From Paracyclopina nana (Eukaryota; Arthropoda; Copepoda; Cyclopoida; Cyclopettidae), in NCBI GenBank assembly GCA_019096065.1, contig JAGUCH010000004.1, positions 4,092,001 through 4,156,000 on the forward strand: DNA of 64,000 nt, read 5' to 3'. The position numbers and the translations under genes are program-made. The notes under the pieces were generated by a model that did no database searches, was not told the origin of the DNA, and worked only from the letters and a program-made list of their open reading frames with translations. This document shows, piece by piece, positions 1 through 64,000 of this stretch; position 1 is the first letter of the stretch, and every line of letters starts with the position of its first letter.

Positions 1-432
1 CTGAAAAGATCTCATTGGCCAAAGTAAATGTGGGTTAAAAAATGAATATACCCATGGGGAATCAAGAAGGCAGGAAATTAATCAACGTCTACACGCCAAC
101 TTTTTCCCATGCAATTATTGCTCTTCAACAAGTTTTCGTTCGTGGTTTCTGAATGTAGTATGAGAAAAGCATTTTTTGCAACTACATGAAATGCCTTGAA
201 GCGGATAGCTTGTCAAGAGGAGCATGTAGCTTCCTTTGATCTTTTAAACTCCGATATTTGAAGATACTCCCTTGCCAAACTCAGAAATTGGTTTTTCACA
301 AAAAGAGGAGCTAGTATACTATAGCATGGGTGAATATAGGGATACTAACCTCAAAACAGTATTGGCTACCTTATGATCCGCAAAACCTTAATGAACCGTG
401 CCATAGGTCACCATATCTTTTGATAATTGCAG
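1..432. other. Intron or upstream sequence of the Cys-loop receptor gene
   Basis: This is AT-rich sequence ending in the acceptor used by the exon at 433. No additional receptor exon, RNA gene or repeat was recognised here. The ligand-binding domain and M1-M2 must lie further left. Confidence 0.5.
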
Positions 433-2766
433 GGAACGAGCGCCCATTTCCTCTCGGCTGAATGCCATCGATCTCTACCTCGTCGTGTGTATCTTCCTCG
501 TTTTTGGCGCATTGATGGAGTACGCCGCCATTCTTCTTTTGCTCAAGAAACGACGAAAACCAAAGTACTCCATTGATTCTGGGCTCAAAAAGATGTTCAA
601 CAATGGCGACGCCTCGCAGCCTCTCAAAAATCGGAGGCCGGCCTCATCCCAAGGGCAGACGACGCCCACGTCCGCCATGGAAGAGGCCAAAAGGCCGGTA
701 AGTCAAAAGACCATCAATCAAGGCCATTCTTACCTAAAACCTAAGAGAGTGATTTTCTGTCAAGACATCCGCTTTTATTAGCATTCAGATTGATCGTTTT
801 CACTCTGGTGTAATGCTACTATGTAATACAGTATCTTGCATAGATGTCAACAATGTAGTGTATGAAAAATCGATTGTATTGTATCTAGGTTACACTAAAT
901 ATAGTATATGGCAAAGCTGGATTCAAATGACAGGTGAATCTTTGATGAGATCCGATATAATTGCATATGTGACCTTGCCATGTCACCCTAATTACAATTA
1001 GCCATCATATGCTACCCCAGATAAAAAAAACCAGCTGGGCTTAACTTAGGCTAATGAACACACTGGCCTTGGAAAGGTTGTGAACGCCATTTTGCTTACA
1101 ATTTCACATATGGTTGCAAAGCACCAGCAAATTAATCTCGAAAGTTTGTTGGCAGATTTTCACAGTAGCCTGACCGTGTAAACAAAGGCCACCAATTCTA
1201 CGCGTATTTTAGGACCTTAGCTATACGAAGCAGTTTTGCTTGGGTTGTGTGACGTGTTCTATAACTGCGCCTGAAGGCTGCTTGTGGTATATTGTTGAAA
1301 GCTCAATAACCTGAGTACTATGTTTTCTTTTGATCTCTTCGATTGAGTTCTCCTTTCTTCTTCTTTTTAGGGCGAGTCCGGAGACGAGAACGAAATCCAA
1401 GTACCAATCCGACGGAAAAAAGTCAAGGTAAAATAGAAGTTTGAGTGAATTTGCAAGTATAGCACCATTATGCTAGTACGTAGGGAAAGGCTTGCAATTT
1501 TGATGCGAGAAAGCCACGAAAAGTTGCAACTAAGAACAACTGGCGATACTACTATAATAATAAAAAACAACAACACCGTCGTCTAGCAAGGCTATATAGA
1601 ACGAGGTATATGCTACTACATTTTATTGCTGTTGGCCTTGAATCTGGAGCACTATTTGCAATTGAAAGGCTGGCCATTATTTACTTCTAGTTAGATTTTT
1701 TATTGTGCCTCACGCCCTTGTGTAGTAGGAATGCCACAGCAGGAGACAATTTAGGCTTGTCTGCCTTATATTTTATATTTGAGAAGGTTTGGCAAGTAAA
1801 ATCACCCACAAATTCGTGGCCTTCTTTCCTGAGACATCACTAAACCAATTTGCCAAAGGAAGCACATTAAGCCAATTGGCTTTCCTTAACTCTTTCGATG
1901 GATATCTTTCCTAATCCCCAAAGATAAGGGTGAACAGAAACTCGACACGTAAACAGTTTTAACGAGGGTATGATTTCGTACTCTTTTTACTTTTTCATGC
2001 TAGGAGAACCTAGCAAGATAACAAGGCTGGCTTAAAAATTCTCAAGAGTTGTCGTGACTTATTTCTTTTGCTAAAACATGGCATGCAATCCTCATTGATC
2101 AAAAGGAAAACAATACGAGAGAGATTATGGTTTGGAGCAAAGCCTACTTTGGGGCCTAACCGTATTCTGTGAGCAAAAAAATCTGCTATAGCAACGAAGC
2201 TGATCGTATTGGCGCATTGCAGAAACCTTCTCGAGTCATAAGTGGAGCACTAGCACAAAGTGGCCATTAGACACGTCGTGCTCAACAAAATCCAGTATAA
2301 TAACTAGGTTGGCCTTTTAGTCTTGAGCGATTTCCTGCCTCATCCGGATTCAAGCGAAAAGCTCAGAACAGTCATGTTATGTGAATGTTTGCATTTGCCA
2401 GTGAATTGCCGCTTTGGATGGCTTACTATCAAGTAAATGAAGGGCCAAATAAAAGACAGAATATGTCCAGGTTTAGGGCTGTCATTTGAGAGAACTTTTG
2501 CCATTTTGTCCTCGCTAGAGGAGGAGTTTTTTATGATGCTGAAAGGAAATTGTCCTGACTTGATTGTTTTCCAGTTGGCTGCCGTGGATCCTCCGGTGGA
2601 TGCAAGGACAAAGGCCATATGCGACAACATTGATGCCTGGGCCATGTGGCTCTCGCCTCCGGTGTTCATCATCTTCAACGTGGCCTACTGGTTTGCCTAT
2701 CAACACGTGGAAGTCGATCCTCCGGATACCCATAACTCTTTGTACTCCGCATATAGTGACGATTGA
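433..2766 (+). CDS. Cys-loop ligand-gated chloride channel subunit, last three coding exons (5' end outside window)
   Basis: Three exons join in frame: 433-697 (acceptor after TTGCAG, donor GTAAGT), 1371-1427, and 2575-2766 ending in TGA. Both internal junctions are phase 0. The first exon encodes the M2-M3 end and M3 helix of an anion-selective Cys-loop receptor (motif AIDLYLVVCIFLVFGALMEY) followed by a basic intracellular loop. The second is a 19-codon loop exon. The third carries the amphipathic pre-M4 segment and M4 (IDAWAMWLSPPVFIIFNVAY), then a short extracellular tail. By family knowledge the protein is one subunit of a pentameric GABA/glycine/histamine/pH-type channel in the plasma membrane. 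The ligand cannot be inferred because the binding domain lies upstream of the window. An AATAAA at 3164-3169 is a plausible polyadenylation signal. The receptor class is secure, the subfamily is not. Confidence 0.85.
698..1370 (+). other. Intron of the Cys-loop receptor gene
   Basis: The intron is bounded by GTAAGT and a pyrimidine-rich TTTTTAG acceptor. Short ORFs inside do not resemble the receptor and are taken as chance. Nothing else was recognised. Confidence 0.6.
1428..2574 (+). other. Intron of the Cys-loop receptor gene
   Basis: A 1.1-kb intron between the 19-codon loop exon and the M4 exon, ending in TTTTCCAG. It is AT-rich, with no recognisable internal feature. Confidence 0.6.
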
Positions 2767-3059
2767 AAAAAAAATGGAACAGCCTCTTTACAGATGACAA
2801 TCTCCGAATCAAGAACAACCAGCATGATGGAATTTTTAAGCATGAAACCGAATCTCTTTTATCACCAAGTCCCAGTTACTCAATATACCATACATAATAT
2901 ACATCAACATATATATATTGTACTCCAATCCTCCTCCAGATTTTATATAATATTAAGGCTAAGAAGATCGACATTTCCAAAGTATTGAGCAGCGTGATCA
3001 TGAGTGATCTGAGCACATATTAAATAACAATAATACTCTTTGAATACACATATACCATT

Positions 3060-3169
3060 CTTTATTCACTTATCTCTGAATTATGCTAGCAACACATGTA
3101 ATAACAACATCGCAGTCAAAGACTTTCCAACGTCATTTGTTTAAAAAATATATCGTCTCTACGAATAAA
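3060..3169. terminator. Convergent polyadenylation signals
   Basis: AATAAA occurs on the plus strand at 3164-3169, downstream of the channel gene, and on the minus strand near 3060-3065, downstream of the glycosyltransferase gene. If both are used, the two convergent 3' UTRs overlap by about 100 bases. The signals are seen directly; their use is inferred. Confidence 0.4.
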
Positions 3170-3249
3170 AACTAGTTCCGTTTCGTTTTTCCGTCGGTTT
3201 TCTCTTCGTTAATTAGCAATAGACATTCAATATACTATTGGAGCGTTAG

Positions 3250-4872
3250 TTAGTTATTCATGAGTGGGAAAAAGGACCCATACAACCGCTCAATTTCTGC
3301 TGCTTGCTTGCTAATCGTTCGATCTCTGACAGACTCTGGACCTTTCACGTCCATGTCGTACGAGTTGCATGGGCCGTAATCATGAACTGCAAGCTCGTCG
3401 TCCTTGCTAATCCGGATCTCATCGGAGCCAGACTTGTGGTTGACTTTGACAATTGATCCGGAACTGAGCTGGGAGTTGAACACAGTTTGTGACAACGCAT
3501 TGATTTGCCTTTTGGTATACAATGGCTCTTCTGGATACTCGGAGCAGAATTTGAGCACATCCACCAATAAGTGGCCCTTTTTCATTGACATTTCCAGCGC
3601 AGTTTTGACACTTTTTTCGGATTTGGGGACCAAAACTTGAGATCCGGAAAGGACGACGTTTGTGTTGAACCCCAAAGCTTTGGCTCTCAAATGACAATCG
3701 ATTTCGACCAGATATTGAGTTTTCTTGTCGCCGATGTTATCAGGTACATTCCATGGCAAAATTGCAACATCAACGTGGTTGGCACGAGCAAAATGGCTCA
3801 ATGTCTCAACGAATCGGTTGGTGAGACCGTGATCATAAATATGAAAATATTTGATGCCATAGAAAGCATTAAGGATCACAGTTTCTAAGGCTTGGTTCGT
3901 TGAGTCCACTTGGCTTTTTTGAGGAGCTATGCATGCCAGCACGTCATCAATCGATGCAGGCACAGTGGACTGGACGTGGAGGTAACCTTTGAAATCTGCA
4001 GGAAAAATCAGTAGGCAAAGAGCGTTGACGTTCAGGGCAGCTGCATCAAGAATTTCTTGATCAAATTTACCTTCCTCAGAGGAAGAGTTGGGGGAGGCTC
4101 CTAAAGCAACACCAAAGGGCAACACATTCGAGAATTTGCTTTCGCAATTCAAGATGAAGGCTTTCCACGGATTCCTATCCTTTTCCAGCTCCTCAACATT
4201 TGTGCTGACAGCAGCCTCTGAGGTCGTTATGGGGACGGAAACGGGCTGAATCGAGCTGTCATACCTGAAATGTTTAGTATATGCTAATTGTCAAAGTGAA
4301 CGTTTCCTTTTAGAATTAGGTCTCAAAAGCCACATTCACACATATTGCATATGATTATTATGCTTTTTGTCATGCATGGTGAAAAGAGAGCTGTCGTACC
4401 AAAGCTGGCAGGTCAATTGCTTCAGGTCGTTTGACTTCACTAATGGGTTGAGGTTTGCCAAAGCCACCAAAATGACGACTGAACAAATGTCATCAGAGCC
4501 TGGCAAACGACTGCAATAAGCACTGTAGGCATGAAGCTGGTTGGTAAGGCGTTGCCATGACGGTGGATGAGAAATCCTGCAAGAGTTACGTTTTTCTCAA
4601 AATTGAGGAGATCCTTGGTGAAAAATCCGGCAGAAAGATCATTTTGACAGACGATTCATCTTCAAAGTTAGGACTGTCAAAATCAAGGTCCTCCCATAAT
4701 CATGGAAAAATACCGACCTCCAAGGGGCTGCAGTTTCCTGGTTGCCATTGCCAAAGAACTCGAGGACCTCGAGCATCGAGTAGAGCCTGTCATAGCGGCT
4801 TTTGTAGAGCAGGAAGCACAAAAAGCTGGCCAAGGCCACGAAGGCCAGGGCCAGTTTGGAAACTTTTCTCAT
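3250..4872 (-). CDS. GT92 (DUF23)-family glycosyltransferase-like type II membrane protein, three exons, predicted inactive
   Basis: Exons 4872-4718, 4576-4400 and 4264-3250 join in frame (155+177+1015 nt) to a 448-residue protein. The ATG is followed by a basic residue cluster and a single hydrophobic signal-anchor (about residues 5-22), as in Golgi type II enzymes. A Trp codon is split across the second junction. Family features include the N-terminal block around QRLTNQLHAYSAYC, the C-LWYD block, the ILNAFYGIKYFHIYDHG segment and the DCHLRAKALGF stretch. GT92 enzymes such as C. elegans GALT-1 transfer galactose to fucose on N-glycans in the Golgi. Here the expected DxD metal site just before LVPK reads LSGSQV, so both acidic residues are gone. 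Loss of activity is therefore likely, but this rests on an eye alignment. The gene lies tail to tail with the channel gene. Confidence 0.8.
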
Positions 4873-5591
4873 TTTTCAGCCCGGTAGAAGGCCATCTTTT
4901 ATAAGCCTTTTGACTAAATTATGTCTAGCTAGTCATTTGTTATTGTTCGCAAATTGTGCGTCAAATTGCCTAGTGTCAACAAACAGCTGACCAAACTGAA
5001 TCGGAAATTGCGCCTGCAACCTGTGCAAGATTCGGACGCAAAAATGAGGGCGGTAATTGAACAAAATATCGACTGGCTGTATGAGCAGACTTAGGTCAAC
5101 TGGCAAAAACGAATCGGAAGCAAACGTTCGTCTGGAAGCCCCTTAAAAATGAGGACCAATAACTTTAGCGAAAATTGGTTGTCAAGACCACACTTTCAAA
5201 GATAGGTTCCTAAAAGTATTTGCAACTTTGAGCCAAAATCCATTTTAACGCCATCCTTTCCAGACCATCAGAAAAGCTTGCACCATTTGCAGCCAGAAAA
5301 ACTTGCAATCATGCTCTATGATGGTGCAGTGTGCACAAAAAGTGTATGCATGGGGACAGGCTAATTTATGCAACTAAGTAACTTTGGTGACTGGCAAAGT
5401 CAAACGGTGCTGCATTCTTTCAAAACTCCACCTTCAATATTGGCAGATTCGTCATTCACAAATCCCTCCAATTCCAAAAGTGCATTTCAGTTTCTTAACA
5501 AAAGTACTAGATAACAGTAGCTACAAGGGCCTTTACAGAGGAAGAACAAAAACCTGAGAGAGATATGTGGTGGTATAGTTATATGAAAGGT
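4873..5591. other. Intergenic sequence between the GT92-like gene and the adenylyl cyclase 3' end
   Basis: It would hold the cyclase 3' UTR and the GT92-like promoter, both reading on the minus strand. No clear AATAAA on the minus strand and no TATA box stands out. Nothing else was recognised. Confidence 0.4.
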
Positions 5592-7963
5592 TCAATAACG
5601 CTGGCTGGTGCTGCCATCACGATGATCATCATCATTCTGGCCTTGGTGGCCTTGTGGCACGTGCTTCACCATGGTATCGGTCTTCCTCTCATCGATATTA
5701 CTACCAAAGCCTTCCTCTCGTTCTTTGTTGAAAATGAGATATTCGTAATATCTGGCTGCAATTTTCTCGTCCACTGGGTGGTCGTCCACTTCAGGAAGCT
5801 CTTCTTCATCATCCTCTTCTTCTTCTTGTTCGTTTTTGATATCTGCTCTTGAGGTTCTGCCACGATGATCGTGGGCGGAGGCTGCAGCCAATTCCAGCAT
5901 CTGCAAGAAATGCAAACAAGGTCCAAATTGCCGGTGCAGCTTGTGTGGAAAGCATGCACGTTTCACAAATAGTAATCATGATGCATTGCAATTGCATGTG
6001 TGAGCACTAAGCTCGCATTTATACCGTACTCATATATAGTATGTATTACTCAGGTTTAATTTGACTTAAGATAAGAATTAATTATGAGCTTTTGTTTTTC
6101 AGGCCCCGTTTATAAAAAAAGAAAGACTTCCACCCCATTTCTACCACTTTTATGCTACCGCATTTATGTGCGTTGTCATCCGTCTTCTTGCACCTAAGAT
6201 GCATCTAGGTCTGCAGGTATAAATTGCAAAAAAGGTGCAGATGCTCCTTTTAAGCAGCAAAAAAGAAGCTTATAAGGGTCCCAGATTAGCCATATACTCA
6301 CGTGGAGTGACGGATTTTTATAAACTATGTATTTTCTTTTCAAAGTGCTTAGAAATCTACAGAACGGAGCGTAAACAGAGGCAATTCTTTTTTAAGGTTA
6401 CCCAATAAACTGCAAAAATGCACAGATTTAGCATTCAGGGCAGGTTTTCTACTTTCTCCCAAAAAACCTGGTGGTAAAAGGTTTCAGCTACATGCATTAA
6501 GATGACATGAACAGAAGAGCTAGGATTAAAAAATAAATGATTTTCTGTGCAGATGCTAATCTCAGGCCGCTTCAGGTTAATTGTTCTTAATTAACTTTTA
6601 ATTGCACCACGTGGTCTGCTTTCACTTGCTTTTAAGAGGAAGAAGGCAGTGATTAGTAGTCAAGTCTGAGGAAACGCGAAAAAAATCACTGATATGCACA
6701 TCAAAAGCACATTTCCGATGAAACTTTAATTAGAGCTGTCAGACGAAAAAAGTTAACAGGCTGTAGATGCGCACAGGTTGAAACTTTCGCTTTGATTATA
6801 AATCAATTTTGACTGTTAGCTGATAGGAAAATCTTCCCAAAATAGCAATTTTAGCTTACTCACTCCTACTAATCATACCATTTGCTCCACTCTCTAACGT
6901 AGGAGCGGTGTATCGTAAAATGAATCTTCAGTACTTGAAGTGGGGCATTTTAGCAAATCGATAGGGATTTGGGCCACCCTTGGGAAGTATGGCAAAGTAT
7001 CTGTGGTGAGCCTACCTCTCGCTTTAAGTGTCCTTGGCTACCATAACCCGAATCCTTTTTCTTCTGGCGCGAACTAATTGAATGGCTGCTGGTGCGGGAG
7101 GAAAGCCTATTCGAATTGGCCTTTTGGCCTTCTTTTTGAGACAATTTCTCTTCGTCTTCACGTGGCTGCTTTTGCCGAGCAGCTTCAGCCTCATTAGACG
7201 ACGCATGGTCCATTGGAGATAGGCTCTGATCCAGACCTGCCTGAGCATCCCGCCTGATTCTGAAAGAAAAGTTACGAAAGGCTGTTGTTCAGCTCCAAAC
7301 TTTCCCCTATACACGCATTGTACATAAGCGATATCTATGCCAAAAAAGGTCAATCTAATATTGCTTTTTGGGGCTGAGTTCATACTCATGTTCTGGTGAA
7401 TTTGTATGAAGTTGGGCCCTCACGACGCTCTCAAAATGGCCCTCCTCACTGCTGCTGCAGCTGCTATATTTTGAGCAGTACATAAGGCTTTTCCGTCTTT
7501 GGGCGGCTGGAGTGACTGTGAAACGGCCTTCGGTCACTTTTTGACTGGCCATTAAGCCCTGGTCCGAGTCTGGGTCCTCTCCGATGTGGAAAGTCGGCCT
7601 AAATGAGGAAATGGCACCACATTATTATTCCATATGCACAATGTACAATGTACTAATACGACAAGTGGACTAGTAACACAGCATGGCTGATGGGCTTTTA
7701 GTTATGTGTGATATCCGATGCATGCGCAAATGTTTGGGCATTTACTGCTCCGCATAAATTAGTAAAGTGGGAATTATTCTGGCAGTATCTCATTACATGG
7801 TCGATGCGCTGCTGCTCCCACTGGATGCTTCAATGATGTATTGGTCTTCAGTGAGGTCGACAAAGTAGGTCCGCATTTGGCCTTTGCCTTTGACGTTAAT
7901 TGTGTCCCGGAAAGTGCAACTGATCCTTTCACCTTTCAGACATTCTGCGGTGGCCTCAGGAAC
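5592..7963 (-). CDS. Adenylyl cyclase exons 24-27: long C-terminal cytoplasmic tail, with an alternative early stop
   Basis: After C2, exon 24 reads SSGSSSAST and then ATG TAA. The GT of the proposed donor (AT|GTAATG at 7797/7796) spans the last base of the ATG and the first of the TAA. If splicing occurs, exons 25-27 add about 255 residues: a Ser/basic region ([19 protein letters not shown]), a charged region, and an Asp/Glu-rich block (residues around [16 protein letters not shown]) ending at the TGA at 5592-5594. If intron 24 is retained, translation stops at 7793. The splice phases of exons 24-27 all agree, which favours the long form, but the tail is not conserved enough for me to confirm by eye. 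Confidence 0.6.
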
Positions 7964-10900
7964 CTGCATAGAGTGTGCACTGTCACGATATTACTTTATG
8001 GACAGTTTGCCCCTAATAACAGCTTTGCCGATCTGCAGAAATTCTAGAGCAGTTCTAATGTCACCCTTTTTGACCTTTTGTCTCAAGTCGCACACTTGGG
8101 ACTTAATAATGCTGTTTAAGCTACCAAATTCAATTTTGCTTAGTCTTTCGCAAAAAAATACTTGCAAAATATTTTTGGTGATTTGCAACAAATGAAGCTT
8201 CGATATGGAGATTTTACCACCACTTTAGATGGCGCCACTGTAGAACGGGTAAACAATACCAGAAGATGATTTTTCTGGTTTATTTGCTTTTTGGCATTTT
8301 TGACGGGCGAATGGCGGAAATACATATTTAGGCCTCAAAATAATTTCCGCAGAAAATCGTCAAACGGATCAGTTTTAACTGATAAAAACCACTAATCGAT
8401 CAACAAACTTTTAGCCCAAGAAGTGAGATAAATAAGTGACCTGAATGTAGCCTTTGACCCCTGTGTAGTCCATCCGGGAGGCCACATTGACCGTATCTAA
8501 TAAAACAAGATTTAGCTTACAGCTGTATAGATAATATAATCATACAGAAAGGCAACTCACCTCCCCAAATGTCGTAAAGAGGCTTTTGAGCACCCACAAC
8601 TCCCGCAATGACTCTACCCACGCAGAATCCTAAAATTCAATCTGGATTATTGCATTGTCACGGTCCATTTCATATTACACACATGGATAGCACTGGAAGC
8701 TAGCACTCAAATGCATCATGTTGTGATTGCTCGAGTAGTAATATCATTACATTAGGGGGGAAAGCGACCTTGAGCAAACCTTGGGTGAGCGCGATGATGG
8801 TCAGACACAACATTTGGCCGGTTTTCACAGCAGCCTAATGCTGGCAGAATTAGCATAGAATATCATTTTCCACATTGCTGCTTATGTACCCTGCATACAG
8901 CATTTGGTGGGTGATGGAATCGAAAGTAGAGAGTAATTGAAAGTGGAAAACAGAGGCTCATTTGACCGGCATAATTAAGCTTGAAGTGCTACACACACAT
9001 AGCATATAAAGCAGCACTCTGAATGATGCTTCGAGCGTATTGTAGATCGTAGCTAAAGCTGCCACCAAACAAAGAAGCACAGCTATATACACGGCTTGTT
9101 AGAGTCAAACAAAAACCTTCTCTGCCCTGGAAAGCGGAGAAAAAAGCCACTTATGCGACACCGTGATCAATAATCCCGAAACTACTGCATTATTGCCCAA
9201 AGGCCACCTTCATCCTCACACTACCATCATCAGGATCAACACTGAGGCTTCCTCTCAATATTCTATTAAAAGCCCTGCATGCATAAAGAAAGCCATTATT
9301 GAGAAAAGCAAAAGTCCCAAGGGACCACTTTGAGCGCTCTCAAATTCATACATGTAATCCAAGCTAAAGACAAGGCTATGGGAACTATACCAGCTCGTAT
9401 TGTGCTGGCCAAGCAAGCTAAAATGTTAAATGTAGCATGAAAAGCTACACCGATTCCTTTGCTTTCCCCCGCACACAAAACCACATTCTTAAGTGCTTCT
9501 TTCAAAAATGAAGCGTATGCTTACCAATTCTCATTTTGAACTTGTTTTTTGGGTCTGGAAAGCTTTTGATGACTCGCATCATCTCGGCCGCAAATCTGGC
9601 TGTCACCACTGCATTGTCGCCCTTGGAAAATGGTTCAATGAGAGCTTTGGAGGCTGTCGATCCTGAGGCTGCTGAAGGCAACGAGGACGAGGTTTGAGGC
9701 TCTAACGAGCTCTTTCTGCCTGGCTGGAGGCCACATGCGGCCATGTAGGTGCTGGAAATCACCTTGATTTTCTCCACTCGTGAAAATTGATCCTCAAACA
9801 ATAGCTAGAAAGCAGTTCCAAAGGCCTTAATTAACTTGGCTGACGTGTGCTAGCATATATTTCCATGGAGGATCGCATTTACATTAAGCCACTATTATAG
9901 GCAACTTGGTATTTAGTGAGAGAGCGGCATGAATTTTTCTAATGTAAAAGGATTGCTTTCTACTCATTTTTTGTTTTTACCATCTATAATATACCATCGA
10001 TGCGAGCAATGCCACATGTCAAAGATTCCTTGCCTATAGAGGTATGTACATGTTGGAGCAATCCTTGCTTTTTCTGTTATAGCCTTTCAGGCATTATCTT
10101 CATACACGTACTGGCCAACTCTTTTCCCGAGTCTTTTTTGTGCTGCCAGAGTCAATAATGGAAACTTACCCGGTCAAAGCTGCCAATGATCTCGTTCAAC
10201 ATCTTGAGACATTCGACACCGACCTGAAGGTCGGAATCGTCAGAAAACGAGTCCATGAAGTCGGGAATGGAAGCGAACAAAACGGCCACTTTTTCGTAGG
10301 TCTCGCAGTACAATTCTCCAGTCTCCCTTTGACTGGACAAGTAATGCTCGGCTGGCAGCAAATGTAAATGTAGATAAACAAAGAAGACCAACAAGGTTGA
10401 AAAATGCCTACCCACGTGCAGAGGCAAAATATTCTGAAGAAGGACACTATTCACTGTTTTGGTCGCCGAGGCTTGAACTTGCTCATTTTTCAGCTGCCGT
10501 TTCCACTGATAGTCCAACCTTCGCATGTATTCGTGCTGAAGCGTGAGACAAAATACACAATTAGAAAGTACCTTCCTCCGTGGATTTACGCTATAGCTTT
10601 TAAGTGCCTAAACTCATCAAACAGGCTCCTGATGGTTTGTTATATTGCTTTTAAAAGCCTAACTGTGTAAATGCTATAAATACATAGATTAAAAGGTCCT
10701 CTTCCGATCACGAAAAATTACGAGCTTCCTTTTGGTAGCCAGGGGATTTTGGCCTTGGCGCAGTTTAACTTGGGTAGACTCATAAATTAATGTGCTGTTC
10801 TGCGCAAAAAGAGCTAGCTGCTGCTGCTCGAGCAGGCAAAAAGAAGATCTTGGCCAAGTGTTTAATAGCCAGAGGGGCAAAATTGCAAGTTTAAAGCGAA

Positions 10901-13900
10901 AGATGTTGGCAAATAGAAAGGCACACAGCTAGTACGCGAAACCGTCAAAGTTGGCAAACTTACTTGGCGATCCATTAGCCAGAAAAAGATGGCAACTCCA
11001 GCCAGATAAATGACATGGGATAGCGCCTTGGCCTTCTCGTCTATCACCTCGTCCAATCCGAAATAATCGTACTGAAAATATCATAGAAGTAGTTGTGCGC
11101 AGTGTCGCTGCAAGAATACTAAGTCCTTGAGAGAACTGCGGATGACTGTGAAATAGTTTTCTACGTTTTAATGAAACTTACGAAGTTTTCAATAAAGAAC
11201 GAGTGTAAACGGTGAATGCTGGAACGTAACTGATTTGTTCTATTTCAGCTGTCGAGTGCGAGGGGAGGGAAACACAAATAAGCGGGAATATTCAAATATA
11301 TGTACAGTGCGAGAAAAACCTAAACATTCCCCGCTGGCGGCGGAACGGCGCCATCTTCGTCTTCGAGCAGGCCTTCTGCTTCGGCCATGTCACAATCGTC
11401 GTCCTCTCCTTCTTCTCTTTTCAGCAAATCCTCGCCTATCGGTGCTGTCAACCTTGGGCCCGCGTTCGCCCCCGGGGGCGGTGGAATGGGGGTTGCCAAG
11501 CGCAATGGAGGTTGCGAGACCTGAACTTGCGCTTGTTGCGGTACGGGCTGCAGCAATAGAGGCTGCATGGGCGGCGGCATCAACGCTGCGTCTGGCGGAG
11601 GGATCTCCACTTTAAGAGGGGCAGACAGGGCTATTTGTTGAGCCAGTAGGGCGTTGACAGCCGTGGGAGGAGGTGCTGTGCCATCGTCGACCTTCAGAAG
11701 CACTTCTTCAAAAGGCAAAACTTTCCTTTTAGCTGCTTCGACGTCGGATGAGGGGGCGGAATCAAAATCCGAGCCAGAAGGAGTGGTGGTGGGGCCCGAG
11801 GTCAGTGAGGGTTCGGACCCGGGCTCGAGCGAGGTCGAGGACGCAGACGATGACGTCATAGTGGCCGTGGCAGCTGAGTGACGTGGTGGGGGCCTCCAAG
11901 AATCATTAGAGGCCACTTCCATCGAGGCTGATGACGATGATGGGGAGACGAGGTCGACCACTGAGGTCGAGGGCATCAACCCGGAAGTTTTCCGAAGGTG
12001 AGAGACGAAGTTTGCTTCCCCCGTTCTAATCTCCCATCTCCTGTCTCGACGAACAAAGTCATTACTGGTTTCAAAGAATTCCTTCACTGCTATATGCGGA
12101 TTTTTGTTCAAAACGCTGTTTAAAGCAGTTAACGGAACTAGAACAACTTTGTCGCTGGAAATCGTGCTAGCCAGGCCAGGGGGGTCAGTTCTCGGGTCCC
12201 TAAACGTGATCGTTTGCGGGAAATTGGCTATCATTTCATCCCCCTTTTGTTTCGAACTCGTTTTTGACCTCCGTTTCTCAGTTTGTGGAGGTCTTATGGA
12301 AGAGGGAGGGGCACCTAATTGTTCTCTAATCAAGTCCTCAAGGCCAAGTTTCTCCCTTTGAAGCTCATTATGATTTTTCAGGGCAACTCTGCGGGTCTCA
12401 TCCGTTTGCATCGATCGATGGATTGGGTAGGGGTCAGACGAGCCAAAAAGTTTAATGGACTCGTCATAGATATGACCCAGTTCTCCATAAACGTGGATCG
12501 CGTCCTTTACGTTGCCCCTACTTAGATATAGTAATCGCAGACTGTCTAACTTTACCCAGTCTAACCGTTTTTTCAGGTGATCGAGCGGTATCCTTGACAC
12601 GTGGCCTTCCTGGGCTTTGGATCCCAGGATTCGGTCTCGGGGGTTCAGCAGAACCTCGGCAATTCCGCTGCCACGAGTTTTCAAGTCCCCGTACATCGTG
12701 GGCTTGTTGAAGCTGAACCGGTAATTTCGTTTTCGATTCATGGAGGTGGACGATTGATGAGCCATCTTGTTTTCTAGACGAGAAGTTTTCGAAAATCGAA
12801 GGTTTGAGGACGTGGACGTGGTCTCGATGAGATTTGTGAACACAATGGGGATCGAACCTGGTCCCACGTGAGCTATTTATAGTGTTCAGCCGGCTCCGAG
12901 AAGTGTCTCAGTAAGTCCGCGTGCAATGAGGTTTGTCTACGTCATTGGTTTTCTGTCCACCGTTTTCTGATCGGCCTCTAATTCGTACTTTGGGACTTAG
13001 CGAATTTTTGGCTGTTTTCCGCGAAGAAGTTTTCCGTGCAAGTTCTTTGTTTACGGGTGATCGCTGCGCGATTCGCCGTTCGGCTTTCCCCGCAACTTGC
13101 GCTGTGCGACGAAAACTTACGTCAGTTACGATTTTCCGCGGGACAGTTTTTAGTGCTGCTTCCCCGCATCTAGCAGACTATTAAGTTCATTCCCCGCGTT
13201 TAAAGTATATTGAGCGGAATTAATTGACGAATAGAGTATACGTCAGGTTTTGCAGGTTTTATTTTATACTTTTTAGTTTTACTTTGGTCCTGAGCGATCA
13301 GGACTTCGCATTTTCGAACTAATCCGTCTTTGTCTGGGATGAGTTTTGTTATTCTACCCCACTTCCAGTCATAGCGAGGTGCAACTTGCCAAGTCTTTTT
13401 TGCATCCGGAGACTGCATTATGAGGCAAAGTTCACCCAGGTTTGGATTGTCTCTAAATTTGGTCCATTTAGGGAACTTTTTCAGGTCATCTACTATGGCA
13501 GTTGTCCATTGTTGCCAGTAAGTATCGATGATGTCACGTATGTTCAAGTAAAGGTTCGTAAACCTGTTTTCATCTTTTACTTCTAGGACACTATTGTCAA
13601 AGTTTAAACCGGCTTTTATCAAGTCATTTATGCATAAAATGCCTTCGATTTCGTCTGTTTCAATTGGATTGACAGGTCTATTGTTTATCAAGTTTATTAT
13701 CATTTCAGAAGCTGTCAATAGTTCATCATGGGAGAATTCATAGCTTTCTAGACATGGAAGTCTAGCTTTTGCTAAGCCCACCATTCGTTCAGCGAGTCCA
13801 TTGTTTTGAGGACTGTAAACAGGTGAGAATTCCCAGTTTTCTATATTTAAGGTATTTTGTACAGTGGACATGTCAGGTATTAACAGTTTTCGAGCGCAAC

Positions 13901-16900
13901 AAAATTGGGCTGCGTTATCAGATCTGACATTTTTCGGGGTCCTTCGTTTGCTGCAGAACCTTTGTAGAGCAGTTATAATATGTTCTGTTGCCATGCTTTC
14001 CGTGATTTCCATGTGAAAAGCGTGAGTTTGCTGGCAAACTATGATTAGCAGATAGTACTTGTGGATTGGTCGTCCAATTTTTACTTTGACTGGGCCTGCA
14101 AAGTCAATCGAGATGGATTCGAAAAGTTTTAAAGTTTCAAGTTTTGAATCCGGAAGCGGAGCCATATGTTGACTTTGGTAAGGTTTTCCTTTTGTCAAGT
14201 TGCATATTAGGCAGTGCCTGATCACGTTTTTTGTAAGTACTCGTAGCCCTTTTATTTGGAAGAAGCGGTTGACTTCCATTATTGTCTCTTTTAGAGGTGC
14301 ATGATTGACTTCATGTACGTTTTGCACTAAGAGTTTCGTTAGATGACAGTCTTTGTCAAGTAAGATAGGTCTCTTTTGGAATACAGACAAGGCTGCGAAG
14401 TCTTCTACTCGTGATTCCCCGCGTACGATGCCGTTTGCATCTAGCTTGGCATTGAAGCTGGCGAGTTCTGCCTTTAGGTTAGAACTTTCACGAGAAAAAG
14501 CTGCTGTTTGGGCTTCCTTTATTAGAAAAACCAGGGCAGAGCGGAGTTTTTGAGGTAATGGACGCTTAGCCTTTAGGTGAAAGCTTTCCAGTTTTTTGCG
14601 AGTGTCTCCAGTGAAATCTGGACTTTTCAAGCGCCTTGCGCAAAGTCTGAATTTTCCGTTTTCCAGAGTCGAGACTCGTTTTAACAGTTTGCTAAGGTCT
14701 TCGAAGTGGGTTTTCAAATACGTTTCTGTGAAAATAATCGGACGTTTTGAAACATGTTTTATTAAGTCTTTTGGCTGCGTTTCAGGCCATGATGCATCTA
14801 ATTTGAATAGAGCTCGTATATAGTCAAAAGACATGAACGGGGTGTAATTTTTGAGTTTTAGATGACTGAAGAGACAGATTCGTGCGAATGAGTTCCTCAT
14901 TTCGTTTTGATCTTCTTCAGGCATGTCATCAAAGTTTTCTTCATCGAAGTCATAATCCGGATTTTCTAGGTTATTACCTTTGAACCAGAAGTTTTGCTGA
15001 CTGATGAATTCGTCAAGTGTCAACGAGCGAGTGCCAAGGTCAGCAGGATTTTTATTAGTCCTTACGTAGTGCCATTGACTTTTTTCAGTTGTTTCTCTTA
15101 TTAGTGCAAGTCTCGTAGCGATGAATTGTTCAAGCCGTCTGCTTGTGAACTTAATCCATTGCAAAGTGCACTGTGAATCGAGATAGTAATGAATGTTTTC
15201 CTTGGGCACCTCGTAATTGACCAGTTTCAAGTTTTTAACTACGTTTGGAACTATTTGGGCCGCACAAACTGCTCCCATTAGTTCAGCTTTTGGAATGGAT
15301 CTCCCTGAAAATGAGATCAGCTTCTTTTTAGCTACAATAAGATGAGCTTTTATGAGCTCGTTTTCATCGTCAGTTTTGTAAAAAGTTCTAATATAAACCG
15401 CTACGCAGTAAGCTTTTCTAGATGCATCACAGAAAGCGTGTATTTCGCGTTTTCTAATCGATTCCGGATTGACAGATATATAACGAGGTAGAGTGATTTC
15501 GTTTATTCTGCATCCGTCATTGACATAGTTTTGAAAAGCTTTAAGGATTGGCTCGATTCGTTCGTCTTTTTCTTTATAGTCTACGAGCTTGTCATCCCAG
15601 CCAAGTTTTAAAGTGTCATTCAAGCCCCAGACTTCTTGGGTTATAAGGCGTCCTTTCAATGTGAATGGGGCCAATAAGTCTTGGGGGTCAAAGATTTGAG
15701 CCACTACTGATGTGATGTATCGTCTGGTCACGATTTTTAAGTCATCATCAGTGAGTTTTGTTTTCAAAGGTTGAAAGCTAATGGTGTCATCGCTCGAGAT
15801 CCATTTGATGCCAAGGGCTTTGACGTCTGGGGTTTTCGATTTTAAGTCAAACGTGGGATGCCAGTCTGAACTTTCAATTTGTGACATGAAGTCCTTGTCA
15901 TTACTGACCCACTTTTTAAAGACCATTCTCGATTTTGCATGGACGTTTTTGACATCATTGTAAACAGCGAGTGCATCGCTAGTTTTATCGCAGCTGAACA
16001 AAATATCGTCCATGTAAAGGCATTCATTGAACACGTATTCGGTCAATGGATGCAAGTTGCCTTCTTTTGAGATCTCTTTCATAGTGTAGAGAGCAGCGTA
16101 AGGCGAGGCTGCATTTCCAAAGACCCAGGACTCAAATTGATAAGCTTGTCCTCTATGAATCAGTCTATGGAATTTCTTGTCTTTTTCACTAAGGTGGACG
16201 TTTAAAAACATCTTTTCAGCGTCAGCTATATAACCTTTTAGTCCCATCCGGAAGCGCATCCAGATTGACCATATATCGCCTTGAAGTTTTTGGCCAGTCA
16301 TAACTTGTGAGTTTAAAGAGACTTTGTTTTTGCCGAAAGGACGGGCTGCATCCATGCAAACTCGAACTTTCATAGTAAGTCTGTCAAGTTTGACGACCAT
16401 GACACGTGGAATATAGAAGCCAATGAGCTTGTCTTCGTCATCGCGAAGAAGTCTAAGAGCTCCGTGTTTTACCATGTCTTCTATTGCCTTGTCCACTTGT
16501 TTCATGTTTTCAGGACCCAATTTGTCCTCTTGCTTCTTTTCGAAGGTGTAGACCTGATAATAGTTATTAGGCAGAGGAGGTGGATCAGGCCATGAGTACC
16601 AAGGCACATCCATTTCCTTGTTGCCTTTGGCATTAGTGTGGATGCTGCCTTTGATGATGTCTCTGGCTTTGATTTCGTCTGCAGTCAAGTATTCGTTACT
16701 TTCAATTAGTTTCAGGCCTTGGCTGTCATCATCGAAAAGTGCGTACATGACCTCTTTCAATTCTGGGCACTCGTTTTGCACAATTTCGTGAGTTAGTAGT
16801 GTGGCACTTGAATTTTTCTTTGAATCCGGATTTGAATAAGTCAGCGTATTGCCAAAAACAGTTTCTCTGACTAAGGGCGAGTTTTCCATTCCGGACGAGA

Positions 16901-19900
16901 TATCTTTAAAACTGGTATGCAAAGTTGGATAGTTGATGCCAAGGAGGATTTCAACAGGTCCATTATGCAGTTTTGGAAAGTCAATTGGTTTCAAAAAGTC
17001 AAATTGTCTTTTAAGTTTTTCATAGTTTGGCAATTTGATTAGTTTGTTGATGCCATCAGACGTGTAAGCTTGGATGTCAAAGTTTTGCTTTGTCTTAAAG
17101 ACTGGCCTGATATTGACATTGCATCGATAGCTTTTCATGTCCTGGACTTTGTCATTAATAGTTGATACGGCATAGTTAACTTTTTGCCCTTGAAGGTTTA
17201 AAGCTTTATGTAAACTGGTGCTGATGAAGGTATTGCTCGATGCTTCATCCAGTACCATGTTAGTTTTCACTTGCTTGTCGCCATTAGTAACAATGACAGG
17301 AACTACTCTAAAACACTTGTTTGTGGTCAATTTAGGTAGATCTAACTGTCTTTTTATTTCAATCATTTGTAAGGCGACTGCTTCAGGCATTTTAGTTGCT
17401 ATGTTATCGCTACGCTGGGTTCGCTGCTGTCTAAAAAACTGTTTCGTTCAAGCAGCGTGGCTAGCGTGGTCTCAATTTTGTCAAGCTTCTTTTCAAGGTT
17501 TTTATTCATTGACTCTTTTTGCCGATTGTCAAAGTGCTTGTGCATGATGTTATGGTGTGGGCCATTGCAAATTTTGCATTTTGGGGCCTTGCAAGTATTT
17601 CGCCTGTGTTTTGATGTGAGGCAGCGCATGCAGACGCCTTTTTCAATGCATTTTTCGTACTTGTCTTTGGCTGCCAATTTGTAGAAGACTCTGCACTTTG
17701 GCAGCGTGTGGTTGTCTTTATTACAAACTGGGCAGTTTGACAAGGTTTCATCTCGTGTAGCAGTAGCTAAGCAAGTCTCTGAAAAGTCAGACGAATAGTC
17801 AGATTCGACTTCAGTGTCTGAGTCAGAGTTGACTAGCAAAGTGGGCTCTGCTTTCTTTTTCGATTTTGTGCCCGTGTTTTCAGTTTTTAAAGTCTTTTCG
17901 TAAGCATTGAGTCGATTGAGTGACATGTGCCACTCCATGAATTGCAAAACTGACGTTATGCTTTTTTCCAGGTCCTTGGATTCAATGTAGGTCTCATAAG
18001 CCATTTTTGAGGTCTCTTTCCATTGAATACCGAAGAAGATGGACTCGATGCCAAGTTCCGGATTGCATTTTCGCCTGACGCCTTCGTCCTTATAGTGTTT
18101 TCGAAGATCATAGATGACGTCCTTATATTCAATGAGTAAGTCTTTATTCGTATGATCGAGTGGGCGAAGTCCGGACAGTTTATTTAACAAATAACCTTTT
18201 CTGCCTTTTTGGTCAGCGAATAAAACATCGAGACGTTCCAAAGCATTGGCCAAGTTCTCCAGATTGAGAGGTTTGCAGTCTTTGACCTCAGTCAAAGCTT
18301 CACCTTCAACGCTGTCCCCCAGTATCATGAGTTTGTTTGCTGGGGAGATTGTGGTATTTTTGATGACTTTCAAGAAGAACCTGTCTTTGAAGTCCTGATA
18401 ATCACCCATGTTTCCGGAGAACTTGAGTTTGAAGCTGTCCGTGTCCTTGGGTAGTTTTTCTCTCTTTGGAATGAAAATTTGGCTCATTTTGAAGGCCCTT
18501 TTGTAGAGGTCTGACCATTCTGTGATCGGGTCTTTTTCAGTTTTTCTAAGGAAAGCATTACGTTCCGTTTTGACAGTTATGAACTCTTCATCTTCCTCTT
18601 CAAAAGGTGAAGGTGATCGATGTCTGGAACTTCTTCCTCGATATGAGTTTTCAGGCCTGGCATTGTTATTGCCACTGCAATTGTCATTGCCATTGCCATG
18701 AGTACTTGGGTTGGGGCCTTTTATTTGTGAAATTGGCCAGTTTTCATTATTCTGGGGTTTTGGGGTTAGCTCTAGCTTTGGAGCTTTCATATTTTGTTTC
18801 AGAATCGTGTTTTCCAGTTCTTCGAAAGCTCTCTTTTCGAAACTTTTCATGTCCTTTTCGTTTGGATTGGACACTTCGTGTTCTTTTTGAACTTGTTTCG
18901 GTGGAGCTGGGGTTGACGTCGGGTTTGGAATCGAAGTAGTTGCCGGTTGAGGCAGCTTTAGTTTCCGGATTAGTGCGCTAGATCCACTTCTGAACTGAGT
19001 GATGTGGCCTTGATAGCTGCTAATCTGTCTAGGTTCCAGTTTTGCATGCTTGAAGGCTTCTTTGGCCTCCTGAGCCTTCAGTGCAATTTTGTTTTCTAGC
19101 TCTGATAGCAGTTCAGTGCGCGATTTGAATAAGTCCGGATTCGGATCTTTTTCATAGTTTTCAATCGTCTTCTTGAGGTCTGCTATGAGCTGCTTGAATT
19201 CCTCATAATTTTCGCTTGCTTTGGCGTTTTCCGGGGTAGAAGTGTCAAAGCTTCCAGGTTTTTGGATAGTCGATGATGATTTGTCGATGCTCATATGCAA
19301 TGATTCATCTTTTTCATCGCTTCTAAGCTTTTCAGGTTTTTCAAGCAGTTCTTCCATAGTTTTGTCCCCCATGTCTGGTAATTTTGACAAGCTGACATTG
19401 TTCCAGCTACAGACATAAGAGGATTCCGCTAAGGAGACTTGTGACTCGTCCGGATGAAGTTTCTCATACTCGGCCTGGTAGACTTTGAACTTTGCAATCC
19501 AAGCTCTCCTCCGAATCATCAGTTTTTGCAGTTCCTTGTCCAATTCAATAGCTTTTGAGTCTCTCATTTCCCCGTCCTCATAGTCTCCATATGGCATTTG
19601 GAAGACAGCATTGATGCTATCCTGTAGGACTGTGAGTTTGGGTCTGAGAGTTTTCAATTCCTTTATTTTTGACTTTACATTGGCCTTCATAGTCTCAATT
19701 GGGATTTGGTACCAGTCCTCGAAGACTTTGAACAGAGCTCGAAGCTCATTTTCAATGTCACTGATAGCCGAAGTCCAATTGGCTCCGGACTCGTTTTCAT
19801 CCGATGAGTGCGAAGTGCTGTTCAAGACTTTTTCCGCCATTTTACTCGTGAAATGAACAAGGTTTTAACACAAGCAAGGTTTTTATTTTCGTATAGACAC

Positions 19901-22900
19901 GAATTAACTGTAGAGAGGAAGTTTTGAGTGACAAGTAGTCAATAGTTTTACAGATATATAGATAGAAGTTGACAATCCTTTGAGTTTTGAGGATTGTCTG
20001 GGTTGGGTTCACTGTTAGAAAGAAGAAGTTTTGATAGGAAAGTTTTGTTTAGAAAGGAAGTTTTCGAAGAAAAAATGACGCTGTTGGAGGTCTGTTGCCA
20101 CGGGATTGGGATATTGCCGTGGGATGTCTCTCCTCTATGGGTCATATGCCAGATGGAAGCTCAGGTTTGATGATGCTTTTCGAGATCTGTTGCCGCGATG
20201 CGGGATTTCACTCGTCTATGGATCAACAAAGTCAAGGCTGCCACGTGGTTTGGTTTTGAGCTTTCGCTATAAACGGGATTTTCACGCCGCCAAAGGCAGG
20301 GGTTGCTGTTGCCGTCTATAGGATTGCTGTTGGCTTGAGCCAAACGGGATTTCCAACGCCGCTTTTTATTTAAAGCAGGGGTTTTCTGTTGCCGTCTAGT
20401 TTTCAGCCCCAAGAGCTACGGCATTCAATATTTCGAACCGGCGGTTAACAGGGCTTAGGCAAGTGCCTGGAAACGTTGGGCGCCATGTGCGCAGTGTCGC
20501 TGCAAGAATACTAAGTCCTTGAGAGAACTGCGGATGACTGTGAAATAGTTTTCTACGTTTTAATGAAACTTACGAAGTTTTCAATAAAGAACGAGTGTAA
20601 ACGGTGAATGCTGGAACGTAACTGATTTGTTCTATTTCAGCTGTCGAGTGCGAGGGGAGGGAAACACAAATAAGCGGGAATATTCAAATATATGTACAGT
20701 GCGAGAAAAACCTAAACAGTAGTAAACTAATGGAGCAAAGTTGCGCACATCTCAACGGCAGCATTTTAAGCAACTTCTTCCTTCCCGCCGCAGCAGAAGC
20801 AGGCAGAAGCCACCAAAAGCAAACGCCAAGAGAGAATTGATTATAAGGGGCCAAGTTGGCCAAAGTTTCCTTCTAGCTGCTCCTTGGTATGGTGGGAAGC
20901 TTTAAAAAGAATTTTCATCAGCTCGGCCGGCTCTTTTTCTGCTGATACCTCTTTGGCCGGAGCAAATTGCAATTAACGGGTGAAGTGAAAATGCTCACGT
21001 TGAAAATGTTGACCGAGCTCTCCCTGGAAAGCCTGCCCATGATGACGAAGCCGTAGAAGAGCAAGCAGAAGACTGTGGTGACAATCTTGAGCCAGTGATG
21101 GATCCTGCAACGACGAGAGATGGATAGGTGCGCGCGGTGTCCAAGCATGGCATGTTTGCTTTCCCCTAATGTCATGTTGACACGAAAGATACATTGTGTA
21201 CCGCCATGAGCCCAAGTAAAAGTTACGACGACGGTGAAACACGAGGCTGTGCAATATGGACTCACCGAAGGAACATAAAGATGACCATCATGGCCAGGGC
21301 ACATCTGTAGGTGTAGTTCTGAAAATGGAATTTTCGGCAGCCATACAGCAAATTTGGTATTTTTTTAAATGAAAAATGCCAATACCTTGGGAGACTCCAT
21401 TAAGCATTTGGCAGTTGCCTGAAATCACATCAAATAAATCCATTAGAAAGCCTTTACTTTTACGGCAATAAATAGTATGTTGCTATTCATCAAGAAAATA
21501 ACATGGCAGGCAACATATGTAATATGCCAGAAAGCAAAAAAAAAGTAGGAAAAAGTCCCAAATCTAGCAGGCTTAAGTCAGATGGGATCATGGCAATACA
21601 TTGTGGGGCTCAATTTGAAATTAGGGCTTTCTTTATGGGGAAGAAATAAGTATACGAACCACATCTAAAACTGCTGTGGTGACAAAGAGCGCGGCAACAA
21701 TGAAGAAGATGGCTGTTCTTGCCACGAGGCTGGTGTTAATCTTCTTGGAGGCCGAGTAAAAGAATCTCAAGACTCGGTGGTCCGGAATGGCGATGTTATC
21801 TGACTCATAGTGCGGATCAATGATTTGTTCCCAAATGTAGGAGACCCAGAGGCACGGCATCAGCAGGGCCAGGAATGCAAACAAGACTGTGTATTCAGTC
21901 CACAGAGTCACATGCGGCCTTTAAAACAGCCAAAAGGACAATTTTAAGAGAGCGACAGTTTTCCCTGGGTAAACATGTCGTTTTCACGCTTTTGCAAATG
22001 GCTCCTTTTGCACTGAATATGCTGCTATACTTTTAGCGTTGAAAAATTACACGAGACACTACAATAATGAAAGTATACATTGCTCATAGTGCAAGGACTA
22101 GCTGAAAACCAATTAAGAATATCTAGGGTAAAATAGCTGATGGGGAGATCATGTTTTAGAAATACTAGAAGCCAACTTGGCTCAAAGGGGAAAAAGCTAC
22201 ATCACGCATAGCTAATACAAGGAGAAGTGGATTTTTAGTATTCTGTTTGGTGGTGAATTAAGGATTAAGGTGGCTTGCTTTTGTTGTAGAGCTTATTTTA
22301 CTCACCCTTTCTCAGTGAGGAGTAATATGATGCCCATTGCATTGAGGATGAGGAAGCTGGCCAAGATGTAGAACTTGAACAGGAGATCTTCTTCCCTCAA
22401 GTAAGGCCCTTCCCAGCTCTTGTCCTTGAACCAAAGGAGCAAAGGGCTAATTTCCTCAGGATGAAGCCATTGACTGAAAAAGTAGTGGCGGTAGGAGTAA
22501 AGTTTTTGTTCCCTTGCCATATAGCTAGTGGTTCGCCTCCTCAAGGTTGTTAAAGATGTCACCAACACACTTGGTCACAATCAGTTTCAGCCAACGCAAG
22601 CTAAAGCCTCGCAAAATATGGAAACCCACCCCAAAAAAATGGACCCTGCGCAAATTTTTTCCCAAGTCCCCAAAATTATTGTAAACAAACTTTTGACGAA
22701 TTTTTCATGCGTAAAGTACGAAAATCTTACTCGTATTTGCGGAGCGGCAAATTCTCAATCTCATCTCTCATGAATTCGCCGGCAGAATTCAAAAGTCTCT
22801 GAAAGTTTTTAACGCTCGTATCCATCAAGACAGAATGGCGGCGAGGCTTTCCGGTGGAGGCCGAGGATCTCCTTTGTTGCTGCAGCTCATGGAGGCCATT

Positions 22901-25900
22901 ATCTGCTTCCGGTCCCCCAGCCTCGGCCTCGACACTTAGAGAGGCCATATTTCGTCTGGGCTAAAATTGGAAAATTCGCCTCAGTGACCGCGCACACATT
23001 TTTGCGGAGCTCACTATTATGGTCACAAGGGGCCTTTAAGCTTGCATTAGGAGTTCACTTAGCGGAAAGAAGTACTTATGCGGGAGGCCAAGTCCTTAAA
23101 ATTGATAGGCAACGATTTATGGAGGCTTTCATAGCAGATTCAATCAAGTTTGAAGCTTTTAAAAAATAATTGGCTCACTTTTGGATATAGACTTTAATAT
23201 ACAATCTGCGCTATTCATTCATTCAACGGTTTGAAAACTGTTACTTTCCTCTTGAGGCTTCAAAAAACAGAAAGTTTCCCTTTAGGGCAAAAAATAAGAA
23301 GTGTCCTCAAAGTGGAAAGTTTTCCTCTGATTAATTCTGTTAAATGTACCGCTCTTGACAACTTTAAAAAGAAATGTGATCTTAATTGGGATAGTTGTAC
23401 AATTTAACCTCTACTCGATTACTAAGGAAAGTTAAAAAAAAGTATGCTTTGATGTAAGATAACTCCTTTTAAGGTTATTTTATAAAAATGCCCTCACAAA
23501 GATTTCTGTCCACTTAGAAATCGAAGATGAGTCTCAGTTCGATATCGTGGGATAATTTGTAAAAAAAAAATTAAGTTTGCAGAAGGGATTAAAAGCTTAC
23601 GAGACAATCAAGGCATGGCACAGCTCCAAAATTAATTTACAACTCAATGACGCTTAATTTTCAGTTTGACGTCAGCAAAATCAATTAGCGTTTCGTTCCT
23701 TTTCAAGAGGAGTGCTTTTTCAATAAAAAGGACAGGCAGCTTGGTTTTCGGCTTGCTTTGCATACTCCCACTTGTGTGTGGTAATATATTGGCATACTTC
23801 CCCTCTGAAAGCCTAAGGGACTAACTTAGTTAAGGCTGGTAAGAGCAGATAAGGCTGGAGCTCAATTTACTTTGCCTATGGGCAAATCTGTAGGGCGGTG
23901 TCAATTAGCAGCCAGTTCTGCTGCCCTATGCATCTTTTAATCACACGAGTCAACAAAAAACTTACCGTTTCAGCACCTAGCTTGGAGAGCCTTTGCAGTT
24001 TGACCTCCTGGGGCCAAATTAGAAAAGTGGAGATGCCATAATTGGAGAGAACTTCATCATGAGCGACGTCCGAAGCAGGCACAGGGTCGCAGGGAAATGC
24101 ATCATGTAGGTGAGCTTTTGTGGCATGAGTTATATGAACTGCCCTGAAATATGGTATGAAAATGACTGCTTCTCCCTGAAAATATTAGGTAACTCTGTGC
24201 TATTTGCAGAGTGATACCAAGCAAGCAAAAAAGCTTCAGTGGATATGTACAAATATGCAGATATACACAGTAGTGCTACGTATATAGGGCTTCCTATATA
24301 CAGTAGACGACCTCCTTTTGTGGGGCTTTGACAAAATGGGATTTGCGGAGATAGAAATGCAGCAGCAGCTATCCAACTTCAAAGCAGATACAAATCATGA
24401 ATCCATTATAACCCTTATTTTAGCTACCTAACATAGTGAGCTACTTCCACAGTGGAGTGAGTGCATTGCACTGCTTTCCCCCTGTGTGTTGTTAAATGTC
24501 TGCATAGAAAGCAAACGAGCCTGAAGATAATCATGTGCAAATGAGAACTTCCAAATTTGTTTTGGTCTGCTCATTAACAACATGAAAGAGCTTTTATACA
24601 CCCTTATCAGGGGACGCAAACTTCAATCAAAGCGATAAATTAGATTTCGAAACTTCATTAAAGCAACCAAGTATTGCAGCATACTATAAGCTTGCAAATG
24701 GTTTGAAGCTCATTAATGCCGCATGCTACGTACGTATCAGAGTTACCTGGCTTTTCTTGGAAAAAGCGCACCCACATAAATTTACTTATCGAGTGGAGCC
24801 ACATATACGCACACTCGTGGATTTATAAATAATTCATGCTGTAGTATAGCAAGCTAGCAGGTGAAATCTGTTTGTTCAATTTTGGGTTTTCTTCTTACCC
24901 CGCTTTGCCTGTGGCCTCCATTCGGTTGGCAATGGTGACGTCCTTGGACCAGATGTCAAACTGCCACTTCCGGACACCAATGAGGCCAGAAAAGATGCAG
25001 CCAGAGTGAATACCTATTCTCATGTTGACACAAACATTGTGCTCGTCCCTGAAAGACATGAAATCACATAAGTAGCTATGCCGGCATATTCAAAAGTGAT
25101 CATCAGTGCATTTAGTTTTCTTGAGAGCTTTCAAAATTCGCCAGCTTTCAAGCAACAGCCAATCCTCTTAGCTGGATTGAGAGCAAATATTTTTTAGGAA
25201 AACATACTCCCAAGATGGCACAGGTTTCTTCTGGAGCTTGGATACCATACACTAAGGCATGTAGACACATGATGGCAAAGAGTAAGCTGGTCCCACGAGG
25301 GGGGTCAAAAAACCAATTGCCCAGAGAGTTGCTCTCGAGATACCCAAAAACCATTAATAGATAATTAAAAAATGGCTCTAAGTTGGTTTTGCTGATGGCT
25401 TTCTATGGATTATGTTCATGGTGGGGCCAGATAAGATTCGATAATACAACATTATGTAGTAGGTCGAGATATACTACTGTGACTTATCAAGCCACTACTC
25501 GTATCTAGGCTACGTCAAGCGGGGACGGGCCTGGAGGCTAGCAGAGGTCAGTCTTTGGGCCGCAGACAACACGTGTCAATGCGGTGAATTTATTTCCTTT
25601 TACTGATGATCACACTATACTACTCGTCATACTACCGCGCGCCCGAGGCGAGCGCGCGCAGCGAGCGGTCGACCCGTAGGCCGACACGCTCCCTGCTACA
25701 TCACCCCACGCTAGAAGGTTACTGTGTCCTCGCAGTGACGGGTTGAGTCAGGTCTAGCAGGGAGCCCCGAGGGGGACCCTCCATGGCGGGAGCGCTGGGC
25801 TGGGTCCCATTCGCGTCAACCGCGCGTGCCTGGGGAAGTGTCTGCTGCAGGACCCCGTATAGATCCGTGTATTGCTGGTGAATCGTACGGATCTGGGCCT

Positions 25901-28900
25901 GGAGGTCCTGATATGCTTGGGTCTCCTTGTCGGGCCGCGTCCACCGGCGGAGAGCCTTGAGGGGCGATGTCGACTTGTCCGGGGCATCCAAAGGGTCTTT
26001 CTCTCCCGTTTCCGAACCATCTTGCACGGTGAAGTCGCTGAGCTCGGTGGCCGCTCGTTCTCGGTGGTCTCGCTTCCAGCGGGGTCGGCGCCGGAAATCC
26101 GGGTGGCCATCATCCTCATCGTCGTCGCCAGGGAACAAGGGTCCGTCGTTACCCAGGTTGGCTACCATGCGCCAGGGGAGTTCGACAGCCATGAAGGCAG
26201 TGTGCCACAGGCCATACATCAACCACCACCCAAGCCCCCGGCGGCGATACAGGATAATCATATGGATGATAGAGCCTAGGATGATCTTGATGAGGCCCAG
26301 GATCACCAAACCTCCGGTCATGTAGCTCCAGTATTTTCCCACGGTCGAAAAGAAAGGGATGAGGGCGTTGCCCACCTGGTCAACCATCATGTCGATGTCG
26401 TCCTCGGACCAGAGGGTGGTGGCCCCCGATCCGCGTGCGGCTGTTCCTCAGGACGTTGGACGTCAGAGTGGTGACCACGGCCTCGCGCGCGTGGTACAGC
26501 TGCAGGTAGAGGGCGTGCTCGGCCTGCTGCTGGGCGGAGTAGATACCGCCTCCTAGGCCCCGACCAATCTCGTAGGGGCGTCCATGTTGTCGATCGGAGG
26601 TGGGGTCCAATTGCGACGGCGGCGTGCAGGAGTGGATGCTAGGAGTAGCGCACATCCAGTGTCCCTGGATCCTCCACTTCACAGGCGTGATGGCGTCGCA
26701 GGGTATGATGCTGGGCCGGTCCACCAAGATGAAGGAGAGGGGATCCGCGAACCGGGAATGGTTCCCGACCAACACGGGGATCTCCTGCGTGCAGTTAGGG
26801 AAGGCACGCGTCATGGCCTGCATCGGGTAGCAGCTGGTGATGTAGGCAACCGCCCCAGCCCGGGTGACCAAATGGCCGGGCCCGTGGGAGTCGAGCGTGG
26901 CGTAGGAGGACCCACCGCTGGCCATGTCCTGCAGCTTGGTGTGCAGGATGCTCCGCTCATTCTTGCAGATGAGGTCCTGCAGGAATTTGAACCGGTCGTC
27001 GAGATGCAGGGCGTGCTCGGCGTGCAGGAAAGCCAGTTGGGTCTGCACGTGAGCGTGGTGGACCTCTTCCGTCCAGGTGGGTTGGCCAGCGGCGATGGGA
27101 GCTGCGCCCGGGCGGAGAAGGGCGACTGCAAAGTCCCTCAGCTGAGTCCGGAAGACCCGCCGCTGGCAGGTCGACTGGACCCCCTTAAGGACGAATCCTG
27201 CGTACCTGGATTCCTCCTCGCGGGCAATCAGGAGCAGATCCCCCACCTGACCTAACATGGTGGAGTTCTGGTGCGGGTATAGTGAAGCGGGCCCTTGATA
27301 GACCTCAGAGGTCTCTTCCATGCAGGTGGTGTCATGAGCTTCCCATACCATGGTGCCTTCGAGCGTGTCGTGGACGATCTTGTCCCGGTAATTGGCCACG
27401 ATGTGATTATCGAACACCACTCGTCCAGAGCTGGTGTGTAATTTTCCATAGACAGCGGTGACAAGGGCGTCGATCCGGGTCTGCTCGTAAGAGCGGTGAT
27501 ACATGACACCGTTGTGGCTGAATGACATGGTCCTGCATCGGTGGTCTCCGTCAAGGCCTCCTCGAGAGAAGTAAGCCAGGTTGGCGGAGCACGTTGAGGT
27601 CACATTCACCCGTTGGCCCTCGGCGATCAGGTAGCCCCGTTCCACCGCCTTGCGGCAGGCCTGGGGCGACACGGTATAGGAGCTGGTGGTAAGCAACGAT
27701 CTGAGTCCCGTAGCTGGCGCTGTCGAATCCGCATCTGGTCACCGGCTGGTCAGGGTCACGTGGCAACGGTGGGCGGCGACGGGTTTGGTCGTCGCAGTCT
27801 GCAGCACCTGCACGGTGATGTTGACAGCCGATTCATAGGTGGTGCCGATATCATCGCATTCGTCCGGGTCATTCAAGTCGACGCTCTCGTGGGTTGATTT
27901 TGGTGACTGCAGTCAAACACCGTGAAGGTGGCAGCCGGGTCTTCAGGTGGTCCGTCTCCTCCTTCCTGTAGAGCAGGTTGAGGCCGGGGTTGTGCGCTCG
28001 GCACCTCGAGTAGTAGAGTGAACGTCATCAGTATTGTGAAGTACATTGCTTCTGGAAAAGAGAGTAAAGGAAACGTGTTGACATGCTGCCTCATTATTGT
28101 ACACCTGCCGGTTTGTGCTGCTATTATTTCTTTATTAATTGCGCTTTCTTTCAAGCCGCAGAATTTTCAAAGTATACTTAGGGGGGCCCCCAAAATTTTG
28201 CGGCCGTCTTTTCGTTGTGCTGCTCATTCTTCTACTATTCTGTGCTTGAAGCACTGCTCGAATTTGTTGGTGTAGCAAAATCATCATTTTCAGAATCGCT
28301 CATTTCAGGCAGTGGCCTGAATTGTGGCATCGTGACCGTAGGCTGTGCTACCAGGGGTCTGTATGGCGGCATATTGATTGGTGCCAGCGGAGGTAGCTCT
28401 GGATCTGGTTGATCTGATTTTTGGCCTGAGCGTGATCTGGTTCTGGTTGCAGGAGATGATGCTCCATGGGCAACTTCAACTTCGGCCCCCAGGAAATCTG
28501 CTGTTTCTTGTTGCAGCATTTCCGCCTGGGTCCTACGTTTGCGGTACCGTGCTTCCCGAGGTGACGGTGCTGATACCGTTTCGTGGCCGATTGTTGGGAG
28601 CTCGATGTTGTTCTCACTGTCACCTTCATCATCGGAAGGGAGCGCAACATCTTCAGCAAACTCATCACCTCGCATGGATAGATCTGCATTGGCTGGCGGC
28701 GGGTTGCCGGCATTGCCATCGTGGGCATCTTCCGCCGTTGCCCGGTACAATTTGAGCCTGTCGATCGAGACGACCTCGGACTTCTTTCGAATCCATGAGG
28801 GGTCAGGCAAGATCTCGAAGGTCACGTCGTTGACCTTCCTAAGTATGGTCCAGGGGCCTGACCAGAAGGTTTGGAGCTTCTTGGAGATGTGGCGGGCCAC

Positions 28901-31900
28901 GGTGGGCGTGTACAGCCACACCTGTTGCCCCGGGACATACGTCGTTTTGTCCTTGTGGTAGGCCATCCTTTGTCGGTTGATCGATGTGGCCATGTTCTTT
29001 CGGGCCCATTCATGGGCTGCCTGGATTCGAGCCTTGAGGGCCTGGGCAACTTGCCCGGCCTCAGAGGCCTCTCTCAGAAGTGGTTGGGGGTCTCCAAACA
29101 GAAGGTCCAGTTGCGAGGTGGCAGGCCGCCCAAATAGCAGTTCATACGGGGCGTAGCCGGTCATGCGGCATTTGGTGGTGCGCATGATGAACAGAGGCGA
29201 CGGGCAGTACTTCCTTCCAGCGGGATGGTCGCCCGCAGACCAGTTTGGCCAGGAGGCCGTTGAGGTCCCGGTGGGCCCGTTCAACCCAGTTAGACTTAGG
29301 GTTGTAGGCCGGCGTGGTGGAGTGCCGGACACCTAGTGCTTTGGCTACTTGCTGGAACAGGGCGGCGGTGAAGTGGGTGCCCCGGTCAGAATGGAGGTTC
29401 TCCATTAGCCCATATCGCGGGATGATCTCTGAGGTCAGGAACCTCACGGCGGTGTCAGCGCTGGCCGAGGCGCATGGGAAAGCCTCGATCCATCGGCTGA
29501 AGAGGTCGCGTACGGTGAAGAGGTACTGATGTCCGTCGACAGGGGGCTTGAGGGGCCCCACGTAGTCGATGGCGACCCTTTGCCAGGGATAGCCCGCCCG
29601 GTGAGAATGTAGTGAGTGTCGTTGGTCCGCGGTCTCCGGCTGATGTTTCTGGCAGGTGCGGCAGGTAGCCACGACCTCCGCGGCAACTCGGGTGGCGTTA
29701 GGCATGTAGAACCGGCGGGAGACCCGGTCAACAGTGGTGTCTCTGCCCTGATGGCCCATGGTTTCGTGAATGTGCCTCACTAGCCCTTCTTCCGAGGACC
29801 GAGGAACCACGACCAGGTGGCGAGCCTCTCGGCCTTGTCCTTCTTCCTTCTTGTACCGAAGGAGGCCTTGATCATCCAGGTAGAGGCTGTCAAAGAGGCC
29901 CAGCAGGATCTTGCCTCGATGGGAGGCGGCCTCTTTGTGCTCAGGGCTCGGTCGGCTCTGCTGGCTGATCAGTCGCCGCACCAGTTGCAAATCCTCGTCC
30001 TCTGTTTGCCCCTGGATCCACTCGGCGGGGTTGGCCATGTCCAGGGCAGCCTCGGCCGAGGCTATCATCGCTTGGACGCCCGCGCAGCTCTCATTGGACA
30101 CGTCCGTGCCCTCGGTGTCGGTGACGTGCTCGGCGCGACTCAGGGCGTCGGCGTTGGCGTGCTTGGTTCCGGCCCGGTGGAGCTGACCTTGAAGTCAAAC
30201 TGGCTGATGGTCTCCAACCACCGGGCAAGCATGCTACGGGGCTCCTCCATGGTGCGAATCCATTGCAGAGCGGCATGGTCCGTGCGGAGGATGAAAGGCC
30301 GATATTGGAGGTAATACCGCCACTTGCGCAGCCAGATGATGACGGCAGCGAGTTCCCCTTGGGTGGCGGAGTAGTTAGCCTGGCTCCGTGTCAGCTTCTT
30401 GGCCCTAAAGAGGATGACTCGCTCCTTTCCCCCTTGTACTTGCGACAGGACGGCCCCCACGCACTGGTTGTCCCCGCTCCAGTCGGTGTCCAGGATGAAT
30501 GGCTGCGGGCTCTCAAAATCGGGGAAAGCCAGGATGGGCGCCATGCACAGCCGCTTCTTGAGCTCCTCAAAAGCGGCAACGTATTCCAGCGAGGGTTCGA
30601 ACTCGGCGGTATCGGGGACGTCTTCTTCCCGGCTGAGTTTGTCTGTCAAAGCCTTGGCGACCTTCTGGTAATCCTTGATGAAGGACCGGTAATAGCCGCA
30701 CTTTCCCAGGAAGATGCGTAGCTGCCGCCGGGTCCGTGGCAGGGGCCACTTCTTGACCACGTCGATGTACTCGGGGACCACAGAGAGGCCCTCAGGCGTG
30801 ATGACGTGCCCCAGGTACGTGATGCGACGGCGGAACAGGTGGCATTTGGATGGTTGCAGTTTAAGGCCAGCCCGTTGGTGGGCGTCCAGTACCCGTTGCA
30901 GGTGGCCGAAGTGAGATTCTACATCGCGGCTGTGGATCAGCACATCGTCGAGGTATGGCAAGGCAATGTCGTATGGGATCCCTTCCAAGACCCGCTGGAT
31001 GAGGCGCGCATATGTTCGGGGCGCGTTGGTGAGGCCAAACGGCATGTAGGCGAATGCGTACGTTGAGTGATTGGCTGCGAATGCTGTCTTCGGGATGTCC
31101 TCGGCCCTCACGGGAACGTGGTGAAAGGCTCCCGTCGTATCCAGGGTAGAGAATATTTGCGAGTGCGCCAGCCGATTGAGGTTATCCCGAATGTCGCCAA
31201 TGGGATGCGTGTCGACGATGGTTACCTTGTTCAGTGCGCGGTAATCTACGCACCACCGGGTCTTCCCATTCTTCTTGGTGACCGGGACCAGCGGCGCGCA
31301 CCAGGGCGACTGAATAGGGACGATGATGCCTTCCTGGAGCCATTTCTGGACTTGTTCTTCTAGCGACTTCTGCAAGTGCGGGTTGATGGGCCGCCGGCGG
31401 ATGTTAATGGGCTGAGTACCCGGGATGATATCGATGCGGTGCTCGGCCAAGTCGGTTTGGCCCGAGGACCCATCGAGGCTGAAGGTGTCCTGGTATTGTA
31501 GCAGCAGGGCCAAGGTGCGAGCCTTTAGCTGAGGGGTGCTCAAGATGTCGTTGTTTTCTAGGTCGAATTCTTGAATGAAGATTTGGGCCATCTCGGCCGT
31601 GTACTGGCCCTGCGGCCGGGTTTGGGCCCTCGAGCTTGGCTACGTAGCTTCCAGCTGCTAAGCTTGGCCACGGTGGGTACTCGCCTCAAGCCTTCAACTT
31701 GCCCGTACCGGGTGTTGTTGTGGATAATGAGAGGCTCTGCGGTAGTGTTGATAACCCCGACAACGCAGTTGCCCTTTTCATCTGGTCGGATGAGGGCTCG
31801 CTGCCAGGGGTGCAGCTCAGTGGCCTCCATGAAGTCCCCTGATCCTTCAACAATCCCATCGATGTGCGGCGATCGGGTCCAGGTGGGGATTTTTGCGGGA

Positions 31901-34900
31901 ATGGCGCAACAAGACATTGGCCCCACTGTGGTTTTACCCCATATGTAGACGGCATGGACGTTGATTGCGCGACTGTCATTTTCATTAAGTGTCCCCCCTG
32001 CCAACTTGATCATTCGTCCTCGAATGCGGAGCGAGTTGGCACTATGTAGCTGGTCGATGTCGTGGGCCTTCATGAAGGGCCCTGACAGGTTGACGTCCAT
32101 GGTGAGGTTAGCTATGACAGCTGGTCGAAATAGGAAAGGTTGCGGGTAGGTGCCAATGTGAAGCATCAATGGCTTTGGTACCTCGCCGAGTATTTCTAGA
32201 GATTGATTTTGGCCCGCTGTGTTGACAGTTTCTCCTATCAGGGCGGCAAGTTGAGCTTTTGTGAACCCTAATTTGGTTGCAAGCGTGGAGGAGATGACCG
32301 ACCTCCACGTATTACCGCTGTCGATGAGTGCTCTTGATTTGACGTTGTTGAGGCGTATTGGAACTTCAGATACGTATGATTTATTAATGTTGGAAATATG
32401 GGCGAGGAATGATCGGGCCTTGTCAGATGTGAACGTGTTTGGTGAGGTGATGGATGGTTCCATTGATGGCCGGTCCCTTAGGACCGGCTGGCTCCGTTTT
32501 TTGGCGCCTCCCAGGTGTAGGCGTCCACGGGGGCACTGGCCACATGTGCGATGGCCGCGTTGCGATATTTATTATATTCTTGGGGCGAGACCGGCGGGGC
32601 GGCGTGGTATGGATTGTTATTGCCACGCCCGCGGCCGCCACGTCCCCGGCCCCGGAATCCTCCTCGCCCTCGTTGGCTGTTTGGGCGTTGGTTGGTGCAT
32701 TGAGCCTTGAGATGGCCGTAGCCGCCACAACCGTAGCATCTCATGTTAGCCTTGTCACCTAGAGCGGCGATGATCTTGGCGACGTCGGGTTGGTCTGGGG
32801 TGCCCTCTTGGGTGATTTGCATGATGCCCCCTTGCCCCAGGGGGTTGGCCTTGCCGCCGGCTAATCCTACCAGGCACTCCTTGGAGGATGCATTGGAAGC
32901 GGCCTCCGTCAGCGTATCATATTTGCTGGCGATTACCAGCCAGCGTGTCTGGGGGTCCCGCAGATTGATAGTGAACTTCCTAATGACCTCTGGATCCTTG
33001 TCGACCTTGGCGCACCGCGGTGCATCATTGGCGAAAGCCCTCAGGTAGAGCGACTTGAGGCGTGCCGCCCAGGTCATTACGGATTCATGGGGACCCTGCG
33101 CGGCGGTGTCGTATGCCACCCTGGCGGCCTCTTGGGCCGACTCGTCCACAAAGGCCTTCTCAAGGTCGTCGAGGTAGTGCTTGTAGGCGTACGTATTATC
33201 GCCCGACTTCTTGTCGATGGAGTTGATCATTTCCAACGCAAGGCCGACAATAGATGCCTTGATCAGCATCTTCTTGGTGACTTCAGGCTCTATCGAGTCC
33301 TCGAATTGGGACTCGATGTGCATCCGCCATTGCTGGAAGGAGCGGCTGTCTGTCTCGCGGAGCAGTTGGAGTTGTTGAGGCCGACGCTGAACAGCAGCGT
33401 TGGCTCTCATTTGGCGGTTGACCTCAAGGGCCACTGCAGCAGCTATATCTTGTGGTGGCTGGGCCTATGCGTGGGGGGAGAAGAGTGAGCTTTCGGTCTT
33501 TTGTGAGAATGTGCTATTATAATTACCATGGTGGTCTACGATTCAACAATGAAGTGAGTTGTGATTACTGTTAACTGGGGGAAAGCCCGAAAGGAACTGA
33601 TGGCTATTCCCCACCAGCGCGGTCTTATATATCCGCCAACGCGCTCGCAGGTCACTGCAGAGGGTTGTGGCGTGACATTTATTGATTGTTTACTGACCAC
33701 CGAAAATGCCACGCTGGTGTCACATTTCTCATTATCGTTTATTTGACCGTGACCCGCACGTGGTGACCAGCTTTAGCTTCAGTGGAATCCTGATAGCTCG
33801 CAGCTGTTGATCCGCTACCGGTCATGTGGTCACCACGCGGTCATGAGCTTCTATCCTCCTTCTCCACCCCTTTATTTGTACATTGTCATGGGGTGGCCGG
33901 CTCCAGCATTCACTGAAATCCAAATGATTTGCGACTGGTGTTAGCAGCCCCGACCATTCGGCCATTGTCCCCCCATAACAATTACTCTTTGATCACCTGC
34001 AGTTGGAATTTGCCCGTGAGTTGACCGGCCCTAGCTTAACTAGGATCTACAATGATTTGCACCAGCGTTGGCCGGGCTGACCATTCGGCCGCTGGCTCTC
34101 ACGGACAATCCCTTTGATTGTTATTTGATAGCTTTTTGATTGTTTGCAGCTGCAGCTATTGCAGAGTGATCTTTGCCCTTTTGCTCTGGTCTGAGCTTCA
34201 CATTTTTACATTTTTAGCCACCACTATTTTACTTTTTATAGTCAACTGCCTTTTATGCTCTCAGCATTAATCTCTCTTTACTTCGTGGCTTGCACGTAGG
34301 TTCATGTTCTGGCAGTTGACTTGAGCATGATATTATTTGAGCAGCACTATTATCCCTTTTGTACTTATTGTGTATACTTAGCACTTATAGCTTCCGGCAG
34401 GATGTACTTAATGGGTAGTGGAGTGATGAAATCACAGGTCCTACCGACCGCGCCATCTGTAGTAGGTCGAGATATACTACTGTGACTTATCAAGCCACTA
34501 CTCGTATCTAGGCTACGTCAAGCGGGGACGGGCCTGGAGGCTAGCAGAGGTCAGTCTTTGGGCCGCAGACAACACGTGTCAATGCGGTGAATTTATTTCC
34601 TTTTACTGATGATCACACTATACTACTCGTCATACTACCGCGCGCCCGAGGCGAGCGCGCGCAGCGAGCGGTCGACCCGTAGGCCGACACGCTCCCTGCT
34701 ACAATTAGGATATTTGTCAGCAATAAGAAAGATGGCACAAAAATGCGTGTGCTTTTGGCGGAGAATAACATAGAATGGTATATTGGATATATTGCTAATA
34801 CGCAGCAGGATTGACTTAATTAGGCTTCTTACATTGGTAAAAGCCAAGATAGTACATATTTACCTGACATCCCTGATGAGCTCGATCATTTTGAGCCCCA

Positions 34901-37900
34901 TTTTAACGCAATTGTGTGCATGCATCGGATCTGCAGTGGGCACACCCGAGACGCAGTAGTAGCAATCGCCCAGAATCTTGATTCGCATGCATTTGTGCAT
35001 CTGCAAGAAGGGGACGAAGGAATGCAAAATTGTCATTAGCCAACAACTAACGATATGGCTTACATCTGCTGCATCGTCAAACTTCCCAAAGAGATCATTG
35101 AGAGTCTCCACCAACTTGTCCACGGCCAACGAGGATGTCAGCTCAGTAAACTTGCAGATGTCAGCGAATAAGATGCTGATATTCTCGTGCCTCTCCACAA
35201 AGAGCTCCCTAGTTGGAGAAGAAAGTCTTTGAAAAATCCCGACAGCCTCTTACGCATGATTTTTGAGCTTATGGTCTACAGCTTTTCATCAACATGTAGA
35301 TTCGCTCACTTGAAGGGCACTCGCATGTTGTCGTTGCTCTTGCTTTTTTCAATGTGGCTCCAAATGCCATCCCTGACTTTGCGAGCAATGTGTTTTGGTA
35401 TGATGCTGAGCAGTAGGTTTTCCTGAAAATAGACAATGAATGAGGATGACAAAATACGCAAGACTTCCAGTACCTCTTGCTCCTTCTCGTATTTGAGCTT
35501 GAATGTCGTTTCGATGCAGCTTCGCTTGTCCAGAAAACCCCTTCGCATGTTGATCTCATTGACGTATCGCACATAGAGGCCAACAAAGTTCAGCGAAGCA
35601 TAAAATACGAGATCCGCCATAAATTGAGAGGCAATTTGGCTGCCTTCCAGACGACCACCGCCATCCTTAAAGAGAAGTTATTGCGTCCTTCAAATGCCAT
35701 ATCCTGGACTAATGGCAAAAAGGGAAAAATAGAGACCTGTGACAGTTCGATTCCAAGGAAGAGGGCCAGACATACGAGGCTTGAGGCGCAGCCAAAGGCC
35801 AGGGCCACGGTCTTTTTGGCAATGGGGAGGAACAAGTAGATGACCAAGTGGTTGTAGAGGCTAAGTAACGGCACAGAGGAAGCGAAATTCTCGTAGCTTT
35901 CAGATCTGAGGAGACTGGAGGTCGGAAGCTTGTGGGCATCCAATTCACTAGCACGTTTTCGAGACTGGTCAATGGCAAGGCCCACATCGATGGCCTGAAA
36001 AATGAGAAATAACCTAGAAGCTGAGCAGATACCAAGTTGCCAACTGCGCATGCGCAGGCTGTGACCAGTGCGCGCGACTCATCAGCGCACGCCGCCGATA
36101 CGTTCGAACTTCGAAGCTGGCAGAATAAACAAACTAAAATACTCAACGTATTCACTAGCACGTTTTCGAGACTGGTCAATGGCAAGGCCCACCTCGATGG
36201 CCTGAAAAGTGTGAAATAACGCAGAAAAAATAGCTGAGTAGATGTCAAATTGTCAACTGCGCATGCGCAGTAAGTGACCAGCACGCTGAGCTCATTAGCG
36301 CGCACCGCCGCCGCGTACGCGCTGGCTAGTCGGTAAAGCGGTAAAGCCCAAACAACAACAAGCAGTCAAGTGCCTCAAGCACACACTCATCAAAGTCGAC
36401 GTGCATAAAAGGGGAGCAAAAATGGCCTGCCACTTCCGATTTTGGTTAAGGTAAGAGCATTAAAGAAAGCTTTCAGGAAATTGATTTTAATTAAGGAGAT
36501 GTCTTTTGCGCATGCGCTGATTGTGACCAGTGCGCCGAATCAATTAGAAAAGAAAGCGCGCGTGCACAGTTAATGAAGGCAGAAGTAGATAGAGGAGTGA
36601 ATAAAAGTCGCATGCGGGGCTGATTTTGGCGGGCTACAACAGCCTTTGGCCTTGGAATGAGCTTTCCAACTTTGATGCTCCAGTGCCAAGTATAGCAGTG
36701 GCAGCGCTCTCTAAAAATGCCAGCACCACTGGCTGGCGGCTGTCACATTCAATTCGGAAAATCAGTATGTTAGGTGAAGAAGAAGCCAGGCCAAAGCTAC
36801 ACCAACTATGCTGCTAAGGCTTGGCCGGTTTTTTCACTGGCCTTGATTGCATTCCATCCTGCTGTTGTGAAGGCCATCTCATCATCCTCATCTTAGGTTT
36901 GGTATCCACGCATCAATACAGCTATACTACATGTGGTACTAGTACTATATGGAGCCGCCTTCTGCACTTGACAGTTGGACAAAGGCCAAGAAGTGCAGCT
37001 AAACAAAGGCATTTAAAGTTGGAAATCCATAAGCCCGACATACCTCGATGCTCACAGCCACAGTGGCCGAAAGGCCGTACAAAACCCATGGACGCTGCTT
37101 GAAAAGCTGGTCGTTGTAGACCACGAGCATCATGCTGATGGTGATGGCCAAAAGGACGGAAAAGCCCACGATCGAGGGGAGCTCATGTGGGACGTCCAAA
37201 GAGCTGCATTCATCCTGAAAATGAGAGCCAAATCATAGACCAAAGAGCCTTTCGGTGTCGACTGGCTACGGAGCATGTAGCATACATAGTACTATGTAGT
37301 ATATGGCTTCTGCCAAACTTTCCAACCAGCTTTGGGGGAAAGTTGTGCAGCACTACAGTGGGAGCACCGCTTTGATTGCCCCTTCCTTCCCTTTGTAGCA
37401 CATAAAGGAGCTCGCCTTTCTTGCTCGATGTCGCTACTCATGTTTGATTCGTTGGCACGCGATTCGCCCATTATTGGAATTGCCAACTTGAAAAATTCAT
37501 GTTTTTCCAATTTGCCCTGCGCCATTATCTCACAGGCAAACTCACTGGTTATTCAACGCAATAACAGCAATTCTGGCCAGCTACCATATCTTGGAAATAA
37601 CTGATTCTTACCCCATTCAGTCTGCAGTTGATGGCCGTGGAAGCGATGTAGGCTATGCATACGAGCGACTGGAACGCGAGGTAGGTGGAGAAGGTGCCTG
37701 CAACAAGGTCAGTTTCCAATTACACTTTTCGGAGTAATCCGAGTAGGACGAAGAGGAGCGGTGCTAAGGCATTTCTGCCGTCTCTTTCCGCACTGCTAAT
37801 AGTATATAATAATATGCAGCACGTGTTGACTCACATATGATGGCAAATATTTGGGCAACTCACCCACTTGAAACCGTTGCTCGTATCGCTTGTACAGCTG

Positions 37901-38293
37901 CTCCAGCTCCGAAGGAATGGTGAACCGTTCCTGCAAAGCAGACAGGCTCAAATCAGGCAATTCCACGTAGGTGAGGCCCATGTAGGCCTCATGAAAGAGG
38001 CTGTTGCTTCTCCTCTTCATGAGGAGGACCAAGCAGGGACTAAAGCCCTTTTATCAGTTAATACCCAATAGATTACGCTTTACGGCTTCAGCTATAAAAT
38101 CCGGCTGAGGAATGTGATTATATACCTTTAAATATGCCATGTTCCACGAGCGGCCCTCCATGCTACCTCCATGCATGACGATCCTGGCCTGATCCAGGAT
38201 GAGGTTTGCGTATGCGGAATTCTGCCTGATTTCCCCGATGCTCTTTTGGCTGTAATAGTGATCATCTTCTTCTGAGTCGACAGCAGCGGCCAT
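5592..38293 (-). CDS. Transmembrane adenylyl cyclase, complete 27-exon model hosting two LTR retrotransposons
   Basis: Exons (minus strand): 38293-38126, 38047-37864, 37697-37612, 37214-37044, 35994-35737, 35665-35474, 35422-35310, 35208-35064, 35000-34864, 25048-24899, 24143-23966, 22960-22731, about 22539-22306, 21918-21660, 21418-21386, 21318-21266, 21104-20999, 11071-10964, 10535-10412, 10351-10170, 9804-9525, 8629-8561, 8496-8441, 7963-7797, 7598-7386, 7259-7016, 5900-5592. The sum is 4,449 nt (1,482 residues) and the phase is consistent at every junction. The order is N-terminus, six membrane helices, C1, six membrane helices, C2 and a long cytoplasmic tail, the standard ATP-to-cAMP membrane cyclase plan. 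C1 and C2 motifs look closest to the AC2/AC4/AC7-like group. Exon 2 and exon 13 starts are the least certain; alternatives stay in frame for exon 13. Confidence 0.88.
5901..7015 (-). other. Adenylyl cyclase intron 26
   Basis: A 1.1-kb AT-rich intron between tail exons. Its minus-strand acceptor TTTCTTGCAG lies at 5901-5910. No recognisable internal feature. Confidence 0.5.
7797..10535 (-). CDS. Adenylyl cyclase exons 19-24: second catalytic domain (C2)
   Basis: Exon 19 begins [18 protein letters not shown] and reaches [10 protein letters not shown]; exon 20 continues with [12 protein letters not shown]. Exon 21 has the purine-binding Lys in [18 protein letters not shown]. Exon 22 carries [14 protein letters not shown] with the conserved Asp. 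Exon 23 carries [15 protein letters not shown] with the catalytic Asn and Arg. Exon 24 closes the domain with [16 protein letters not shown]. All C2 residues expected for ATP binding and transition-state stabilisation are visible, so an active C1/C2 heterodimer is likely. Exon 21 contains a Ser/Ala-rich insertion of about 30 residues ([14 protein letters not shown]) relative to the usual C2 fold. Confidence 0.86.
8630..9524 (-). other. Adenylyl cyclase intron 21
   Basis: A 0.9-kb intron between the two halves of C2. No repeat or coding signal was recognised. Confidence 0.5.
10964..22539 (-). CDS. Adenylyl cyclase exons 13-18: second six-helix membrane cassette
   Basis: Exon 13 ends in a strong helix ([20 protein letters not shown]). 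Exon 14 holds two more ([19 protein letters not shown] and [20 protein letters not shown]). Exon 15 is a 33-nt microexon, exon 16 codes for a helix beginning [12 protein letters not shown], exon 17 one beginning [17 protein letters not shown], and exon 18 for the last helix ([20 protein letters not shown]) leading into C2. Phases run 2, 2, 0, 0, 2, 0, 0 and all agree. Exons 17 and 18 are 9.9 kb apart because LTR element 1 occupies intron 17; without it the intron would be about 0.3 kb. Confidence 0.82.
11094..11326 (-). repeat. 3' LTR of element 1
   Basis: The second copy of the 233-bp repeat, bordered by the GTAGT duplication at 11089-11093. The stop codon of the accessory ORF lies within its first bases. 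A short purine run (AGCGGGGAA on the sense strand, 11327-11335) just before it is the probable polypurine tract. Confidence 0.92.
11320..12765 (-). CDS. Accessory ORF of element 1, unknown function, not Env-like
   Basis: A 481-codon ORF downstream of pol with an ATG in good context (AACAAGATGG). The same frame is open a further 34 codons upstream without ATG. No signal peptide or membrane segment is visible, so it is not an envelope gene. Residues 20-155 look globular, with [22 protein letters not shown] and [10 protein letters not shown] basic [11 protein letters not shown] stretch may be a nuclear signal. The C-terminal half is Ser/Thr- then Pro-rich and ends in an acidic patch ([15 protein letters not shown]). 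The motif block resembles one in the second ORF of element 3. The stop codon lies inside the 3' LTR, and the last codons overlap the polypurine tract. An internal TATA box precedes it. Function unknown. Confidence 0.7.
   Translation of the reverse strand: MAHQSSTSMNRKRNYRFSFNKPTMYGDLKTRGSGIAEVLLNPRDRILGSKAQEGHVSRIPLDHLKKRLDWVKLDSLRLLYLSRGNVKDAIHVYGELGHIYDESIKLFGSSDPYPIHRSMQTDETRRVALKNHNELQREKLGLEDLIREQLGAPPSSIRPPQTEKRRSKTSSKQKGDEMIANFPQTITFRDPRTDPPGLASTISSDKVVLVPLTALNSVLNKNPHIAVKEFFETSNDFVRRDRRWEIRTGEANFVSHLRKTSGLMPSTSVVDLVSPSSSSASMEVASNDSWRPPPRHSAATATMTSSSASSTSLEPGSEPSLTSGPTTTPSGSDFDSAPSSDVEAAKRKVLPFEEVLLKVDDGTAPPPTAVNALLAQQIALSAPLKVEIPPPDAALMPPPMQPLLLQPVPQQAQVQVSQPPLRLATPIPPPPGANAGPRLTAPIGEDLLKREEGEDDDCDMAEAEGLLEDEDGAVPPPAGNV
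12876..12881 (-). promoter_or_regulatory. Internal TATA box upstream of the accessory ORF of element 1
   Basis: The sense strand reads CACTATAAATAGC, a strong TATAAA, followed at once by a CACGTG E-box. The TATA is 111 bases upstream of the accessory ATG. An initiator-like CCATT lies about 35 bases downstream, near 12846. This supports a separate internal promoter, by inference. Confidence 0.45.
12882..13199 (-). other. Non-coding spacer between pol and accessory ORF of element 1
   Basis: About 320 bp with no sense ORF. It is less AT-rich than the surrounding coding sequence and ends at the internal TATA box, so it is the natural place for upstream promoter elements. Confidence 0.35.
13200..17390 (-). 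CDS. pol: Pol polyprotein of Bel/Pao element 1
   Basis: A 1396-codon ORF in the -1 frame relative to gag; its first ATG is 8 nt past the gag stop, but entry is more likely by frameshift at 17432-17438. Domains in order: aspartic protease with [12 protein letters not shown] (about residues 46-57; DEAS in place of the usual DSG/DTG), reverse transcriptase (about 300-520, with D400 and YMDD at 459-462), Pao-type RNase H ([13 protein letters not shown] and [10 protein letters not shown]), integrase with an HHCC zinc finger (HEVNHAP...HCLICNL) and DDE residues in [15 protein letters not shown] and NGLAERMV, then a DUF5641-like C-terminal module. No disabling change was seen. Confidence 0.92.
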   Translation of the reverse strand: MPEAVALQMIEIKRQLDLPKLTTNKCFRVVPVIVTNGDKQVKTNMVLDEASSNTFISTSLHKALNLQGQKVNYAVSTINDKVQDMKSYRCNVNIRPVFKTKQNFDIQAYTSDGINKLIKLPNYEKLKRQFDFLKPIDFPKLHNGPVEILLGINYPTLHTSFKDISSGMENSPLVRETVFGNTLTYSNPDSKKNSSATLLTHEIVQNECPELKEVMYALFDDDSQGLKLIESNEYLTADEIKARDIIKGSIHTNAKGNKEMDVPWYSWPDPPPLPNNYYQVYTFEKKQEDKLGPENMKQVDKAIEDMVKHGALRLLRDDEDKLIGFYIPRVMVVKLDRLTMKVRVCMDAARPFGKNKVSLNSQVMTGQKLQGDIWSIWMRFRMGLKGYIADAEKMFLNVHLSEKDKKFHRLIHRGQAYQFESWVFGNAASPYAALYTMKEISKEGNLHPLTEYVFNECLYMDDILFSCDKTSDALAVYNDVKNVHAKSRMVFKKWVSNDKDFMSQIESSDWHPTFDLKSKTPDVKALGIKWISSDDTISFQPLKTKLTDDDLKIVTRRYITSVVAQIFDPQDLLAPFTLKGRLITQEVWGLNDTLKLGWDDKLVDYKEKDERIEPILKAFQNYVNDGCRINEITLPRYISVNPESIRKREIHAFCDASRKAYCVAVYIRTFYKTDDENELIKAHLIVAKKKLISFSGRSIPKAELMGAVCAAQIVPNVVKNLKLVNYEVPKENIHYYLDSQCTLQWIKFTSRRLEQFIATRLALIRETTEKSQWHYVRTNKNPADLGTRSLTLDEFISQQNFWFKGNNLENPDYDFDEENFDDMPEEDQNEMRNSFARICLFSHLKLKNYTPFMSFDYIRALFKLDASWPETQPKDLIKHVSKRPIIFTETYLKTHFEDLSKLLKRVSTLENGKFRLCARRLKSPDFTGDTRKKLESFHLKAKRPLPQKLRSALVFLIKEAQTAAFSRESSNLKAELASFNAKLDANGIVRGESRVEDFAALSVFQKRPILLDKDCHLTKLLVQNVHEVNHAPLKETIMEVNRFFQIKGLRVLTKNVIRHCLICNLTKGKPYQSQHMAPLPDSKLETLKLFESISIDFAGPVKVKIGRPIHKYYLLIIVCQQTHAFHMEITESMATEHIITALQRFCSKRRTPKNVRSDNAAQFCCARKLLIPDMSTVQNTLNIENWEFSPVYSPQNNGLAERMVGLAKARLPCLESYEFSHDELLTASEMIINLINNRPVNPIETDEIEGILCINDLIKAGLNFDNSVLEVKDENRFTNLYLNIRDIIDTYWQQWTTAIVDDLKKFPKWTKFRDNPNLGELCLIMQSPDAKKTWQVAPRYDWKWGRITKLIPDKDGLVRKCEVLIAQDQSKTKKYKIKPAKPDVYSIRQLIPLNIL
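17399..19840 (-). CDS. gag: Gag of Bel/Pao element 1
   Basis: An 813-codon ORF beginning [11 protein letters not shown]. The N-terminal half is charged and coiled-coil-like. A Pro-rich middle ([10 protein letters not shown]) precedes the DUF1759-type capsid region (about residues 470-640, containing [18 protein letters not shown]). The C-terminal nucleocapsid region has the Bel/Pao type of knuckles ([41 protein letters not shown]). The protein packages the element RNA into cytoplasmic particles. Near its end, AGT TTT TTA forms a U UUU UUA slippery heptamer. The TAG at 17399-17401 ends the unshifted product. Confidence 0.9.
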   Translation of the reverse strand: MAEKVLNSTSHSSDENESGANWTSAISDIENELRALFKVFEDWYQIPIETMKANVKSKIKELKTLRPKLTVLQDSINAVFQMPYGDYEDGEMRDSKAIELDKELQKLMIRRRAWIAKFKVYQAEYEKLHPDESQVSLAESSYVCSWNNVSLSKLPDMGDKTMEELLEKPEKLRSDEKDESLHMSIDKSSSTIQKPGSFDTSTPENAKASENYEEFKQLIADLKKTIENYEKDPNPDLFKSRTELLSELENKIALKAQEAKEAFKHAKLEPRQISSYQGHITQFRSGSSALIRKLKLPQPATTSIPNPTSTPAPPKQVQKEHEVSNPNEKDMKSFEKRAFEELENTILKQNMKAPKLELTPKPQNNENWPISQIKGPNPSTHGNGNDNCSGNNNARPENSYRGRSSRHRSPSPFEEEDEEFITVKTERNAFLRKTEKDPITEWSDLYKRAFKMSQIFIPKREKLPKDTDSFKLKFSGNMGDYQDFKDRFFLKVIKNTTISPANKLMILGDSVEGEALTEVKDCKPLNLENLANALERLDVLFADQKGRKGYLLNKLSGLRPLDHTNKDLLIEYKDVIYDLRKHYKDEGVRRKCNPELGIESIFFGIQWKETSKMAYETYIESKDLEKSITSVLQFMEWHMSLNRLNAYEKTLKTENTGTKSKKKAEPTLLVNSDSDTEVESDYSSDFSETCLATATRDETLSNCPVCNKDNHTLPKCRVFYKLAAKDKYEKCIEKGVCMRCLTSKHRRNTCKAPKCKICNGPHHNIMHKHFDNRQKESMNKNLEKKLDKIETTLATLLERNSFLDSSEPSVAIT
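17432..17438 (-). promoter_or_regulatory. Programmed -1 frameshift heptamer U UUU UUA between gag and pol of element 1
   Basis: In the gag frame the codons are AGT TTT TTA GAC, giving the same heptamer and framing as the HIV-1 gag-pol slip site. After a -1 slip the frame stays open through 17390 into the protease. The unshifted gag frame meets TAG 31 nt further on. No stable downstream stem could be confirmed by eye. Confidence 0.65.
20092..20400 (-). repeat. Imperfect repeats in the untranslated leader of element 1
   Basis: The octamer CTGTTGCC (plus strand) occurs at 20092, 20187, 20306 and 20386. The last two lie in longer similar units of about 75 bp that share ACGGGATTT, a CGCCGC block, GCAGGGGTT and CTGTTGCCGTCTA. 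The array lies between the primer site and the gag ATG, where retroelement packaging and dimerisation signals are usually found. That role is inferred from position only. Confidence 0.6.
20473..20485 (-). promoter_or_regulatory. Primer-binding site of element 1, tRNA-Lys type
   Basis: Directly adjacent to the 5' LTR the sense strand reads TGGCGCCCAACGT, complementary to the 3' end of animal tRNA-Lys(CUU). The match stops after 13 bases. It primes minus-strand DNA synthesis. Confidence 0.75.
20486..20718 (-). repeat. 5' LTR of element 1
   Basis: A 233-bp direct repeat with TG...CA ends, identical by eye to 11094-11326. It is 5' because the element reads on the minus strand. A strong donor-like GTAAGT occurs in the sense strand of this LTR and could serve a spliced subgenomic RNA. 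No consensus TATAAA was seen in the LTR. Confidence 0.93.
22731..35422 (-). CDS. Adenylyl cyclase exons 7-12: first catalytic domain (C1a/C1b)
   Basis: Exons 7-9 encode the linker [16 protein letters not shown], the metal-binding segment [12 protein letters not shown] and the second Asp in [12 protein letters not shown]. Exon 10 continues with [17 protein letters not shown] and [19 protein letters not shown], and exon 11 completes C1a. Exon 12 (76 codons, Ser/Gln/Glu-rich, containing KPRRHSVL) is the C1b linker back to the membrane and has a basic RRxS phosphorylation-like site. Both catalytic Asp residues that bind Mg2+ in class III cyclases are present. Exons 9 and 10 are separated by 9.8 kb because LTR element 2 is inserted in intron 9; without it the intron would be about 0.56 kb. 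Confidence 0.85.
22961..23965 (-). other. Adenylyl cyclase intron 11
   Basis: A 1.0-kb AT-rich intron between the end of C1a and the C1b linker exon. No repeat or coding signal was recognised. Confidence 0.5.
24144..24898 (-). other. Adenylyl cyclase intron 10
   Basis: A 0.75-kb AT-rich intron inside C1. Nothing recognisable. Confidence 0.5.
25455..25700 (-). repeat. 3' LTR of element 2
   Basis: The second 246-bp copy. The sense strand contains AATAAA (in GGAAATAAATTC), a polyadenylation signal in the same orientation as the host cyclase gene. A purine-rich GTGGGGTGA just upstream is the likely polypurine tract. Confidence 0.92.
25719..26390 (-). pseudogene. Envelope membrane anchor and cytoplasmic tail remnant of element 2
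   Basis: An open segment in a frame different from the ectodomain. It starts near the ectodomain end, has a long hydrophobic helix ([20 protein letters not shown]) and a second shorter one, then a long charged tail with an acidic DDDEDDG cluster. The topology fits the C-terminal anchor of a viral fusion protein. The frame change near 26400 cuts it off from the ectodomain. Confidence 0.5.
26380..27766 (-). pseudogene. Envelope ectodomain remnant of element 2, chuvirus-glycoprotein-like
   Basis: The open segment 27696-26380 (438 codons), with a short overlapping frame at 27766-27551, encodes a Cys-rich ectodomain with several N-x-S/T sites. The N-terminal cysteine layout (an FDC start, a conserved VQVLQ-type strand in a displaced frame at about 27800, an R-CG motif, then SPQAC) resembles the class III-like glycoproteins of chuviruses that arthropod LTR elements have captured. 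This comparison is from memory of the family pattern. At least two frame breaks separate it from the signal peptide and one from the membrane anchor. No intact envelope is encoded. Confidence 0.5.
27873..28154 (-). pseudogene. Envelope gene remnant of element 2: signal peptide and N-terminus
   Basis: This frame begins at ATG 28154 (or the internal ATG near 28046) and contains a hydrophobic leader ([15 protein letters not shown]), then a Pro-rich stretch and a short FDC motif before the frame closes. Similarity continues in another frame, so this is the first break of the env gene. Confidence 0.5.
28235..30101 (-). CDS. Integrase region of gypsy element 2, two frames
   Basis: The first frame (30101-29142) has the linker after RNase H, an HHCC zinc finger ([14 protein letters not shown] ... 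CRTCQKH) and a DDE core ([34 protein letters not shown]). Near 29200 the frame changes to 29332-28235, which carries [14 protein letters not shown], the C-terminal segment with a GPW motif ([12 protein letters not shown]) and a disordered tail. The break falls between the catalytic core and C-terminal domain. Confidence 0.8.
30140..31591 (-). CDS. pol: Reverse transcriptase and RNase H region of gypsy element 2
   Basis: A 483-codon segment with RT blocks [33 protein letters not shown] and the catalytic [11 protein letters not shown], then RNase H ([40 protein letters not shown]). The typical RT segment ending in the first catalytic Asp reads [14 protein letters not shown]. The frame ends at a stop at 30140 just after RNase H; similarity continues in another frame, so a single-base-scale frame break lies near 30180. 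Confidence 0.85.
   Translation of the reverse strand: MAQIFIQEFDLENNDILSTPQLKARTLALLLQYQDTFSLDGSSGQTDLAEHRIDIIPGTQPINIRRRPINPHLQKSLEEQVQKWLQEGIIVPIQSPWCAPLVPVTKKNGKTRWCVDYRALNKVTIVDTHPIGDIRDNLNRLAHSQIFSTLDTTGAFHHVPVRAEDIPKTAFAANHSTYAFAYMPFGLTNAPRTYARLIQRVLEGIPYDIALPYLDDVLIHSRDVESHFGHLQRVLDAHQRAGLKLQPSKCHLFRRRITYLGHVITPEGLSVVPEYIDVVKKWPLPRTRRQLRIFLGKCGYYRSFIKDYQKVAKALTDKLSREEDVPDTAEFEPSLEYVAAFEELKKRLCMAPILAFPDFESPQPFILDTDWSGDNQCVGAVLSQVQGGKERVILFRAKKLTRSQANYSATQGELAAVIIWLRKWRYYLQYRPFILRTDHAALQWIRTMEEPRSMLARWLETISQFDFKVSSTGPEPSTPTPTP
31558..32463 (-). CDS. Protease region of gypsy element 2
   Basis: An ORF in a different frame from gag with the retropepsin-like motif [13 protein letters not shown] (DSG in place of DTG). 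The last 30 or so codons lose similarity and become Arg/Pro-rich, because the true frame has shifted to that of the RT segment near 31600. Confidence 0.65.
   Translation of the reverse strand: MEPSITSPNTFTSDKARSFLAHISNINKSYVSEVPIRLNNVKSRALIDSGNTWRSVISSTLATKLGFTKAQLAALIGETVNTAGQNQSLEILGEVPKPLMLHIGTYPQPFLFRPAVIANLTMDVNLSGPFMKAHDIDQLHSANSLRIRGRMIKLAGGTLNENDSRAINVHAVYIWGKTTVGPMSCCAIPAKIPTWTRSPHIDGIVEGSGDFMEATELHPWQRALIRPDEKGNCVVGVINTTAEPLIIHNNTRYGQVEGLRRVPTVAKLSSWKLRSQARGPKPGRRASTRPRWPKSSFKNST
32478..33434 (-). CDS. gag: Gag of gypsy element 2, N-terminus compromised
   Basis: About 318 codons without an in-frame ATG until residue 8. The region upstream is closed by a stop, and a separate ATG frame ends just before it. 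The body resembles a capsid ([16 protein letters not shown], then [20 protein letters not shown]). A single CCHC zinc knuckle, [14 protein letters not shown], sits near the C-terminus, followed by an Arg/Gly-rich tail ([17 protein letters not shown]). By family knowledge it packages the element RNA. Confidence 0.75.
   Translation of the reverse strand: MALEVNRQMRANAAVQRRPQQLQLLRETDSRSFQQWRMHIESQFEDSIEPEVTKKMLIKASIVGLALEMINSIDKKSGDNTYAYKHYLDDLEKAFVDESAQEAARVAYDTAAQGPHESVMTWAARLKSLYLRAFANDAPRCAKVDKDPEVIRKFTINLRDPQTRWLVIASKYDTLTEAASNASSKECLVGLAGGKANPLGQGGIMQITQEGTPDQPDVAKIIAALGDKANMRCYGCGGYGHLKAQCTNQRPNSQRGRGGFRGRGRGGRGRGNNNPYHAAPPVSPQEYNKYRNAAIAHVASAPVDAYTWEAPKNGASRS
33435..34437 (-). other. 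Leader region of element 2
   Basis: About 1 kb between primer site and gag with no convincing ORF. It contains repeated CGGCC(A/G)-type and GACCATTCGGCC segments (near 33952 and 34079) suggesting an internal duplication. A short ATG-initiated frame near 33530 stops just before gag, consistent with a frame break at the gag N-terminus. Confidence 0.4.
34438..34455 (-). promoter_or_regulatory. Primer-binding site of element 2, tRNA-Ser-like
   Basis: The sense strand TGGCGCGGTCGGTAGGAC, after a 2-base spacer, resembles the complement of the 3' end of tRNA-Ser (TGGCGCAGTCGGTAGGA...) with one internal difference. Serine priming is typical of some gypsy lineages such as 17.6/297. Confidence 0.5.
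34458..34703 (-). repeat. 5' LTR of element 2
   Basis: A 246-bp repeat identical by eye to 25455-25700, bordered outside by ATTA. It holds a GC-rich inverted segment rich in GCGCGC near its end. Confidence 0.92.
35474..38293 (-). CDS. Adenylyl cyclase exons 1-6: N-terminus and first six-helix membrane cassette
   Basis: Exon 1 (56 codons, from the ATG at 38291-38293) is an acidic, Gln/Asn-containing cytoplasmic start. Exon 2 carries the pre-membrane helix typical of cyclases ([19 protein letters not shown]). Exons 3-6 supply hydrophobic helices such as [20 protein letters not shown] and [18 protein letters not shown], ending in the [17 protein letters not shown] segment that leads into C1. 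An alternative frame exists at the exon 2 acceptor; the choice at 38047 keeps phase 0. Intron 5 is only 71 bp (35736-35666). A partial tandem copy of the exon 5 start lies upstream in intron 4 at about 36151-36201. Confidence 0.8.
35943..36320. repeat. Partial tandem duplication spanning the start of adenylyl cyclase exon 5
   Basis: About 160 bp are repeated with a 207-bp offset (copies starting about 35944 and 36151). Each copy has the first 17 or so codons of exon 5, the acceptor CAG, and the adjoining intron including a GCGCATGCGC palindrome. The upstream copy has one coding change (Asp to Glu at the third codon) and then diverges. Confidence 0.8.
36045..36518. promoter_or_regulatory. Three NRF-1/EWG-type palindromes in adenylyl cyclase intron 4
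   Basis: TGCGCATGCGCA occurs at 36045-36056 and 36258-36269, and a near-match TGCGCATGCGCT at 36507-36518. Each is followed by a GTGACCAG-like segment (GTGACCAGTGCGC in two). The sequence fits the YGCGCAYGCGCR consensus bound by NRF-1 and its insect homologue Erect wing. Use as an internal promoter is inferred. Confidence 0.45.
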
Positions 38294-40810
38294 TTTGCAT
38301 GGAGAAGGCTTAGTATATATAATTGCTGCGGTAGCCAGAAGCCGCGCGCACGTAGTGTTTATAGACAGCTGAAGCTGACGATGATCCTTGATATCTAATC
38401 TGGCGAGCAATGCAATGCATTACTGTCTGCAAATGCATTTATCTTTTCTTCTCCTTTTAATTAGGTAATGCTTGTCAATAGGCTGAGCTGTAGAAAAGCT
38501 AGCAGCCCTCTGTTGTTGGTGTAATTCAGTCGTTGGTATATAGCAGCAGTCCCTTTTTGTGGCTCAAGAGTCACGCGAGCTGTTACCATAATTTTGCTGC
38601 TAAAGGACAGGCTGCTTTGTTTAGCACAAAATGTCTGCGCTGCACTGGCGAGCAAGCTTATGTATTGTGAATTCTCATAAGGCCAGAGATTAATTATTCA
38701 TTGCGGACTTTCTGAACTGCACTGAATTTTAAAAGGTTTCTTTTTCATCTCTGCTGGGAGCCAGATGGTATCTTTTTTTTCAAGGCCTAGCTAGGGCAAG
38801 TGCATTAAGTTTGCTTTGAGGGTGTTTTCTTGCTTTCCCCATTTGTCATGCGCCAGCTAGTGTGCGAAAAAAACCTTGCCGTAATGACTATATGTACGAG
38901 TGTCGTTTTGAAAGCGTATTGATTGTCTAACCTAACTAAAGTAAGAAAAGGTGGGAAAGCGTTCCCCTCCTTTTCAAGGCTTTGATCCCTTAGTCCTCAG
39001 AGTGAATAGGAACGGTTTTAAGAGCATGAAAAGACGTGTGTGTCCGCTGCTATCATTGCGCACACGTGGGCATGCTATAGTTTGCCTACACTGTAAGAAG
39101 AGAAGAGCCCAAAGAAAGCTAGTTAGTTTCTTTTGTTGGCCAGATCACGAATATGGTAGTAGCACCATAGTTACTGAGGTTGTTGCTTTTAACATCATTT
39201 TCTGGAGCAGCCCAAATAGCCTGAATAGTCATGATGAACGAATTGCCAGCAGAGAGTGGCCAATCAGCGGCCTTTTCAGCAAAGCTGGACATTAATGCGA
39301 CAGTTCAAGCCCAAAGAGGGAAAAACCTCCTGCGCACACTTTGCAGAAATGAAAAAAGGGGCCGCGGCTCTATAAAGTCTATATATAGTAGCGTAGACTG
39401 CTGCAGTAGAGCTTAGCAATAACACTTGCTTTCACTTCTAATACTGATACTCTCCCAATGGAGCAAGACAATTTCCCCAGACTCCAATATTGCCAAAAAT
39501 GCACCAATTCAAATGTGCCCCACATTTCCTTCCAGCTTTGCTGCAAAATTAGTACGCTTGCAATTTTGGCGAGTTATTGGTCTTTTATTTTTTAGTCAAT
39601 CAATGGACGGACGTACAAAACGTTAATTCCTAATTTTCTTTCAGCAGTTTAGAGTATGCTAAGTATATACTATAGAAGTAGTATCATCCTACGTTATGGT
39701 AGCAATATTGGTGGGTGTTTTTGTCGTAGCGGCGGCGGTGACATAATGAGAATGAGGGGTTTAATAGCCACTTTTTCTTCTTCATCAAAAGTGGAAAAAT
39801 GGAAAGCCAAAGTAGTAGTAGTAGTAGTAAATATTGGTTAGTTGCTGTGCCAGTATATATACGTTGGGATTGTAGCTGTATATAAAGAATGTAGGCCAAA
39901 CGGAGAACCCTTTCTTTTGCTCCACACTCATTTACTCCTCCCCACAAATACTTGCTGGTATATAGAGAGAGAAGCCAGGCAGCTCGGCATATAACACGTA
40001 CGTGGGGGAAAATAAGGCGAAAGTGGCTTCAGGGCCATCTGATCTTGATCTTGGCACGGAGTATCACTGTGAGTGAAAATAAACTTGTCCGGAAACATGC
40101 ACAACTGACTTTTGGAGAGGTATATACCACATTATAATCGTAGTAGAAGTGATGGGAGGATCAAATGTGTCCCTTTTGTAGAGCTGCTTCCTTGGCCTGA
40201 GCGAAATGCATTTTCCCGAGATGTTTGATGATGAAAAATTATCATGGTTAGCTTTTTCCCCTACATATCATCAAATGCTAAAAACGAGATTTTCGCCAAA
40301 ATGCATTCCGCTCACCCAAAAGGACTTTAGTGATTCGAGTAAGTTAGCGTAATTATTTCTGGTGGGGGGTATCAAAAATTTGAAGAGCTGCTGCGGCTTT
40401 TTTTAAACGGATATATCACAAGCTGACATATTGGCAAAAAAGCTGAATACAGTCCCATTGGTGGTAGTAGCAATTTCCATGGTGATGTAGCAGTATATTA
40501 GTATATGGACGTGATTCAAGTGCAAGAATTTAGCTGCAGCGATCGAGGAAAGTTGTGTGTTCATGGTAAATGAGTAGTTGTGGCCGGTCGGGAACTTTAT
40601 CATATCTGGCTTATGCTGCTGAATTACTCAAGTGTACGTAGTAGTAGATGAGCAGAAAGAATCAATGTGATGCTGGAAAAAAGGCCAAGGCAAGGCCAAA
40701 ATCATGGCGTCTGATCTGGCTTATGGTATAGACGAGTTGAGCTGAAGCACCGCGCAGCGCAGCGCACAATTTTGTAGCATTTATCATGTAGTGCCACGCG
40801 TTGTCTGTAG
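38294..40810. other. Intergenic region between adenylyl cyclase and the Ly6 gene
   Basis: AT-rich sequence. It should contain the cyclase promoter near 38.3 kb (a TATATATA lies only about 20 bases before the ATG on the minus strand, too close to serve as its TATA box). An (AGT)n microsatellite lies near 39813-39833. No coding exon was recognised. Confidence 0.4.
39813..39833. repeat. AGT microsatellite
   Basis: A run of AGT trinucleotides (about six to seven units) in intergenic DNA. Confidence 0.8.
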
Positions 40811-42175
40811 TCAGAGTAGATGCCTCCACAAGGCCAGCAGGGACAAGGCCACAAGGCCGAAAACGCTGACAGGAGGAGGAGTCCTGTGGAAGCCCGCGTG
40901 GTTGCAGAGGTCTTTTTGGGAACACCAGCAATAAGAGAGGCCATTTTGGGCCGTGTAGCATCGGTCGGGCACAGCCAGGACGAAACAGCCTCTTCTTAAG
41001 ATGGGATTGCCCAGGTACCTGCAAAATTCCAGAGATTTGACCAAAAATTCGAAATCTGGCCGAGACTGATACAAGTTTTATTTTCGTATTCCCTATTAGT
41101 GAAAATGGAGCAATTGAGTTGTCTTAAAATCTAAGTGATTTCATGCAATTTTGCTGGAGACATATAGTTCCAACTTGTAAGTTTTGGCCCTTTTCTCGAG
41201 GTAAGTATTTACCGTGCGTTTTCCAAGGATGCAGAAAAAATGGCTTAATTGACAGTAATACGCGGATTTTCTGATTTTACCCTGCCAACTCTTTGCATGT
41301 GTAGGCAAAAAAGGGAAATAGCTGAGTCAGGATTGAATGCCAATTTTAGTTCTGAAGTGGTGGTTAAAATCAAGTTGAGGAGAAAGCCCCAGCTGCCTAC
41401 ATACCCTTTTTAATAGATTCTTTCACCAGATAATGCTCACTACTCTATAGATAGAGATTACGTCAAAGCCAGTCATGCCATCTTCTTCAGTTCCAATCAA
41501 AGTAGGTTTTTTGCATTTCAGCTCCTAAAGCCTTCTGAGAATTATTGTTTTATTGGCTCCTTTTACGATCGCCCGAGTACCTTTCTTTCTCAAGAATTAT
41601 ACAGGCAATTTCCACATTTTCCTGCAAGGTTTTTATAAGCTTGTTTTTTCTTGTAAGAGCCGACAAAGTTGGTTCTTTGGTCCGCATTTTTAGGGGATGG
41701 TTCTTATGGATCAAGTTATTTCAGCCATTTTGTTCCGAAAAATGCCGCTTTACCGGATGACTTTTTTTGTAAACAACCAAAGGACAGCTCTGTTTTTCAC
41801 GCGGTTTTAAGAACAGTAGCTAATGGCAACCAGTCCTGGATTTTTCGCGCCAAAAAGCCAAATTGCTTGTAAACAACTCCTTTTTCCCTAGGCTTTTTAC
41901 TAATGTAAAAGACTAGATTTTCACCTGTCTGGCAATGGCGGTACGCCCTCTGGCGGCGGGAATCCGTAGCCATATCCGTATTCTGCTTGCCTCCTGAGCA
42001 TCATCTCCTCTGTATCTATGTATATTTTGACACATCCCGTGTTGAGGCCACACTCCACACTGCGACTCTTGGTGGCCGAGATGTCTGTGTAGCATCTGAG
42101 GCCGAAGGCCCCCCGGCCTTCGAGGCCAAGTGTGACGATGATGAGCAGCAGTAAAGGCCATGGAGAGACGCACAT
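40811..42175 (-). CDS. Ly6/three-finger domain protein, secreted and probably GPI-anchored, two exons
   Basis: Exons 42175-41925 and 41018-40811 join in phase to a 152-residue protein. The start MCVSPWPLLLLIIVTLGLEG is a signal peptide with a Leu/Ile core. The mature part begins near LRCYTDISATKS and shows the Ly6 pattern: VECGLNTGCVKIY, then after a loop RRGC, DRC, YCWCSQKDLCN. The CN ending is diagnostic. A hydrophobic C-terminus (VFGLVALSLLALWRHLL) with a preceding Pro/Thr stretch fits a GPI-anchor signal. In insects such proteins (Quiver/Sleepless, Boudin and others) modulate channels or junctions at the cell surface. The specific role here is unknown. The Tyr/Gly/Pro-rich loop (EYGYGYGFPPPEG) is unusual for the fold. 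Confidence 0.75.
41019..41924 (-). other. Intron of the Ly6 gene
   Basis: The 906-bp intron has donor GTGAAA and acceptor TTTTGCAG. Nothing else was recognised inside. Confidence 0.6.
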
Positions 42176-44490
42176 TCTGCGACATTCATGTCCACTTATT
42201 TGAGTTGGATCCGCGATCTAGCTGTCTATCATTTCACTGCCGTGGGCTGCTATGAGCTCAAGTGCTACGACTACAGCAACGCTCCGGTCATTTGGCCTTT
42301 TTCCCAAGGTGGCCTTCGCTGAAGGCATACTGGAGAATTTCAAAGAAGCCTGGCTTTTGGCATGTTGTTTCACTGCGAACTCTCTGCTTATGGACTCGCC
42401 AAAAAACTAAGGCCAACTGGATATATATGGAGTGACTGACTTTCCCAAGTGGAGAACGGAGCGCTCGTCGTCCTCAAGCGCAGCTCTGGTTCAACAACAT
42501 TGAGCCATCGCGCGAGCAGAGCGGCCTCAAAAGCGAGCTTGCAGCCTCAAAGTGCGCGGCGGCCTCGTGCCAGTCGATCGCGGGGCAGAAACTCCTCCGC
42601 GCGTATAAAGTAAGAGCAAGACTATATTTAGACCGCCATATGCAGCGCACTAATGTCAAAATACCATGTGACCCAGATGGCATGGATGTCGATGCCAGCG
42701 GATTAATCAACAATTAATTAATCACATGTGTTCTACTACTGTGAGCTGTAATAGATCTCTCTAATGAGACAAAAGTCAGTCATGCAAATGACTACTTTGC
42801 CATGCGCAGGCCAACATCATAATGGTCCTTCTCATTTTTTAAGCTAGCTATGTCGCTTGGAGGCGCGTTGATGAGCTCATAGATTATGGGTTATGATACA
42901 GCCATTCTCGCGAGCTCCAAATTTGGCAGAATTGAATAAAATGGCTCAAAGGCGATCGGGCGGTGGCATCTTCTTCTCAGAGATTGCCGCCTTAAAAGTT
43001 TGCCAGAATACACAAGAAAGTTTGAGATGGGGCCCCTTTGAAAAGGAATTTGTGGACTTTATTGTGTACGACAACAACACGCGCATGGTAATGAGAACCT
43101 GGCAGCGGCCTTTGCCAATATTCTGTTTATGCTGTATTAGCTTTCATATTTGGCAATGCGCGCGCGCGGGCATAAAATAATGGAAATAATGCGCTGCTAC
43201 TCCGGATGGAAGCATTTGACTACGAAACAGCAGCTCAGCCAAAATTGCTTGCTTTCAAGCGCTACTATTTGCGCTACTGGGGTGCGTACGTACTAAATAG
43301 CATAAAGTTGCACAACACTTCTCCTGCAAAAGCCCTTTGCAAATTTTTGAGGCTGGGTATAATTTACTTCATGCTTTCTCCACTCTTGCACTGCACTAAG
43401 CTGCTTCTCTTGAGGACAAACAAGGCATTCATTTTTCATGCTGGCCTCTGTTTCAATGCAAAAAAAGATGCCAGGCATTTTTCATGCAATGTGCAAGAAC
43501 CCTGAGACAACCATTCAAATGCTACGAATTGATGACCCTCTTTCCTATACTAGCATATTTTATGTTCTGTGGAGCAATAGTGCAATATATATAGTGCTTA
43601 CACGATGGAGTGTAACAGAAGTTTTGCGTGTGTGTATAATCTCTTTTATTCCTTGTAGAACTTGAAATGTGCTTCTTGGTAGGCAGGGGAAAATATTTCA
43701 GCGAGCGCAGAAAACTGTCACATATATGTAGCAGCCTACGTACGTAGGATATGGCAAAAGAAGAAGAACGTGTGACTTTTCTTCCATATTGTGAGAGCAC
43801 GCGGCACTTTATCTAGCAATTCTCATTCAATGTCACCAACTTCTACTAGTCTGCACACACATCTGATCTTCTCTGATATGCCAAAACTACATCAAACTGT
43901 GCTAAAAAAGCCATATACCAAATGTACATACTATAGTAGGTGTAGGGAAAATGTCTGCAGAAAAACGAGTCCGTTAGCTGGCAGAAAATGAAAGTTTGCT
44001 GAAAAATTGCCCCCGGTAGAACAGCCGTTATGGGACACCAGAGATTTAGGCGCGAACCACGACTGCGCTATAGAATGGTAGGGCTGCCATAATAATTAAT
44101 AAAAACGAGTATTTGCACCGCACGCGCGTGTACTCTTATAGGGCATGGAAGCATGCATAGCTTTCTTTTTTCCAGGCTAAGTCATCCATCCATTCAATTC
44201 TGAGAAGAAGACGCTGGCTCTGTGGGACAGGCAGCTTTCTTCTCCTCTGGCTTGGATATGATGCTCAAAAAAGGATAGCTCATCTGCTGCTGAATTAATT
44301 TTTGGCTTCGCGGATAAAGTTGGATTTTTCCCAAAGCCCCCCGATTTTCCTTTATGGCTCCATTAATGCAAAAGGCCACGGTGGGCACAAACAGAAAGCC
44401 CCTTTTTAGGCATGAAAAATACTTTAGCGTTATGAAAAAGCTTTCTCCTCATTTCTCCAGAGTTTTCCATGATTCCCTATCTTTTTGGTA
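42176..44490. other. Intergenic region upstream of the Ly6 gene
   Basis: No convincing exon. Short ORFs on either strand lack family features. A single AAGCCTGGCTT palindrome near 42346 matches the motif of the array in element 3 but stands alone here. Confidence 0.4.
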
Positions 44491-44494
44491 TTGG

Positions 44495-45077
44495 TGTCTT
44501 AGACCTCGCCGGATGCCCGGTGATCCTCAGGATGAAGATCCGGAAAGGCTAGACCTCTGAATAGCCTGGCTATGAAAACCAAGGCTCAACTGGTCCAGAA
44601 GGCCGTGCTACCGACTGGAACCCTGGTACAAGGAGGATCCACAAGAAGATCAACAGCCTGGCTGCCAATCAGCCTCAAGAGGACAACAAGATCAAAATAT
44701 ATGACCTCTAAATTGTCTAATCAGAGCAATAAACTCCAAAAAGACTAACCTAATAGTATTGTATGACAATAACTAAGACAACTAAAACATATCATATAGG
44801 AGCATTGCTCAACTAACTAAAATACACAAAATACTACATAAAACATGAAATAAAAGGTCCAAGCATTGCTTAGGACAATTACAAGTTACAATTGCATCTT
44901 ACACTAAATAAATGGACTGATTTCAGTCAATAATCACACTCAAAATCAAATCATGATGTTTCTTATTCAAATTCTTCAAGTACACTGGCAACTCTTACAA
45001 AAAGGATAATGGCTGCCGCTGAGGCGCGTCGCTGAGGGAAGCCGGGGAGAGCGCGAGTAGGAGGCGCGCCCACAACA
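44495..45077 (-). repeat. 3' LTR of element 3
   Basis: The second copy. Palindromes at 44561-44573, 44654-44664, 44800-44810 and 44861-44871. The purine run AAGGGGGGA (sense strand) a few bases before it is the likely polypurine tract. Confidence 0.93.
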
Positions 45078-45119
45078 AAGTCCCCCCTTGGAGACACACA
45101 AGGCCACCAATAAAGGCCT

Positions 45120-48100
45120 CTAAGGCCAGTGGCCGGCCACGACGAGTGCGTGGTTCTCCAAGACAAGCCTGGCTTCCTCGCCGCCTTCCTGGCTCACTCG
45201 CTCCACGTAGTTGGTCACACGAAGGTCGACACGGCCTTCGTCGCCCATGACTGGCTCGACTCGGAAGCCCTCGTGACGCAGCAGACCCCGAAGGTTGAGC
45301 ATGCTGCCGATTGTCGCCTCCTCAACTTGCACCACCCATGGCTTGGTGAAAGGTGCCAGGTGATGCTTGATGCCGTGGCCTAGCTCAAAGCATTTGCCGC
45401 ATCGATGGAGGACCCGGGTGCAGGTGAAGATGGTATGACCATCTTCACCGCAGAGTGGCAACGAGCACTTCAGCTTCTCCGAGCAATCACCCCTAAGGTG
45501 GTCAAAGCTGCCACACCTACCGCAGTAGTGAGGAGTGGTGCGGCCCAAGGTGGCCCGGTACAAGGCCATCAGCACGTGGCTCCAGTTGGCGCGGTGGGGA
45601 GGCTTCTTGGTGATGCCGACGAAGGCTCTAGCAAGGCTAGGCTCAATGCTGTGGAAATCCAGCTTGTAGCCTCTTCCTAGCTTCCAAAAATCGCGAGTTT
45701 CTTGGATGGAATTGATCCCGCGACTCTCGTTCGGCCTCAACATCATCCACTCGGCCTCGATCCCATCTTCAGTCTGCAGGCCACCCATCCATTCAACCTT
45801 GTTGAAAGGCCTGAGGTTGACCTCGTCCCTGGGCAGCTTCCCAGGTCCAGGCCTGCCCCTGATGCGGTCGGACAAAAAATGCGCGTGGCGCAGCACGTCG
45901 GTCTTGGGGTCATAACCGTGGCGTGCCAGCCCCGCAGAGGCTATCTTCAATGGCATGGCCAGGCTGAGGATCGTCTGCAGCCTCAGGTACTCCCACATGT
46001 CCTGGGTGTATTCCTCGGTGGGCACGCTGAAATCGACTCGCTCCTTATGAAAATGGAAGGTCGACTGCAACCGGGGGTCCATTGGAGGCGTGGGTGAGGA
46101 CTTCCCATTCTGGTGCACAATTGGCACCCTGGGTGCGCCCATCCTCGCTGACAAATACGTCAGATTGGACGAAATATTGCACGCCCAAGTGCCTTCTTGA
46201 GGGTATGCGACGAGGCCGTAGTTGTTGGTGTCGCATCGGCCGTTGACGTCCATGTTGAGGTATCTGAACCTCCGCTCATCCTGGATGTTGAACCCGTTGA
46301 CTCGAATCTTCGGGTTCTTGAGGGCGTCAAGGATCCGGCCAGGGATGCGTGGACCCAGATATTCGCGATCCTTGCCTCCGTAGCGACTCTGGATCAGCAG
46401 AATGGGTGCTCCAACAACTCCAAACGTCATGGACGTGAAGCAACCTTCGCGGGGCTTGCGGTCAGAAATGAGGCCGGCCTTTTGTAGAGCCTCCACGGTC
46501 CAACTTTGGACATGGCAAGACATGTAGCCTTTGTCTTCAGCCTTGCTGAAGAAGCCGCATTGATCCAGCTTGGACTGCACCGTGGCCCAGCCATCCTCGT
46601 CGTCCAAGACAATGAAGTCCTCAGCGGAGGCCGGTCGACTGAGCAGATCCAAGGGGCCTGGCCCGAGCTCGCAATCCTCAAGGGCTTGATGCAGAGGATA
46701 ATAGTCATAGCAATCCTGGCCGTCCATTCGCATCTGCCGATCTTCGTGCACAATGTGCTTGAGCTGATCAAAGCAGTACTCTTCTGTACAAGCTTCATGG
46801 ATCCTGGATCCCTCAAGCATGGCTTGGGCGGCCCGGCAGGGTGGGTCGGCTGACGGCTTGCCAGTGGCTGCGGCGGGGCGGATCAGGGGTGTGCCCGGTG
46901 CGGGCTCTTGCATCTCGAGGCCAAGTTGAGGCAGGTCGGCATAAGGGTCGTCCTGGACGTCGTCGTCTTGTCCCAGGTGGACGCACCTGGTCCAATATTC
47001 GACCATGCAAGCCGGCAGTTGCCCTCTCCTGGAGATGGCGCTGCCGTAGGAGGCCAAAACCGCGGCGACTCCGAGGTCGGTCTCGTCCTCGGCCAGAGCA
47101 GTGAGACGAGCTCCGTACAGCCTCCTGGCCAGCTCCTTCCTCTTCTGGAACAGCTGAAAGGCCTGGCCTCTAGCCTCGGGCGACAATCCGGTGGGGTTGA
47201 TCGGGTTCTTGCGGGGGTGAACCAGGTAGCACCCATCTCGATAAAGCTCGTAAGCGTCGTACAGCTTGGGGTGGAGAAGCTGCATCACCTTCACCGGTCT
47301 GAAACCCTTCATGAGCATGCTCAGCCTGATCACGTCCATCTTCTCGGCAACTGCGCAGGCATTAGCGCGTTCGGCATTGGAGCGGCCATCCTCTTCATGC
47401 TTGGGCCCGTAATCAAGGGAGCTCCCCAAGAACGATGTCTTCGGATCGCAGTAATGAAGCATCATAGTGGGCACCGCCATGACTCCCAAAATTTGGTCTT
47501 CGAAGAGAGCCTTGTCGCATCCGTGCAAGGCCTTGAGGTCATTGATGGCGAGGTCGACCACAACTTGCCGTTCGCGGTAAAAGGATCGAGGTGGCCCTGA
47601 AATGAACAATCCCAGCCTATTATATGTCTCATAAGAGCCGCCGTCGGCCTCTCTCAAAGTATGTCTAATCCCCGATTCCCCAGAGGGCTGGCGTGGACTC
47701 CTGGGCGGGGCAGAAGCTTCATCAGATGGCCAGCCTGGCGGGGTCACGAGGCTTGGCTCTTCAGGCTCCCGTTGTTGACCGGGATCGTCAGGTGATCGTG
47801 GGATGGGCGACAGAGAAATGTCCTGAAGCCCTGGGGCCTCATGAGGCTCTCCCGAGGCGATTGAGAGAGTGGGCGTAACTGCCCGTGGAGATGACTCCAT
47901 TCTTCTCCTCTGCCTAGCGGGGGAGAGTCCGGTGGCCTCGGTGGGTCTGGCTCTGGCCCGATCCTCAAGAATTTGCTCCCTGGCGGCGTCGAAGTCAAAG
48001 CGAGGTAGATCGGGGGCACTGGGCCCCACGAGGGACTCGTCCAGCAGAGCGAGGTCGTCTGGGTTGATCTCCAGCCCTTCCCACTCCATATCTTCCTTGC

Positions 48101-48743
48101 GCGCTCCGGCATGGCCGGGTTGCGTACTATCTAACTCAGGAGAGGCCACGCCCCCCCTATCACTACCGCTACTCATATTCCTAATACCTGTAGATACGGC
48201 CTGGCCGCGTAGGATGCTTTCATCCTCGTTTGAAGCTCCTGCTTCGACCTCGGCTCCGAGGAGACCCATAGGTGGGACCTCCTGCTCTTGGTTGGCAGAT
48301 TCCATCGGATTAAAGTTGAAAAACTCGAGAAAAATTATTTTGCGTCCTTCACGGGGAAAGTCAGCGTGCACAATGAAAGAGCTTGCTGAGCGGAAATGGT
48401 CGGCTGCAGTCAGCCGGTTCTCAGTTTTGCTTCGTGACGGACCTTCCATGCGCGCGCGCAGCCAACAGCTGCTTCCGCTGATTTCGCGGAAAAATTGAAC
48501 CGAAAAATATTGAAAACAGCGCAGCAAGGCTTGATTGCGCTGTCTGCTTTGATTTGTTGTCGTGCGCATTGTTGCTGCAGCTGATGCTGCGACGTCAATT
48601 TTTATGCTAAAAACTAAAAGAGCCTGGCTCTCAAAACTAATAAGGTGACACATAAAAGGAGCATGGCTCAAATTGGTGGTTCTATCATTAAAATCTTCTC
48701 TGACTAGATTGTGTGTTGGAGCCTGGCTCATAAAAGAGATCAT
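45120..48743 (-). CDS. Second ORF of element 3: large Gag-like zinc-knuckle protein of unknown function
   Basis: A 1207-codon ORF, or shorter if a later ATG is used. The first 150 or so codons look weakly protein-like and the ATG at about residue 148 (MESANQEQEVPPMG) is an alternative start. Residues about 150-400 are acidic and Pro/Ser-rich. A globular section (about 410-650) holds CDPKTSFLGS, KMDVIRLSMLMKG and KLYDAYELYRDG, which resemble the accessory ORF of element 1. A second globular section follows. Near residue 1074 come CGRCGSFDHLRGDC (CX2CX4HX4C), a CX4CX4HX4C variant and CGKCFELGHGIKHH. These are retroviral nucleocapsid-type knuckles, so RNA or DNA binding is likely. No signal peptide or membrane helix is visible, so this is not Env. 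I do not recognise the family. Confidence 0.75.
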   Translation of the reverse strand: MISFMSQAPTHNLVREDFNDRTTNLSHAPFMCHLISFESQALLVFSIKIDVAASAAATMRTTTNQSRQRNQALLRCFQYFSVQFFREISGSSCWLRARMEGPSRSKTENRLTAADHFRSASSFIVHADFPREGRKIIFLEFFNFNPMESANQEQEVPPMGLLGAEVEAGASNEDESILRGQAVSTGIRNMSSGSDRGGVASPELDSTQPGHAGARKEDMEWEGLEINPDDLALLDESLVGPSAPDLPRFDFDAAREQILEDRARARPTEATGLSPARQRRRMESSPRAVTPTLSIASGEPHEAPGLQDISLSPIPRSPDDPGQQREPEEPSLVTPPGWPSDEASAPPRSPRQPSGESGIRHTLREADGGSYETYNRLGLFISGPPRSFYRERQVVVDLAINDLKALHGCDKALFEDQILGVMAVPTMMLHYCDPKTSFLGSSLDYGPKHEEDGRSNAERANACAVAEKMDVIRLSMLMKGFRPVKVMQLLHPKLYDAYELYRDGCYLVHPRKNPINPTGLSPEARGQAFQLFQKRKELARRLYGARLTALAEDETDLGVAAVLASYGSAISRRGQLPACMVEYWTRCVHLGQDDDVQDDPYADLPQLGLEMQEPAPGTPLIRPAAATGKPSADPPCRAAQAMLEGSRIHEACTEEYCFDQLKHIVHEDRQMRMDGQDCYDYYPLHQALEDCELGPGPLDLLSRPASAEDFIVLDDEDGWATVQSKLDQCGFFSKAEDKGYMSCHVQSWTVEALQKAGLISDRKPREGCFTSMTFGVVGAPILLIQSRYGGKDREYLGPRIPGRILDALKNPKIRVNGFNIQDERRFRYLNMDVNGRCDTNNYGLVAYPQEGTWACNISSNLTYLSARMGAPRVPIVHQNGKSSPTPPMDPRLQSTFHFHKERVDFSVPTEEYTQDMWEYLRLQTILSLAMPLKIASAGLARHGYDPKTDVLRHAHFLSDRIRGRPGPGKLPRDEVNLRPFNKVEWMGGLQTEDGIEAEWMMLRPNESRGINSIQETRDFWKLGRGYKLDFHSIEPSLARAFVGITKKPPHRANWSHVLMALYRATLGRTTPHYCGRCGSFDHLRGDCSEKLKCSLPLCGEDGHTIFTCTRVLHRCGKCFELGHGIKHHLAPFTKPWVVQVEEATIGSMLNLRGLLRHEGFRVEPVMGDEGRVDLRVTNYVERVSQEGGEEARLVLENHALVVAGHWP
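48740..48743 (-). promoter_or_regulatory. ATGA stop/start overlap between gag-pol and the second ORF of element 3
   Basis: The gag-pol TGA (48742-48740) shares two bases with the first ATG of the downstream ORF (48743-48741). Such overlaps support termination-reinitiation in some viruses and non-LTR elements. Its use here is inferred. Palindromes with GAGCCAGGCTC-type sequence lie just downstream at 48719-48729 and 48659-48669. Confidence 0.5.
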
Positions 48744-51700
48744 CCTTCGAACTGGTAGACCGACCTCGAGGACAGTATCGGGTACGTTGGTCCCCCATTT
48801 GTAAGGCCATCATCTTGAACTTCGGCGGGTGCAGTCACTATTTCCCTCTCTAATCTTTCCAGGCTGGCCCAATCGGAATCGGTGTCTAAATCCTGTAGAA
48901 GAGGAGCCTTGCTCCTAAAATGTCTCCGATAGTCGATGTAGTGATCTGCGTCTCTAAAGACTTCCAGTGGTATCAAGTCCTTGGTAGCTTTCTCGTAGAC
49001 AACAGCTACCTTCTGATCATCTTTCGCTCCTGGTGGCACCATTCTGACGAATGCCCTTCTCACGTCGCCGTCAAGGTCTACCACGACTTTTTCGACTATT
49101 CCGAGGGGCCAATAATACCGTCTTTCGGCCAGGAGCTTGTCCAGAACTGCCACCACGTCACCATTGGTAAGTTTCTTCCTGTAGTTTGTCCATTTTGGCA
49201 TTCGCTTCAAGTGTAGAACCAACTCCTCTGCGAAGTGCTCCCACATGCGTTGTAGAGCCGAGTCTAGTAGCTTGTACCGCTGTTCGATAGTTTGAAGGGA
49301 ATGCTTAGGGATGACCGGCAGGGCCTCGCCTGGAGGTCCTCGGGTGAGGAAATGGTTAGGGGTTACAAAATGTCCGTCTACCTCTCCTATGGGACGTCCG
49401 TTTATGAAACCTTCAGCCTTTATCATTAAATAGCGGAAATCTTCCAACTGGGTAGACTTTTTGTGGAACTCCCTATAAAAGGCTCTCTTGAAGATCTTCA
49501 CAGCGGCCTCGGCGAGGCCGTTGAAGTGCGGGGCCCAAGGGGGTGAGAGGGTCCACTCAACTATGCCAATGTGCCCTCCAAACTGTCTGAGCCTCTCCCA
49601 GTCGACGGTTTTCAGTCTGTCCTTGAGCTCGGAGTATCGCTCATTTACTCTTATGTCCTCGCGGCACCCCAAAAAATTGGACCCGTTGTCACTCCTGACC
49701 GCGTAAGGGCAACCTCTCCTGGAGACGAACATTTCCAAGGCTCTCATGAGCGAAAGTGAGGAGATGTCATGGACTTCTTCGCAATGTATCGCCTTGGAGT
49801 GCAGACAGACGAAAATAATGACGTATATTTTATAATCGTCTCTTCCGGATTTGGCTGCGAATGGTCCACACATGTCCATGGAGGTATAGCGAAAGGGCAA
49901 AAACTCGCTTATTGGAATGGCGTGTGGGGGCAGCAGCCCCATGTGAGGTGGGATGGTCCTTAATGACCACCTCTGGCACATGGCACAGTTTCTCAGTAAA
50001 TTCGTGATGATGGATTTGGAGCCTGGCAGCCAATATCTCTCCTGCACTTCACACAGATATCTATTCCTTCCGTATCCATGCCCTATTTTTCTGTGTGCAT
50101 CTTCTAATATCAACTTCCTGGCCTGGCCCGGAATAATTAGCTGCCTTCTACCTATCCAGACCGCCAATGTGGCGTCCAATCTGCCTTTAGTTCTAATTTC
50201 CCCCTGGGGGCCAAGAACCGGGTCTAAAGGCCCCAATTTAGAGCCTTTTGGCCACTCTCCACTGGCGTAAAAAGAGTCTAACTCTTTGGCATACACAGGT
50301 TGCTGGATCCAGACCGCAACCTGATTTTCAACCCACCTGAATTCTTCATAGCTAGGTTCTCCAGTGGGGATCTCCATCCAAGGTGCTATGATTTTCAAAG
50401 CTCCACGCCTGGCGTAGCAAATCACGCGGATCATTTTCTCCCATGAAGAATAGTTTTCCAATTGAATTTGGGCTGGAATGCATGGGTCAGTTCTAGCCAA
50501 ATGCCAAGACTCCATGGCGTTGGGGGAGGGCTGAAGATGATGCGGAACAGTGAATTTGCCAGCCTGCTCGAAAGCGCACAGCATGACGACCTTTTTCAGC
50601 GCCTTTTTTCCAGCTCGTATCATTCTTCCGGGTACTTTCTGCAATCTTAGGTATCCATCTATGGCAGCCTTCTCGTCGTCAGTGACTTCGGGCACCCATT
50701 TAGGAAACTTGTTTTCTGGACCCCTGAGGAATGTGGGTCCATGAATCCAGGTGTCGCTCTCCGCAAGATCTTCTATGTTCATTCCTCTAGTCACATAGTC
50801 TGACGGGTTAAAACGGCCTGGCACGTGCTTCCATTGGAACTCATGTGTGCTTTCGAAGATGGCAGTTACTCGCCTGGCGACATAGCCTTTCCAGCTCCCC
50901 GCAGGTTTGCAGATCCAAGTCAATGCACACTGCGAGTCGGTCCATAGGGTTACATGATCTACTCGCTCAAGGCTCTTGACCAGATCCTGGCACAGCTCTG
51001 ATCCCAAGACGCAACCATTTAGTTCCATCTCCGGCATCGACCTCACTTCCTTGAGCGATGCTAGATTTAGTCTGGCTGCTAACAGCGTGCAATCAATGGT
51101 TCCATTTGGATAGACAGCTCTGATATAGGCTGCAGCTCCTTTGGCCATCTCGCTCGCATCCGTGAACACGTGGAGCTCTACTCGAGCCGCATATTTGGTC
51201 CTCATGGCCCTGGGCATCCTGAACACTTCTATCCTTTCTACCTGCTCTACATAGTCTCTCCACTCCTCCAGAATTTTATCCATTTCTGGATGGTCTAGCA
51301 TGGCTAGAGCCGTGTCCCAATCGATCTCATATAGCATTCTCATCTGCCAGACTCTCTGGATGAGCCTCTTTCCCTTGAGGATGAAAGGAGAGAGCAGGCC
51401 CAAGGGGTCATGTAGTCGCGGCACGAATTGTGCCATCATCCTCATGGTAATAGGCGCCTGGCGCATGTATTCAGAATCGGGAGGCTGAAATATTATTTGA
51501 TCCCCTACGCAGTCAATATATAGCCCAAGTGCCTTGGTGACGTCATCACCTTCAGCTTGGAGTTGAAATCCGGGTAGAATCAAATCGGGATCTATATCTC
51601 TAAGGGCGCCTGGCGCATTGCTGCCCCACTTTCTAAAGGGCATGGCCCCTGCTTCTCCTACTTCCAGAATTTGGCTAATGGCCTCTCTGGCCTCTGGCGC

Positions 51701-54700
51701 GTCCTCCACCGAGGCACACACATCGTCAACATAGAGGAATTTGTCCAGAATGTGGAAAGCCAAGGGATGCGATTCCTGAAACTTGGATATATGGTGTTTC
51801 ATCGCGAAAGTGGTCATGCAAGGGGCGGATGCCGTCCCAAAGACAACTGAGTTGGCTTCGTAAAACTTCCCTTGCCAGACAAAACGGTGGAACTTCCTTG
51901 AATCCGGATCAAGCTTAAATCTTAGAAACATCTTACTGATGTCGGCCACAAGCAGTACAGGTTTCTCCCTTGCGCCTACCAGAATCTCAAATACGTTTCG
52001 TTGAAGCTTCGGTCCTGGCAGTAGGGCATCGTTTAGACTTTTGCCAAAGTGCTTCCTTGCTCCGTCAAAAACCACGCGCACCGGCATCGATGGTTTGTCA
52101 GGTCTGACCACTAACAACCAATCCAGGTAGTTGCCGTCGTCCAGATCGTCTAACTCCGGATTGAGCTGTCTTATGAAGCCTTGCTTCAACCACTCGTCGA
52201 CTTCATCAGTGGCTTTTTGATACAGAGACTCATCGTATAAAAACAATTTCCTTTCCAGCTTGGCTGTGGCTGCCATGACTCTGTACCTGTTGCACACGAA
52301 TAATGGCTCCCCATCGATCCACATGGGACTCAACTGGTATGACTTGTCTTCCAGCTGAGTTATGGTTCTAACCATGATGTCGAGAGCCTTCTGATCATTG
52401 ACGCTTAGAGCGGGTGGGACTTCACACTGTGGCCTGTCGAACTCCCAGAGTGCCTGAATACTTTCTATCGGGGCTCCAGGCAGATTCCCAGTATCAGTGG
52501 TCTGGCCACAACCATCGCATAACAGCACGCCTGGCGGTTCAGCATCATTGAATTCGGCTTTCGAAGGTAAGGCAGCAAAGCAAACCACTTTTTCTTTCTT
52601 AGGTTCGGCTTCCGGGTCGTAGTAGGTTAAAACTCGGCCTAGCGCGCAATCGTAAATGTAAGGTTCACCCTTTTCCTTGTGGACAATGTTCTGGGGCATG
52701 ATCAGGCTAAAGCAGTCCAATCCCAGCAATATATCCGGTCTTGGAGTGCCTGCATATTTTGGTAATGCCACTTTTTCCAAAAATTTAAACTTTTTCTTGA
52801 GTTTGCTAACAGGTGGCGTAGTTATGGTGGCCGGTAATTCTTGTATGGTGTGGACGGGCACGTCATGGAACTCCTCGTCTTTTCCCCCCACTGCTTTTAG
52901 CCTTATCGTGACCTGTGAGCTTGGGACTGTTACAGAGGTTGCAATCATCTTTAGGACTTGATCGTCTCTCACACCTGTTAAGCCTAGCTTTTCTTTGAGA
53001 CGATCAGTCGCCATTGAGAGCTGTGCTCCTGTGTCGCAGAACGCGTTGACTTTGATGTACTTGCCTGTACTTGGATTAGCGACCATGACTGGGACTATGC
53101 AATAGCTCAGTAATCCGTCTTCTGCTGTGGCCAACATGATTGTGTTGTCTGTCGCCGTTGTCCTCGGAGTAAGGTCAGCTTTTAGAGGATCGATGTTGTC
53201 CCAGTCGTCGGATTCGATTTCATCATCATCGTCTTCCTCGCGGTGCATTGATACCGGTTCGTCTTCCAGTTGCAACTTGGGGAGAGCCTCGAAATTCGTT
53301 CTGTTGTCGTCTCGTGCCACAGTTGCCACCTGAGCCTCATTGTTTGGAGGCCGTTGATGGTGCTCTGGTGGTTGGTTGTAGCTTTGCTTAGTGGCAGTCG
53401 CATGTTGCAGCCTTGATAGGCTAATCGCCGAGAAAGCCCCTAAAGTTGTGGATGGCATGGCCATGGATGTGTTAGGTGAGCTTTGTTGCAGTTGTGACTG
53501 CACGACTTTGTTTAGCATGGCTACTGTTTTTTCTAAATCCTTAACTACTTTGTCGTTAGGAGTTTCGCGATTGGCAAAGTCTGACTTTGGCTCTTCGCGC
53601 TCCTTGGGAGGCTTTTTGACCCATGCCTCATGGAGGAGATAGTGATGAGACTTTTCTCCGCATTCTTTACATCTCCAGTTTTTCCGGCACTCGTAAACGT
53701 TGTGAACTCCTCCTAGACATCGGAAGCAGGCATCGTATTCTCTTGCCTTCTTTATTCGACCGAGGCAGTGCATGGCGATCAAATGTGGACAATTATAAAA
53801 GACATGGTCTTTCGTGTCACACATGGGGCACTTAGTGAAGTACCGTTGATCGCTTTTAGATACAGTCATGATCGTGATGACTCCTTCTTGCCCTCTGTTT
53901 GGCATTTCATAACTGGCCTGGTCATCCTCTTCTTCCTGGTCCGTCGACTCTGGTTCATAAGGATCAAATAACTTTCGTTTGGGAGTGTTTTCTTGTTGGA
54001 CGTGATGCAATCCTGGCTTGGCCGTTGGCTTTTTCTGCTTTTCTACCTTACAAGTTGAGTAGTTTCCTTGGCACCTAGTGATCCGTTGGTACTGACTAGT
54101 CCAATCGATGAAGAGATCGAAAGTCAGATGGGTTTTCCTCTGAGTCAGAAGCAGTTGATTGACCTGGTACCTAGTATTTGCGGTGAGCCTAAGATTGCGA
54201 AACACATTACTATCCTGCAGCTCCCCGTAATATGATCGTGTTTCTGTGAGGTGCCTGCGAATGCTTTTGATGAGGGCTCTGGCCTTCATCACATTTTCTG
54301 GGTCCTCCATGTCAAGGGGGGGAAGCTCTGATAGTTGCTGCATGTAATAATTGTACTGCAGCATATCATTACCGTACTCTTCTTCTAGCATGGCGAGGGC
54401 GTCGTAGTATCCTTGTTCGGTTTTTGGTAGCTCGTTTATTAGTTCTCCTGCTGGCCCACCCTTGGTGGCGTCCAGGAGCCTAGCCCACTTTTCGAATGTT
54501 GGCATGGCTGGATCGTTATGTACGAATGATCTGAACCTGTCTCGGAACGTGTAATATTCGGTGGGGTACCATCCATCGAATGAAGGAATTTCGACGGTAT
54601 TAAGCTTGATGCTAGACTTCCCATAAATTCCCATTTGCCTATGAGGTACGTAAGGCCAAGGATCCTCTGGTTGATTGTCTTCCTCCGCATCTGAGTCCCT

Positions 54701-57700
54701 GCGGTCTGACCTCAAGGGATAAGGCTGCGACCTTCTTCTACGGCTGTCCCCCATTTCATAGCGGTTCCCCCCGTGCGGCTCCCCCCGACTCATTCCGTGG
54801 GGAGGGCGAGGAGGGCCTTGCCATCCTCTTGAGGGATCTCTATTTGGGTCTGCAGGCTCTCCTGGAGGGCCACCCTGTCTGAAATCTCCCTGAGGTCTTC
54901 CCCCCATTGCATCGGTTATTGGCATGGCCAATCGAACTTGTTGCGAGGTTACGGGAGGTGGATAGGTCTCGTACTGATAGGCAGGCACAGTCTGACTGTG
55001 AACTTGTTGAGCACCTTGTTGCGCGGCCGCATAACTAGCCTGGCTAAATTGCGCGGCATGTGCGGCAATATTAGGAGCGGGTGGAGCTACTGACGCATTG
55101 AATGGTGGAGCGCTCAGCGCCGACGGGCCTTGGCCTCCGAATAGGAGGTTGGATCCGATAACGGGGGGTGGTTGAGACCAACTTACCAACTGTGGTTCTA
55201 GTTGCGGATGAGCAACTGGTTGGTGGGGCAGATCGTAGCCGGTTGTTGCATTTCCTCCTTGATTCCATTGAGCCGGATCTGGAAACATGCCTGGCATTTG
55301 AAACACTGGAGCAGCGCTTCTTAAATTCGAGAGAGACATGGACGTGCCAGTGGTCCAGGTGGTTTGAGTGGAGGGATTCGCCTGCGTGAAAATGGTATTC
55401 ATGGCTGGGATGTGACTGGTCGGGATGATGGAAGTTGTGGGCCTTGAAGGACCCTGAAAGTTTGCCCCGACAGATTCTTCAACCCTCGCTTGCTCTTGTC
55501 TCCTCCGCACCAGATTTTCCAGTTGTGACTGCATTTCCAGCGCCCTTTGCATATCCCGCTCGTCCCTTGATGGCGGGTGGTCTCCCACTTCAACCACGGC
55601 TTCTCTCGCTCTCATGTATGAGTTGATGTACTGCGCAAACATGTTTGATTGCCACAGGAGCCTTTCGGTTGGCACTTGTTCATCTACGTCTCGTTCCACA
55701 ACTCTGGTGCCATCTTTTAATAGGGAGAGGGCTTCTGCATATGTCATCGCCACCCTCATATATTGTCGACGAGTGGCAGAGCTCGCGTGCGACTGCATAG
55801 TGGTGCTCTCATTTCCAGGAGTTTGTAGAAGCAAGCTCGATCTTTGCTCGCTCGTGGAAGTAGCGGGCAATTGCTGCGTACTGCCTGAACTCGCCGGCGG
55901 GTTAGGCGTGGGGTTAAGTGGATTGGAATTCCTTGCGTAGAATTCAGACAGCTCCTGCGGTCCCATGGTTGGTTCTGGCCTATTATTGGAGTTGAAGTTT
56001 CCCTCCCTCATTCTTCTGTGTAGGGCGGTGTCAATTTCGCCTGGAGAAACTCTTCTCAAAGTTGCGAGCCATTCATTGGTGATAGGGAAAGCGGCTTGTT
56101 CTGCGTTGAGTATAAACAATTCCATCGAGTCTTGCCTCAGCAGTCTAACTCCACGATTTTCTCCCATAAACTCCACGACGTAATTGCCAGTGGTGTTGCC
56201 TTGATCATCCCAGTCTCTTGGTAGTGGGGTGCCAATAGTGAAATCGTTGGTGTCTCTCTGTTGCCTGGCGACTTCCTGCACGGTTAGTCCCCCGTAGAGT
56301 TTCCCTGGTGGATTTTGTTGTTGCCGTGCGTCAATTTGTCCGTCGCCGGGGGCTGTCAAAGTGTTATTGGCGCTCTGCGGCCCGGATTGCGGTTGCGAGG
56401 CGGAGGCGGACGTTACGATGGGCATAGAAGTGCTCAGCCGCTCGTTTGCACTCCTATTACGAAAGGTTGTCAAATCTTCCAGTGAGTGGATCAATCTCTG
56501 CGTGGCATTGTAAGCCTTGCTGAAATTGGACTTCAATGGGATCGGAGGTTCCAATCTTGCCGCCTGTGCTGCAACGTCGTAGTCTGACTTGAGACGATTA
56601 AGGTCTCTGAGGAATCCGTCGAGAGTGCTCCTCACATTTTGGATATTTGCATCAGTGGCTCGATGTTGAGATTCAAAGATGGCCTTACGCATTTGGTTGC
56701 AATAAGGTACCACTTCTTTGATCTTTTGCTGCATGCGCTCGGACAAGGTGGCTGCCTCTTGTTGCGCGTTTCTTATTGCAGCGGCAGTTTCCGGGGTCAT
56801 TTTTGCCGCGTGTGGTCTGGACCTGGTTCCACGAGGCTGATAGTCTTTAGCTCGATTGTTCGAGACAGCTCTTTGCCGGGTATCAGGTACTCCATCTCTC
56901 CTGGGGTTGATTCCTCGGGACGTGTTCAATGAAAGATCCTGATTAGGGAATGGCGGCAGAAGTGCCGACTGACTTGTGGGCCCTGAAACTGCCACATGGG
57001 CGACACCTGACGAGGGTTCTGGTCGTTGTTGTTGGGCGTTCAATGGACGCTTGGGGCGTGCTCCCGTTACTGAGGAGGCTCCGCCCTCGGAGGCCACCAG
57101 TCCCATCGTCGCGGCTGCGCTTAGCAATCCTGCACCTGGAGCTCGATGATGAGCAGGTATAAACGGCGGAGCATGGCTCGAGAGGTTACTACCGGACAAA
57201 TTAGCCGAGCTAGTCCCAGGTTGCTGCACTACTGGGTTGTACTGCGGAGGATTGCTAGGGAGCATGGCCCCTGCACCCAATGGTGGGGGTGGCAAATAAC
57301 CCTCCGTAACCGTTGGCATGGCCAAATAAGATCCATCGTGTCCTTGTTGCGATCCCTGCCTGGCAGGAGAGTCGCCTTCGGGTGCTAGAGCCGACATCAG
57401 GCTTCTCGCAGCACTCGACCCTGACACTGGCGTTCGCATCATTGTCGACAGAGTTGGAAAACCGTGAAATGGGGAAGTTTCTGACCTTTGATCAAGAGGA
57501 TCCACCGGGTAGATGGACAATACTGGGTCTGGCCCTTCGTTGATTGTCCGTGCGAATTCCTCAATTTCGTTTATCCACTGGTACGAATCCGTGGAGCCGT
57601 TCCTGTTGCTAGTGGAGTGTTGGGTTGAAGAGCTCGACTCCAGACCAAATTCCTGCCTGAATAGCGTAGCGTTGAGCCTAGCTTGAGTCAGGGGTGATAG

Positions 57701-57805
57701 CTCCAGGTTAGGAAAGGATCGACCAATTTCGGGCGGCAAGCCTTGAGCCCGCCTGCTAGTCCTCAATGGTGTAGATTCCGAGTACCTTGTTTGTCTGTTT
57801 GACAT
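48740..57805 (-). CDS. gag-pol: Gag-Pol polyprotein of Bel/Pao element 3, single 3021-codon ORF
   Basis: One uninterrupted frame with no gag/pol stop or shift. Residues 1 to about 1050 are a low-complexity Ser/Pro/Gln-rich region with a short predicted helical section near 360-480. A DUF1759-like capsid region follows (about 1070-1250, IPSFDGWYPTEYYTF). Zinc knuckles lie at about 1325-1390 (CPMCDTKDHVFYNC, CFRCLGGVHNVYEC, CKECGEKSHHYLLH). Then come the protease (FCDTGAQLS, about 1588), RT (YVDD about 2024), RNase H (FTDASEMAKGAA about 2213; WTDSQCALTW), integrase HHCC (HRKIGHGY...CAMCQRW), DDE in SMDMCGPF, RSDNGSNF and NGLAEAAV (about 2640-2765), and a DUF5641-like end. All catalytic motifs are intact. 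The stop TGA overlaps the start of the next ORF. Confidence 0.93.
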   Translation of the reverse strand: MSNRQTRYSESTPLRTSRRAQGLPPEIGRSFPNLELSPLTQARLNATLFRQEFGLESSSSTQHSTSNRNGSTDSYQWINEIEEFARTINEGPDPVLSIYPVDPLDQRSETSPFHGFPTLSTMMRTPVSGSSAARSLMSALAPEGDSPARQGSQQGHDGSYLAMPTVTEGYLPPPPLGAGAMLPSNPPQYNPVVQQPGTSSANLSGSNLSSHAPPFIPAHHRAPGAGLLSAAATMGLVASEGGASSVTGARPKRPLNAQQQRPEPSSGVAHVAVSGPTSQSALLPPFPNQDLSLNTSRGINPRRDGVPDTRQRAVSNNRAKDYQPRGTRSRPHAAKMTPETAAAIRNAQQEAATLSERMQQKIKEVVPYCNQMRKAIFESQHRATDANIQNVRSTLDGFLRDLNRLKSDYDVAAQAARLEPPIPLKSNFSKAYNATQRLIHSLEDLTTFRNRSANERLSTSMPIVTSASASQPQSGPQSANNTLTAPGDGQIDARQQQNPPGKLYGGLTVQEVARQQRDTNDFTIGTPLPRDWDDQGNTTGNYVVEFMGENRGVRLLRQDSMELFILNAEQAAFPITNEWLATLRRVSPGEIDTALHRRMREGNFNSNNRPEPTMGPQELSEFYARNSNPLNPTPNPPASSGSTQQLPATSTSEQRSSLLLQTPGNESTTMQSHASSATRRQYMRVAMTYAEALSLLKDGTRVVERDVDEQVPTERLLWQSNMFAQYINSYMRAREAVVEVGDHPPSRDERDMQRALEMQSQLENLVRRRQEQARVEESVGANFQGPSRPTTSIIPTSHIPAMNTIFTQANPSTQTTWTTGTSMSLSNLRSAAPVFQMPGMFPDPAQWNQGGNATTGYDLPHQPVAHPQLEPQLVSWSQPPPVIGSNLLFGGQGPSALSAPPFNASVAPPAPNIAAHAAQFSQASYAAAQQGAQQVHSQTVPAYQYETYPPPVTSQQVRLAMPITDAMGGRPQGDFRQGGPPGEPADPNRDPSRGWQGPPRPPHGMSRGEPHGGNRYEMGDSRRRRSQPYPLRSDRRDSDAEEDNQPEDPWPYVPHRQMGIYGKSSIKLNTVEIPSFDGWYPTEYYTFRDRFRSFVHNDPAMPTFEKWARLLDATKGGPAGELINELPKTEQGYYDALAMLEEEYGNDMLQYNYYMQQLSELPPLDMEDPENVMKARALIKSIRRHLTETRSYYGELQDSNVFRNLRLTANTRYQVNQLLLTQRKTHLTFDLFIDWTSQYQRITRCQGNYSTCKVEKQKKPTAKPGLHHVQQENTPKRKLFDPYEPESTDQEEEDDQASYEMPNRGQEGVITIMTVSKSDQRYFTKCPMCDTKDHVFYNCPHLIAMHCLGRIKKAREYDACFRCLGGVHNVYECRKNWRCKECGEKSHHYLLHEAWVKKPPKEREEPKSDFANRETPNDKVVKDLEKTVAMLNKVVQSQLQQSSPNTSMAMPSTTLGAFSAISLSRLQHATATKQSYNQPPEHHQRPPNNEAQVATVARDDNRTNFEALPKLQLEDEPVSMHREEDDDDEIESDDWDNIDPLKADLTPRTTATDNTIMLATAEDGLLSYCIVPVMVANPSTGKYIKVNAFCDTGAQLSMATDRLKEKLGLTGVRDDQVLKMIATSVTVPSSQVTIRLKAVGGKDEEFHDVPVHTIQELPATITTPPVSKLKKKFKFLEKVALPKYAGTPRPDILLGLDCFSLIMPQNIVHKEKGEPYIYDCALGRVLTYYDPEAEPKKEKVVCFAALPSKAEFNDAEPPGVLLCDGCGQTTDTGNLPGAPIESIQALWEFDRPQCEVPPALSVNDQKALDIMVRTITQLEDKSYQLSPMWIDGEPLFVCNRYRVMAATAKLERKLFLYDESLYQKATDEVDEWLKQGFIRQLNPELDDLDDGNYLDWLLVVRPDKPSMPVRVVFDGARKHFGKSLNDALLPGPKLQRNVFEILVGAREKPVLLVADISKMFLRFKLDPDSRKFHRFVWQGKFYEANSVVFGTASAPCMTTFAMKHHISKFQESHPLAFHILDKFLYVDDVCASVEDAPEAREAISQILEVGEAGAMPFRKWGSNAPGALRDIDPDLILPGFQLQAEGDDVTKALGLYIDCVGDQIIFQPPDSEYMRQAPITMRMMAQFVPRLHDPLGLLSPFILKGKRLIQRVWQMRMLYEIDWDTALAMLDHPEMDKILEEWRDYVEQVERIEVFRMPRAMRTKYAARVELHVFTDASEMAKGAAAYIRAVYPNGTIDCTLLAARLNLASLKEVRSMPEMELNGCVLGSELCQDLVKSLERVDHVTLWTDSQCALTWICKPAGSWKGYVARRVTAIFESTHEFQWKHVPGRFNPSDYVTRGMNIEDLAESDTWIHGPTFLRGPENKFPKWVPEVTDDEKAAIDGYLRLQKVPGRMIRAGKKALKKVVMLCAFEQAGKFTVPHHLQPSPNAMESWHLARTDPCIPAQIQLENYSSWEKMIRVICYARRGALKIIAPWMEIPTGEPSYEEFRWVENQVAVWIQQPVYAKELDSFYASGEWPKGSKLGPLDPVLGPQGEIRTKGRLDATLAVWIGRRQLIIPGQARKLILEDAHRKIGHGYGRNRYLCEVQERYWLPGSKSIITNLLRNCAMCQRWSLRTIPPHMGLLPPHAIPISEFLPFRYTSMDMCGPFAAKSGRDDYKIYVIIFVCLHSKAIHCEEVHDISSLSLMRALEMFVSRRGCPYAVRSDNGSNFLGCREDIRVNERYSELKDRLKTVDWERLRQFGGHIGIVEWTLSPPWAPHFNGLAEAAVKIFKRAFYREFHKKSTQLEDFRYLMIKAEGFINGRPIGEVDGHFVTPNHFLTRGPPGEALPVIPKHSLQTIEQRYKLLDSALQRMWEHFAEELVLHLKRMPKWTNYRKKLTNGDVVAVLDKLLAERRYYWPLGIVEKVVVDLDGDVRRAFVRMVPPGAKDDQKVAVVYEKATKDLIPLEVFRDADHYIDYRRHFRSKAPLLQDLDTDSDWASLERLEREIVTAPAEVQDDGLTNGGPTYPILSSRSVYQFEG

Positions 57806-57837
57806 CGACTATATCAGGGTTTAGGGGCCGGGTGTTG

Positions 57838-57855
57838 GCCCCACGTTGGGCGCCA
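57838..57855 (-). promoter_or_regulatory. Primer-binding site of element 3, tRNA-Lys(CUU)
   Basis: The sense strand TGGCGCCCAACGTGGGGC is complementary over 18 bases to the 3' end of animal tRNA-Lys(CUU), as I know that sequence. The gag ATG follows only about 30 bases downstream, so the leader is unusually short. Confidence 0.8.
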
Positions 57856-57857
57856 CT

Positions 57858-58440
57858 TGTCTTAGACCTCGCCGGATGCCCGGTGATCCTCAGGATGAAG
57901 ATCCGGAAAGGCTAGACCTCTGAATAGCCTGGCTATGAAAACCAAGGCTCAACTGGTCCAGAAGGCCGTGCTACCGACTGGAACCCTGGTACAAGGAGGA
58001 TCCACAAGAAGATCAACAGCCTGGCTGCCAATCAGCCTCAAGAGGACAACAAGATCAAAATATATGACCTCTAAATTGTCTAATCAGAGCAATAAACTCC
58101 AAAAAGACTAACCTAATAGTATTGTATGACAATAACTAAGACAACTAAAACATATCATATAGGAGCATTGCTCAACTAACTAAAATACACAAAATACTAC
58201 ATAAAACATGAAATAAAAGGTCCAAGCATTGCTTAGGACAATTACAAGTTACAATTGCATCTTACACTAAATAAATGGACTGATTTCAGTCAATAATCAC
58301 ACTCAAAATCAAATCATGATGTTTCTTATTCAAATTCTTCAAGTACACTGGCAACTCTTACAAAAAGGATAATGGCTGCCGCTGAGGCGCGTCGCTGAGG
58401 GAAGCCGGGGAGAGCGCGAGTAGGAGGCGCGCCCACAACA
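57858..58440 (-). repeat. 5' LTR of element 3
   Basis: A 583-bp repeat identical by eye to 44495-45077, bordered on the right by TTGG. It carries four short palindromes (loops CTG, CTG, ATT, ATT on the plus strand). Confidence 0.93.
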
Positions 58441-60411
58441 TTGGATCACAATCCACTTGGTTCAAATCCTCTCGAGATTTTTTGCTCCCATCAACCACAG
58501 GAGGATACTTATTGAAAGATTCCAAATAGAGCTTGTGATAGCATGCTATACCAGTCGAATGGAAGAAGTTGCCACACACGAGTAGAGGCATTAATGAAAT
58601 CTGCAGAAGAGCGGGTCTGTATTGCTTTCTAGCTGCAGCGCAGTGGGCTCGCGTTCTTCTTTCCCTCCTCTAGCCGTTTTTATGGTAAGCAAGAGTGTGT
58701 ATCCGAGAACAAAACATGCCATTAGGTCTTTTGTGAGATGCAGACATGCCCAACAACATTGAAGCTGCCAGCTACATGCAGCGAAGCGACACCTTTCTAT
58801 TAGCAACAGGACTAGTGTCTCATTATGCCTCAAGATTAGCCATATCAGCTTTTTTACCTTACTTATACCTACATATGTGTTAGAAGCAGCATTTGCCAAT
58901 TATTTTATAGAGTGTGCCTACAATAATTGAGTTTATGCAATGCAATGTGCACGAATGTTTTCATTCGTTTTCCGCATATGAAGCTCAAATGCGGATGTAT
59001 CAATAGAAATAAGCTATAGATTATAACATGTTGTAAGCTAGTTACAGCTCGCAATTTTGATGGTAAGCTAGAGCAGAAAAAATGAAAGCTTCCTTTTTTA
59101 CACGAAATTTCTGGTGTGCACGTGCGGTTTGCTGCTGCAAGGGCATAAAATGATGGAGCCTTTTCTTGTTACACGCGCGTATATGGCCTCAGTCCATAAA
59201 ACGCGCAGCATTAGAATAACGTGATGGTGCGGTGCAATCCGTTTGCAGCTGCAGTCATGGAAGTAAAAGTGCATTTACTTAACTACTTCTACTTTATAGG
59301 CTTGAAATATGTTTTTGCTGTCGTGCCATCTGAACTCAGTGATATCTTGTACCTGCTCTGAAATTGATGAAGCAATATCAAGGATTCTTGCAGCTCCATT
59401 ATGTATTGCAGTCAGCCATTCTTCGTAGTGTATTATGCTCGCATAAAAGCCCTACACTTCTCTGAGCTGGATAGTATTATTAAAAATGTAACAGATGTTA
59501 TTGGTCCATTTTATTACACACTTCTTCTTTGCCCAACAGTACTACTATGGAGTATATACTAGCATGCTTAAAAGATAGCATCTTCCCTTTTTTATGTGAG
59601 AATTTGACCACATGTCAAACTGTACAAATACCCCATATGTATTGCAAAAAAACTTTTGTTGCCGCAGGAAAACTAGCTTGCTTGCAAATGTTTTCATATA
59701 TGGCAATTGTGAAGAAAAACTAGCAATGGCCTTAGGGGACTTTTTGCCTATGGAGCAGATGCAACGACACGATATGGCTGGACTCATAAGGTCATAATAC
59801 TGTACTTTGTTGCCAAAAGTCCGAATACGTATCACACACGTGCCACCATTAAATGAAATGATTTAGGACTGTCATTGCATTACAGTTTTATTATATATGT
59901 TGTGAAAGCCAGGCGCACAAGAGAAGTAAATTATTGATATGTACCCAACACCTTTTTTGGCTTGAATACGAAAAGTAGCCCACTTACTTATGCCTGCATT
60001 GCCTATTTGGGGGGGAAGAAAGCTAGCTCTTTTTAAGGTCTATATAAGTGCCCAACATTTATCAGCTGAGGGGAAATCGTGTCTATGTAATTAAATAGCG
60101 CTTGCCTAGCTCGCACCCGCGCCACAAAAACTGTCTACGCGCATTGCATTGCATAGTGGGCTGGATATACCATTACATATGTGTTGCTATACTATATTCC
60201 ACTTCTACATGGAATACATTATCATTATTCCGCTCCTCCTCGGAGCAAACTTAGCCACGCAGCTCGCAAGTGGGACCAGAGAAAATGGGCTTTTTCGTAA
60301 TATTCCATTTACTGCTATAGCATGTAAAAATATTTCTTGCTGGCTCGTCATGTTACACGATGAGAAATTGTATCTCTTATTGTCCCTCAAGCCACGCGTA
60401 GTATACTATAT

Positions 60412-60726
60412 ATGGACAAAACAATTGCGGATGCATTTGACAAAATGAGAAATGGCCGACTATGTGCCATGAAAGAAGAACTGGAGGGAAATGCGAGAAA
60501 GGGCAAACTTTTTTATGGCCTTGCTGTGCTTCTATTGCTCTATATAACGTACACTGTTATGCTAGTAGTATGTGAGAGTGCAGGATATAACTTTTCAGTA
60601 AGCCAAGCATTCAGGCTTTCTTTCTTCTGGGCGGTTTTTCCCACTAATTTTTACGTAACAATTCATATTACAACTGCGAGCGTTTATTCTTTTCTCTCTC
60701 GATACGAGAGGGAAAAAGATGGCTGA
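60412..60726 (+). CDS. Unrecognised 104-codon ORF with a membrane helix (doubtful)
   Basis: It starts with ATG after a TATACTATATAT run. It encodes a charged N-terminus, a clear hydrophobic helix (KLFYGLAVLLLLYITYTVML), a second aromatic-rich hydrophobic stretch (AFRLSFFWAVFPTNFYV) and a charged end. I do not recognise it, and no splice context or neighbour supports it. A single ORF of this size in AT-rich DNA can easily arise by chance. Confidence 0.2.
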   Translation: MDKTIADAFDKMRNGRLCAMKEELEGNARKGKLFYGLAVLLLLYITYTVMLVVCESAGYNFSVSQAFRLSFFWAVFPTNFYVTIHITTASVYSFLSRYEREKDG

Positions 60727-62145
60727 CATTGGATGTGGTGGAGGTGATAAATCGTGGCCATTTTTATTCGGACGAATTTCACACCATCAAAGTGTCAGGT
60801 GGGGAAATGCGGGGGAATTTTTGCTGCCTGCAAAATTGATGGATTCTCGTTTGCTGCCGTGTGTGCAGCTATAGCGACTGCCAATAAAAGCTGCCTTTCG
60901 CAGAATTCAGGCCCTTTTTTGATTGCAAACGATTGTCGGCTAGCCAGGCTTGATTAATCAATAACAAGGCTTGCGACCAATTATGCTCGGTCATATACTT
61001 CATAAAGAGCTGGCACACAGGCTGTACTTGATTAATTAATGCCTTTAATCACCAATGAGACCGTTATTGCACAAATTGTGTTTGTAGCAGCGGAGTGACA
61101 GCTCAATTCCACAGAATTTTTTGATGCGCACGCTCAAGGATTTATGTGCGTGTGTGTGTATTGCTCAGCTTGAAAAACTTGTCTTCTTAGTCTTCTTTCC
61201 TCGTCTGTTGGCAGAAACGGCTAGTCTTGCAACTTTTGCAAAGAATTTCCCAACTTCTTCATATAGTGCTGCGCGACTACACCATTCTTACCGTTTTGCG
61301 GAGCAGTGCAGAAAAGAGAAAGCGAGCGGAGAATTTGCATTTTCAACTTACTTCTCTGGATATACAATATAAAAGTCTCCACTTTTACATTCGCCGCCTT
61401 CTTCCTCTCATGGTTATAGGCCCGTTTGAGGTAAAGTATTCATATATAGCTCTGTTCTCTGCAAACTTTTCTCATCAGTGCGTTTTAGTGGCCCTTCTTC
61501 ATAGGCTGGAGAATGATACAGGGAGGTTGCGTGAGTCCAAAAAGAAATGTTCCGAAATCACGCTAAAGTTGCTATGCTAAGCAGCGTGAACAAACTAAAT
61601 TAGTTCCGCAGTTTATGTCATTTTTTCCATCATCGTCACGAGAGTTTCTTTGACTTTTACGTGACCTTGTTCACACGACGATAACAAAAGCGTGCTTTCA
61701 GCTCTGGATTTTTCCACTGTAGAAAATCGAGAGGCGCGTGCAAAATCGCACTGAAATGCCCAAGGCTATTTCAATGTAAATATTTTAAAGCGCAAAAAAA
61801 AAATCTTATGCGCTAGCAACGGGCAATCAAGTGACGTTTCAGGTTTGCAGGTTATGCTAATTTTGCGCTATTGAAATGCACGCTGTAGCTTGTGGTGGTA
61901 TGTCAATCCCAAAAGTGAGTGCATAGTGCGGCCTTTCTTGCGCGCAGCGCCCTCTGCAGTGGCAAATGAAACATACATAGCTCTATACTAGTAGTAGTAG
62001 TAGCTCTCTTGCAGCTTGCTTGTGTGGAGTTGGCGTGATCTCGTCGTCGTCGTCCGCGGCAATTCTCACGAGCCAGGCCAACTTGCAGCTAGTCTAGTCC
62101 GGCAAAGCCCACAGTCAGGAAGGAAAGAACTCGATCTACGTTCAT

Positions 62146-62162
62146 TGCAGCAGCAGCAGCAG
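62146..62162. repeat. CAG microsatellite
   Basis: Five to six CAG units in the putative promoter-proximal region of the LIM gene. Confidence 0.7.
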
Positions 62163-63016
62163 CCTCGGCCGAGGTCGACCTCACCTTGTAAAAAACATGG
62201 AGTGAAGCGCACCATCATTGACTGGTCATCAGAATCGTCTGGTTTTCTCGGTGAGCTCCTCCAATCAATTATATGCCTTGAGTAGCTCTTCGTTCAGGCG
62301 ACGCCCAATAAAAGAGTTGCTCTCGTAATTTCTGTACGTTTTTGAGCTTCGTTCCGCACGGACCCGCCCATATACAGCATATAGCACTACAGAGCTGATG
62401 TGTATATACATCATCGGCATCCTTGATCCACATCACGCCAACGCCAATGCTCAAGTAGCTGACGTATACGTGAAAGATTCGCTGTATGGAACACGTGTGT
62501 AAATCGCATATGTATACACACTTTTACACTCGGCCCATTTTACAGCATAGTATATGGGCTTGAGTATACTATGTAGCTTTTAAGGTCAAAAAGGTGCTAG
62601 TTGCGTGCAGGTGCTGCTAAGCTCAGTTTTACATAAATAATTATAGGCTGCTACCAGCTGAGAAAGGGATCCTTTTGTCTGGAGCCTCCTTTTGTGCTGT
62701 TCCACTGTATTATGTAGACAGTTTTTGAGGGCCAACACGCAATCACCAGAATAGACAAGTCGTGATGATAAGCGCGGGTGTGGCACACCTCTTTTTGAAT
62801 GAGTGATTGCAAGGGATTTCCCAGAACAGCGACGGCTTCAACACCTTTTGAAATATGCAATATGTTGCATTATTATCACTGACCGCAAACCGGCAATCAA
62901 GGTTCACACTGACCAAAGCAAATGACAAGAGTTCACTGTGTACTACTACCATGCATAGTTTTCCTCCACGTTGCAGAGTCCTCAAGAAGAAACACTGATA
63001 TGTGATATATTCAACA

Positions 63017-64000
63017 ATGGTGACGACCACAATGAGCTCCAACGACGCAGCTGAGATCACCAATGGCAAAACCACCGAGGCCTCCAATGCAGCTACTGCC
63101 ACGACAGTGACGAAGGAGAAGAAGAAGAAGAAGGGAGGACTGTCACTGAGCTCGCTCAAGTCTCCCTTCAAGTTCCTGGGCAAAACCTACTGCAAAGGAT
63201 GCCACAAGAAGTGCTCAGGAGAGGTGCTGCGTGTCAACGACCTCTATTTCCACAACGGATGCTTCAACTGCAAGGGATGCGCCAATTCCTTGTCCCAGGG
63301 AGGATTCTTCACGAAGGACAAAGACTACTACTGTGCAGCCTGCTACCAGGCCAACTTTGGCACCAAATGCGCCAAATGCAACACATTTGTGGAGGGCGAA
63401 GTTGTCACCGCCCTGGGCAAGACCTACCATCAAAACTGCTTCAAATGTGCGGGCTGCAAGAAGCCTTTCCCAACTGGCGAGAGGGTGACCTTCACGGGCA
63501 AATCTTGCCTGTGCCAATCGTGTGCTAATATGCAGAGTTCTGAAATCATCAGTCATCCGGACACGAAAACTGCCACTACAACAACGAGCATGGCACCCAT
63601 TGCCAAGAGAGCCGCGGATCACAGCAAAGATGGTGCATGCGCGGGATGCGGAGAGGAGCTGAAAGACGGACAAGCGTTGATGGCCCTGGACAAACACTTC
63701 CACGTGTGGTGCTTCAAGTGCAAGGCTTGCGGAGATCTCCTGCACGGAGAGTACATGGGCAAAGATGGCGCACCCTACTGCGAGAAGGACTACCAGAAAT
63801 TGTTTGGAGTCAAGTGCACCTACTGCTTCCGCTTCATCTCCGGAAAGGTGCTACAGGCAGGGGATAACAATCATTTTCATCCCACCTGCGCGAGGTGCAC
63901 CAAGTGCGGAGATCCCTTCGGGGACGGAGAGGAAATGTTCCTCCAGGGTGCAGCCATTTGGCACCCTCGATGCGGTCCGGGTCCGGATGAGTCAATGACA
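63017..64000 (+). CDS. Actin-binding LIM protein (abLIM/Unc-115 family), 5' part, continues beyond window
   Basis: The ATG at 63017 (context ACAATGG) opens a frame that stays open for 328 codons to the window edge. After a Lys-rich start (KEKKKKKGG) four LIM zinc domains follow: LIM1 about residues 59-109 (CKGCHKKCSG), LIM2 118-169 (CAKCNTFVEGE), LIM3 208-258 (CAGCGEELKDGQ), LIM4 267-319 (CTYCFRFISGK). The spacing, with a longer linker between LIM2 and LIM3, and the order match abLIM/Unc-115. Those proteins add a dematin-like headpiece at the C-terminus, bind actin, and act in axon guidance and muscle. The headpiece would lie outside the window. All four LIM domains sit in one exon here. Confidence 0.9.
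   Translation, partial: MVTTTMSSNDAAEITNGKTTEASNAATATTVTKEKKKKKGGLSLSSLKSPFKFLGKTYCKGCHKKCSGEVLRVNDLYFHNGCFNCKGCANSLSQGGFFTKDKDYYCAACYQANFGTKCAKCNTFVEGEVVTALGKTYHQNCFKCAGCKKPFPTGERVTFTGKSCLCQSCANMQSSEIISHPDTKTATTTTSMAPIAKRAADHSKDGACAGCGEELKDGQALMALDKHFHVWCFKCKACGDLLHGEYMGKDGAPYCEKDYQKLFGVKCTYCFRFISGKVLQAGDNNHFHPTCARCTKCGDPFGDGEEMFLQGAAIWHPRCGPGPDESMT

Follow-up and report, generated by a model that had tools for sequence, protein, structure and literature searches.

Many Bel/Pao retrotransposons of this genome hold, judging from sequence, a non-envelope accessory gene in the position of env. Two versions of this gene, carried by the elements E1 and E3 of the analysed window (the whole stretch of 64,000 nucleotides), very probably inherited one domain of about 120 residues from a common ancestor, and both are kept by purifying selection. 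Our best guess is that the encoded proteins may have an RNA-handling role.

The window contains three LTR elements, all on the minus strand and each with an identical pair of LTRs:

11094-20718, minus strand: element E1, 9,625 bp
11094..11326, minus strand: E1 3' LTR, 233 bp, identical to the E1 5' LTR
13200..17390, minus strand: E1 pol ORF, 1396 aa (Peptidase_A17, DUF5641 and RVT_1 matches)
17399..19840, minus strand: E1 gag ORF, 813 aa (PF03564 DUF1759 at E 1.8e-4, below cut-off)
20486..20718, minus strand: E1 5' LTR (LTR comparison)
25455-34703, minus strand: element E2, LTRs identical
44495-58440, minus strand: element E3, 13,946 bp
44495..45077, minus strand: E3 3' LTR, 583 bp, identical to the E3 5' LTR
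48740..57805, minus strand: E3 gag-pol ORF, 3021 aa (PF05380, PF03564 and PF18701 matches)
57858..58440, minus strand: E3 5' LTR (LTR comparison)

As expected for a Bel/Pao pol, PF05380 (Peptidase_A17) and PF18701 (DUF5641) scored above the Pfam cut-off in both E1 (E 2.2e-29 and 3e-12) and E3 (E 9.9e-35 and 1.7e-9), and the E3 gag-pol ORF additionally matched PF03564 (DUF1759) at E 8.3e-11. RVT_1 was above the cut-off in E1 (E 9.2e-9) and slightly under it in E3 (29.2 of 29.6), while rve stayed under it in both. Outside both LTRs, E1 is flanked by the 5-bp repeat GTAGT and E3 by the 4-bp repeat TTGG (flanks read by eye), giving the combination of LTRs and short target-site duplication known from Bel/Pao elements (233 bp/5 bp and 583 bp/4 bp). 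The ICTV describes the Bel/Pao genome as 4-10 kb long with gag, pol and sometimes env (PMC8742986, PMC3118150). E1 lies inside and E3 outside this size range, and neither matches this gene set, the third gene being non-env in both.

Both accessory ORFs exist as described in the earlier note. The E1 gene is made up as follows:

11320..12867, minus strand: E1 accessory ORF, 515 aa from a GTG, with a conserved ATG at 12765 (ORF list)
11947..11961, minus strand: VVDLV motif (home-made pattern), which we take to be SUMO-interaction-like
11989..12231, minus strand: second block conserved in the E1 type, approximately residues 213-293 (40-ORF alignment)
12367..12726, minus strand: E1 copy of the shared domain, approximately residues 48-167 (aligned by profile with the E3 type)

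The ORF has 75 matches in the genome, and the E1-type architecture is the shared domain, another conserved block and a Ser/Pro-rich, acidic tail, with neither exonuclease region nor zinc knuckles. The second block (residues 205-300) found no match in E3 (E 0.49-0.7) and was rejected as part of the shared region; a supposed likeness of this block to the BEN domain was dropped after Pfam gave no match.

The E3 gene is composed of the following parts:

45120..48743, minus strand: E3 accessory ORF of 1207 aa, which probably starts at residue 147 (position 48305; ORF list)
45360..45524, minus strand: three Cys/His knuckles, residues 1074-1128 (E3-family alignment)
45954..46646, minus strand: region resembling a degenerate DEDD exonuclease, roughly residues 700-930 (homology to L113/L114)
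47139..47531, minus strand: E3 copy of the shared domain, approximately residues 405-535 (aligned by profile with the E1 type)

This ORF has 48 genome matches, with conservation mainly from residue ~150-370 onward, and the E3-type architecture consists of the shared domain, a degenerate DEDD exonuclease-like region and three zinc knuckles. The 12 Cys/His columns of the knuckles are invariant in all eight aligned E3-type members, three of which matched PF00098, the E3 protein of the window not among these. Confinement of the knuckles to the E3 type and of an acidic Pro-rich tail to E1 had been noticed before, whereas the exonuclease-derived domain had been overlooked. Its identification comes from homology to the relatives L113 and L114, which match PF01612 (DNA_pol_A_exo1): L114 passed with 25.9 bits and L113 reached 23.0 against a cut-off of 23.6, a second scoring giving 27.7 and 25.3 for L114 and L113. 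The E3 ORF itself did not match PF01612 in the Pfam scan, and compared with four host domains its exonuclease-like region gave E 0.0075, across 47 columns only. The catalytic D-x-E of motif I survives in L113 and L114, but the remaining 10 of the 12 aligned members, E3 included, have lost it.

The earlier note knew the gene from two elements; it is far more widespread. An E1- or E3-type gene follows downstream, on the same strand, in at least 114 cases among the 150 Bel/Pao pol hits scored (out of 243 candidates), compared with 2/150 and 2/150 in the controls. A counterexample is the Bel/Pao pol L106, which lacks an accessory gene, and 31 of 52 E1-type loci were not tied to the pol list. For pairs of E1 genes dN/dS was 0.04-0.12 (13 finite values from 14 pairs) and for pairs of E3 genes 0.03 and 0.17 (2 finite from 3 pairs), in line with the conserved protein proposed before.

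In the direct profile comparison, E1 and E3 types matched modestly (E 0.0077-0.051). Taken with the comparisons below, the profile match is significant, bearing out the homology that had been suggested by eye for the two ORFs, here for one domain. The best local match falls on the motifs pointed out in the earlier note, and the alignment at E 0.0077 pairs E1 residues ~48-167 with E3 residues ~405-535. These motifs are present in the order given there; the third pair as then aligned is about 3 residues out of register with the profile alignment. Furthermore, an intermediate subfamily of the L083 type linked both versions, its profiles giving E 3.1e-4 to 1.5e-3 against E1 and 5e-25 against E3. 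The E1 HMM hit the L083 ORF at E 8.5e-6, exceeding 3000 residue shuffles, and did not match L082, L085 or L107. The E3-type HMM reached E 0.096 at best against E1 members, and separate genome searches with each of two divergent E1 ORFs failed to reach the E3 family at significant E.

We tentatively propose, as a whole statement that we hold somewhat less than evenly balanced once the function is included, that the accessory protein is a non-env protein of two architectures which is made from its own mRNA and acts on the genomic RNA of the element in a CERV-like manner. Because the accessory gene begins ~430 nt past the pol stop (408-489 nt in 20 of 23 E1-type loci), it would be expressed from a separate, probably spliced, mRNA. 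The protein may bind, export from the nucleus, localise or protect the genomic RNA, with the dead nuclease fold and the knuckles as putative RNA-binding surfaces and the shared domain, retained by E1, as a possible core for oligomerisation or partner binding. Its mode of action would then resemble that of CERV of Cer1 and not that of an envelope. RNA handling seems likelier than cell entry because one version holds what appears to be a decayed RNA-trimming enzyme; as E1 has neither exonuclease region nor knuckles, the RNA-binding argument draws on E3. A more specific reading, which we consider doubtful, is that the extra gene carried ancestrally by Bel/Pao elements of this animal lineage encoded a Rev- or CERV-like genome-RNA factor with a new helical core, a pseudo-exonuclease and zinc knuckles, of which E1-like branches shed the latter two and kept the core; on this same doubtful reading the essential function would lie in the core domain instead of the enzyme relic.

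That the resemblance arose by chance, or by convergence between helical, charged segments, in ORFs acquired independently by E1 and E3, is improbable. BLASTP of the two accessory proteins found no match at the shared domain (best E 0.13, outside the motifs; second motif E 6.9), the direct profile E is just 0.0077-0.051, and block shuffles occasionally reached the real score (5/200 for E3 alone, 2/150 for the L083 type, 1/150 jointly), all of which would fit such an origin. However, the intermediate subfamily aligns to both types, both occupy the same genomic place, and chance similarity is disfavoured by far lower scores in three nulls: the real profile score was reached by none of 150 column shuffles, none of 36 pol-window comparisons and not by reversed profiles. 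A diverged envelope protein serving entry is scarcely credible. No env family was matched in Pfam by either accessory ORF or any scanned relative, while the E2 env, which lies in this window too and served as positive control, was found readily (PF24664, E 6.4e-43); env identity was therefore rejected, as the earlier note had held, and zinc knuckles with a nuclease fold are intracellular features. Membrane helices were judged from 19-residue Kyte-Doolittle windows alone. Here E1 had a maximum of 1.19 and 0/40 related E1-type ORFs reached 1.6, whereas short hydrophobic peaks of 1.6-1.98, a point in favour of an envelope, occur in 7/14 E3-type proteins, usually within or close to the exonuclease-like region; the window ORF, one of the seven, has a single peak of 1.62, at residue 41, which lies N-terminal to the conserved part. 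Consequently, the lack of a membrane helix claimed for both proteins is firmly predicted for E1 and less firmly for the E3 type.

Among intracellular alternatives, it is unlikely that the protein is a silencing antagonist which blocks host small-RNA or SUMO-linked silencing, with the dead exonuclease binding or mimicking piRNA-pathway RNAs and E1 acting via its presumed SUMO-interaction-like motif. The IDL-like motif is present in 28/40 E1-type ORFs and 5/6 subfamilies but lacking from one entire E1 subfamily (0/8), the pattern is home-made and its SUMO label tentative. In favour of this antagonist, the piRNA pathway includes two DEDD derivatives that have lost catalytic activity, Maelstrom and EXD1 (PMC5408684). 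Likewise unlikely is a particle component, in which an additional Gag-like protein would enter particles along with the genome and bring its own nucleocapsid-like knuckles: the three knuckles in 8/8 E3 members have a spacing close to those in the gag frames (by eye), yet E1 has none, neither family matches DUF1759 or any gag family, and an exonuclease-like region would be unexpected there. An active 3'-5' exonuclease trimming element RNA or cDNA is very improbable; loss of D-x-E in E3 and most aligned members disfavours it and E1 has no such region, even though L113 and L114 keep D-x-E and match PF01612 and processing of RNA 3' ends has been proposed for rotifer ORF3s (PMC5408684).

The accessory gene does not represent a new kind of retroelement component, contrary to what had been suggested; because non-env third ORFs are already known, it counts as a new and widespread Bel/Pao version of an established type. 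The bdelloid rotifer LTR elements Vesta and Juno carry a DEDDy-exonuclease ORF3, for which spliced messages are reported as typical, in the sections of PMC5408684 used here. Likened by description, the present case is analogous: a non-env ORF behind pol shows a putative DEDD exonuclease fold, and does so in more than one lineage. The same sections term the rotifer lineages Vesta, Juno, TelKA and Mag, not Bel/Pao, and describe a largely kept motif (DEDD to DEED) in Vesta/Juno, whereas here D-x-E is mostly lost; an extra upstream shared domain, three knuckles and the exonuclease-free branch E1 are further differences. Maelstrom and EXD1 resemble E3, again by description (PMC5408684), in a DEDD fold without catalysis and, for Maelstrom, a zinc motif, but are host proteins. 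CERV of Cer1, a C. elegans Gypsy/Ty3 element, is required for genomic RNA export (PMC10309623). It is intracellular, as the E1/E3 proteins probably are, but belongs to another element superfamily, its dead fold is a G domain, its homologues are said to be nematode-only, and its function is known where that of the E1/E3 proteins is inferred (PMC10309623). In PMC8742986 and PMC3118150 the third gene of Belpaoviridae is described as env or env-like; the E1 and E3 genes lie in the same genomic place but, unlike those, match no env family and show no clear membrane helix. Finding a non-env gene under selection behind so many pols would imply a step of the Bel/Pao cycle that needs an unstudied protein. 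Third ORFs derived from exonucleases are thereby seen in another context as well; their catalytic residues are missing here, an indication of RNA binding instead of cleavage, and the role of rotifer-type ORF3s becomes testable.

AlphaFold single-sequence models of the E1 domain (helical, pLDDT only 40.9) and of the E3 exonuclease-like region (pLDDT only 30.9) were too poor for use. PDB profile searches gave nothing under E 1.9 for E1, and weak knuckle and other matches for E3 (best E 0.035). A tblastn search of phages with the E1 ORF found nothing, and protein-database searches with the E1 or E3 ORF gave no match among the candidates scored; the search with the E1 alignment found the protein P0006 (211 aa), which covers 36% of the E1 ORF at 78% identity.

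The accessory ORFs considered here, 11320-12867 in element E1 and 45120-48743 in element E3, lie between pol and the 3' LTR of two Bel/Pao elements, which share the minus strand of the window with a Gypsy-type element, E2:

Elements of the window
11094-20718, minus: E1, gag and pol as separate ORFs, identical LTRs
25455-34703, minus: E2, Gypsy-type, identical LTRs
44495-58440, minus: E3, gag-pol in a single frame, identical LTRs

Since the LTRs of each pair are identical, all three insertions are recent. Pfam searches unveiled Bel/Pao domains in the pol of both E1 and E3, the two being 26% identical over 1458 aligned columns. Just inside the 5' LTR, the minus-strand primer-binding sites of E1 (20486) and E3 (57858) have TGGCGCCCAACGT in common, which we take to resemble a tRNA-Lys site. 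The ICTV profile of the Belpaoviridae gives tRNA-Arg or tRNA-Gly as primer (PMC8742986).

The earlier note had proposed, from three ordered motif pairs, that the two accessory ORFs are homologous. BLASTP between the window proteins of E1 and E3 gave no match in that region, and the best match of the first whole-profile comparison fell there with E 0.051. A profile of E1 built from 19 balanced members reached E 0.0077 against E3, and remained weak against 24 E3 domain sequences (E 0.014-0.044). At the level of profiles, the decisive addition is the subfamily typified by locus L083 (22 sequences), which matched E3 with E 5e-25 and E1 with E 3.1e-4 to 4.4e-4 over 114-116 columns (0.0015 on match columns only). 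The joint E3-type profile (47 sequences) gave E 3.3e-4 to 8.7e-4 against E1. Its test score of 28.1 compares with at most 20.5 in 150 column shuffles, 12.8 for the reversed profile, 10.3-14.3 for five E3-protein windows outside the domain and at most 15.9 in 36 pol-window comparisons. The E1 HMM found the L083 ORF with E 8.5e-6 (11.0 bits; 3000 residue shuffles ≤7.4) and gave no match to the ORFs of L082 (0.3 bits), L085 (-2.3) or L107; the E3-type HMM reached E 0.096 at best against E1 members. The real score was, however, attained by some shuffles in 12-column blocks: one of 150 trials for the joint profile, 2 of 150 for the L083 type and 5 of 200 for E3 alone. This is a caution on the homology, albeit one partly expected because such blocks preserve whole motifs. 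Taken together, the profile comparisons make it very probable that the E1-type and E3-type ORFs are homologous. In the profile alignment the first two motif pairs of the earlier note (PRDRILGS/DPKTSFLGS and its successor) are in register, and the third (IYDESIKLF/LYDAYELYR) is displaced by about 3 residues.

Both ORFs belong to families within the genome. The E1 ORF yielded 75 genome matches, the E3 ORF 48, and divergent E3-type members as queries 68, 47 and 49. For E1, the alignment comprised 40 ORFs, each at a separate place and no shorter than 340 aa; duplicates (L037, L038), copies that are short or broken (L022-L026, L035, L036, L057) and unfetched places were excluded. The aligned ORFs fell into six groups (linkage >60% identity) with mean between-group identities of 30-53%. 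The dN/dS ratios were 0.04-0.12 for E1 pairs (13 finite of 14) and 0.03 and 0.17 for E3 pairs (2 finite of 3), values that are rough because dS exceeded 1 in 7 of the 13 E1 pairs and in both E3 pairs. P0006, an environmental protein fragment of 211 aa (source lgn), shares 78% identity with a portion of the E1 ORF, so that E1 or a close relative is present in other sequence data.

Genome-wide (92 Mb), 243 candidate Bel/Pao protease matches were obtained, and many of them lie in frames that are intact and 1400-3100 aa long; the Bel/Pao population is rich and apparently young. The 150 scored Peptidase_A17 matches among them, all scoring higher than E1's own pol, were compared with 52 E1-type and 111 E3-type accessory loci, each reduced to one coordinate after fragments had been merged or dropped manually. 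A same-strand accessory ORF lay 1.5-8 kb downstream of at least 114 of the 150 pols (21 E1-type, 93 E3-type), compared with 2 of 150 for the opposite strand within 8 kb and 2 of 150 upstream. When the DNA downstream of six pols with no ORF on the list was inspected directly, an E3-type ORF was present in five cases (L082, L083, L085, L107 and L084, where it is split in two pieces); 114 is a lower bound because L084 and L107 sit among the 36 pols counted as lacking the ORF. No ORF of 120 aa was found within 3.5 kb behind the pol of L106. The accessory gene is common behind Bel/Pao pols, not universal. L106 (G000:C2:12815300-12818800, pol frame 1529 aa), seemingly without a third ORF, and about 14 further unlinked pols of similar frame length (1509-1596 aa) may represent a lineage lacking the gene.

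With respect to an env identity, the E3 ORF gave no Pfam match and the E1 ORF a single sub-threshold one (E 0.13). A hydropathy window of at least 1.6 occurred in none of the 40 E1-type ORFs; windows of 1.6-1.98 occurred in 7 of 14 E3-type proteins. E2, whose gag matches PNMA (E 2.3e-8), served as positive control:

Env ORFs of E2
26380-27696, minus: Monjiviricetes-type fusion glycoprotein (PF24664, E 6.4e-43)
25719-26390, minus: C-terminal piece with a strong membrane helix, overlapping the former ORF

As the E2 env was recognised, the family test works for env. For the Belpaoviridae (PMC8742986), and in the available part of a Bel/Pao survey (PMC3118150), the genes described besides gag and pol are env or env-like, and the literature searched, at the level of titles and abstract openings and with few subscription papers, gave no report of a non-env accessory gene in Bel/Pao. 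Non-env third ORFs are known elsewhere: ORF3 of the rotifer elements Vesta and Juno is described as a DEDDy exonuclease (PMC5408684), and captured ORFs downstream of pol are listed in a review (PMC6431247). Within the literature searched, the Bel/Pao case is therefore new and the kind of component known.

The E3 protein additionally carries an exonuclease-like region (residues ~700-930) and three knuckles, whose twelve Cys/His columns show no variation among all 8 members compared. A genome search with PF01612 gave nine places, two of which are long frames also matched by the E3 profile:

Relatives of the E3 accessory protein
G000:C2:6661000-6663400: L113, D-x-E kept
G000:C4:2999000-3001500: L114, D-x-E kept

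The exonuclease-like part of the E3 profile matched L113 with E 1.4e-22 and L114 with E 2.8e-23, and the knuckles matched L113 (E 1.3e-16) and a second open frame of L114 (E 3.9e-18). Against the Pfam cut-off of 23.6 bits, L114 scored above (25.9) and L113 slightly below (23.0). These two bridge sequences matched the E3-type region with E 4.4e-19, and the region itself matched four host PF01612 domains with E 0.0075 over 47 columns (score 25.8; 11 pol windows ≤16.3). Among 12 aligned members D-x-E is kept in these two and lost in the ten others, E3 included; keeping D-x-E and matching PF01612, L113 and L114 may be less decayed exonuclease forms.

A conserved ATG lies 408-489 nt past the pol stop in 20 of the 23 E1-type loci with flank; in the outliers L012 (31 nt), L030 (228 nt) and L017 (592 nt) another frame was picked or the pol end has changed. 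The E3 ORF probably starts at residue 147, as the second-best genomic match starts at residue 151, and given this start the spacing is 434 nt in both E1 and E3. Such spacing suggests a separate mRNA, so that the accessory gene would be expressed from its own, presumably spliced, transcript. That the protein is under selection and, in one branch, combines knuckles with a dead RNase-like fold hints at RNA binding. Among proteins at this position, CERV of Cer1 has been studied best; in the available part of its description it is spliced, nuclear and required for the export of genomic RNA, and its G domain is without catalytic residues (PMC10309623). On this precedent and the RNA-binding hints we tentatively favour a genome-RNA factor, a role that is possible and rather short of probable; a silencing antagonist and a particle component are live rivals. 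E1 keeps the shared domain of ~120 residues only (E1 ~48-167, E3 ~405-535), and this domain should therefore carry the common function.
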